A DNA stretch of 64,000 nt, from assembly GCA_963971285.1 (NCBI GenBank), contig OZ020260.1, positions 9,954,798 through 10,018,797 of the forward strand, given 5' to 3'. This DNA is from Astropecten irregularis. Its lineage: Eukaryota; Echinodermata; Asteroidea; Paxillosida; Astropectinidae. This document shows, piece after piece, positions 1 to 64,000 of this stretch (position 1 is its first letter; each line of letters opens with the position of its first letter). The position numbers were made by a program, and so were the translations under genes. Under the pieces are notes generated by a model, which saw nothing but the letters and a program-made list of their open reading frames with translations, was not told the origin of the DNA and made no database searches.

Positions 1-3000
1 TAACAACTACAGCTGGAGATACAACCACTGTTGCTGACACAACCACAGCTGGAGACACAACCACTGTAGCTGAAACAACTACTGCTGAAGACACAACCAC
101 TGTTGCTGAAACAACCACAGCTGGAGACACAACCACTGTGGCTGACACAACCACAGCTGGAGACACAACCACTGTTGCTGAAACAACCACAGCTGGAGAC
201 ACTACAACAGTAGTTGACACAACTACAGCTGTTGACACAACCACTGTAGCTGAAACAACTACAGCTGGAGACACAACAACAGTAGCTGGCACAACCACAG
301 CTGTTGACACAACCACTGTAGCTGAAACAACTACAGCTGGAGATACAACCACTGTAGCTGAAACAACCACAGCTGGAGACACAACCACTGTTGCTGAAAC
401 AACCACTGCTGGAGACACAACAACAGTAGCTGACACAACTACAGCTGGAGATACAACCACCGTTGCTGACACAACTACAGCTGGAGAAACAACCACTGTA
501 GCTGAAACAACTACATCTGGAGATACAACCACTGTTGCTGAAACAACTACAGGTGGAGATACAACCACTGTACCCGAAACAACCACAGCTGGAGACACAA
601 CAACAGTAGCTGACACAACCACAGCTGTTGACACAACCACTGTAGCTGAAACAACTACAGCTGGAGATACAACCACTGTAGCTGAAACAACTACTGCTGA
701 AGACACAACCACTGTTGCTGAAACAACTACAGCTGGAGATACAACCACTATTGCTGACACAACTATAGCTGGATACACAACTACTGTAGCTGAAACAACT
801 ACTGCCGAAGAGACAACCACTGTTGCTGAAACAACCACAGCTGGAGACACAACCACTGTGGCTGACACAACCACAGCTGGAGACACAACCACTGTTGCTG
901 AAACAACTACAGCTGGAGATACAACCACTGTTGCTGAAACAACCAGAGGTGGAGATACAACCACTGTAGCCGAAACAACCACAGCTGGAGAGACAACCAC
1001 TGTTGCTGACACAACTACAGCTGGAGACACAACCACTGTAGCTGAAACAACTACAGCTGGAGATACAACCACTGTAGCTGAAACAACCACAGCTGGAGAG
1101 ACAACCACTGTTGCTGAAACAACTACAGCTGGAGATACAACCACTGTTGCTGAAACAACCACAGCTGGAGACACAACAACTGTAGCTGACACAACTACAG
1201 CTGTTGACACAACCACTGTAGCTGAAACAACTACAGCTGGAGATACAACCACTGTTGCTGACACAACTATAGCTGGAGACACAACCACTGTAGCTGAAAC
1301 AACTACAGCTGGAGATGCAACCACTGTTGCTGAAACAACTACTGCCGAAGAGACAACCACTGTTGCTGAAACAACCACAGCTGGAGACACAACCACTGTG
1401 GCTGACACAACCACAGCTGGAGACACAACCACTGTTGCTGAAACAACCACAGCTGGAGACACTACAACAGTAGTTGACACAACTACAGCTGTTGACACAA
1501 CCACTGTAGCTGAAACAACTACAGCTGGAGACACAACAACAGTAGCTGACACAACCACAGCTGTTGACACAACCACTGTAGCTGAAACAACTACAGCTGG
1601 AGATACAACCACTGTAGCTGAAACAACCACAGCTGGAGACACAACCACTGTTGCTGAAACAACCACAGCTGGAGACACAACAACAGTGGCTGACACATCC
1701 ACAGCTGTTGACACAACCACTGTAGCTGAAACAACTACAGCTGGAGATACAACCACTGTAGCTGAAACAACCACAGCTGGAGACACAACCATTGTTGCTG
1801 AAACAACCACAGCTGGAGACACAACAACAGTAGCTGACACAACTACAGCTGGAGATACAACCACCGTTGCTGACACAACTACAGCTGGAGAAACAACCAC
1901 TGTAGCTGAAACAACTACATCTGGAGATACAACCACTGTTGCTGAAACAACTACAGGTGGAGATACAACCACTGTAGCCGAAACAACCACAGCTGCAGAC
2001 ACAACAACAGTAGCTGACACAACCACAGCTGTTGACACAACCACTGTAGCTGAAACAACTACAGCTGGAGATACAACCACTGTAGCTGAAACAACTACTG
2101 CTGAAGACACAACCACTGTTGCTGAAACAACTACAGGTGGAGATACAACCACTGTAGCTGACACAACTACAGCTGTTGACACAACCACTGTAGCTGTAAC
2201 AACTACAGCTGGAGATACAACCACTGTTGCTGACACAACCACAGCTGGAGACACAACCACTGTAGCTGAAACAACTACTGCTGAAGACACAACCACTGTT
2301 GCTGAAACAACCACAGCTGGAGACACAACCACTGTGGCTGACACAACCACAGCTGGAGACACAACCACTGTTGCTGAAACAACCACAGCTGGAGACACTA
2401 CAACAGTAGTTGACACAACTACAGCTGTTGACACAACCACTGTAGCTGAAACAACTACAGCTGGAGACACAACAACAGTAGCTGGCACAACCACAGCTGT
2501 TGACACAACCACTGTAGCTGAAACAACTACAGCTGGAGATACAACCACTGTAGCTGAAACAACCACAGCTGGAGACACAACCACTGTTGCTGAAACAACC
2601 ACAGCTGGAGACACAACAACAGTAGCTGACACAACTACAGCTGGAGATACAACCACCGTTGCTGACACAACTACAGCTGGAGAAACAACCACTGTAGCTG
2701 AAACAACTACATCTGGAGATACAACCACTGTTGCTGAAACAACTACAGGTGGAGATACAACCACTGTACCCGAAACAACCACAGCTGGAGACACAACAAC
2801 AGTAGCTGACACAACCACAGCTGTTGACACAACCACTGTAGCTGAAACAACTACAGCTGGAGATACAACCACTGTAGCTGAAACAACTACTGCTGAAGAC
2901 ACAACCACTGTTGCTAAAACAACTACAGCTGGAGATACAACCACTATTGCTGACACAACTATAGCTGGATACACAACTACTGTAGCTGAAACAACTACTG

Positions 3001-4050
3001 CCGAAGAGACAACCACTGTTGCTGAAACAACCACAGCTGGAGACACAACCACTGTGGCTGACACAACCACAGCTGGAGACACAACCACTGTTGCTGAAAC
3101 AACTACAGCTGGAGATACAACCACTGTTGCTGAAACAACCAGAGGTGGAGATACAACCACTGTAGCCGAAACAACCACAGCTGGAGAGACAACCACTGTT
3201 GCTGACACAACTACAGCTGGAGACACAACCACTGTAGCTGAAACAACTACAGCTGGAGATACAACCACTGTAGCTGAAACAACCACAGCTGGAGAGACAA
3301 CCACTGTTGCTGAAACAACTACAGCTGGAGATACAACCACTGTTGCTGAAACAACCACAGCTGGAGACACAACAACTGTAGCTGACACAACTACAGCTGT
3401 TGACACAACCACTGTAGCTGAAACAACTACAGCTGGAGATACAACCACTGTTGCTGACACAACTATAGCTGGAGACACAACCACTGTAGCTGAAACAACT
3501 ACAGCTGGAGATGCAACCACTGTTGCTGAAACAACTACTGCCGAAGAGACAACCACTGTTGCTGAAACAACCACAGCTGGAGACACAACCACTGTGGCTG
3601 ACACAACCACAGCTGGAGACACAACCACTGTTGCTGAAACAACCACAGCTGGAGACACTACAACAGTAGTTGACACAACTACAGCTGTTGACACAACCAC
3701 TGTAGCTGAAACAACTACAGCTGGAGACACAACAACAGTAGCTGACACAACCACAGCTGTTGACACAACCACTGTAGCTGAAACAACCACAGCTGTTGAC
3801 ACAACCACTGTAGCTGAAACAACTACAGCTGGAGACACAACCACTGTTGCTGAAACAACCACAGCTGGAGACACAACAACAGTGGCTGACACAACCACAG
3901 CTGTTGACACAACCACTGTAGCTGAAACAACTACAGCTGGAGATACAACCACTGTAGCTGAAACAACCACAGCTGGAGACACAACCATTGTTGCTGAAAC
4001 AACCACAGCTGGAGACACAACAACAGTAGCTGACACAACTACAGCTGGAG
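1..4050 (+). repeat. Higher-order tandem duplication, period 2196 bp
   Basis: Rare variants recur 2196 bp (61 x 36) apart: a Pro variant (TACCCG) at 571 and 2767, and an Arg variant (AGAGGT) at 945 and 3141. The first bases of the window match those starting at 2197, so the first copy is cut by the window edge or begins to its left. The copies diverge after about 4.05 kb. Confidence 0.85.
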
Positions 4051-7000
4051 ATACAACCACTGTTGCTGACACAACTACAACTGGAGAAACAACCACTCTA
4101 GCTGAAAGAACTACATCTGGAGATACAACCACTGTTGCTGAAACAACCACAGGTGGAGATACAACCACTGTAGCCGAAACAACCACAGCTGGAGAGACAA
4201 CCACTGTTGCTGACACAACTACAGCTGGAGATACAACCACTGTAGCTGAAACAACTACAGCTGGAGATACAACCACTGATGCTGACACAACTACAGCTGG
4301 AGACACAACCACTGTAGCTGAAACAACCACAGCTGGAGAGACAACCACTGTTGCTGAAACAACTACAGCTGGAGATACAACCACTGTTGCTGACACAACT
4401 ACAGCTGGAGACACAACCACTGTAGCTGAAACAACTACAGCTGGAGAAACAACCACTGTAGCTGAAACAACCACAGCTGGAGAGACAACCACTGTTGCTG
4501 AAACAACCACAGCTGGAGACACAACCACTGTGGCTGACACAACCACAGCTGGAGACACAACCACTGTTGCTGAAACAACCACAGCTGGAGACACTACAAC
4601 AGTAGTTGACACAACTACAGCTGTTGACACAACCACTGTAGCTGAAACAACTACAGCTGGAGACAAAACAACAGTAGTTGACACAACCACAGCTGTTGAC
4701 ACAACCACTGTTGCTGAAACAACTACAGCTGGAGATACAACCACTGTTGCTGATACAACCACTGACACAACTACAGCTGTTGACACAACCACTGTAGCTG
4801 ACACAACTACAGCTGGAGATACAACCACTGTTACTGACACCTCTATAGCTGGAGACACAACCACTGTAGCTGAAACAACTACAGCTGGAGATGCAACCAC
4901 TGTTGCTGAAACAACTACTGCCGAAGAGACAACCACTGTTGCTGTAACAACCACAGCTGGAGACACAACAACTGTAGCTGACACAACTACAGCTGTTGAC
5001 ACAACCACTGTAGCTGAAACAACTACTGCTGAAGACACAACCACTGTTGCTGAAGCAACCACAGCTGGAGACACTACAACAGTAGTTGACACAACTACAG
5101 CTGTTGACACAACCACTGTAGCTGACACTACTACAGCTGGAGACACAACCACTGTAGCTGAAACAACTACTGCTGAAGACACAACCACTGTAGCTGAAAC
5201 AACCACAGCTGGAGACACAACCACTGTTGCTGAAACAACCACAGCTGGAGACACAACAACAGCAGCTGACACAACTACAGCTGGAGATACAACCACTGTT
5301 GCTGACACAACTACAACTGGAGAAACAACCACTGTAGCTGAAAGAACTACATCTGGAGATACATCCACTGTTGCTGAAACAACCACAGGTGGAGAAACAA
5401 GCACTGTTGCCGAAACAACCACAGCTGGAGAGGCAACCACTGTTGCTGACACAACTACAGCTGGAGATACAACCACTGTAGCTGAAACAACTACAGCTGG
5501 AGATACAACCACTGATGCTGACACAACTACAGCTGGAGACACAACCACTGTAGCTGAAACAACCACAGCTGGAGATACAACCACTTTAGCTGAAACAACC
5601 ACAGCTGGAGAGACAACCACTGTTGCTGACGCAACTACAGCTGGAGATACATCCACTGTAGTTGAAACAACTACAGCTGGAGATACAACCACTGTTGCTG
5701 ACACAACTACAGCTGTTGATACAACCACTGTTGCTGAAACAACTACAGGTGGAGATACAACCACTGTAGCCGAAGACACAACCACAGCTGGAGACACAAC
5801 AACAGTAGCTGACACAACCACAGCTGTTGACACAACCACTGTAGCTGAAACAACTACAGCTGGAGATACAACCACTGTAGCTGAAACAACTACTGCTGAA
5901 GACACAACCACTGTTGCTGAAACAACTACAGCTGGAGATACAACCACTATTGCTGACACAACTATAGCTGGAGACACAACCACTGTAGCTGAACCAACCA
6001 CAGCTGGATATACAACTACTGTAGCTGAAACAACTACTGCCGAAGAGACAACCACTGTTGCTGAAACAACCACAGCTGGAGACACAACCACTGTGGCTGA
6101 CACAACCACAGCTGGAGACACAACCACTGTTGCTGAAACAACTACAGCTGGAGATACAACCACTGTTGCTGAAACAACCACAGGTGGAGATACAACCACT
6201 GTAGCCGAAACAACCACAACTGGAGAGACAACCACTGTTGCTGACACAACTACAGCTGGAGATACACCCACTGTAGTTGAAACAACTACAGCTGGAGATA
6301 CAACCACTGTTGCTGACACAACTACAGCTGGAGACACAACCACTGTAGCTGAAACAACTACAGCTGGAGATAGAACCACTGTAGCTGAAACAACCACAGC
6401 TGGAGAGACAACCACTGTTGCTGAAACAACTACAGCTGGAGATACAACCACTGGTGCTGAAACAACCAAAGCTGGAGACACTACAACAGTAGTTGACACA
6501 ACTACAGCTGTTGACACAACCACTGTAGCTGAAACAACTACAGCTGGAGACACAACAACAGTAGCTGACACAACCACAGCTGTTGACACAACCACTGTAG
6601 CTGAAACAACTACAGCTGGAGATACAACCACTGTAGCTGAAACAACCACAGCTGGAGACACAACCACTGTTGCTGAAACAACCACAGCTGGAGACACAAC
6701 AACAGTGGCTGACACAACCACAGCTGTTGACACAACCACTGTAGCTGAAACAACTACAGCTGGAGATACAACCACTGTAGCTGAAACAACCACAGCTGGA
6801 GACACAACCATTGTTGCTGAAACAACCACAGCTGGAGACATAACAACAGTAGCTGACACAACTACAGCTGGAGATACAACCACTGTTGCTGACACAACTA
6901 CAACTGGAGAAACAACCACTCTAGCTGAAAGAACTACATCTGGAGATACAACCACTGTTGCTGAAACAACCACAGGTGGAGATACAACCACTGTAGCCGA

Positions 7001-10000
7001 AACAACCACAGCTGGAGAGACAACCACTGTTGCTGACACAACTACAGCTGGAGATACAACCACTGTAGCTGAAACAACTACAGCTGGAGATACAACCACT
7101 GATGCTGACACAACTACAGCTGGAGACACAACCACTGTAGCTGAAACAACCACAGCTGGAGAGACAACCACTGTTGCTGAAACAACTACAGCTGGAGATA
7201 CAACCACTGTTGCTGACACAACTACAGCTGGAGACACAACCACTGTAGCTGAAACAACTACAGCTGGAGAAACAACCACTGTAGCTGAAACAACCACAGC
7301 TGGAGAGACAACCACTGTTGCTGAAACAACCACAGCTGGAGACACAACCACTGTGGCTGACACAACCACAGCTGGAGACACAACCACTGTTGCTGAAACA
7401 ACCACAGCTGGAGACACTACAACAGTAGTTGACACAACTACAGCTGTTGACACAACCACTGTAGCTGAAACAACTACAGCTGGAGACAAAACAACAGTAG
7501 TTGACACAACCACAGCTGTTGACACAACCACTGTTGCTGAAACAACTACAGCTGGAGATACAACCACTGTTGCTGATACAACCACTGACACAACTACAGC
7601 TGTTGACACAACCACTGTAGCTGACACAACTACAGCTGGAGATACAACCACTGTTGCTGACACCTCTATAGCTGGAGACACAACCACTGTAGCTGAAACA
7701 ACTACAGCTGGAGATGCAACCACTGTTGCTGAAACAACTACTGCCGAAGAGACAACCACTGTTGCAGTAACAACCACAGCTGGAGACACAACAACTGTAG
7801 CTGAAACAACTACTGCTGAAGACACAACCACTGTTGCTGAAACAACCACAGCTGGAGACACTACAACAGTAGTTGACACAACTACAGCTGTTGACACAAC
7901 CACTGTAGCTGACACTACTACAGCTGGAGACACAACCACTGTAGCTGAAACAACTACTGCTGAAGACACAACCACTGTAGCTGAAACAACCACAGCTGGA
8001 GACACAACCACTGTTGCTGAAACAACCACAGCTGGAGACACAACAACAGCAGCTGACACAACTACAGCTGGAGATACAACCACTGTTGCTGACACAACTA
8101 CAACTGGAGAAACAACCACTGTAGCTGAAAGAACTACATCTGGAGATACATCCACTGTTGCTGAAACAACCACAGGTGGAGAAACAAGCACTGTTGCCGA
8201 AACAACCACAGCTGGAGAGGCAACCACTGTTGCTGACACAACTACAGCTGGAGATACAACCACTGTAGCTGAAACAACTACAGCTGGAGATACAACCACT
8301 GATGCTGACACAACTACAGCTGGAGACACAACCACTGTAGCTGAAACAACCACAGCTGGAGATACAACCACTTTAGCTGAAACAACCACAGCTGGAGAGA
8401 CAACCACTGTTGCTGACGCAACTACAGCTGGAGATACATCCACTGTAGTTGAAACAACTACAGCTGGAGATACAACCACTGTTGCTGACACAACTACAGC
8501 TGTTGATACAACCACTGTTGCTGAAACAACTACAGGTGGAGATACAACCACTGTAGCCGAAGACACAACCACAGCTGGAGACACAACAACAGTAGCTGAC
8601 ACAACCACAGCTGTTGACACAACCACTGTAGCTGAAACAACTACAGCTGGAGATACAACCACTGTAGCTGAAACAACTACTGCTGAAGACACAACCACTG
8701 TTGCTGAAACAACTACAGCTGGAGATACAACCACTATTGCTGACACAACTATAGCTGGAGACACAACCACTGTAGCTGAACCAACCACAGCTGGATATAC
8801 AACTACTGTAGCTGAAACAACTACTGCCGAAGAGACAACCACTGTTGCTGAAACAACCACAGCTGGAGACACAACCACTGTGGCTGACACAACCACAGCT
8901 GGAGACACAACCACTGTTGCTGAAACAACTACAGCTGGAGATACAACCACTGTTGCTGAAACAACCACAGGTGGAGATACAACCACTGTAGCCGAAACAA
9001 CCACAACTGGAGAGACAACCACTGTTGCTGACACAACTACAGCTGGAGATACACCCACTGTAGTTGAAACAACTACAGCTGGAGATACAACCACTGTTGC
9101 TGACACAACTACAGCTGGAGACACAACCACTGTAGCTGAAACAACTACAGCTGGAGATAGAACCACTGTAGCTGAAACAACCACAGCTGGAGAGACAACC
9201 ACTGTTGCTGAAACAACTACAGCTGGAGATACAACCACTGGTGCTGAAACAACCACAGCTGGAGACACTACAACAGTAGTTGACACAACTACAGCTGTTG
9301 ACACAACCACTGTAGCTGAAACAACTACAGCTGGAGACACAACAACAGTAGCTGAGACAACCACAGCTGTTGACACAACCACTGTAGCTGAAACAACTAC
9401 AGCTGGAGATACAACCACTGTAGCTGAAACAACCACAGCTGGAGACACAACCACTGTTGCTGAAACAACCACAGCTGGAGACACAACAACAGTGGCTGAC
9501 ACAACCACAGCTGTTGACACAACCACTGTAGCTGAAACAACTACAGCTGGAGATACAACCACTGTAGCTGAAACAACCACAGCTGGAGACACAACCATTG
9601 TTGCTGAAACAACCACAGCTGGAGACATAACAACAGTAGCTGACACAACTACAGCTGGAGATACAACCACTGTTGCTGACACAACTACAACTGGAGAAAC
9701 AACCACTCTAGCTGAAAGAACTACATCTGGAGATACAACCACTGTTGCTGAAACAACCACAGGTGGAGATACAACCACTGTAGCCGAAACAACCACAGCT
9801 GGAGAGACAACCACTGTTGCTGACACAACTACAGCTGGAGATACAACCACTGTAGCTGAAACAACTACAGCTGGAGATACAACCACTGATGCTGACACAA
9901 CTACAGCTGGAGACACAACCACTGTAGCTGAAACAACCACAGCTGGAGAGACAACCACTGTTGCTGAAACAACTACAGCTGGAGATACAACCACTGTTGC

Positions 10001-13000
10001 TGACACAACTACAGCTGGAGACACAACCACTGTAGCTGAAACAACTACAGCTGGAGAAACAACCACTGTAGCTGAAACAACCACAGCTGGAGAGACAACC
10101 ACTGTTGCTGAAACAACCACAGCTGGAGACACAACCACTGTGGCTGACACAACCACAGCTGGAGACACAACCACTGTTGCTGAAACAACCACAGCTGGAG
10201 ACACTACAACAGTAGTTGACACAACTACAGCTGTTGACACAACCACTGTAGCTGAAACAACTACAGCTGGAGACAAAACAACAGTAGTTGACACAACCAC
10301 AGCTGTTGACACAACCACTGTTGCTGAAACAACTACAGCTGGAGATACAACCACTGTTGCTGATACAACCACTGACACAACTACAGCTGTTGACACAACC
10401 ACTGTAGCTGACACAACTACAGCTGGAGATACAACCACTGTTGCTGACACCTCTATAGCTGGAGACACAACCACTGTAGCTGAAACAACTACAGCTGGAG
10501 ATGCAACCACTGTTGCTGAAACAACTACTGCCGAAGAGACAACCACTGTTGCAGTAACAACCACAGCTGGAGACACAACAACTGTAGCTGACACAACTAC
10601 AGCTGTTGACACAACCACTGTAGCTGAAACAACTACAGCTGGAGATACAACCACTGTAGCTGAAACAACCACAGCTGGAGACACAACCACTGTTGCTGAA
10701 ACAACCACAGCTGGAGAGACAACCACTGTTGCTGAAACAACTACAGCTGGAGATACAACCACTGGTGCTGAAACAACCACAGCTGGAGACACTACAACAG
10801 TAGTTGACACAACTACAGCTGTTGACACAACCACTGTAGCTGAAACAACTACAGCTGGAGACACAACAACAGTAGCTGACACAACCACAGCTGTTGACAC
10901 AACCACTGTAGCTGAAACAACTACAGCTGGAGATACAACCACTGTAGCTGAAACAACCACAGCTGGAGACACAACCACTGTTGCTGAAACAACCACAGCT
11001 GGAGACACAACAACAGTGGCTGACACAACCACAGCTGTTGACACAACCACTGTAGCTGAAACAACTACAGCTGGAGATACAACCACTGTAGCTGAAACAA
11101 CCACAGCTGGAGACACAACAACAGTAGCTGACACAACTACAGCTGGAGATACAACCACTGTTGCTGACACAACTACAACTGGAGAAACAACCACTCTAGC
11201 TGAAAGAACTACATCTGGAGATACAACCACTGTTGCTGAAACAACCACAGGTGGAGATACAACCACTGTAGCCGAAACAACCACAGCTGGAGAGACAACC
11301 ACTGTTGCTGACACAACTACAGCTGTTGACACAACCACTGTAGCTGAAACAACTACAGCTGGAGATACAACCACTGTAGCTGAAACAACCACAGCTGGAG
11401 ACACAACCACTGTTGCTGAAACAACCACAGCTGGAGAGACAACCACTGTTGCTGAAACAACTACAGCTGGAGATACAACCACTGGTGCTGAAACAACCAC
11501 AGCTGGAGACACTACAACAGTAGTTGACACAACTACAGCTGTTGACACAACCACTGTAGCTGAAACAACTACAGCTGGAGACACAACAACAGTAGCTGAC
11601 ACAACCACAGCTGTTGACACAACCACTGTAGCTGAAACAACTACAGCTGGAGATACAACCACTGTAGCTGAAACAACCACAGCTGGAGACACAACCACTG
11701 TTGCTGAAACAACCACAGCTGGAGACACAACAACAGTGGCTGACACAACCACAGCTGTTGACACAACCACTGTAGCTGAAACAACTACAGCTGGAGATAC
11801 AACCACTGTAGCTGAAACAACCACAGCTGGAGACACAACCATTGTTGCTGAAACAACCACAGCTGGAGACACAACAACAGTAGCTGACACAACTACAGCT
11901 GGAGATACAACCACTGTTGCTGACACAACTACAACTGGAGAAACAACCACTCTAGCTGAAAGAACTACATCTGGAGATACAACCACTGTTGCTGAAACAA
12001 CCACAGCTGGAGATACAACCACTGTAGCTGAAACAACTACAGCTGGAGAAACAACCACTGATGCTGACACAACTACAGCTGGAGACACAACCACTGTAGC
12101 TGAAACAACCACAGCTGGAGAGACAACCACTGTTGCTGAAACAACTACAGCTGGAGATACAACCACTGTTGCTGACACAACTACAGCTGGAGACACAACC
12201 ACTGTAGCTGAAACAACTACAGCTGGAGAAACAACCACTGTAGCTGAAACAACCACAGCTGGAGAGACAACCACTGTTGCTGAAACAACCACAGCTGGAG
12301 ACACAACCACTGTGGCTGACACAACCACAGCTGGAGACACAACCACTGTTGCTGAAACAACCACAGCTGGAGACACTACAACAGTAGTTGACACAACTAC
12401 AGCTGTTGACACAACCACTGTAGCTGAAACAACTACAGCTGGAGACAAAACAACAGTAGTTGACACAACCACAGCTGTTGACACAACCACTGTTGCTGAA
12501 ACAACTACAGCTGGAGATACAACCACTGTTGCTGATACAACCACTGACACAACTACAGCTGTTGACACAACCACTGTAGCTGACACAACTACAGCTGGAG
12601 ATACAACCACTGTTGCTGACACCTCTATAGCTGGAGACACAACCACTGTAGCTGAAACAACTACAGCTGGAGATGCAACCACTGTTGCTGAAACAACTAC
12701 TGCCGAAGAGACAACCACTGTTGCTGTAACAACCACAGCTGGAGACACAACAACTGTAGCTGACACAACTACAGCTGTTGACACAACCACTGTAGCTGAA
12801 ACAACTACTGCTGAAGACACAACCACTGTTGCTGAAACAACCACAGCTGGAGACACTACAACAGTAGTTGACACAACTACAGCTGTTGACACAACCACTG
12901 TAGCTGACACTACTACAGCTGGAGACACAACCACTGTAGCTGAAACAACTACTGCTGAAGACACAACCACTGTAGCTGAAACAACCACAGCTGGAGACAC

Positions 13001-16000
13001 AACCACTGTTGCTGAAACAACCACAGCTGGAGACACAACAACAGCAGCTGACACAACTACAGCTGGAGATACAACCACTGTTGCTGACACAACTACAACT
13101 GGAGAAACAACCACTGTAGCTGAAAGAACTACATCTGGAGATACATCCACTGTTGCTGAAACAACCACAGGTGGAGATACAAGCACTGTTGCCGAAACAA
13201 CCACAGCTGGAGAGGCAACCACTGTTGCTGACACAACTACAGCTGGAGATACAACCACTGTAGCTGAAACAACTACAGCTGGAGATACAACCACTGATGC
13301 TGACACAACTACAGCTGGAGACACAACCACTGTAGCTGAAACAACCACAGCTGGAGATACAACCACTTTAGCTGAAACAACCACAGCTGGAGAGACAACC
13401 ACTGTTGCTGACGCAACTACAGCTGGAGATACATCCACTGTAGTTGAAACAACTACAGCTGGAGATACAACCACTGTTGCTGACACAACTACAGCTGTTG
13501 ATACAACCACTGTTGCTGAAACAACTACAGGTGGAGATACAACCACTGTAGCCGAAGACACAACCACAGCTGGAGACACAACAACAGTAGCTGACACAAC
13601 CACAGCTGTTGACACAACCACTGTAGCTGAAACAACTACAGCTGGAGATACAACCACTGTAGCTGAAACAACTACTGCTGAAGACACAACCACTGTTGCT
13701 GAAACAACTACAGCTGGAGATACAACCACTATTGCTGACACAACTATAGCTGGAGACACAACCACTGTAGCTGAACCAACCACAGCTGGATATACAACTA
13801 CTGTAGCTGAAACAACTACTGCCGAAGAGACAACCACTGTTGCTGAAACAACCACAGCTGGAGACACAACCACTGTGGCTGACACAACCACAGCTGGAGA
13901 CACAACCACTGTTGCTGAAACAACTACAGCTGGAGATACAACCACTGTTGCTGAAACAACCACAGGTGGAGATACAACCACTGTAGCCGAAACAACCACA
14001 ACTGGAGAGACAACCACTGTTGCTGACACAACTACAGCTGGAGATACACCCACTGTAGTTGAAACAACTACAGCTGGAGATACAACCACTGTTGCTGACA
14101 CAACTACAGCTGGAGACACAACCACTGTAGCTGAAACAACTACAGCTGGAGATAGAACCACTGTAGCTGAAACAACCACAGCTGGAGAGACAACCACTGT
14201 TGCTGAAACAACTACAGCTGGAGATACAACCACTGGTGCTGAAACAACCACAGCTGGAGACACAACAACTGTAGCTGACACAACTACAGCTGTTGACACA
14301 ACCACTGTAGCTGACACAACTACAGCTGGAGATACAACCACTGTTGCTGACACCTCTATAGCTGGAGACACAACCACTGTAGCTGAAACAACTACAGCTG
14401 GAGATGCAACCACTGTTGCTGAAACAACTACTGCCGAAGAGACAACCACTGTTGCTGTAACAACCACAGCTGGAGACACAACAACTGTAGCTGACACAAC
14501 TACAGCTTTTGACACAACCACTGTAGCTGAAACAACTACTGCTGAAGACACAACCACTGTTGCTGAAACAACCACAGCTGGAGACACTACAACAGTAGTT
14601 GACACAACTACAGCTGTTGACACAACCACTGTAGCTGACACTACTACAGCTGGAGACACAACCACTGTAGCTGAAACAACTACTGCTGAAGACACAACCA
14701 CTGTAGCTGAAACAACCACAGCTGGAGACACAACCACTGTTGCTGAAACAACCACAGCTGGAGACACAACAACAGCAGCTGACACAACTACAGCTGGAGA
14801 TACAACCACTGTTGCTGACACAACTACAACTGGAGAAACAACCACTGTAGCTGAAAGAACTACATCTGGAGATACAACCACTGTTGCTGAAACAACCACA
14901 GGTGGAGATACAAGCACTGTTGCCGAAACAACCACAGCTGGAGAGGCAACCACTGTTGCTGACACAACTACAGCTGGAGATACAACCACTGTAGCTGAAA
15001 CAACTACAGCTGGAGACACAACCACTGTAGCTGAAACAACCACAGCTGGAGATACAACCACTTTAGCTGAAACAACCACAGCTGGAGAGACAACCACTGT
15101 TGCTGAAACAACTACAGCTGGAGAAACAACCACTGTTGCTGACACAACTACAGCTGGAGACACAACCACTGTAGCTGAAACAACTACAGCTGGAGATACA
15201 ACCACTGTAGCTGAAACAACCACAGCTGGAGAGACAACCACTGTTGCTGAAACAACTATAGCTGGAGATACAACCACTGTTGCTGAAACAACTATAGCTG
15301 GAGATACAACCACTGTTGCTGAAACAACCACAGGTGGAGATACAACCACTGTAGCCGGAACAACCACAGCTGGAGAGACAACCACTGTTGCTGACACAAC
15401 TACAGCTGGAGATACAACCACTGTAGTTGAAACAACTACAGCTGGAGATACAACCACTGTTGCTGACACAACTACAGCTGGAGACACAACCACTGTAGCT
15501 GAAACAACTACAGCTGGAGATACAACCACTGTAGCTGAAACAACCACAGCTGGAGAGACAACCACTCTTGCTGAAACAACTACAGCTGGAGATACAACCA
15601 CTGTTGCTGAAACAACCACAGCTGGAGACACAACAACTGTAGCTGACACAACTACAGCTGTTGACACAACCACTGTAGCTGAAACAACTACAGCTGGAGA
15701 TACAACCACTGTTGCTGACACAACTATAGCTGGAGACACAACCACTGTAGCTAAAACAACTACAGCTGGAGATGCAACCATTGTTGCTGAAACAACTACT
15801 GCCGAAGAGACAACCACTGTTGCTGTAACAACCACAGCTGGAGACACAACAACTGTAGCTGACACAACTACAGCTGTTGACACAACCACTGTAGCTGAAA
15901 CAACCACAGGTGGAGATACAACCACTGTAGCCGAAACAACCACAGCTGGAGAGACAACCACTGTTGCTGACACAACTACAGCTGAAGACACAACCACTGT

Positions 16001-19000
16001 TGCTGAAACAACCACAGCTGGAGACACAACCACTGTGGCTGACACAACCACAGCTGGAGACACAACCAGTGTTGCTGAAACAACCACAGCTGGAGACACT
16101 ACAACAGAAGCTGACACAACGACAGCTGTTGACAGAACCACTGTAGCCGACACAACTACAGCTGAAGACACAACCACTGTTGCTGAAACAACCACAGCTG
16201 GAGACACAACCACTGTGGCTGACACAACCACAGCTGGAGACACAACCACTGTAGCTGAAACAACTACAGCTGGAGACAAAACAACAGTAGTTGACACAAC
16301 CACAGCTGTTGACACAACCACTGTTGCTGAAACAACTACAGCTGGAGATACAACCACTGTTGCTGATACAACCACTGACACAACTACAGCTGTTGACACA
16401 ACCACTGTAGCTGACACAACTACAGCTGGAGATACAACCACTGTTGCTGACACCTCTATAGCTGGAGACACAACCACTGTAGCTGAAACAACTACAGCTG
16501 GAGATGCAACCACTGTTGCTGAAACAACTACTGCCGAAGAGACAACCACTGTTGCTGTAACAACCACAGCTGGAGACACAACAACTGTAGCTGACACAAC
16601 TACAGCTGTTGACACAACCACTGTAGCTGAAACAACTACTGCTGAAGACACAACCACTGTTGCTGAAACAACCACAGCTGGAGACACTACAACAGTAGTT
16701 GACACAACTACAGCTGTTGACACAACCACTGTAGCTGACACTACTACAGCTGGAGACACAACCACTGTAGCTGAAACAACTACTGCTGAAGACACAACCA
16801 CTGTAGCTGAAACAACCACAGCTGGAGACACAACCACTGTTGCTGAAACAACCACAGCTGGAGACACAACAACAGCAGCTGACACAACTACAGCTGGAGA
16901 TACAACCACTGTTGCTGACACAACTACAACTGGAGAAACAACCACTGTAGCTGAAAGAACTACATCTGGAGATACATCCACTGTTGCTGAAACAACCACA
17001 GGTGGAGATACAAGCACTGTTGCCGAAACAACCACAGCTGGAGAGGCAACCACTGTTGCTGACACAACTACAGCTGGAGATACAACCACTGTAGCTGAAA
17101 CAACTACAGCTGGAGATACAACCACTGATGCTGACACAACTACAGCTGGAGACACAACCACTGTAGCTGAAACAACCACAGCTGGAGATACAACCACTTT
17201 AGCTGAAACAACCACAGCTGGAGAGACAACCACTGTTGCTGACGCAACTACAGCTGGAGATACATCCACTGTAGTTGAAACAACTACAGCTGGAGATACA
17301 ACCACTGTTGCTGACACAACTACAGCTGTTGATACAACCACTGTTGCTGAAACAACTACAGGTGGAGATACAACCACTGTAGCCGAAGACACAACCACAG
17401 CTGGAGACACAACAACAGTAGCTGACACAACCACAGCTGTTGACACAACCACTGTAGCTGAAACAACTACAGCTGGAGATACAACCACTGTAGCTGAAAC
17501 AACTACTGCTGAAGACACAACCACTGTTGCTGAAACAACTACAGCTGGAGATACAACCACTATTGCTGACACAACTATAGCTGGAGACACAACCACTGTA
17601 GCTGAACCAACCACAGCTGGATATACAACTACTGTAGCTGAAACAACTACTGCCGAAGAGACAACCACTGTTGCTGAAACAACCACAGCTGGAGACACAA
17701 CCACTGTGGCTGACACAACCACAGCTGGAGACACAACCACTGTTGCTGAAACAACTACAGCTGGAGATACAACCACTGTTGCTGAAACAACCACAGGTGG
17801 AGATACAACCACTGTAGCCGAAACAACCACAACTGGAGAGACAACCACTGTTGCTGACACAACTACAGCTGGAGATACACCCACTGTAGTTGAAACAACT
17901 ACAGCTGGAGATACAACCACTGTTGCTGACACAACTACAGCTGGAGACACAACCACTGTAGCTGAAACAACTACAGCTGGAGATAGAACCACTGTAGCTG
18001 AAACAACCACAGCTGGAGAGACAACCACTGTTGCTGAAACAACTACAGCTGGAGATACAACCACTGGTGCTGAAACAACCACAGCTGGAGACACAACAAC
18101 TGTAGCTGACACAACTACAGCTGTTGACACAACCACTGTAGCTGACACAACTACAGCTGGAGATACAACCACTGTTGCTGACACCTCTATAGCTGGAGAC
18201 ACAACCACTGTAGCTGAAACAACTACAGCTGGAGATGCAACCACTGTTGCTGAAACAACTACTGCCGAAGAGACAACCACTGTTGCTGTAACAACCACAG
18301 CTGGAGACACAACAACTGTAGCTGACACAACTACAGCTTTTGACACAACCACTGTAGCTGAAACAACTACTGCTGAAGACACAACCACTGTTGCTGAAAC
18401 AACCACAGCTGGAGACACTACAACAGTAGTTGACACAACTACAGCTGTTGACACAACCACTGTAGCTGACACTACTACAGCTGGAGACACAACCACTGTA
18501 GCTGAAACAACTACTGCTGAAGACACAACCACTGTAGCTGAAACAACCACAGCTGGAGACACAACCACTGTTGCTGAAACAACCACAGCTGGAGACACAA
18601 CAACAGCAGCTGACACAACTACAGCTGGAGATACAACCACTGTTGCTGACACAACTACAACTGGAGAAACAACCACTGTAGCTGAAAGAACTACATCTGG
18701 AGATACAACCACTGTTGCTGAAACAACCACAGGTGGAGATACAAGCACTGTTGCCGAAACAACCACAGCTGGAGAGGCAACCACTGTTGCTGACACAACT
18801 ACAGCTGGAGATACAACCACTGTAGCTGAAACAACTACAGCTGGAGACACAACCACTGTAGCTGAAACAACCACAGCTGGAGATACAACCACTTTAGCTG
18901 AAACAACCACAGCTGGAGAGACAACCACTGTTGCTGAAACAACTACAGCTGGAGAAACAACCACTGTTGCTGACACAACTACAGCTGGAGACACAACCAC

Positions 19001-22000
19001 TGTAGCTGAAACAACTACAGCTGGAGATACAACCACTGTAGCTGAAACAACCACAGCTGGAGAGACAACCACTGTTGCTGAAACAACTATAGCTGGAGAT
19101 ACAACCACTGTTGCTGAAACAACTATAGCTGGAGATACAACCACTGTTGCTGAAACAACCACAGGTGGAGATACAACCACTGTAGCCGGAACAACCACAG
19201 CTGGAGAGACAACCACTGTTGCTGACACAACTACAGCTGGAGATACAACCACTGTAGTTGAAACAACTACAGCTGGAGATACAACCACTGTTGCTGACAC
19301 AACTACAGCTGGAGACACAACCACTGTAGCTGAAACAACTACAGCTGGAGATACAACCACTGTAGCTGAAACAACCACAGCTGGAGAGACAACCACTCTT
19401 GCTGAAACAACTACAGCTGGAGATACAACCACTGTTGCTGAAACAACCACAGCTGGAGACACAACAACTGTAGCTGACACAACTACAGCTGTTGACACAA
19501 CCACTGTAGCTGAAACAACTACAGCTGGAGATACAACCACTGTTGCTGACACAACTATAGCTGGAGACACAACCACTGTAGCTAAAACAACTACAGCTGG
19601 AGATGCAACCATTGTTGCTGAAACAACTACTGCCGAAGAGACAACCACTGTTGCTGTAACAACCACAGCTGGAGACACAACAACTGTAGCTGACACAACT
19701 ACAGCTGTTGACACAACCACTGTAGCTGAAACAACCACAGGTGGAGATACAACCACTGTAGCCGAAACAACCACAGCTGGAGAGACAACCACTGTTGCTG
19801 ACACAACTACAGCTGAAGACACAACCACTGTTGCTGAAACAACCACAGCTGGAGACACAACCACTGTGGCTGACACAACCACAGCTGGAGACACAACCAG
19901 TGTTGCTGAAACAACCACAGCTGGAGACACTACAACAGAAGCTGACACAACGACAGCTGTTGACAGAACCACTGTAGCCGACACAACTACAGCAGAAGAC
20001 ACAACCACTGTTGCTGAAACAACCACAGCTGGAGACACAACCACTGTGGCTGACACAACCACAGCTGGAGACACAACCACTGTAGCTGAAACAACTACAG
20101 CTGGAGATACAACCACTGTTGCTGACACAACTACAGCTGGAGACACAACCACTGTAGCTGAAACAACTACAGCTGGAGATACAACCACTGTAGCTGAAAC
20201 AACCACAGCTGGAGAGACAACCTCTGTTGCTGAAACAACTACAGCTGGAGATACAACCACTGTTGCTGAAACAACCACAGCTGGAGACACAACAACTGTA
20301 GCTGACACAACTACAGCTGTTGACACAACCACTGTAGCTGAAACAACTACAGCTGGAGATACAACCACTGTTGCTGACACAACTATAGCTGGAGACACAA
20401 CCACTGTAGCTGAAACAACTACAGCTGGAGATACAACCACTGTAGCTGAGACAACTACTGCCGAAGTGACAACCACTGTTGCTGAAACAACCACAGCTGG
20501 AGACACAACCACTGTAGCTGAAACAACCACAGCTGGAGAGACAACCACTGTTGCTGAAACAACTACAGCTGGAGACACAACAACAGTAGCTGACACAACT
20601 ACAGCTGTTGACACAACCACTGTAGCTGAAACAACTACAGCTGGAGACACAACAAAAGTAGCTGACACAACTACAGCTGGAGAGACAACCACTGTTGCTG
20701 AAACAACTACAGCTGGAGATACAACCACTGTTGCTGACACAACTACAGCTGGAGACACAACCACTGTAGCTGAAACAACTACAGCTGGAGATACAACCAC
20801 TGTAGCTGAAACAACCACAGCTGGAGAGACAACCACTGTTGCTGACACAACTACAGCTGGAGATACAACCACTTTAGCTGAAACAACCACAGCTGGAGAC
20901 ACAACCACTGTTGCTGAAACAACCACAGCTGGAGACACAACAACAGTAGCTGACACAACTACAGCTGGAGATACAACCACTGTGTCTGACACAACCACAG
21001 CTGGAGACACAACCACTGTTGCTGAAACAACCACAGCTGGAGACACTACAACAGTAGTTGACACAACTACAGCTGTTGACACAACAACAGTAGCTGACCC
21101 AACCACAGCTGTTGACACAACCACTGTAGCTGACACTACTACAGCTGGAGACACAACCACTGTAGCTGAAACAACTACTGCTGAAGACACAACCACTGTT
21201 GCTGAAACAACCACAGCTGGAGACACAACCACTGTAGCTGAAACAACTACAGCTGGAGACACAACAACAGTGGCTGACACAACCACAGCTGTTGACACAA
21301 CCACTGTAGCTGAAACAACTACAGCTGGAGATACAACCACTGTAGCTGAAACAACCACAGCTGGAGACACAACCACTGTTGCTGAAACAACCACAGCTGG
21401 AGACACAACAACAGTAGCTGACACAACTACAGCTGGAGAAACAACCACTGTTGCTGACACAACTACAACTGGAGAAACAACCACTGCAGATGAAAGAACT
21501 ACATCTGGAGATACAACCACTGTTGCTGAAACAACCACAGGTGGAGATACAACCACTGTAGCCGAAACAACCACAGCTGGAGAGACAACCACTGTTGCTG
21601 ACACAACTACAGCTGGAGATACAACCACTGTAGCTGAAACAACTACAGCTGGAGATACAACCACTGATGCTGACACAACTACAGCTGGAGACACAACCAC
21701 TGTAGCTGAAACAACCACAGCTGGAGATACAACCACTTTAGCTGAAACAACCACAGCTGAAAAGACAACCACTGTTGCTGAAACAACTACAGCTGGAGAT
21801 ACAACCACTGTTGCTGACACAACTATAGCTGGAGACAAAAAAACTGTAGCTGATACAACTACAGCTGGAGATACAACCACTGTTGCTGACACAACTACAA
21901 CTGGAGAAACAACCACTGTAGCTGAAAGAACTACATCTGGAGATACAACCACTGTTGCTGAAACAACCACAGGTGGAGATACAACCACTGTAGCCGAAAC

Positions 22001-25000
22001 AACCACAGCTGGAGAGACAACCACTGTTGCTGACACAACTACAGCTGGAGATACAACCACTGTAGCTGAAACAACTACAGCTGGAGATACAACCACTGAT
22101 GCTGACACAACTACAGCTGGAGACACAACCACTGTAGCTGAAACAACCACAGCTGGAGAGACAACCACTGTTGCTGAAACAACTACAGCTGGAGATACAA
22201 CCACTGTTGCTGACACAACTACAGCTGGAGACACAACCACTGTAGCTGAAACAACCACAGCTGGAGAGACAACCACTGTTGCTGACACAACTACAGCTGG
22301 AGATACAACCACTTTAGCTGAAACAACCACAGCTGGAGACACAACCACTGTTGCTGAAACAACCACAGCTGGAGACACAACAACAGTAGCTGACACAACT
22401 ACAGCTGGAGATACAACCACTGTGGCTGACACAACCACAGCTGGAGACACAACCACTGTTGCTGAAACAACCACAGCTGGAGACACTACAACAGTAGTTG
22501 ACACAACTACAGCTGGAGATACAACCACTGTGGCTGACACAACCACAGCTGGAGACACAACCACTGTTGCTGAAACAACCACAGCTGGAGACACTACAAC
22601 AGTAGTTGACACAACTACAGCTGTTGACACAACCACTGTAGCTGACACTACTACAGCTGGAGACACAACCACTGTAGCTGAAACAACTACTGCTGAAGAC
22701 ACAACCACTGTTGCTGAAACAACCACAGCTGGAGACACAACCACTGTAGCTGAAACAACTACAGCTGGAGACACAACAACAGTGGCTGACACAACCACAG
22801 CTGTTGACACAACCACTGTAGCTGAAACAACTACAGCTGGAGACACAACAACAGTAGCTGACACAACTACAGCTGGAGATACAACCACTGTTGCTGACAC
22901 AACTACAACTGGAGAAACAACCACTGTTGCTGACACAACTACAACTGGAGAAACAACCACTGTAGCTGAAAGAACTACATCTGGAGATACAACCACTGTT
23001 GCTGAAACAACCACAGGTGGAGATACAACCACTGTAGCCGAAACAACCACAGCTGGAGATACAACCACTGTAGCTGAAACAACTACAGCTGGAGATACAA
23101 CCACTGATGCTGACACAACTACAGCTGGAGACACAACCACTGTAGCTGAAACAACCACAGCTGGAGACACAACAACAGTAGCTGACACAACTACAGCTGG
23201 AGATACAACCACTGTTGCTGACACAACTACAACTGGAGAAACAACCACTGTAGCTGAAAGAACTACATCTGGAGATACAACCACTGTTGCTGAAACAACC
23301 ACAGGTGGAGATACAACCACTGTAGCCGAAACAACCACAGCTGGAGATACAACCACTGTAGCTGAAACAACTACAGCTGGAGATACAACCACTGATGCTG
23401 ACACAACTACAGCTGGAGACACAACCACTGTAGCTGAAACAACCACAGCTGGAGAGACAACCACTGTTGCTGAAACAACTACAGCTGGAGACACAACAAC
23501 AGTGGCTGACACAACCACAGCTGTTGACACAACCACTGTAGCTGAAACAACTACAGCTGGAGACACAACAACAGTAGCTGACACAACTACAGCTGGAGAT
23601 ACAACCACTTTAGCTGAAACAACCACAGCTGGAGAGACAACCACTGTTGCTGACACAACTACAGCTGGAGATACAACCACTGTTGCTGACACAACTACAG
23701 CTGGAGACACAACCACTGTAGCTGAAACAACTACAGCTGGAGATACAACAACAGTAGCTGACACAACTACAGCTGGAGATACAACCACTGTGGCTGACAC
23801 AACCACAGCTGGAGACACAACCACTGTTGCTGAAACAACCACAGCTGGAGACACTACAACAGTAGTTGACACAACCACAGCTGTTGACACAACCACTTAT
23901 GCTGACACAACTACAGCTGGAGACACAACCACTGTAGCTGAAACAACTACTGCTGAAGACACAACCACTGTTGCTGAAACAACCACAGCTGGAGACACAA
24001 CCACTGTAGCTGAAACAACTACAGCTGGAGACACAACAACAGTGGCTGACACAACCACAGCTGTTGACACAACCACTGTAGCTGAAACAACTACAGCTGG
24101 AGATACAACCACTGTAGCTGAAACAACCACAGCTGGAGACACAACCACTGTTGCTGAAACAACCACAGCTGGAGACACAACAACAGTAGCTGACACAACT
24201 ACAGCTGGAGATACAACCACTGTTGCTGACACAACTACAACTGGAGAAACAACCACTGCAGATGAAAGAACTACATCTGGAGATACAACCACTGTTGCTG
24301 AAACAACCACAGGTGGAGATACAACCACTGTAGCCGAAACAACCACAGCTGGAGAGACAACCACTGTTGCTGACACAACTACAGCTGGAGATACAACCAC
24401 TGTAGCTGAAACAACTACAGCTGGAGATACAACCACTGATGCTGACACAACTACAGCTGGAGACACAACCACTGTAGCTGAAACAACCACAGCTGGAGAT
24501 ACAACCACTTTAGCTGAAACAACCACAGCTGAAAAGACAACCACTGTTGCTGAAACAACTACAGCTGGAGATACAACCACTGTTGCTGACACAACTATAG
24601 CTGGAGACAAAAAAACTGTAGCTGAAACAACTACAGCTGGAGATACAACCACTGTTGCTGACACAACTACAACTGGAGAAACAACCACTGTAGCTGAAAG
24701 AACTACATCTGGAGATACAACCACTGTTGCTGAAACAACCACAGGTGGAGATACAACCACTGTAGCCGAAACAACCACAGCTGGAGAGACAACCACTGTT
24801 GCTGACACAACTACAGCTGGAGATACAACCACTGTAGCTGAAACAACTACAGCTGGAGATACAACCACTGATGCTGACACAACTACAGCTGGAGACACAA
24901 CCACTGTAGCTGAAACAACCACAGCTGGAGAGACAACCACTGTTGCTGAAACAACTACAGCTGGAGATACAACCACTGTTGCTGACACAACTACAGCTGG

Positions 25001-28000
25001 AGACACAACCACTGTAGCTGAAACAACCACAGCTGGAGAGACAACCACTGTTGCTGACACAACTACAGCTGGAGATACAACCACTTTAGCTGAAACAACC
25101 ACAGCTGGAGACACAACCACTGTTGCTGAAACAACCACAGCTGGAGACACAACAACAGTAGCTGACACAACTACAGCTGGAGATACAACCACTGTGGCTG
25201 ACACAACCACAGCTGGAGACACAACCACTGTTGCTGAAACAACCACAGCTGGAGACACTACAACAGTAGTTGACACAACTACAGCTGGAGATACAACCAC
25301 TGTGGCTGACACAACCACAGCTGGAGACACAACCACTGTTGCTGAAACAACCACAGCTGGAGACACTACAACAGTAGTTGACACAACTTCAGCTGTTGAC
25401 ACAACAACAGTAGCTGACCCAACCACAGCTGTTGACACAACCACTGTAGCTGACACTACTACAGCTGGAGACACAACCACTGTAGCTGAAACAACTACTG
25501 CTGAAGACACAACCACTGTTGCTGAAACAACCACAGCTGGAGACACAACCACTGTAGCTGAAACAACTACAGCTGGAGACACAACAACAGTGGCTGACAC
25601 AACCACAGCTGTTGACACAACCACTGTAGCTGAAACAACTACAGCTGGAGATACAACCACTGTAGCTGAAACAACCACAGCTGGAGACACAACCACTGTT
25701 GCTGAAACAACCACAGCTGGAGACACAACAACAGTAGCTGACACAACTACAGCTGGAGATACAACCACTGTTGCTGACACAACTACAACTGGAGAAACAA
25801 CCACTGTAGCTGAAAGAACTACATCTGGAGATACAACCACTGTTGCTGAAACAACCACAGGTGGAGATACAACCACTGTAGCCGAAACAACCACAGCTGG
25901 AGATACAACCACTGTAGCTGAAACAACTACAGCTGGAGATACAACCACTGATGCTGACACAACTACAGCTGGAGACACAACCACTGTAGCTGAAACAACC
26001 ACAGCTGGAGAGACAACCACTGTTGCTGAAACAACTACAGCTGGAGACACAACAACAGTGGCTGACACAACCACAGCTGTTGACACAACCACTGTAGCTG
26101 AAACAACTACAGCTGGAGACACAACAACAGTAGCTGACACAACTACAGCTGGAGATACAACCACTTTAGCTGAAACAACCACAGCTGGAGAGACAACCAC
26201 TGTTGCTGACACAACTACAGCTGGAGATACAACCACTGTTGCTGACACAACTACAGCTGGAGACACAACCACTGTAGCTGAAACAACTACAGCTGGAGAT
26301 ACAACAACAGTAGCTGACACAACTACAGCTGGAGATACAACCACTGTGGCTGACACAACCACAGCTGGAGACACAACCACTGTTGCTGAAACAACCACAG
26401 CTGGAGACACTACAACAGTAGTTGACACAACCACAGCTGTTGACACAACCACTTATGCTGACACAACTACAGCTGGAGACACAACCACTGTAGCTGAAAC
26501 AACTACTGCTGAAGACACAACCACTGTTGCTGAAACAACCACAGCTGGAGACACAACCACTGTAGCTGAAACAACTACAGCTGGAGACACAACAACAGTG
26601 GCTGACACAACCACAGCTGTTGACACAACCACTGTAGCTGAAACAACTACAGCTGGAGATACAACCACTGTAGCTGAAACAACCACAGCTGGAGACACAA
26701 CCACTGTTGCTGAAACAACCACAGCTGGAGACACAACAACAGTAGCTGACACAACTACAGCTGGAGATACAACCACTGTTGCTGACACAACTACAACTGG
26801 AGAAACAACCACTGCAGATGAAAGAACTACATCTGGAGATACAACCACTGTTGCTGAAACAACCACAGGTGGAGATACAACCACTGTAGCCGAAACAACC
26901 ACAGCTGGAGAGACAACCACTGTTGCTGACACAACTACAGCTGGAGATACAACCACTGTAGCTGAAACAACTACAGCTGGAGATACAACCACTGATGCTG
27001 ACACAACTACAGCTGGAGACACAACCACTGTAGCTGAAACAACCACAGCTGGAGATACAACCACTTTAGCTGAAACAACCACAGCTGAAAAGACAACCAC
27101 TGTTGCTGAAACAACTACAGCTGGAGATACAACCACTGTTGCTGACACAACTATAGCTGGAGACAAAAAAACTGTAGCTGAAACAACTACAGCTGGAGAT
27201 ACAACCACTGTTGCTGACACAACTACAACTGGAGAAACAACCACTGTAGCTGAAAGAACTACATCTGGAGATACAACCACTGTTGCTGAAACAACCACAG
27301 GTGGAGATACAACCACTGTAGCCGAAACAACCACAGCTGGAGAGACAACCACTGTTGCTGACACAACTACAGCTGGAGATACAACCACTGTAGCTGAAAC
27401 AACTACAGCTGGAGATACAACCACTGATGCTGACACAACTACAGCTGGAGACACAACCACTGTAGCTGAAACAACCACAGCTGGAGAGACAACCACTGTT
27501 GCTGAAACAACTACAGCTGGAGATACAACCACTGTTGCTGACACAACTACAGCTGGAGACACAACCACTGTAGCTGAAACAACCACAGCTGGAGAGACAA
27601 CCACTGTTGCTGACACAACTACAGCTGGAGATACAACCACTTTAGCTGAAACAACCACAGCTGGAGACACAACCACTGTTGCTGAAACAACCACAGCTGG
27701 AGACACAACAACAGTAGCTGACACAACTACAGCTGGAGATACAACCACTGTGGCTGACACAACCACAGCTGGAGACACAACCACTGTTGCTGAAACAACC
27801 ACAGCTGGAGACACTACAACAGTAGTTGACACAACTACAGCTGGAGATACAACCACTGTGGCTGACACAACCACAGCTGGAGACACAACCACTGTTGCTG
27901 AAACAACCACAGCTGGAGACACTACAACAGTAGTTGACACAACTACAGCTGTTGACACAACAACAGTAGCTGACCCAACCACAGCTGTTGACACAACCAC

Positions 28001-31000
28001 TGTAGCTGACACTACTACAGCTGGAGACACAACCACTGTAGCTGAAACAACTACTGCTGAAGACACAACCACTGTTGCTGAAACAACCACAGCTGGAGAC
28101 ACAACCACTGTAGCTGAAACAACTACAGCTGGAGACACAACAACAGTGGCTGACACAACCACAGCTGTTGACACAACCACTGTAGCTGAAACAACTACAG
28201 CTGGAGATACAACCACTGTAGCTGAAACAACCACAGCTGGAGACACAACCACTGTTGCTGAAACAACCACAGCTGGAGACACAACAACAGTAGCTGACAC
28301 AACTACAGCTGGAGATACAACCACTGTTGCTGACACAACTACAACTGGAGAAACAACCACTGTAGCTGAAAGAACTACATCTGGAGATACAACCACTGTT
28401 GCTGAAACAACCACAGGTGGAGATACAACCACTGTAGCCGAAACAACCACAGCTGGAGAGACAACCACTGTTGCTGACACAACTACAGCTGGAGATACAA
28501 CCACTGTAGCTGAAACAACTACAGCTGGAGATACAACCACTGATGCTGACACAACTACAGCTGGAGACACAACCACTGTAGCTGAAACAACCACAGCTGG
28601 AGAGACAACCACTGTTGCTGAAACAACTACAGCTGGAGACACAACAACAGTGGCTGACACAACCACAGCTGTTGACACAACCACTGTAGCTGAAACAACT
28701 ACAGCTGGAGACACAACAACAGTAGCTGACACAACTACAGCTGGAGATACAACCACTTTAGCTGAAACAACCACAGCTGGAGAGACAACCACTGTTGCTG
28801 ACACAACTACAGCTGGAGATACAACCACTGTTGCTGACACAACTACAGCTGGAGACACAACCACTGTAGCTGAAACAACTACAGCTGGAGATACAACAAC
28901 AGTAGCTGACACAACTACAGCTGGAGATACACCCACTGTGGCTGACACAACCACAGCTGGAGACACAACCACTGTTGCTGAAACAACCACAGCTGGAGAC
29001 ACTACAACAGTAGTTGACACAACCACAGCTGTTGACACAACCACTTATGCTGACACAACTACAGCTGGAGACACAACCACTGTAGCTGAAACAACTACTG
29101 CTGAAGACACAACCACTGTTGCTGAAACAACCACAGCTGGAGACACAACCACTGTAGCTGAAACAACTACAGCTGGAGACACAACAACAGTGGCTGACAC
29201 AACCACAGCTGTTGACACAACCACTGTAGCTGAAACAACTACAGCTGGAGATACAACCACTGTAGCTGAAACAACCACAGCTGGAGACACAACCACTGTT
29301 GCTGAAACAACCACAGCTGGAGACACAACAACAGTAGCTGACACAACTACAGCTGGAGATACAACCACTGTTGCTGACACAACTACAACTGGAGAAACAA
29401 CCACTGCAGATGAAAGAACTACATCTGGAGATACAACCACTGTTGCTGAAACAACCACAGGTGGAGATACAACCACTGTAGCCGAAACAACCACAGCTGG
29501 AGAGACAACCACTGTTGCTGACACAACTACAGCTGGAGATACAACCACTGTAGCTGAAACAACTACAGCTGGAGATACAACCACTGATGCTGACACAACT
29601 ACAGCTGGAGACACAACCACTGTAGCTGAAACAACCACAGCTGGAGATACAACCACTTTAGCTGAAACAACCACAGCTGAAAAGACAACCACTGTTGCTG
29701 AAACAACTACAGCTGGAGATACAACCACTGTTGCTGACACAACTATAGCTGGAGACACAACCACTGTAGCTGAAACAACTACAGCTGGAGATACAACCAC
29801 TGTAGCTGAAACAACCACAGCTGGAGAGACAACCACTGTTGCTGAAACAACTACAGCTGGAGATACAACCACTGTTGCTGAAACAACCACAGGTGGAGAT
29901 ACAACCACTGTAGCCGAAACAACCACAGCTGGAGAGACAACCACTGTTGCTGACACAACTACAGCTGGAGATACAACCACTGTAGTTGAAACAACTACAG
30001 CTGGAGATACAACCACTGTTGCTGACACAACTACAGCTGGAGACACAACCACTGTAGCTGAAACAACTACAGCTGGAGATACAACCACTGTAGCTGAAAC
30101 AACCACAGCTGGAGAGACAACCACTCTTGCTGAAACAACTACAGCTGGAGATACAACCACTGTTGCCGAAACAACCACAGCTGGAGACACAACAACTGTA
30201 GCTTACACAACTACAGCTGTTGACACAACCACTGTAGCTGAAACAACTACAGCTGGAGATACAACCACTGTTGCTGACACAACTATAGCTGGAGACACAA
30301 CCACTGTAGCTGAAACAACTACAGCTGGAGATGCAACCATTGTTGCTGAAACAACTACTGCCGAAGAGACAACCACTGTTGCTGTAACAACCACAGCTGG
30401 AGACACAACAACTGTAGCTGACACAACTACAGCTGTTGACACAACCACTGTAGCTGAAACAACCACAGGTGGAGATACAACCACTGTAGCCGAAACAACC
30501 ACAGCTGGAGAGACAACCACTGTTGCTGACACAACTACAGCTGAAGACACAACCACTGTTGCTGAAACAACCACAGCTGGAGACACAACCACTGTGGCTG
30601 ACACAACCACAGCTGGAGACACAACCAGTGTTGCTGAAACAACCACAGCTGGAGACACTACAACAGTAGCTGACACAACGACAGCTGTTGACACAACCAC
30701 TGTAGCTGACACTACTACAGCTGGAGACACAACCACTGTAGCTGAAACAACTACTGCTGAAGACACAACCACTTTAGCTGAAACAACCACAGCTGAAAAG
30801 ACAACCACTGTTGCTGAAACAACTACAGCTGGAGATACAACCACTGTTGCTGACACAACTATAGCTGGAGACACAACCACTGTAGCTGAAACAACTACAG
30901 CTGGAGATACAACCACTGTAGCTGAAACAACCACAGCTGGAGAGACAACCACTGTTGCTGAAACAACTACAGCTGGAGATACAACCACTGTTGCTGAAAC

Positions 31001-34000
31001 AACCACAGGTGGAGATACAACCACTGTAGCCGAAACAACCACAGCTGGAGAGACAACCACTGTTGCTGACACAACTACAGCTGGAGATACAACCACTGTA
31101 GTTGAAACAACTACAGCTGGAGATACAACCACTGTTGCTGACACAACTACAGCTGGAGACACAACCACTGTAGCTGAAACAACTACAGCTGGAGATACAA
31201 CCACTGTAGCTGAAACAACCACAGCTGGAGAGACAACCACTCTTGCTGAAACAACTACAGCTGGAGATACAACCACTGTTGCTGAAACAACCACAGCTGG
31301 AGACACAACAACTGTAGCTTACACAACTACAGCTGTTGACACAACCACTGTAGCTGAAACAACTACAGCTGGAGATACAACCACTGTTGCTGACACAACT
31401 ATAGCTGGAGACACAACCACTGTAGCTGAAACAACTACAGCTGGAGATGCAACCATTGTTGCTGAAACAACTACTGCCGAAGAGACAACCACTGTTGCTG
31501 TAACAACCACAGCTGGAGACACAACAACTGTAGCTGACACAACTACAGCTGTTGACACAACCACTGTAGCTGAAACAACCACAGGTGGAGATACAACCAC
31601 TGTAGCCGAAACAACCACAGCTGGAGAGACAACCACTGTTGCTGACACAACTACAGCTGAAGACACAACCACTGTTGCTGAAACAACCACAGCTGGAGAC
31701 ACAACCACTGTGGCTGACACAACCACAGCTGGAGACACAACCAGTGTTGCTGAAACAACCACAGCTGGAGACACTACAACAGTAGCTGACACAACGACAG
31801 CTGTTGACACAACCACTGTAGCTGACACTACTACAGCTGGAGACACAACCACTGTAGCTGAAACAACTACTGCTGAAGACACAACCACTGTTGCTGAAAC
31901 AACCACAGCTGAAGACACAACCACTGTTGCTGAAACAACCACAGCTGGAGACACAACCACTGTGGCTGACACAACCACAGCTGGAGACACAACCACTGTA
32001 GCTGAAACAACTACATCTGGAGATACAACCACTGTTGCTGAAACAACCACAGGTGGAGATACAACCACTGTAGCCGAAACAACCACAGCTGGAGAGACAA
32101 CCACTGTTGCTGACACAACTACAGCTGGAGATACAACCACTGTAGTTGAAACAACTACAGCTGGAGATACAACCACTGTTGCTGACACAACTACAGCTGG
32201 AGACACAACCACTGTAGCTGAAACAACTACAGCTGGAGATACAACCACTGTAGCTGAAACAACCACAGCTGGAGAGACAACCTCTGTTGCTGAAACAACT
32301 ACAGCTGGAGATACAACCACTGTTGCTGAAACAACCACAGCTGGAGACACAACAACTGTAGCTGACACAACTACAGCTGTTGACACAACCACTGTAGCTG
32401 AAACAACTACAGCTGGAGATACAACCACTGTTGCTGACACAACTATAGCTGGAGACACAACCACTGTAGCTGAAACAACTACAGCTGGAGATACAACCAC
32501 TGTAGCTGAGACAACTACTGCCGAAGTGACAACCACTGTTGCTGAAACAACCACAGCTGGAGACACAATCACTGTTGCTGAAACAACCACAGCTGTTGAC
32601 ACAACCACTGTTGCTGAAACAACTACAGCTGGAGACACTACAACAGTAGCTGACACAACTACAGCTGTTGACACAACCACTGTAGCTGAAACAACTACAG
32701 CTGGAGACACAACAACAGTAGCTGACCCAACCACAGCTGTTGACACAACCACTGTAGCTGACACAACTACAGCTGGAGACACAACCACTGTAGCTGAAAC
32801 AACTACTGCTGAAGACACAACCACTGTTGCTGAAACAACCACAGCTGGAGACACTACAACAGTAGCTGACACAACTACAGCTGCAGACACAACCAGTGTT
32901 GCTGAAACAACCACAGCTGGAGACACTACAACAGTAGCTGACACAACTACAGCTGTTGACACAACCACTGTAGCTGAAACAACTACAGCTGGAGATACAA
33001 CCACTTTAGCTGAAACAACCACAGCTGGAGACACAACCACTGTTGCTGAAACAACCACAGCTGGAGACACAACAACAGTAGCTGACACAACTACAGCTGG
33101 AGATACAACCACTGTTGCTGACACAACTACAGCTGGAGAAGCAACCTCTGTAGCTGAAACAACTACATCTGGAGATACAACCACTGTTGCTGAAACAACC
33201 ACAGGTGGAGATACAACCACTGTAGCCGAAACAACCACAGCTGGAGAGACAACCACTGTTGCTGACACAACTACAGCTGAAGACACAACCACTGTTGTTG
33301 AAACAACCACAGCTGGAGACACAACCACTGTGGCTGACACAACCACAGCTGGAGACACAACCAGTGTTGCTGAAACAACCGCAGCTGGAGACACTACAAC
33401 AGTAGCTGACACAACTACAGCTGAAGACACAACCACTGTGGCTGACACAACCACAGCTGGAGAGACAACCACTGTTGCTGACACAACTATAGCTGGAGAT
33501 ACAACCACTGTAGCTGAAACAACTACAGCTGGAGATACAACCACTGATGCTGACACAACTACAGCTGGAGACACAACCACTGTAGCTGAAACAAGTACAG
33601 CTGGAGATACAACCACTGTAGCTGAAACAACCACAGCTGGAGAGACAACCACTGTTGCTGAAACAAATACAGCTGGAGATACAACCACTGTTGCTGAAAC
33701 AACCACAGCTGGAGACACAACCACTGTGGCTGACACAACCACAGCTGGAGACACAACCAGTGTTGCTGAAACAACCACAGCTGGAGACACTACAAGAGTA
33801 GCTGACACAACTACAGCTGTTGACACAACCACTGTAGCTGAAACAACTACAGCTGGAGACACAACAACAGTAGCTGACCGAACCACAGCTGTTGACACAA
33901 CCACTGTAGCTGACACAACTACAGCTGGAGACACAACCACTGTAGCTGAAACAACTACTGCTGAAGACACAACCACTGTTGCTGAAACAACCACAGCTGG

Positions 34001-37000
34001 AGACACAACCACTGTGGCTGACACAACCACAGCTGATGACACAACCACTGTAGCTGAAACAACTACAGCTGGAGATACAACCACTTTAGCTGAAACAACC
34101 ACAGCTGGAGACACAACCACTGTTGCTGAAACAACCACAGCTGGAGACACAACAACAGTAGCTGACACAACTACATCTGGAGATACAACCACTTTAGCTG
34201 AAACAACCACAGCTGGAGACACAACCACTGTTGCTGAAACAGCCACAGCTGGAGACACAACGACAGTAGCTGACACAACTACATCTGGAGACACAACCAC
34301 TGTGGCTGACACAACCACAGCTGGAGACACAACCACTGTTGCTGAAACAACTACAGCTGGAGATACAACCACTGTTGCTGAAACAGCCACAGGTGGAGAT
34401 ACAACCACTGTAGCCGAAACAACCACAGCTGGAGAGACAACCACTGTTGCTGACACAACTACAGCTGAAGACACAACCACTGTTGCTGAAACAACCACAG
34501 CTGGAGACACAACCACTGTGGCTGATACAACCACAGCTGGAGACACAACCAGTGTTGCTGAAACAACCACAGCTGGAGACACTACAACAGTAGCTGACAC
34601 AACTACAGCTGTTGACACAACCACTGTAGCTGAAACAACTACAGCTGGAGACACAACAACAGTGGCTGACACAACCACAGCTGTTGACACAACCACTGTA
34701 GCTGAAACAACTACATCTGGAGATACAACCACTGTTGCTGAAACAACCACAGGTGGAGATACAACCAGTGTAGCCGAAACAACCACAGCTGGAGAGACAA
34801 CCACTGTTGCTGACACAACTACAGCTGGAGATACAACCACTGTAGCTGAAACAACTACAGCTGGAGATACAACCACTGATGCTGACACAACTACAGCTGG
34901 AGACACAACCACTGTAGCTGAAACAACTACAGCTGGAGATACAACCACTGTAGCTGAAACAACCACAGCTGGAGAGACAACCACTGTTGCTGAAACAACT
35001 ACAGCTGGAGATACAACCACTGTTGCTGAAACAACCACAGCTGGAGACACAACAACTGTAGCTGACACAACTACAGCTGTTGACACAACCACTGTAGCTG
35101 AAACAACTACAGCTGGAGATACAACCACTGTTGCTGACACAACTATAGCTGGAGACACAACCACTGTAGCGGAAACAAATACAGCTGGAGATACAACCAC
35201 TGATGCTAAAACAACCACAGCTGGAGACACAACCACTGTTTCTCAAACAACCACAGCTGGAGACACAACCACTGTGGCCGAGACAACTACAGCTGGAGAC
35301 ACAACAACAGTAGATGACACAACTACAGCTGTTGACACCACCACTGTAGCTGAAACAACTACAGCTGGAGATACAACCACTGTAGCTGAAACAACTACAG
35401 CTGGAGACACAACAACAGTGGCTGACACAACCACAGCTGTTGACACAACCACTGTAGCTGAAACAACTACATCTGGAGATACAACCACTGTTGCTGAAAC
35501 AACCACAGGTGGAGATACAACCACTGTAGCCGAAACAACCACAGCTGGAGAGACAACCACTGTTGCTGACACAACTACAGCTGGAGATACAACCACTGTA
35601 GCTGAAACAACTACAGCTGGAGATACAACCACTGATGCTGACACAACTACAGCTGGAGACACAACCACTGTAGCTGAAACAACTACAGCTGGAGATACAA
35701 CCACTGTAGCTGAAACAACCACAGCTGGAGAGACAACCACTGTTGCTGAAACAACTACAGCTGGAGATACAACCACTGTTGCTGAAACAACCACAGCTGG
35801 AGACACAACAACTGTAGCTGACACAACTACAGCTGTTGACACAACCACTGTAGCTGAAACAACTACAGCTGGAGATACAACCACTGTTGCTGACACAACT
35901 ATAGCTGGAGACACAACCACTGTAGCTGAAACAAATACAGCTGGAGATACAACCACTGATGCTGACACAACTACAGCTGGAGACACAACCACTGTAGCTG
36001 AAACAACTACAGCTGGAGATACAACCACTGTAGCTGAAACAACCACAGCTGGAGAGACAACCACTGTTGCTGAAACAACTACAGCTGGAGATACAACCAC
36101 TGTTGCTGAAACAACCACAGCTGGAGACACAACAACTGTAGCTGACACAACTACAGCTGTTGACACAACCACTGTAGCTGAAACAACTACAGCTGGAGAT
36201 ACAACCACTGTTGCTGACACAACTATAGCTGGAGACACAACCACTGTAGCTGAAACAAATACAGCTGGAGATACAACCACTGATGCTGACACAACTATAG
36301 CTGGAGACACAACCACTGTAGCTGAAACAAATACAGCTGGAGATACAACCACTGATGCTGACACAACTACAGCTGGAGACACAACCACTGTAGCTGAAAC
36401 AACTACAGCTGGAGATACAACCACTGTAGCTGAAACAACCACAGCTGGAGAGACAACCACTGTTGCTGAAACAACTACAGCTGGAGATACAACCACTGTT
36501 GCTGAAACAACCACAGCTGGAGACACAACCACTGTAGCTGGCACAACTACAGCTGTTGACACAACCACTGTAGCTGAAACAACTACAGCTGGAGATACAA
36601 CCACTGTTGCTGACACAACTATAGCTGGATATACAACCACTGTAGCTGAAACAACTACTGCCGAAGAGACAATCACTGTTGCTGAAACAACCACAGCTGG
36701 AGAGACAACCACTGTAGCTGAAACAACTACACCTGGAGATACAACCACTGTAGCTGAAACAACCACAGCTGGAGAGACAACCACTGTTGCTGAAACAACT
36801 ACAGCTGGAGATACAACCACTGTTGCTGAAACAACCACAGCTGGAGACACAACAACTGTGGCTGACACAACCACAGCTGGAGACACAACCACTGTTGCTG
36901 AAACAACTACAGCTGGAGACACTACAACAGTAGCTGACACAACTACAGCTGTTGACACAACCACTGTAGCTGAAACAACTACAGCTGGAGACACAACAAC

Positions 37001-40000
37001 AGTAGCTGACCCAACCACAGCTGTTGACACAACCACTGTTATTGAGAAAACTACAGCTGGAGATACAACCACTGTAGCTGAAACAACCACAGCTGGAGAG
37101 ACAACCACTGTTGCTGAAACAACCACAGCTGGAGACACAACCACTGTTGCTGAAACAACCACAGCTGGAGACACAACAACAGTAGCTGACACAACTACAG
37201 CTGGAGATACAACCACTGTTGCTGAAACAACCACAGCTCGAGACACAACCACTGTTTCTCAAACTACCACAGCTGGAGACACAACCACTGTGGCCGAGAC
37301 AACTACAGCTGGAGACACAACAACAGTAGATGACACAACTACAGCTGTTGACACCACCACTGTAGCTGAAACAACCACAGCTGGAGATACAACCACTGTT
37401 GCTGAAACAACCACAGCTGGAGACACAACCACTGTGGCTGACACAACCACAGGTGGAGACACAACCACTGTTGCTGAAACAACCACAGCTGGAGAAACTA
37501 CAACAGTAGTTGACACAACTACAGCTGTTGACACAACCACTGTAGCTGACACAACCACAGCTGTTGACACAACCACTGTAGCTGAAACAACTACAGCTGG
37601 AGATACAACCACAGTAGCTGAAACAACCACAGCTGGAGACACAACCACTGTTGCTGAAACAACCACAGCTGGAGACACAACAACAGTAGCTGACACAACT
37701 ACAGCTGGAGATACAACCACTGTTGCTGACACAACTACAGCTGGAGAAACAACCACTGTAGCTGACACAACTACAGCTGGAGACACTAGAACAGTAGCTG
37801 ACACAACTACAGCTGTTGACACAACCACTGTAGCTGAAACAACTACAGCTGGAGACACAACAACAGTGGCTGACACAACCACAGCTGTTGACACAACCAC
37901 TGTAGCTGAAACAACTACAGCTGGAGATACAACCACGGTAGCTGAAACAACCACAGCTGGAGAAACAACCACTGTTGCTGAAACAACCACAGCTGGAGAC
38001 ACAACAACAGTAGCTGACACAACTACAGCTGGAGATACAACCACTGTTGCTGACACAACTACAACTGGAGAAACAACCACTGTAGCTGAAACAACTACAT
38101 CTGGAGATACAACCACTGTTGCTGAAACAACCATAGGTGGAGATACAACCGCTGTAGCCGAAACAACCACAGCTGGAGAGACAACCACTGTAGCTGAAAC
38201 AACTACAGCTGGAGATACAACCACTGTAGCTGAAACAACTACAGCTGGAGATACAACCACTTTAGCTGAAACAACTACAGCTGGAGACACAACCACTGTG
38301 ATTGAGACAACTACAGCTGCAGAAACAACTACTGTTGCTGAGACAACTACAGCTGGAGAAACAACAACTGTTGCTGAGACAACTACAGCTGGAGAAACAA
38401 CAACTGTAGCTGACACAACTACAGCTGGAGAAACAACAACTGTAGCTGACGCAACTACAGCTGGAGTCACAACCACTGTGGCAGAGTCAACTACAGCTGG
38501 AGAAACAACCACTGTTGCTGAGACTACTACTGTTGGAGAAACAACAACTGTAGCTGACGCAACTACAGCTGTAGAAGCAACCACTCTACCTGAGACAACT
38601 ACAGCTGGAGACAGAACCACTGTTATTGAGACAACTACAGCTGGAGAAACAACCACTGTTGCTGAGACAACTACAGATGGAGAAACAACAACTGTAGCTG
38701 AGACCACTACAGCTGGAGAAACAACCACTGTTGCTGAGATAACTACCGCTGGAGAAACAACAATTGTAGCTGACGCAACTACAGCTGGAGAAACAACCAC
38801 TGTTGCAGAGACAACTACAGATGGAGAAACAACAACTGTAGCTGAGACAACTACAGCTGGAGAAACAACAACTGTAGCTGACACAACTACAGCTGGGGAA
38901 ACAACCACTGTTACTGAGACAACTACAGCTGGAGGCACAACTACTGTGATTGAGACAACTACAGCTGGAGAAACATCCACAGTTGCTGAGACTACTACAG
39001 CTGGAGAAACAACAACTGTAGCTGACACAACTACAGCTGGGGAAACATCAACTGTAGCTGACACAACTACAGCTGGAGAACCAACCACTGTGGCAGAGTC
39101 AACTACAGCTGGAGAAACAACCACTGTTGCTGAGACTACTACTGTTGGAGAAACAACAACTGTAGCTGACACAACTACAGCTGTGGAAACAACCACTCTA
39201 CCTGAGACAACTACAGCTAGAGACACAACCACTGTTATTGAGACAACTACAGCTGGAGAAACAACCACTGTTGCTGAAATTACTACAGATAGAGCCACAA
39301 CCACTGTAGCTGAGACCACTACAGCTAGAGAAACAACCACTGTTGCTGAGACAACTACAGCTGGAGAAACAACAATTGTAGCTGACACAACTACAGCTGG
39401 AAAAACAACAACTGTAGCTGACACAACTACAGCTGGAGTCACAACCACTGTGGCAGAGTCAACTACAGCTGGAGAAACAACCACTGTTGCTGAGACTACT
39501 ACTGTTGGAGAAACAACAACTGTAGCTGACGCAACTACAGCTGTGGAAACAACCACTCTACCTGAGACAACTTCAGTTGGAGACAGAACCACTGTTATTG
39601 AGACAACTACAGCTGGAGAAACAACCACTGTTGCAGAGACAACTACAGATGGAGAAACAACAACTGTAGCTGAGACAACTACAGCTGGAGAAACAACAAC
39701 TGTAGCTGACACAACTACAGCTGGGGAAACAACCACTCTTCCTGAGACAACTACAGCTGGAGAAACAACCACTGTGATTGAGACAATTACAGCTGGAGAA
39801 ACAACCACTGTTTCTGTGACAACTACAGCTGGAGAAACAACCACTGTTGCTGAAACTACTACTGTTGGAGAAACAACAACTGTAGCTGAAATTACTACAG
39901 CTGGAGATACAACCACTGTAGCTGAAACAACCACAGCTGGAGAGACAACCACTGTTGCTGAAACAACTACAGCTGGAGATACAACCACTGTTGCTGAAAC

Positions 40001-43000
40001 AACTACAGCTGGAGACACAACAACTGTAGCTGACACAACTACAGCTGTTGACACAACCACTGTAGCTGAAACAACTACAGCTGGAGATACAACCACTGTT
40101 GCTGACACAACTATAGCTGGAGACACAACCACTGTAGCTGAAACAAATACAGCTGGAGATACAACCACTGATGCTGACACAACTATAGCTGGAGACACAA
40201 CCACTGTAGCTGAAACAAATACAGCTGGAGATACAACCACTGATGCTGACACAACTACAGCTGGAGACACAACCACTGTAGCTGAAACAACTACAGCTGG
40301 AGATACAACCACTGTAGCTGAAACAACCACAGCTGGAGAGACAACCACTGTTGCTGAAACAACTACAGCTGGAGATACAACCACTGTTGCTGAAACAACC
40401 ACAGCTGGAGACACAACCACTGTAGCTGGCACAACTACAGCTGTTGACACAACCACTGTAGCTGAAACAACTACAGCTGGAGATACAACCACTGTTGCTG
40501 ACACAACTATAGCTGGATATACAACCACTGTAGCTGAAACAACTACTGCCGAAGAGACAATCACTGTTGCTGAAACAACCACAGCTGGAGAGACAACCAC
40601 TGTAGCTGAAACAACTACACCTGGAGATACAACCACTGTAGCTGAAACAACCACAGCTGGAGAGACAACCACTGTTGCTGAAACAACTACAGCTGGAGAT
40701 ACAACCACTGTTGCTGAAACAACCACAGCTGGAGACACAACAACTGTAGCTGACACAACCACAGCTGGAGACACAACCACTGTTGCTGAAACAACTACAG
40801 CTGGAGACACTACAACAGTAGCTGACACAACTACAGCTGTTGACACAACCACTGTAGCTGAAACAACTACAGCTGGAGACACAACAACAGTAGCTGACCC
40901 AACCACAGCTGTTGACACAACCACTGTTATTGAGAAAACTACAGCTGGAGATACAACCACTGTAGCTGAAACAACCACAGCTGGAGAGACAACCACTGTT
41001 GCTGAAACAACCACAGCTGGAGACACAACCACTGTTGCTGAAACAACCACAGCTGGAGACACAACAACAGTAGCTGACACAACTACAGCTGGAGATACAA
41101 CCACTGTTGCTGAAACAACCACAGCTCGAGACACAACCACTGTTTCTCAAACTACCACAGCTGGAGACACAACCACTGTGGCCGAGACAACTACAGCTGG
41201 AGACACAACAACAGTAGATGACACAACTACAGCTGTTGACACCACCACTGTAGCTGAAACAACTACAGCTGGAGATACAACCACTGTTGCTGAAACAACC
41301 ACAGCTGGAGACACAACCACTGTGGCTGACACAACCACAGGTGGAGACACAACCACTGTTGCTGAAACAACCACAGCTGGAGAAACTACAACAGTAGTTG
41401 ACACAACTACAGCTGTTGACACAACCACTGTAGCTGAAACAACTACAGCTGGAGACACAACAACAGTAGCTGACACAACCACAGCTGTTGACACAACCAC
41501 TGTAGCTGAAACAACTACAGCTGGAGATACAACCACAGTAGCTGAAACAACCACAGCTGGAGACACAACCACTGTTGCTGAAACAACCACAGCTGGAGAC
41601 ACAACAACAGTAGCTGACACAACTACAGCTGGAGATACAACCACTGTTGCTGACACAACTACAGCTGGAGAAACAACCACTGTAGCTGACACAACTACAG
41701 CTGGAGACACTAGAACAGTAGCTGACACAACTACAGCTGTTGACACAACCACTGTAGCTGAAACAACTACAGCTGGAGACACAACAACAGTGGCTGACAC
41801 AACCACAGCTGTTGACACAACCACTGTAGCTGAAACAACTACAGCTGGAGATACAACCACGGTAGCTGAAACAACCACAGCTGGAGAAACAACCACTGTT
41901 GCTGAAACAACCACAGCTGGAGACACAACAACAGTAGCTGACACAACTACAGCTGGAGATACAACCACTGTTGCTGACACAACTACAACTGGAGAAACAA
42001 CCACTGTAGCTGAAACAACTACATCTGGAGATACAACCACTGTTGCTGAAACAACCATAGGTGGAGATACAACCGCTGTAGCCGAAACAACCACAGCTGG
42101 AGAGACAACCACTGTAGCTGAAACAACTACAGCTGGAGATACAACCACTGTAGCTGAAACAACTACAGCTGGAGATACAACCACTTTAGCTGAAACAACT
42201 ACAGCTGGAGACACAACCACTGTGATTGAGACAACTACAGCTGCAGAAACAACTACTGTTGCTGAGACAACTACAGCTGGAGAAACAACAACTGTTGCTG
42301 AGACAACTACAGCTGGAGAAACAACAACTGTAGCTGACACAACTACAGCTGGAGAAACAACAACTGTAGCTGACGCAACTACAGCTGGAGTCACAACCAC
42401 TGTGGCAGAGTCAACTACAGCTGGAGAAACAACCACTGTTGCTGAGACTACTACTGTTGGAGAAACAACAACTGTAGCTGACGCAACTACAGCTGTAGAA
42501 GCAACCACTCTACCTGAGACAACTACAGCTGGAGACAGAACCACTGTTATTGAGACAACTACAGCTGGAGAAACAACCACTGTTGCTGAGACAACTACAG
42601 ATGGAGAAACAACAACTGTAGCTGAGACCACTACAGCTGGAGAAACAACCACTGTTGCTGAGACAACTACCGCTGGAGAAACAACAATTGTAGCTGACGC
42701 AACTACAGCTGGAGAAACAACCACTGTTGCAGAGACAACTACAGATGGAGAAACAACAACTGTAGCTGAGACAACTACAGCTGGAGAAACAACAACTGTA
42801 GCTGACACAACTACAGCTGGGGAAACAACCACTGTTACTGAGACAACTACAGCTGGAGGCACAACTACTGTGATTGAGACAACTACAGCTGGAGAAACAT
42901 CCACAGTTGCTGAGACTACTACAGCTGGAGAAACAACAACTGTAGCTGACACAACTACAGCTGGGGAAACATCAACTGTAGCTGACACAACTACAGCTGG

Positions 43001-44397
43001 AGAACCAACCACTGTGGCAGAGTCAACTACAGCTGGAGAAACAACCACTGTTGCTGAGACTACTACTGTTGGAGAAACAACAACTGTAGCTGACACAACT
43101 ACAGCTGTGGAAACAACCACTCTACCTGAGACAACTACAGCTAGAGACACAACCACTGTTATTGAGACAACTACAGCTGGAGAAACAACCACTGTTGCTG
43201 AAATTACTACAGATAGAGCCACAACCACTGTAGCTGAGACCACTACAGCTAGAGAAACAACCACTGTTGCTGAGACAACTACAGCTGGAGAAACAACAAT
43301 TGTAGCTGACACAACTACAGCTGGAAAAACAACAACTGTAGCTGACACAACTACAGCTGGAGTCACAACCACTGTGGCAGAGTCAACTACAGCTGGAGAA
43401 ACAACCACTGTTGCTGAGACTACTACTGTTGGAGAAACAACAACTGTAGCTGACGCAACTACAGCTGTGGAAACAACCACTCTACCTGAGACAACTTCAG
43501 TTGGAGACAGAACCACTGTTATTGAGACAACTACAGCTGGAGAAACAACCACTGTTGCAGAGACAACTACAGATGGAGAAACAACAACTGTAGCTGAGAC
43601 AACTACAGCTGGAGAAACAACAACTGTAGCTGACACAACTACAGCTGGGGAAACAACCACTCTTCCTGAGACAACTACAGCTGGAGAAACAACCACTGTG
43701 ATTGAGACAATTACAGCTGGAGAAACAACCACTGTTTCTGTGACAACTACAGCTGGAGAAACAACCACTGTTGCTGAAACTACTACTGTTGGAGAAACAA
43801 CAACTGTAGCTGAAATTACTACAGCTGGAGACACAACCACTGTAGCTGAGACCACTACAGCTGGAGAAACAACCACTGTTGCTGAGACTACTACCGCTAG
43901 AGACACAGCCACTGTAGCTGATACTACTACAGCTGGAGGAACAACCACAGTTGCTAAGACAACTACAGCTGGAGAAACAACAACTGTAGCTGACACAACT
44001 ACAGCAGGAGACACAACCACTGTAGCTGAGACCACTACAGCTGGAGAAACAACCTCTGTGATTGAGACAACTACAGCTGGAGACACAACAACTTTAGCTG
44101 AGACAACTACAGCTGGAGAAACAACAACTGTAGCTGACACAACTACTGTTGGAGAAAGAACCACTGTTGCTGAGACTACTACAGCTAGAGACATAACCAC
44201 TGTAGCTGAGACTACTACTGTTGGAGAAAAAACAAGTGTAGCAGAAACGACTACTGTTGGAGAAACAACAGCTCTACCCGAGACAACTACTATTGCTGAG
44301 ATAGCTACAACCAGATTTATAACATCTGATCATGTAACTTTAGTAGCGGACGTGGAAACAACGGCTTCAGAGACAACGTCTGGTGTGACAACTTCTG
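1..44397 (+). CDS. Giant Thr-rich repeat protein, 3' part of a >=44.4-kb exon
   Basis: The reading frame is open from the left edge (first whole codon at base 3) to a splice donor after 44397, giving 14,798 whole codons. The product is almost entirely hexapeptides TTTxx(D/E), typically TTTAGD, TTTAVD, TTTVAE and TTTVAD. No ATG serves as a start: the first possible non-ATG start, at 138, is a GTG coding for Val in an ordinary repeat, so the true 5' end lies to the left. The last ~32 residues leave the array and contain RFITSD and end VTTSG. The donor (TCTG before GTGAGAT) falls after the first base of a Gly codon, so the intron is phase 1. Without splicing the frame would stop at 44433-44435. 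In-frame codons encode no Cys and almost no Pro or aromatics. By composition it resembles secreted mucin-type, O-glycosylated domains; the family is not recognised and the function is inferred only. Confidence 0.85.
3650..10630 (+). repeat. Higher-order repeat, about 2.5 copies, period 2823/2787 bp
   Basis: A 12-bp insertion marker (extra TTTD) recurs at 4752, 7575 and 10362. A Leu-Ala-Glu-Arg variant recurs at 4096, 6919 and 9706. A 3-bp insertion marker (extra Asp) recurs at 5769 and 8556. Spacings are 2823 and 2787 bp, which differ by one 36-bp dimer. The missing dimer is in the second copy near 7.8 kb, where the first copy (about 4.98 kb) and the third (about 10.58 kb) keep it. Confidence 0.85.
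10590..12030 (+). repeat. Tandem duplication, period 720 bp
   Basis: The rare TTTGAE variant recurs at about 10,762 and 11,482, and the surrounding rows of sequence are identical at an offset of 720 bp (20 x 36). The match breaks near 11.82 kb with a register change of one dimer. Confidence 0.8.
12420..20081 (+). repeat. Tandem duplication of a 3831-bp segment
   Basis: Three independent rare markers are offset by exactly 3831 bp: the TTTD insertion (12534 and 16365), the extra-Asp insertion (13551 and 17382) and a TTTAFD variant (about 14,506 and 18,337). Copy 1 runs about 12,420-16,250 and copy 2 about 16,251-20,081. The copies look almost identical; one visible substitution is GCT to GCA near 19,991. 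The period is not a multiple of 36 because the 12-bp and 3-bp insertions lie inside it (3831 = 36 x 106 + 15). Confidence 0.9.
21100..29750 (+). repeat. Higher-order repeat, 3+ copies, period 2556/2592/2772 bp
   Basis: A TTTYAD variant (ACTTAT) recurs with its Tyr codon at 23898, 26454 and 29046, giving spacings of 2556 and 2592 bp. An AGDKKT variant recurs at 21834, 24606 and 27162, giving spacings of 2772 and 2556 bp. All spacings are whole multiples of 36, so copies gained or lost entire dimers. Confidence 0.85.
29650..31885 (+). repeat. Tandem duplication, period 1116 bp
   Basis: A TTTVAY variant has its Tyr codon at 30204 and 31320, and a TTTLAE variant begins at 29655 and 30771. Both pairs are 1116 bp apart (31 x 36). 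The match ends near 31,887, two periods after its start. Confidence 0.85.
36015..43826 (+). repeat. Tandem duplication of a 3.9-kb segment carrying the E-type block
   Basis: Copy 1 runs about 36,015-39,902 and copy 2 about 39,903-43,826. A Ser-Gln variant (TCTCAA) lies at 37257 and 41145, an offset of 3888. A TTTAAE variant lies at 38319 and 42243, an offset of 3924; the extra 36 bp is one dimer gained near 41.43 kb in copy 2 or lost from copy 1. Otherwise the copies differ by few substitutions, such as Ile versus Thr near 38,74x and 42,66x. The junction near 39,903 puts D-type sequence directly after E-type sequence. Confidence 0.9.
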
Positions 44398-44448
44398 GTG
44401 AGATAGGCATATGTGTTTTATTTAATTTAGGTTAATAGATAAACAAGT

Positions 44449-44454
44449 AATAAA
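44449..44454 (+). promoter_or_regulatory. Possible intronic polyadenylation signal
   Basis: AATAAA lies 14 bases after the TAA (44433-44435) that ends the frame if intron 1 is retained. Use would give a shortened protein ending in a 13-residue non-repetitive tail after VTTSG. AATAAA is common by chance in such AT-rich sequence, so this is only a candidate. Confidence 0.3.
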
Positions 44455-44590
44455 CTGCTGCAAACTGCTCATCTGCCAAAATGACCTGAAATATGCTTGG
44501 AGTAAGGAGGGCTTGAGGCAAATCGAGCCAAGCAGGATCTTTCTCTAAATATGTAATATAAATGAATAAATAATTATATAATGGAGCAGT

Positions 44591-44664
44591 GAGCAAAGAT
44601 TAATACATTGAATCGACACCCTGAATACCGTATCTACATTCCACCAACTGAGCTATACAGCCCT
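44591..44664 (-). mobile_element. tRNA-derived SINE-like fragment, minus strand
   Basis: Read on the minus strand, it starts AGGGCT and carries an A-box-like GCTCAGTTGGT and the core TACGGTATTCAG found in the two other copies. The region that would hold a B box is eroded. A CTTTGCTC end resembles the CTTTGTTC near the 3' end of the other copies. It is the left arm of an inverted pair in intron 1. Confidence 0.5.
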
Positions 44665-44671
44665 ATGTACG

Positions 44672-44822
44672 ACGAACACAGATACATGTAACTGACTATT
44701 ATGGACACCGCCAAAATAGGGCTGGATAGTTCAGTTGGTAGAGCGGCGGTACGGTATTCTTGTGGTGTCTGGTTTTAATCCCGTTCCATTCAGATTTGCT
44801 TTGTTCACTTTTTAATAACTTA
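44672..44822 (+). mobile_element. tRNA-derived SINE-like element, plus strand
   Basis: This 151-bp copy aligns with the intron 3 element from its start (ACGAACA, then GACTATT) through the tRNA-like part beginning AGGGCT at about 44718 (A-box-like TTCAGTTGG, core TACGGTATTC) to a CTTTGTTCA 3' segment. The B box is degraded. No clear target-site duplication was seen. It is a decayed repeat rather than a functional tRNA gene. Confidence 0.55.
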
Positions 44823-44906
44823 ATTATATTAAGTTGTTATGAATGAACATGAAATGGGATTTATTGTATTATATCGACTTTACATTTGCTATTTCTCTCT
44901 GTGTAG

Positions 44907-45095
44907 GTCAAAAATTTACTACTGACACATCAGCAACAACAGTAACAGTCATGGGACCCAGTACAGGCGATACAAAGAGTACCATATTTGACGCTACAAC
45001 AACACCACAAACGTCAACCTCCATGACAACTGTACCGGTCGGAACCTCTGATATTGTGTCCTCTATTGTAACGCTTACATCTTCTACCACATCAG
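44907..45095 (+). CDS. Short Thr/Ser-rich exon 2 (63-codon equivalent)
   Basis: The exon is flanked by a pyrimidine-rich acceptor ending GTGTAG and a donor TCAG before GTATAC. Its length is 189 bp and both boundaries are phase 1, so it can be included or skipped without changing frame. It starts with GT completing a Gly codon, then QKFTTDTSATT, and ends TSSTTSG, with MTTVPVGTSD in the second half. It is not part of the hexad array. It is a paralogue of exon 3: both share an MTTVP-GTSD-VS pattern and the same TSSTTSG ending. No Cys and no N-glycosylation sequon are present; many Thr and Ser are potential O-glycosylation sites. It probably forms a spacer or linker between the two giant arrays. 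If intron 2 were retained, the frame would stop at 45131-45133. Confidence 0.75.
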
Positions 45096-45530
45096 GTATA
45101 CATTATAATTTAATTACTATTTATTATGTGTGATATTACGTTTAAATAAAAATGCCAAAACGTAGAGGTGTATTCACCTGAAGATAGCCAATTGACAAGC
45201 ATTCCCGCACCTTTTACCTTTTATGTTTAAAGATAATGAAAGCTATCTTAAAACATTTTTGAGGAAAAACTGTACACTGAGATTTTTAGTACTATGTTAG
45301 CGGTATCCAAGATTGCCGATTTGTTTGTTAGGCTGCCAATCAGAAGCCATTGAACCATACACTTGCCTCAAATATTCTAGTATTAATACAGTTGAGAAAA
45401 TACCCGTTTATGTATGTTTAAAAAGTCGATTAATTCAAGTGATGGCCCTCTGAATGTTTGGTTTCCAGTAACAGTATTTATAGTTTTATGTCATCTAAAT
45501 TTTCATCTTCTATTTTGTATCCTCCTTTAG
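45096..45530 (+). other. Intron 2 (435 bp, phase 1)
   Basis: The donor is GTATAC after TCAG. The acceptor is CCTCCTTTAG at 45530. The intron is AT-rich, with an AATAAA at 45145-45150 shortly after a read-through stop. I see no gene, RNA or recognisable repeat in it. Confidence 0.7.
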
Positions 45531-45707
45531 ACCCGACATTCACTTCCGACACCTCTACAACAAAAGCATTAGTTACAGAACTAAACACGACTTCTCTATC
45601 TGATGCTTCAACTACACCACCGACTTCTGCGTATATGACAACTGTACCATTTGGCACCTCTGATGTAGTGTCGACTGTTGCCTCCTCAACATCTTCAACC
45701 ACATCAG
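45531..45707 (+). CDS. Short Thr/Ser-rich exon 3, paralogue of exon 2
   Basis: The acceptor is CCTCCTTTAG and the donor TCAG before GTAGGA. The exon is 177 bp with phase 1 at both ends. The split first codon becomes GAC (Asp), followed by PTFTSDTSTT; the second half has MTTVPFGTSD and ends TSSTTSG, closely matching exon 2 with about four fewer residues near the middle. It contains one potential N-glycosylation sequon (NTT, Asn codon at 45584). The conservation of the C-terminal half and of the splice phases points to duplication of an ancestral exon. The function is unknown beyond a Thr/Ser-rich linker. Translating past the donor soon gives a hydrophobic run of Ile and Phe from an ATT microsatellite, which supports the donor position. 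Confidence 0.75.
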
Positions 45708-45727
45708 GTAGGATTTCATACATTTTT

Positions 45728-45745
45728 ATTATTATTATTATTATT
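45728..45745 (+). repeat. (ATT)6 microsatellite
   Basis: Six uninterrupted ATT triplets lie about 20 bases into intron 3. This is simple low-complexity sequence. Confidence 0.85.
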
Positions 45746-47612
45746 TTATCATTTTGTATTATTTATGTGATGTTATGTGCCTTGGTACTGATTATTGTCT
45801 TTTGTGTTATTCTCATCTCACAATGTTCCATGTATTTGATACTTCCATCGTCATTATTCATTTGCTACAATCTAAAAATGTAATACTTTGTCGCAGTGTG
45901 GACAGGGTTTTCATGGTCAGCATGAATTCACCTCAAACAAATACATCTTTGATGTTTGGTGTTCACCTTTAGAAATAGAAGCAAACTAGGACTACCAATA
46001 GTTAAGGGTTACCTAATAACCAGGTTAGATTAATTCGTATGTTTCTCTAGTATCCCAGCATGATTTAATATCCCATATCCATTTGTTTCTACTTTCAAAA
46101 AACATCAAATACCAAAGATGTTGAAAAAGAACTGTATGCAAGTGAATCTGACGATGATATTTATCGTAACATTTCGTATATTGGTGTTTCATATTTTCAT
46201 ATTAATTTATTTTCTGTTGTGCATGATACATTTATAATTTATTTCCCATTTGCCTGGTTGTGGACACATCACACTATATCACCAATATTGCTAGTTTCTA
46301 GTTCAGAATTACCATCCAAAGCACTTCGAACCTTTTTAACTGTGCCTACTGAAATAGGTATCCACTGGTTGGTTGGGCGCATTTCCAAATGCTTCAAATT
46401 ATTAAGGCGCGTGTGAATAACACAAAGACAAAGATTCCCCAGGGAAACCGAGAATACCTTACGTCTCGGACATTTGTTGTGACGCAAGTGTGTTTTGTGT
46501 ATCCACAAAGGCAAACAAAATAATATAGGTCTTCGGTAGCGGTACTTTCGTTCCATATTGTTCACATTTCAAATGCCAGTGTCACATTTTATGATATGTG
46601 AATATCTAACACTTTATTACTAACTTTATTGGAGAGTTTCAACAATTTCACTTACAGATTACATACCCCATTGTGAAATGAAGTTCTTCGATAATTATTC
46701 ATTAAACAAACATCATTGTCATTCACAGGTCCTTGCTTTTCCTTGCATGTTAACGCCCAAGATGTATAATTCTCGACATTTCTTATTATAAGACACTTAA
46801 TGTATGTCTTGCTTTCCTGTCAATCTTAGCAACTGTCAGTATAAAATGTTCATTTTCACGCAAGTCACACTAGCCGTAACTTTCGTTCCACACTTACCCT
46901 TGTATGAATTTGCATGTTTTTACCACTACAGCCTCCTTGCAGATATGACCTCCTACACATCATTCTATACTACGCATTTTAGCTCAATAATCTTCATTTC
47001 CATTTAGTTTTTCTTATGCTGCATGCCCATATCCCATTACTGTGTGTATTTAATGTTTACACTACACTTCAAAGAGCTTAATCATAATAATGTATGAATT
47101 CTTTGGCTGACAAAGCTATGTTGTATTTCCTTAAAAGTAACCGTATAGGTAGCTTTTTAAACAAACGACAGGTTTACGTGTTGAGTTAATTGAAATCGTT
47201 AATGAACCATAGTATCTCCCCAATCTGAAAAAAGTGTTTACAACATATCTTCATTTTTCGGAACATAATGCGCATCGTAAAATATTCGTCCATGTTCACG
47301 AATCAGATCACTGAAATGTAGAATAACACAAAATGTACCCTACGGGAAAATGTCCACGGAAATACTTGAAGTGACCAAAATCAAAGAGACAATATATAAG
47401 TAGAAACATAGGCAAAGAATTTATACCATATTGTATGATTTAAGACTACAGAATAATACATCATCATCCACTAGTGCAAATTATTACAATCCATTGTATT
47501 TTGTCATTTCGTCATTTATTTCAAATCTTCATTTTCATTAATACTTCGTGAACCAGTGACACAAAACAGATATCTAACAAATATAAAAACTATAAAGGCT
47601 TCTGACTGCCAA

Positions 47613-47775
47613 ACGAACAAAGATAGTTGACTATTGGGGTCACCACCAACGTAGGGCTAGATGGCTCAGTTGGTAGAGTGCCTGTACGGTATTCAGGAGG
47701 TCGCCGGTTCGAATCAATTCGTCAATTTTTCTTTGTTCATTTTTCAATGACTTAAAAAAATCAATAAAAAAAAAT
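47613..47775 (+). mobile_element. tRNA-derived SINE-like element with A-rich tail
   Basis: The best-preserved copy of the family. A tRNA-like head starts AGGGCTAG at about 47653, with A box TGGCTCAGTTGG at 47662-47673 and near-consensus B box GGTTCGAATC at 47706-47715. A short tail has CTTTGTTCAT at 47731-47740, and an A-rich run lies at 47754-47774. About 40 bases before the head (from ACGAACAAAG) also align with the intron 1 copy. ACGAACAAAG and CTTTGTTCAT form near-terminal inverted repeats. The T-stem does not pair well, so it is not a working tRNA. A tRNA-derived SINE is the best reading; a short MITE carrying a tRNA-like core is an alternative. Confidence 0.6.
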
Positions 47776-48329
47776 CAGTCAGTTTCCCTTGTGGTTATTT
47801 TACGAAAATATAAAAACAGACAGATACCTAAATGGAATCTGAATATGAAATCCGAACTCAGCTTTACCGAGCCAAAGTGTGACCTTTCGGTTGCTCGTTT
47901 GAATCACAAATTGTTCACTCTTGATTGAAAAGGAAAATCCCGTTTCTTGGAATGATAAGTCATTCACGTCGAGATATGTGTCACCGGTAGCAAACCTCCA
48001 ATGCAAGTATACTTTGCTTAACGTTTCTAATGATACATGATACAATGTTTCCATTTTAATAAGAAAACATGAAATCTATAACGCATATCAAATCTATCAC
48101 ATCATTTTTAGCTTTTCATTCGCTAAATAACATTATTCCAAACTGTATAATATCAATCGATATTTATCAAGTAACATGTAATTTATTGTTCATAAAACTT
48201 AAGCCATCAATAAACAAATCATTCCCGACTTATCGACTAATCTTCCAACTGCAATTCTTCGAATGAAATTATTTAAAACCAGTTTCACCACTGATTCTAA
48301 AATTCAAAAATATATTTCGATACTTACAG

Positions 48330-51300
48330 CTAAATCAGTGACTACCAATCCCAGCACAAGTGACCAAACAACGGCTGCGACAGCTAGAACAACTGATCAG
48401 CTGTCAACGACTGGCAGATTCACTAGTAATGAACCGCAAAGTATATCACAGAAAATAGAAATATCTCAACCAACCACAGAAAAAGCCACAAGTATCACTC
48501 AGACAGGCATCATTGATACCACAACCACTAAGCAAAGTACAAGTGCTCAGACTGTTGGAGAAACAACCACTGTGGCTGAAACAACTACAGCTGGAGGAAC
48601 AACCACTGTTGCTGAAACAACTACTGTTGCAGAAACAACCATTGTGGCTGAGACCACAACAGCGGCAGAAACAACAACTGTAGCTGAGACCACTACAGCT
48701 GGAGAAACGACAACTGTAGCTGAAACAACTACTGTTGGAGAAACAACCACAGTGGCTAAAACAACTACAGCTGGAGAAACAACCACTGTTAATGAGACTA
48801 CTACAGCTGGAGACACAGCCACTGTAGCTGAGACCACTACAGCTGGAGACACAACCACTGTAGCTGAGACCATTACAGCAGGAGAAACAACCACAGTGGC
48901 TGAGAAAACTACAGCTGGAGAAACAACCACTGTTGCTGAAATTACTACAGCTGGAGACACAACCACTGTAGCTGAGACAACTACTGTTGGAGAAACAACA
49001 ACTGTAGCCGAAACAACTACTGTTGGAGAAACAACAACAGTAGGTGTGACAACTACAGCTGGAGACACAACCACTGTTGCTGTGACCACTACAGCTGGAG
49101 CAACAACCACTGAAGCTGAGACAACTACTGTTGGAGAAACAACAACAGTAGTTGAAACAACTACTGTTGGAGAAACAACAACAGTAGGTGAGACAACTAC
49201 AGCTGGAGTAACACCCACTGTTGCTGAGACCACTACAGTTGGAGAAACAACCACTGTTGCTGAGATAACGACTGTTGGAGAAACAACAACTGTAGCTGAA
49301 ACAACAACTGTGGCTGAGACAACTGCTGCTGGAGAAACAACAATAGTAGCTGAAACAACTACTGTTGGAGAAACAACTACTTTTGCAGAAACCACTACAG
49401 CTGGAGAAACAACCACTGTACCTGAGACAACTACAGTTGGAGAAACAACCACTGTTGCTGAGATAACGACTGTTGGAGAAACAACAACTGTAGCTGAAAC
49501 AACCACTGTGGCTGAGACAACTGCAGCTGGAGAAACAACAACCGTAGTTGACACAACTACAGCCGGAGTAACAACCATTGTAGCTGAGACAACTGCAGTC
49601 GGAGAAACAACAACTGTAGCTGAGACAACTACAGCCGGAGTAACAACCATTGTAGCTGAGACAACTCCAGTTGGAGAAACAACCACTGTTGCTGCGACTA
49701 CTTCTGCAGTTGGAGAAACAACCACTGTTGCTGCGACTACTACTGCTGGAGACACAACAACTGTAGCTGAGACCACTACAGCTGGAGAAACAACCACTGT
49801 TGCTGACACTAGTACTGTTGCAGAAACAACAACTGTAGCTGAAACAACCACTGTGGCTGAGACAACTACAGCTGGAGCAACAACCACTGTAGCTGAGACC
49901 ACTACAGCTGGTGAAACATCCACTGTAGCTGAGACTACTACTGTTGGAGAAACAACAACTGTAGCTGAGACAACTACACCTGGAGAAACAACAACTGTAG
50001 CTGAGACCACTACAACTGGACAAACAGCTACTGTTGCTGACACTACTACTGTTGGAGAAATAACAACTGTTGCAGAAACAACCACTGTTGGAGAAACATC
50101 CACTGTCGCTGAGACTACTACTGTTGGAGAAACAGAAACTGTTGCTGAAACAACTACTGTTGGAGAAACAACCACTGTAGCTGAGACTACTACTGTTGGA
50201 GAAACAACAACTGTAGCTGAGACAACTACACCTGGAGAAACAACCACTGTAGCTAAGACCACTACAGCTGGACAAACAACTACTGTTGCTGAAACAACCA
50301 CTGTTGATGAAACAACTACTGTTGGAGGAACAACCACTGTTGCTGAGACTACTACTGTTGGAGAAACAACAAATGTTGCTGAAACTACTACTGTTGGAGA
50401 AACAACCACTGTAGCTGAGACTACTACTGTTGGAGAAACAACAACTGTAGCTGAGACAACTACACCTGGAGAAACAACCACTGTAGCTGAGACTACTACT
50501 GTTGGAGAAACAACCACTGTAGCTGAAACAACCACTGTTGCTGAGACTACAACTGTTGGAGAAACAACAAATGTTGCTGAAACAACTACTGTTGGAGAAA
50601 CAACCACTGTTGCTGAGACTACTACTGTTGGAGAAACAACAAATGTTGCTGAAATAACTACACCTGGAGAAACAACCACTGTAGCTGAGACCACTACAGC
50701 TGGACAAACAACTACTGTTGCTGACACTACTACTGTTAGAGAAACAACAACTGTTGCTGAAACAACCACTGTTGGAGAAACAACAACTGTTGCCGAAACA
50801 ACTACTGTTGGAGAAACAACTACTGTAGCTGAGACTACTACTGTTGGAGAAACAACAACTGTAGCTGAGACAACTACAGCTGGAGAAACAACCACTGTAG
50901 CTGAGACCACTACAGCTGGAGAAACAACTACTGTTGCTGACACTACTACTGTTGCAGAAACCACAACTATAGCTGAAACAACCACTGTGGCTGAGACAAC
51001 TACAGCTGGAGCAACAACCACTGTAGCTGAGACCACTACAGCTGGAGATACAACCACTGTTGCTGACACTACTACTGTTGGAGAAACAACAACTGTAGCT
51101 GAAACAACTACTGTTGGAGAAACAACCACTGTAGCTGAGACTACTACTGTTGGAGACACAACAACTGTAGCTGAGACCACTACAGCTGGAGAAACAACCA
51201 CTGTAGCTGAGACCATTACAGCTGGAGAAACAACCACTGATGCTGACACTAGTACTGCTGCAGAAACAACAACTGTAGCTGAAACAACCACTGTGGCTGA

Positions 51301-54300
51301 GACAACCACAGCTGGAGCAACAACCACTGTAGCTGAGACCACTTCAGCTGGAGAAACAACCACTGTAGCTGAGACCACTACAGCTGGAGAAACAACCACT
51401 GTTGTTGACACTACTACTGTTGGAGAAACAACCACTGTTGCTGACACTACTACTGTTGGAGAAACAACCACTGTTGCTGAGACTACTACTCTTGGAGAAA
51501 CAACCACTGTTGCTGAGACTACTAATGTTGGAGAAACAACAACTGTAGCTGAAACAACTACTGTGGCTGAGACAACTACACCTGGAGAAACAACCACTGT
51601 AGCTGAGACCACTACAGCTGGACAAACAACTACTGTTGCTGACACTACTACTGTTGGAGAAACAACAACTGTTGCTGAAACAACCACTGTTGGAGAAACA
51701 ACAACTGTTGCCGAAACAACTACTGTTGGAGAAACAACCACTGTAGCTGAGACTACTACTGTTGGAGAAACAACAACTGTAGCTGAGACAACTACAGCTG
51801 GAGAAACAACCACTGTAGCTGAGACCACTACAGCTGGAGAAACAACTACTGTTGCTGACACTACTACTGTTGCAGAAACCACAACTATAGCTGAAACAAC
51901 CACTGTGGCTGAGACAACTACAGCTGGAGCAACAACCACTGTAGCTGAGACTACTACTGTTGGAGAAACAACCACTGTAGCTGAAACAACCACTGTTGAT
52001 GAAACAACTACTGTTGGAGAAACAACCACTGTTGCTGAGACTACTACTGTTGGAGAAACAACAACTGTAGCTGAGACAACTACACCTGGAGAAACAACCA
52101 CTGTAGCTGAGACTACTACTGTTGGAGAAACAACCACTGTAGCTGAAACAACCACTGTTGATGAAACAACTACTGTTGGAGAAACAACCACTGTTGCTGA
52201 GACTACAACTGTTGGAGAAACAACAAATGTTGCTGAAACAACTACTGTTGGAGAAACAACCACTGTTGCTGAGACTACTACTGTTGGAGAAACAACAAAT
52301 GTTGCTGAAACAACTACTGTTGGAGAAACAACCACTGTAGCTGAGACTACTACTGTTGGAGAAACAACAACTGTAGCTGAAATAACTACACCTGGAGAAA
52401 CAACCACTGTAGCTGAGACCACTACAGCTGGACAAACAACTACTGTTGCTGACACTACTACTGTTGCAGAAACCACAACTATAGCTGAAACAACCACTGT
52501 GGCTGAGACAACTACAGCTGGAGCAACAACCACTGTAGCTGAGACCACTACAGCTGGAGATACAACCACTGTTGCTGACACTACTACTGTTGGAGAAACA
52601 ACAACTGTAGCTGAAACAACTACTGTTGGAGAAACAACCACTGTAGCTGAGACTACTACTGTTGGAGACACAACAACTGTAGCTGAGACCACTACAGCTG
52701 GAGAAACAACCACTGTAGCTGAGACCATTACAGCTGGAGAAACAACCACTGATGCTGACACTAGTACTGCTGCAGAAACAACAACTGTAGCTGAAACAAC
52801 CACTGTGGCTGAGACAACTACAGCTGGAGCAACAACCACTGTAGCTGAGACCACTACAGCTGGAGATACAACCACTGTTGCTGACACTACTACTGTTGGA
52901 GAAACAACAACTGTAGCTGAAACAACCACTGTGGCTGAGACAACTACACCTGGAGAAACAACCACTGTAGCTGAGACCACTTCAGCTGGAAAAACAACCA
53001 CTGTAGCTGAGACCACTTCAGCTGGAAAAACAACCACTGTTGTTGACACTACTACTGTTGGAGAAACAACAACTGTTGCTGGAACAACTACTGTTGGAGA
53101 AACAACCACTGTTGCTGAGACTACTACTGTTGGAGAAACAACCACTGTTGCTGAGACTACTACTCTTGGAGAAACAACCACTGTTGCTGAGACTACTACT
53201 GTTGGAGAGACAACAACTGTAGCTGAAACAACTACTGTTGGAGAAACAACCACTGTAGCTGAGACTACTAATGTTGGAGAAACAACAACTGTAGCTGAAA
53301 CAACTACTGTGGCTGAGACAACTACACCTGGAGAAACAACCACTGTAGCTGAGACCACTACAGCTGGACAAACAACTACTGTTGCTGACACTACTACTGT
53401 TGGAGAAACATCAACTGTTGCTGAAACAACCACTGTTGGTGAAACAACAACTGTTGCCGAAACAACTACTGTTGGAGAAACAACCACTGTAGCTGAGACT
53501 ACTACTGTTGGAGAAACAACAACTGTAGCTGAGACAACTACAGCTGGAGAAACAACCACTGTAGCTGAGACCACTACAGCTGGAGAAACAACTACTGTTG
53601 CTGACACTACTACTGTTGCAGAAACCACAACTATAGCTGAAACAACCACTGTGGCTGAGACAACTACAGCTGGAGCAACAACCACTGTAGCTGAGACCAC
53701 TACAGCTGGAGATACAACCACTGTTGCTGACACTACTACTGTTGGAGAAACAACAACTGTAGCTGAAACAACTACTGTTGGAGAAACAACCACTGTAGCT
53801 GAGACTACTACTGTTGGAGACACAACAACTGTAGCTGAGACCATTACAGCTGGAGAAACAACCACTGATGCTGACACTAGTACTGCTGCAGAAACAACAA
53901 CTGTAGCTGAAACAACCACTGTGGCTGAGACAACTACAGCTGGAGCAACAACCACTGTAGCTGAGACCACTACAGCTGGAGATACAACCACTGTTGCTGA
54001 CACTACTACTGTTGGAGAAACAACAACTGTAGCTGAAACAACCACTGTGGCTGAGACAACTACACCTGGAGAAACAACCACTGTAGCTGAGACCACTTCA
54101 GCTGGAGAAACAACCACTGTAGCTGAGACCACTTCAGCTGGAGAAACAACCACTGTAGCTGAGACCACTACAGCTGGAGAAACAACCACTGTTGTTGACA
54201 CTACTACTGTTGGAGAAACAACCACTGTTGCTGACACTACTACTGTTGGAGAAACAACCACTGTTGCTGAGACTATTACTCTTGGAGAAACAACCACTGT

Positions 54301-57300
54301 TGCTGAGACTACTAATGTTGGAGAAGCAACAACTGTAGCTGAAACAACTACTGTGGCTGAGACAACTACACCTGGAGAAACAACCACTGTAGCTGAGACC
54401 ACTACAGCTGGACAAACAACTACTGTTGCTGACACTACTACTGTTGGAGAAACAACAACTGTTGCTGAAACAACCACTGTTGGAGAAACAACAACTGTTG
54501 CCGAAACAACTACTGTTGGAGAAACAACCACTGTAGCTGAGACTACTACTGTTGGAGAAACAACAACTGTAGCTGAGACAACTACAGCTGGAGAAACAAC
54601 CACTGTAGCTGAGACCACTACAGGTGGAGAAACAACTACTGTTGCTGACACTACTACTGTTGCAGAAACCACAACTATAGCTGAAACAACCACTGTGGCT
54701 GAGACAACTACAGCTGGAGCAACAACCACTGTAGCTGAGACCACTACAGCTGGAGATACAACCACTGTTGCTGACACTACTACTGTTGGAGAAACAACAA
54801 CTGTAGCTGAGACAACTACACCTGGAGAAACAACCACTGTAGCTGAGACTACTACTGTTGGAGAAACAACCACTGTAGCTGAAACAACCACTGTTGATGA
54901 AACAACTACTGTTGGAGAAACAACCACTGTTGCTGAGACTACAACTGTTGGAGAAACAACAAATGTTGCTGAAACAACTACTGTTGGAGAAACAACCACT
55001 GTTGCTGAGACTACTACTGTTGGAGAAACAACAAATGTTGCTGAAACAACTACTGTTGGAGAAACAACCACTGTAGCTGAGACTACTACTGTTGGAGAAA
55101 CAACAACTGTAGCTGAAATAACTACACCTGGAGAAACAACCACTGTAGCTGAGACCACTACAGCTGGACAAACAACTACTGTTGCTGACACTACTACTGT
55201 TGCAGAAACCACAACTATAGCTGAAACAACCACTGTGGCTGAGACAACTACAGCTGGAGCAACAACCACTGTAGCTGAGACCACTACAGCTGGAGATACA
55301 ACCACTGTTGCTGACACTACTACTGTTGGAGAAACAACAACTGTAGCTGAAACAACTACTGTTGGAGAAACAACCACTGTAGCTGAGACTACTACTGTTG
55401 GAGAAACAACAACTGTAGCTGAGACAACTACAGCTGGAGAAACAACCACTGTAGCTGAGACCACTACAGCTGGAGAAACAACTACTGTTGCTGACACTAC
55501 TACTGTTGCAGAAACCACAACTATAGCTGAAACAACCACTGTGGCTGAGACAACTACAGCTGGAGCAACAACCACTGTAGCTGAGACCACTACAGCTGGA
55601 GATACAACCACTGTTGCTGACACTACTACTGTTGGAGAAACAACAACTGTAGCTGAAACAACTACTGTTGGAGAAACAACCACTGTAGCTGAGACTACTA
55701 CTGTTGGAGACACAACAACTGTAGCTGAGACCACTACAGCTGGAGAAACAACCACTGTAGCTGAGACCATTACAGCTGGAGAAACAACCACTGATGCTGA
55801 CACTAGTACTGCTGCAGAAACAACAACTGTAGCTGAAACAACCACTGTGGCTGAGACAACCACAGCTGGAGCAACAACCACTGTAGCTGAGACCACTTCA
55901 GCTGGAGAAACAACCACTGTAGCTGAGACCACTACAGCTGGAGAAACAACCACTGTTGTTGACACTACTACTGTTGGAGAAACAACCACTGTTGCTGACA
56001 CTACTACTGTTGGAGAAACAACCACTGTTGCTGAGACTACTACTCTTGGAGAAACAACCACTGTTGCTGAGACTACTAATGTTGGAGAAACAACAACTGT
56101 AGCTGAAACAACTACTGTGGCTGAGACAACTACACCTGGAGAAACAACCACTGTAGCTGAGACCACTACAGCTGGACAAACAACTACTGTTGCTGACACT
56201 ACTACTGTTGGAGAAACAACAACTGTTGCTGAAACAACCACTGTTGGAGAAACAACAACTGTTGCCGAAACAACTACTGTTGGAGAAACAACCACTGTAG
56301 CTGAGACTACTACTGTTGGAGAAACAACAACTGTAGCTGAGACAACTACAGCTGGAGAAACAACCACTGTAGCTGAGACCACTACAGCTGGAGAAACAAC
56401 TACTGTTGCTGACACTACTACTGTTGCAGAAACCACAACTATAGCTGAAACAACCACTGTGGCTGAGACAACTACAGCTGGAGCAACAACCACTGTAGCT
56501 GAGACCACTACAGCTGGAGATACAACCACTGTTGCTGACACTACTACTGTTGGAGAAACAACAACTGTAGCTGAGACAACTACACCTGGAGAAACAACCA
56601 CTGTAGCTGAGACTACTACTGTTGGAGAAACAACCACTGTAGCTGAAACAACCACTGTTGATGAAACAACTACTGTTGGAGAAACAACCACTGTTGCTGA
56701 GACTACAACTGTTGGAGAAACAACAAATGTTGCTGAAACAACTACTGTTGGAGAAACAACCACTGTTGCTGAGACTACTACTGTTGGAGAAACAACAAAT
56801 GTTGCTGAAACAACTACTGTTGGAGAAACAACCACTGTAGCTGAGACTACTACTGTTGGAGAAACAACAACTGTAGCTGAAATAACTACACCTGGAGAAA
56901 CAACCACTGTAGCTGAGACCACTACAGCTGGACAAACAACTACTGTTGCTGACACTACTACTGTTGCAGAAACCACAACTATAGCTGAAACAACCACTGT
57001 GGCTGAGACAACTACAGCTGGAGCAACAACCACTGTAGCTGAGACCACTACAGCTGGAGATACAACCACTGTTGCTGACACTACTACTGTTGGAGAAACA
57101 ACAACTGTAGCTGAAACAACTACTGTTGGAGAAACAACCACTGTAGCTGAGACTACTACTGTTGGAGACACAACAACTGTAGCTGAGACCACTACAGCTG
57201 GAGAAACAACCACTGTAGCTGAGACCATTACAGCTGGAGAAACAACCACTGATGCTGACACTAGTACTGCTGCAGAAACAACAACTGTAGCTGAAACAAC

Positions 57301-60300
57301 CACTGTGGCTGAGACAACTACAGCTGGAGCAACAACCACTGTAGCTGAGACCACTACAGCTGGAGATACAACCACTGTTGCTGACACTACTACTGTTGGA
57401 GAAACAACAACTGTAGCTGAAACAACCACTGTGGCTGAGACAACTACACCTGGAGAAACAACCACTGTAGCTGAGACCACTTCAGCTGGAAAAACAACCA
57501 CTGTAGCTGAGACCACTTCAGCTGGAAAAACAACCACTGTTGTTGACACTACTACTGTTGGAGAAACAACAACTGTTGCTGGAACAACTACTGTTGGAGA
57601 AACAACCACTGTTGCTGAGACTACTACTGTTGGAGAAACAACCACTGTTGCTGAGACTACTACTCTTGGAGAAACAACCACTGTTGCTGAGACTACTACT
57701 GTTGGAGAGACAACAACTGTAGCTGAAACAACTACTGTTGGAGAAACAACCACTGTAGCTGAGACTACTAATGTTGGAGAAACAACAACTGTAGCTGAAA
57801 CAACTACTGTGGCTGAGACAACTACACCTGGAGAAACAACCACTGTAGCTGAGACCACTACAGCTGGACAAACAACTACTGTTGCTGACACTACTACTGT
57901 TGGAGAAACATCAACTGTTGCTGAAACAACCACTGTTGGTGAAACAACAACTGTTGCCGAAACAACTACTGTTGGAGAAACAACCACTGTAGCTGAGACT
58001 ACTACTGTTGGAGAAACAACAACTGTAGCTGAGACAACTACAGCTGGAGAAACAACCACTGTAGCTGAGACCACTACAGCTGGAGAAACAACTACTGTTG
58101 CTGACACTACTACTGTTGCAGAAACCACAACTATAGCTGAAACAACCACTGTGGCTGAGACAACTACAGCTGGAGCAACAACCACTGTAGCTGAGACCAC
58201 TACAGCTGGAGATACAACCACTGTTGCTGACACTACTACTGTTGGAGAAACAACAACTGTAGCTGAAACAACTACTGTTGGAGAAACAACCACTGTAGCT
58301 GAGACTACTACTGTTGGAGACACAACAACTGTAGCTGAGACCATTACAGCTGGAGAAACAACCACTGATGCTGACACTAGTACTGCTGCAGAAACAACAA
58401 CTGTAGCTGAAACAACCACTGTGGCTGAGACAACTACAGCTGGAGCAACAACCACTGTAGCTGAGACCACTACAGCTGGAGATACAACCACTGTTGCTGA
58501 CACTACTACTGTTGGAGAAACAACAACTGTAGCTGAAACAACCACTGTGGCTGAGACAACTACACCTGGAGAAACAACCACTGTAGCTGAGACCACTTCA
58601 GCTGGAGAAACAACCACTGTAGCTGAGACCACTACAGCTGGAGAAACAACCACTGTTGTTGACACTACTACTGTTGGAGAAACAACCACTGTTGCTGACA
58701 CTACTACTGTTGGAGAAACAACCACTGTTGCTGAGACTATTACTCTTGGAGAAACAACCACTGTTGCTGAGACTACTAATGTTGGAGAAACAACAACTGT
58801 AGCTGAAACAACTACTGTGGCTGAGACAACTACACCTGGAGAAACAACCACTGTAGCTGAGACCACTACAGCTGGACAAACAACTACTGTTGCTGACACT
58901 ACTACTGTTGGAGAAACAACAACTGTTGCTGAAACAACCACTGTTGGAGAAACAACAACTGTTGCCGAAACAACTACTGTTGGAGAAACAACCACTGTAG
59001 CTGAGACTACTACTGTTGGAGAAACAACAACTGTAGCTGAGACAACTACAGCTGGAGAAACAACCACTGTAGCTGAGACCACTACAGGTGGAGAAACAAC
59101 TACTGTTGCTGACACTACTACTGTTGCAGAAACCACAACTATAGCTGAAACAACCACTGTGGCTGAGACAACTACAGCTGGAGCAACAACCACTGTAGCT
59201 GAGACCACTACAGCTGGAGATACAACCACTGTTGCTGACACTACTACTGTTGGAGAAACAACAACTGTAGCTGAGACAACTACACCTGGAGAAACAACCA
59301 CTGTAGCTGAGACTACTACTGTTGGAGAAACAACCACTGTAGCTGAAACAACCACTGTTGATGAAACAACTACTGTTGGAGAAACAACCACTGTTGCTGA
59401 GACTACAACTGTTGGAGAAACAACAAATGTTGCTGAAACAACTACTGTTGGAGAAACAACCACTGTTGCTGAGACTACTACTGTTGGAGAAACAACAAAT
59501 GTTGCTGAAACAACTACTGTTGGAGAAACAACCACTGTAGCTGAGACTACTACTGTTGGAGAAACAACAACTGTAGCTGAAATAACTACACCTGGAGAAA
59601 CAACCACTGTAGCTGAGACCACTACAGCTGGACAAACAACTACTGTTGCTGACACTACTACTGTTGCAGAAACCACAACTATAGCTGAAACAACCACTGT
59701 GGCTGAGACAACTACAGCTGGAGCAACAACCACTGTAGCTGAGACCACTACAGCTGGAGATACAACCACTGTTGCTGACACTACTACTGTTGGAGAAACA
59801 ACAACTGTAGCTGAAACAACTACTGTTGGAGAAACAACCACTGTAGCTGAGACTACTACTGTTGGAGACACAACAACTGTAGCTGAGACCACTACAGCTG
59901 GAGAAACAACCACTGTAGCTGAGACCATTACAGCTGGAGAAACAACCACTGATGCTGACACTAGTACTGCTGCAGAAACAACAACTGTAGCTGAAACAAC
60001 CACTGTGGCTGAGACAACTACAGCTGGAGCAACAACCACTGTAGCTGAGACCACTACAGCTGGAGATACAACCACTGTTGCTGACACTACTACTGTTGGA
60101 GAAACAACAACTGTAGCTGAAACAACCACTGTGGCTGAGACAACTACACCTGGAGAAACAACCACTGTAGCTGAGACCACTTCAGCTGGAGAAACAACCA
60201 CTGTAGCTGAGACCACTACAGCTGGAGAAACAACCACTGTTGTTGACACTACTACTGTTGGAGAAACAACAACTGTTGCTGGAACAACTACTGTTGGAGA

Positions 60301-63300
60301 AACAACCACTGTTGCTGAGACTACTACTGTTGGAGAAACAACCACTGTTGCTGAGACTACTACTCTTGGAGAAACAACCACTGTTGCTGAGACTACTACT
60401 GTTGGAGAGACAACAACTGTAGCTGAAACAACTACTGTTGGAGAAACAACCACTGTAGCTGAGACTACTAATGTTGGAGAAACAACAACTGTAGCTGAAA
60501 CAACTACTGTGGCTGAGACAACTACACCTGGAGAAACAACCACTGTAGCTGAGACCACTACAGCTGGACAAACAACTACTGTTGCTGACACTACTACTGT
60601 TGGAGAAACAACAAATGTTGCTGAAACAACTACTGTTGGAGAAACAACCACTGTTGCTGAGACTACTACTGTTGGAGAAACAACAAATGTTGCTGAAACA
60701 ACTACTGTTGGAGAAACAACCACTGTAGCTGAGACTACTACTGTTGGAGAAACAACAACTGTTGCTGACACTACTACTGTTGGAGAGACAACAACTGTAG
60801 CTGAAACAACTACTGTTGGAGAAACAACCACTGTAGCTGAGACTACTAATGTTGGAGAAACAACAACTGTAGCTGAAACAACTACTGTGGCTGAGACAAC
60901 TACACCTGGAGAAACAACCACTGTAGCTGAGACCACTACAGCTGGACAAACAACTACTGTTGCTGACACTACTACTGTTGGAGAAACATCAACTGTTGCT
61001 GAAACAACCACTGTTGGAGAAACAACAACTGTTGCCGAAACAACTACTGTTGGAGAAACAACCACTGTAGCTGAGACTACTACTGTTGGAGAAACAACAA
61101 CTGTAGCTGAGACAACTACAGCTGGAGAAACAACCACTGTAGCTGAGACCACTACAGCTGGAGAAACAACTACTGTTGCTGACACTACTACTGTTGCAGA
61201 AACCACAACTATAGCTGAAACAACCACTGTGGCTGAGACAACTACAGCTGGAGCAACAACCACTGTAGCTGAGACCACTACAGCTGGAGATACAACCACT
61301 GTAGCTGAAACAACTACTATTGGAGAAACAACCACTGTAGCTGAGACTACTACTGTTGGAGACACAACAACTGTAACTGAGACCACTACAGCTGGAGAAA
61401 CAACCACTGTAGCTGAGACCATTACAGCTGGAGAAACAACCACTGATGCTGACACTAGTACTGCTGCAGAAACAACAACTGTAGCTGAAACAACCACTGT
61501 GGCTGAGACAACTACAGCTGGAGCAACAACCACTGTAGCTGAGACCACTACAGCTGGAGATACAACCACTGTTGCTGACACTACTACTGTTGGAGAAACA
61601 ACAACTGTAGCTGAAACAACCTCTGTGGCTGAGACAACTACACCTGGAGAAACAACCACTGTAGCTGAGACCACTTCAGCTGGAGAAACAACCACTGTAG
61701 CTGAGACCACTACAGCTGGAGAAACAACCACTGTTTTTGACACTACTACTGTTGGAGAAACAACAACTGTTGCTGAAACATCTACTGTTGGAGAAACAAC
61801 CACTGTTGGAGAAACAACAACTGTATCTGAGACTACTACTGTTGGAGAAACAACAACTGTAGCTGAGACTACTACTGTTGGAGAAACAACCACTGTTGTT
61901 GAGACTTCTACTGTTGGAGAAACAACAACTACACCTGGAGAAACAACCACTGTAGCTGAGACCACTACAACTGGACAAACAACTACTGTTGCTGACACTA
62001 CTACTGTTGGAGAAACAACAACTGTTGCAGAAACAACCACTGTTGGAGAAACAACCACTGTTGCTGAGACTACTACTGTTGGAGAAACAACAAATGTTGC
62101 TGAAACAACTACTGTTGGAGAAACAACCACTGTAGCTGAGACTACTACTGTTGGAGAAACAACAAATGTTGCTGAAACAACTACTGTTGGAGAAACAACC
62201 ACTGTAGCTGAGACTACTACTGTTGGAGAAACAACAACTGTAGCTGAGACAACTACACCTGGAGAAACAACCACTGTAGCTGAGACTACTACTGTTGGAG
62301 AAACAACAACTGTAGCTGAAATAACTACACCTGGAGAAACAACCACTGTAGCTGAGACCACTACAGCTGGACAAACAACTACTGTTGCTGACACTACTAC
62401 TGTTGGAGAAACAACCACTGTAGCTGAGACTACTACTGTTGGAGAAACAACAACTCTAGCTGAGACAAGTACACCTGGAGAAACAACAACTGTAGCTGAG
62501 ACAACTACACCTGGAGAAACAACCACTGTAGCTGAAACAACCACTGTTGATGAAACAACTACTGTTGGAGAAACAACCACTGATGCTGAGACTACTACTG
62601 TTGGAGAAACAACAAATGTTGCTGAAACAACTACTGTTGGAGAAACAACCACTGTAGCTGAGACTACTACTGTTGGAGAAACAACAACTGTAGCTGAAAT
62701 AACTACACCTGGAGAAACAACCACTGTAGCTGAGACCACTACAGCTGGACAAACAACTACTGTTGCTGACACTACTACTGTTGGAGAAACAACAACTGTT
62801 GCTGAAACAACCACTGTTGGAGAAACAACAACTGTTGCTGAAACAACCACTGTTGGAGAAACAACAACTGTTGCCGAAACAACTACTGTTGGAGAAACAA
62901 CCACTGTAGCTGAGACTACTACTGTTGGAGAAACAACAACTGTAGCTGAGACAACTACAGCTGGAGAAACAACCACTGTAGCTGAGACCACTACAGCTGG
63001 AGAAACAACTACTGTTGCTGACACTACTACTGTTGCAGAAACCACAACTATAGCTGAAATAACCACTGTGGCTGAGACAACTACAACTGGAGCAACAACC
63101 ACTGTAGCTGAGACCACTACAGCTGGAGATACAACCACTGTTGCTGACACTACTACTGTTGGAGAAACAACAACTGTAGCTGAAACAACTACTGTTGGAG
63201 AAACAACCACTGTAGCTGAGACTACTACTGTTGGAGACACAACAACTGTAGCTGAGACCACTACAGCTGGAGTAACAACCACTGTAGCTGAGACCATTAC

Positions 63301-64000
63301 AGCTGGAGAAACAATTACTGATGCTGACACTAGTACTGCTGCAGAAACAACAACTGTAGCTGAAACAACCACTGTGGCTGAGACAACTACAGCTGGAGCA
63401 ACAACCACTGTAGCTGAGACCACTACAGCTGGAGATACAACCACTGTTGCTGACACTACTACTGTTGGAGAAACAACAACTGTAGCTGAAACAACCACTT
63501 TGGCTGAGACAACTACAGCTGGAGACACAACCACTGTGGCTGAGACAACTACAGCTGGAGACACAACCACTGTTGCTGAGACTACTACTATTGGAGAAAC
63601 AACAACTGTAGCTGAAACAACTACTGTTGGAGAAACAACCACTGTAGCTGAGACTACTACAGTTGGAGAAACAACAACTGTAGCTGAAACAACCACTGTG
63701 GCTGAGACAACTACACCTGGAGAAACAACCACTGTAGCTGAGACCACTACAGCTGGAGAAACAACTACTGTTGCTGACACTACTATTGTTGGAGAAACAA
63801 CAACTGTTGCTGAAACAACCACTGTTGGAGAAACAACCACTGTTGCTGAGACTACTACTGTTGGAGAAACAACAACTGTTGCTGAAACAACTACTGTTGG
63901 AGAAACAACCACTGTTGCTGAGACTACTACTGTTGGAGAAACAACAACTGTTGCTGAAACAACTACTGTAGCTGAGACCACTACAGCTAGAGAAACAACA
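48330..64000 (+). CDS. Giant Thr-rich repeat protein, second giant exon (>=15.7 kb, open to right edge)
   Basis: The acceptor TACTTACAG at 48329 is followed by CT, completing an Ala codon in phase 1. The frame then runs 5223 whole codons to the window end; I saw no stop on reading it. The first ~74 residues are a non-repetitive leader richer in Ser, Gln, Ile and Asn, beginning AKSVTTNPSTSD and containing TTGRFTSNEP. From about 48,551 the array starts: TTTVGE and TTTAGE alternating with TTTVAE, plus TTTPGE, TTTAGQ, TTTVDE and TSTAAE variants. One N-glycosylation sequon (NET, Asn codon at 48791) is visible and no Cys. The antisense strand is also open for over 15 kb, but that frame is a low-complexity shadow. 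The role is probably the same extended, acidic, O-glycosylated polymer as the first giant exon. The 3' end lies outside the window. Confidence 0.8.
48551..64000 (+). repeat. 18/36-bp coding minisatellite array, VG-E type
   Basis: The same 18-bp hexad architecture as the first array, but the first hexad is mostly TTTVGE, the acidic residue is mostly Glu, and TTTVAE is the usual partner. There are about 858 hexads. The first ~2 kb is the most varied. One irregular unit near 49,705 has an extra codon (Ser-Ala before Val) and keeps frame. The array continues past the right edge. Confidence 0.95.
52030..61000 (+). repeat. Nested higher-order repeats, periods 4500 and 2700 bp
   Basis: Sequence from about 52,030 to 54,120 matches 56,530-58,620 at exactly 4500 bp (125 x 36) with few differences. 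Beyond a 36-bp indel near 54,120 the offset becomes 4464. Sequence from about 55,880 to 57,900 also matches 58,580-60,600 at 2700 bp (75 x 36), for example 57,541 against 60,241. The overlap of the two periods shows at least two rounds of duplication. Confidence 0.85.

Follow-up and report, generated by a model that had tools for sequence, protein, structure and literature searches.

Gel-forming mucins of the MUC2, MUC5AC, MUC5B and MUC6 type carry a long repeat region on a giant exon, together with the N-terminal assemblies D1-D2-D'D3 and a D4 assembly. Other giant proteins include titin, PKZILLA-1 (~45,000 aa) and an Omnitrophota open reading frame of ~85,800 aa. For human MUC12, a tethered mucin, the longest allele encodes 23,080 aa, and its exon is termed the largest human coding exon (PMC13345508). 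The HYR domain occurs in secreted echinoderm matrix or adhesive proteins, namely sea urchin hyalin and the sea-star footprint proteins Sfp5 and Sfp7 (PMC9382459), and an Omnitrophota ORF of 39,678 aa has been described (PMC10066038).

The locus analyzed here resembles gel-forming mucins in that long Thr-rich repeats lie on few giant exons and are followed by a VWD-C8-TIL order similar to their D4. In contrast to them, it has one HYR domain and not the N-terminal D1-D2-D'D3, the arrays read contain almost no Ser or Pro and no Cys, and there are six giant exons instead of one, making it far longer. As in human MUC12, a repeat region tens of kb long lies on a single exon; the locus differs in its C-terminal VWD-C8-TIL, its six giant exons and a predicted total ~4.5 times longer (PMC13345508). 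A HYR (hyalin) domain is shared with hyalin and Sfp5/Sfp7 (PMC9382459), although here one HYR among the matches listed stands beside giant Thr-rich repeats. Extreme length predicted from one gene is common to this locus, titin, PKZILLA-1 and the Omnitrophota ORFs; these are multidomain or bacterial, whereas the protein predicted here would be an animal one, built of compositionally simple repeats, and would exceed every one of them in length. Among the open-licence papers listed by literature searches, none was seen to describe an animal protein this long.

The window, that is, the whole stretch of DNA analyzed, comprises 64,000 nucleotides of contig C24, which bears the locus, in a 475.7-Mb genome assembly of Astropecten irregularis. 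Negative positions lie in flanking DNA to its left, and splice and exon scores are our own simple scores. The features are as follows.

About -15656 to 44397, plus strand: entire PTS3 (60,054 bp), with both boundaries in phase 1
1 to 44397, plus strand: right-hand 44,397 bases of PTS3, a giant Thr-rich exon, judged by open frame, boundaries and stop avoidance
44398 to 44906, plus strand: phase-1 intron with sites gtgaga and ctctgtgtag, containing pieces of genome-dispersed repeats
44907 to 45095, plus strand: 189-bp Thr/Ser-rich exon, phase 1-1, with a copy at 114959-115147
45531 to 45707, plus strand: 177-bp Thr/Ser-rich exon, phase 1-1; its copy, at 115659-115835, differs at 1 of 177 bases
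45708 to 48329, plus strand: phase-1 intron preceding PTS4, with sites gtagga and cgatacttacag
48330 to 64000, plus strand: first 15,671 bases of PTS4, a giant Thr-rich exon that ends at 114773 (66,444 bp in full)

Positions 3-44397 form a single plus-strand frame of 14,798 codons with 0 stops, which is open at the left edge and meets its first stop at 44433-44435, confirming the uninterrupted frame from the left edge to a phase-1 donor noted in the first-pass annotation. This donor (CTTCTG/gtgaga at 44397/44398, phase 1) joins in frame with the acceptor ctctgtgtag/GTCAAA of the next exon, which starts at 44907. In the range 1-44907, put forward earlier for checking the exon, the end position 44907 is thus already the opening base of the following exon. 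The 5' boundary, sought left of the window, was located near -15,656 at the acceptor tttacaaacag/GCGAGC in flanking DNA; the chosen acceptor is weak (polypyrimidine fraction 0.29), and an alternative AG 12 bases upstream leaves the phase unchanged. The proposed single coding exon of at least 44.4 kb was understated: PTS3 measures 60,054 bp with flanking DNA. In a simple splice-site scan, none of its 4,426 internal AGs was an acceptor with a polypyrimidine fraction of at least 0.65. Its other two plus frames contain 919 and 1,858 stops, indicating that the open frame is beyond chance. The interpretation in the first-pass annotation is partly supported, with a very large single coding exon being well supported. 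Its statement that the ~21.7-kb MUC16 exon is the largest human exon is outdated by the MUC12 allele of 23,080 aa, and 60.05 kb lies within the reported animal range (3 x 23,080 = 69,240 bp; PMC13345508). Only the 80.8-kb sister exon exceeds that length, and the main oddity is the entire gene, not the PTS3 exon.

The gene model contains six giant Thr-rich exons of, in order, 33.1, 32.0, 35.3, 60.1, 66.4 and 80.8 kb, separated by phase-1 introns. Upstream of them lie one exon with a signal-peptide-like sequence and another with the HYR domain, and downstream of them lie VWD-C8-TIL exons. All internal exons are phase 1-1 in a model with phase-1 boundaries throughout, and an acceptor and a donor are present on every array, so that no array stands out as the first or the last exon of a gene. 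The predicted gene, modeled on DNA read up to C24:10168797 except for ~4.1 kb that separates PTS1a from PTS1b, has at least 309,475 coding bases (~103,158 codons). No stop was seen in the 92,163 of these 103,158 codons that were read; the other 10,995 lie within frames of 11,058 and 10,760 aa, in which the matches listed show no stop. The arrays are interrupted most widely by the ~11.5-kb PTS2-PTS3 intron, in which a Thr-rich exon was not found. Further small exon candidates were set aside, as their translations were not Thr-rich; they lie in gaps A, B and C and include, in window coordinates, -65328 to -65215, 48112-48177, three from -24843 to -20441 in gap B and one more in that gap. Rfam gave no matches in window positions 44200-48700, and ARAGORN gave none across the window.

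The first exon encodes MSSIKSVFLLMGFILPLLNAQ, which by eye is signal-peptide-like. The HYR domain (PF02494) scored E 2.9e-20 and 72.8 bits against a curated cut-off of 21.7. At C24:10163494-10169547, Pfam VWD, C8 and TIL follow in that order, a D4-like assembly as in gel-forming mucins. VWD reached E 8.6e-20 when three pieces of exon, cut by eye and with splice borders checked for part only, were combined (singly 3.8e-12 and 3.5e-7), whereas C8 scored E 3.3e-13 and TIL E 1.2e-9 at C24:10169371. Among the matches listed on C24, each domain is confined to this locus: HYR at 9811543 (150 of 749 candidates scored), VWD at 10163494 and 10165315 (145 of 145), C8 at 10166598 (80 of 80) and TIL at 10169371 (83 of 83). 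Tandem HYR repeats of the hyalin type were accordingly not found on C24 within that scope, and no VWD or C8 match that would suggest D1-D2-D'D3 was listed upstream of the arrays (145/145 and 80/80 scored). No signal-peptide, HYR, VWD or C8 piece was detected in four sequenced gaps (tblastn, E up to 1).

Mucins in the wide sense are expected to have a long Ser/Thr-rich tandem-repeat domain with Pro at ~5% or more. The arrays, with a tandem unit of 36 bases, form such a Ser/Thr-rich domain: in all seven repeat exons analyzed, Thr makes up 46.5-49.5% (for PTS1a, of 1,525 of 11,027 residues). Pro is only 0.0-1.1% in these exons, and we therefore call the gene mucin-like rather than a mucin. We consider that the window holds the central part of a single secreted, mucin-like gene with the predicted order SP-HYR-Thr arrays-VWD-C8-TIL, at a probability of roughly 0.7. 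That the locus is coding is nearly certain, and that each array is one exon is highly probable; that it is all one gene is probable. A single full-length mRNA from the locus is slightly favored, and we give even odds to a single secreted glycoprotein longer than 103,000 residues, made from an mRNA of more than 309 kb of coding sequence with single exons up to 80.8 kb.

A tandem array with a 36-base unit might be a non-coding satellite, open merely because its unit lacks a stop in that frame, and residue-level constraint on the arrays is indeed weak. Silent versus changing codons among recent copies in the five arrays numbered 76/121, 118/161, 105/203, 165/244 and 127/415, so that changes exceeded silent differences in all, and PTS5 lacked a third-position lead (194/218/140). 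We nevertheless regard a satellite as very improbable, since codons vary into all non-stop neighbors over 92,163 codons without a stop: GGA 5275, AGA 286, CGA 5 and TGA 0; GAA 6106, AAA 638, CAA 86 and TAA 0; GAG 2563, AAG 20, CAG 624 and TAG 0. In near-identical repeat blocks of PTS1b-PTS5, the expected number of stop differences was 20.4-25.2 with 360-base blocks and 10.9-12.8 with 720-base blocks, yet none was observed with either, the copies compared not being independent events. A satellite is also opposed by the matching splice sites and by the domain-bearing exons that flank the arrays on either side. Long minus-strand frames (up to 7,965 aa) are, in our reading, a side effect of codon composition: a stop in phase on the antisense strand requires TTA (63), CTA (104) or TCA (91), all rare here; a minus-strand gene was rejected accordingly. 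A bacterial or viral origin was also set aside, the gene being spliced and the mitochondrial COX1 animal-type; the mitochondrial reading of AAA as Asn suggests an echinoderm. Internal splicing of the arrays, which would make the exons much shorter than the open frames, appears unlikely. Donor-like GTs scoring at least 5.0 do exist (12 of 1,970 in PTS3, 4 of 2,836 in PTS4 and 12 of 3,941 in PTS5), and splicing between 36-base units would preserve the frame; however, AGs with a polypyrimidine fraction of at least 0.65 numbered 0 of 4,426, 0 of 4,474 and 5 of 5,365 in these arrays versus 87 of 895 in three introns, and 9 of 12 chosen real acceptors pass, on a simple score that is not a trained splice predictor.

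Inflated array lengths, or two haplotypes merged in the assembly of real coding repeats, are only a little less unlikely than such introns. In favor of such errors, exact repeats extend to 3,755 bp, and only 41-77% of 501-mers are unique in five arrays; none of the repeats reaches 5,000 bases, so reads of at least 10 kb could place the copies. The paired 189-bp exons are 87.8% identical (14 of 62 residues differ) and the introns of the duplicated modules 74-85% identical, which we judged too divergent for two haplotypes of one module; 16 of 69 residues differ between the paired array openings, and the frame is intact across all block borders. The most serious competitor, though less likely than one gene, is that the locus yields several products, by alternative mRNAs that carry one or a few giant exons between shared ends or by at least two adjacent genes, with no 103,000-residue chain. 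Any internal exon could be skipped in frame, all being phase 1-1, and both the ~11.5-kb intron and the 4.1 kb outside the DNA read are consistent with such products. The lack of a second HYR, VWD, C8 or TIL in the locus among the matches listed, the four gaps free of signal-peptide, HYR, VWD and C8 pieces, and the paired splice sites of each array point instead to one mucin-like gene.

In that gene, the arrays probably expanded through unequal exchange, both of 36-bp units and of larger blocks, with every step a multiple of 3. A module made up of the small 189 and 177 exons and the start of a giant exon appears to have been duplicated as well. Symmetric phase-1 exons would allow gain or skipping of whole arrays in frame, and A- and C-rich, T-poor repeats, seldom yielding a pyrimidine-rich acceptor, would hold each array as one exon. 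Splicing of all exons into a single mRNA would give a predicted chain of a signal peptide, one HYR, ~103,000 Cys-free Thr-rich residues and one VWD-C8-TIL, the repeats (46-50% Thr) being carried by six 32-81 kb exons and five small exons. O-glycans on Thr may make this a stiff, hydrated bottle-brush chain, and the C-terminal D-type assembly may help to join such chains into a gel that serves as mucus or adhesive.

If true, the peptide would be ~10 MDa with roughly 50,000 Thr, to our knowledge the longest protein predicted in any organism. One such chain would move the limit of protein length to ~103,000 residues and that of coding exons to ~81 kb, and would offer a natural test of exon definition, ribosome processivity and the size limits of secretory cargo. 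It raises the questions of how the splicing machinery defines an exon ~500-fold longer than the usual ~150 bp, how ribosomes complete a frame lasting ~6 hours at 5 residues per second, and how a ~103,000-residue chain is packed and secreted. Genes of this kind are likely broken up or missed by gene finders and short reads, and the locus is a candidate source of mucus or adhesive material in echinoderms.

The plus-strand frame beginning at base 3 is open from the window's left edge up to 44435, and its part before a phase 1 donor (CTTCTG/gtgaga, after 44397) comprises 14,798 stop-free codons. This donor joins in frame a 189-bp exon (44907-45095) that, like the 177-bp exon at 45531-45707, is phase 1 at both ends. 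The long frame consists of tandem copies of a 36-base unit, with higher-order periods of 72, 144 and 180 bases, and encodes hexapeptides such as TTTAGD and TTTVAE. The first-pass annotation had proposed a single coding exon of at least 44.4 kb and suggested looking for its 5′ boundary left of the window. That proposal was right and understated: the exon, hereafter PTS3, starts near −15656 in the flanking DNA and spans 60,054 bp without stops. An antisense frame of 7,965 aa (minus strand, 2-23896) also runs through the array and is probably a by-product of the array's codon make-up.

The window occupies C24:9954798-10018797 of an assembly of 475.7 Mb (168 contigs). This assembly was then searched, and flanks of 100 kb on either side of the window were analyzed together with the array ends in smaller pieces. 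The resulting model contains six giant Thr-rich repeat exons (PTS1a to PTS5).

Exon model of the locus (window coordinates, extended into flanking DNA of the same contig, C24)
from ATG −146449: signal-peptide-like exon
−143253 to −143011: HYR exon
−142348 to −109265: PTS1a, 33,084 bp
−104878 to −72923: PTS1b, 31,956 bp
−67149 to −66367: 783-bp exon
−62463 to −27166: PTS2, 35,298 bp
−15656 to 44397: PTS3, 60,054 bp
44907-45095 and 45531-45707: first pair of 189- and 177-bp exons
48330 to 114773: PTS4, 66,444 bp
starts 114959 and 115659: second 189/177 pair
119497 to 200313: PTS5, 80,817 bp
from about 208682: VWD exons

All listed boundaries as far as PTS5 are phase 1. PTS2 to PTS5 were read whole, PTS1a minus 28,500 bases and PTS1b minus 4,477 bases. 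Among the matches listed (150 of 2,451 candidates scored), the PTS1a and PTS1b frames (11,058 and 10,760 aa) were stop-free, and all matches in that list lay at this locus on C24. The 189-bp exon gave four genome matches, namely the 189- and 177-bp exons of both pairs (6 of 6 candidates scored). Two pieces of the first intron, 44443-44549 and 44689-44823, recur at many sites on other contigs and are dispersed repeats (at least 63 matches, with 40 of 3,353 candidates scored). tRNA-like boxes were seen by eye near 44720 and 47660; ARAGORN found no tRNA in the window.

At the 5′ end, the ATG exon carries MSSIKSVFLLMGFILPLLNAQ, signal-peptide-like by eye, and is followed by the HYR exon (PF02494, E 2.9e-20). 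At the 3′ end, PTS5 closes with a phase 1 donor (GAGGAG/gtatgt), and an acceptor, tgtttacag/AAGTTGAG, reads on in frame into VWD. Two VWD pieces matched singly (E 3.8e-12 and 3.5e-7), the middle piece by itself gave no match, and the three joined by hand gave E 8.6e-20. C8 (E 3.3e-13) and TIL (E 1.2e-9, C24:10169371) follow; gel-forming mucins and von Willebrand factor have D-type assemblies in this VWD-C8-TIL order. Among the matches listed, C24 carried VWD only at 10163494 and 10165315 (145 of 145 candidates scored), C8 only at 10166598 (80 of 80), TIL only at 10169371 (83 of 83) and HYR only at 9811543 (150 of 749). Signal-peptide, HYR, VWD and C8 pieces were absent by tblastn (E up to 1) from the four sequenced gaps. 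The simplest reading of the DNA, minus a PTS1a-PTS1b stretch of about 4.1 kb and what lies past C24:10168797, is that the whole locus is one gene.

The same domains occur elsewhere in the genome. HYR matches are very many (at least 150; 749 candidates) and clustered at C9:26.09-26.82 Mb and on C17, C19 and C23, representing a large hyalin-like expansion. Long rows of VWD, C8 and TIL matches at C10:27.05-27.10 Mb and C20:4.13-4.21 Mb probably belong to other large D-domain proteins.

Between the ATG and the 3′ boundary of PTS5, the model comprises 309,475 nt, or 103,158 codons, of which the 92,163 read contain no stop. Codons a single substitution away from a stop show variation, but never to a stop: GGA 5275, AGA 286, CGA 5 and TGA 0; GAA 6106, AAA 638, CAA 86 and TAA 0; GAG 2563, AAG 20, CAG 624 and TAG 0. 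In the GTA, GTT, GTG, GAC and GAT series, 75 T-first per 1,575 G-first distinct contexts were counted, a rough count since some TTA/TTG may derive from CTA/CTG. Thus, about 68 stop contexts were expected among 1,419 GGA/GAA/GAG contexts, and none was observed. In 470 repeat blocks, each 360 bases long and paired with a match of at least 96.5%, no stop differences occurred against 20.4 (codon position 1-2 rates) to 25.2 (pooled) expected; for 720-base blocks (n = 157), none occurred against 10.9 to 12.8 expected.

On the mitochondrial contig C168 (16,335 bases), COX1 has 10 TGA codons read through; within a 600-base stretch of it, AAA occupies two sites that are Asn in the best-matching solved COX1 (QIYNVIV, INM). 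Together with the abundance of HYR matches in the genome, this suggests that the source is an echinoderm or, less probably, a hemichordate. Another COX1 match, at C131:32162-33484, has a 552-aa open frame without TGA, unlike C168; C131 is possibly a bacterial contig within the assembly. The partial COX1 at C25:9951047-9952018, on a large contig, contains 7 TGA and is apparently mitochondrial DNA copied into the nuclear genome.

Third-position differences lead in PTS1b to PTS4 (for example, 64/107/152 in PTS3), whereas PTS5 shows no such lead (194/218/140); in each of the five arrays tested, changing codons exceed silent ones. The PTS5 pattern and the excess of changing codons speak against strong constraint. 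Between the two 189-bp exons, 14 of 62 residues are different, as are 16 of 69 between the opening stretches of PTS4 and of PTS5. Only two Cys occur in 92,163 residues (31 and 95, both in the HYR part). Selection thus seems to keep composition (Thr-rich, stop-free, Cys-poor) rather than exact residues. The 177-bp exons (45531-45707 and 115659-115835) differ at 1 of 177 bases and no residue, with adjoining introns 74.0, 77.8 and 84.7% identical; gene conversion or selection could account for this near-identity.

Introns hidden inside the giant arrays could make use of the donor-like GTs present in PTS3 (12 of 1,970), but they are unlikely, as AGs following a tract with a pyrimidine fraction of at least 0.65 numbered 0 of 4,426 in PTS3, 0 of 4,474 in PTS4 and 5 of 5,365 in PTS5, compared with 87 of 895 in three introns. 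Nine of the 12 chosen acceptors passed this cut-off; PTS3's own (0.29) did not, and an alternative to it is an AG of identical phase located 12 bases farther upstream. The longest exact repeat from −104,900 to 205,000 (minus about 4.3 kb at the left) was 3,755 bp, and in five arrays the share of unique 501-mers was 41-77%; the array copies could be placed with reads of at least 10 kb.

The locus has the architecture and open frames described, with a predicted peptide mass of about 10.1 MDa, scaled up from the residues read. The Thr repeats would carry O-glycans, and the D-type assembly may join the chains in a gel that serves as mucus or adhesive. The arrays would grow through unequal exchange, with symmetric phase-1 exons holding such changes in frame.

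Other giants include titin, PKZILLA-1 and, in Omnitrophota, a frame of 85,800 aa. Our literature search found no animal protein of about 103,158-codon length. One report gives an Omnitrophota protein of 39,678 aa (PMC10066038). A preprint from 2026, based on 296 long-read assemblies, gives MUC12 proteins of 4,677 to 23,080 aa, and its authors know of no human coding exon larger than the MUC12 repeat exon (PMC13345508). PTS3 falls inside the MUC12 range, whereas PTS5 exceeds its ceiling of 69,240 bp.

By the features tested, the predicted product is not a typical gel-forming mucin: it differs in lacking N-terminal D assemblies and in arrays that, as read, lack Cys. Proline content is a criterion for mucin domains, and that of the arrays falls short of it. 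For these reasons, we use the label "mucin-like"; the predicted product would work like a mucin. The locus is an extreme variant of a mucin-type gene and a serious but unproven candidate for the longest predicted protein.
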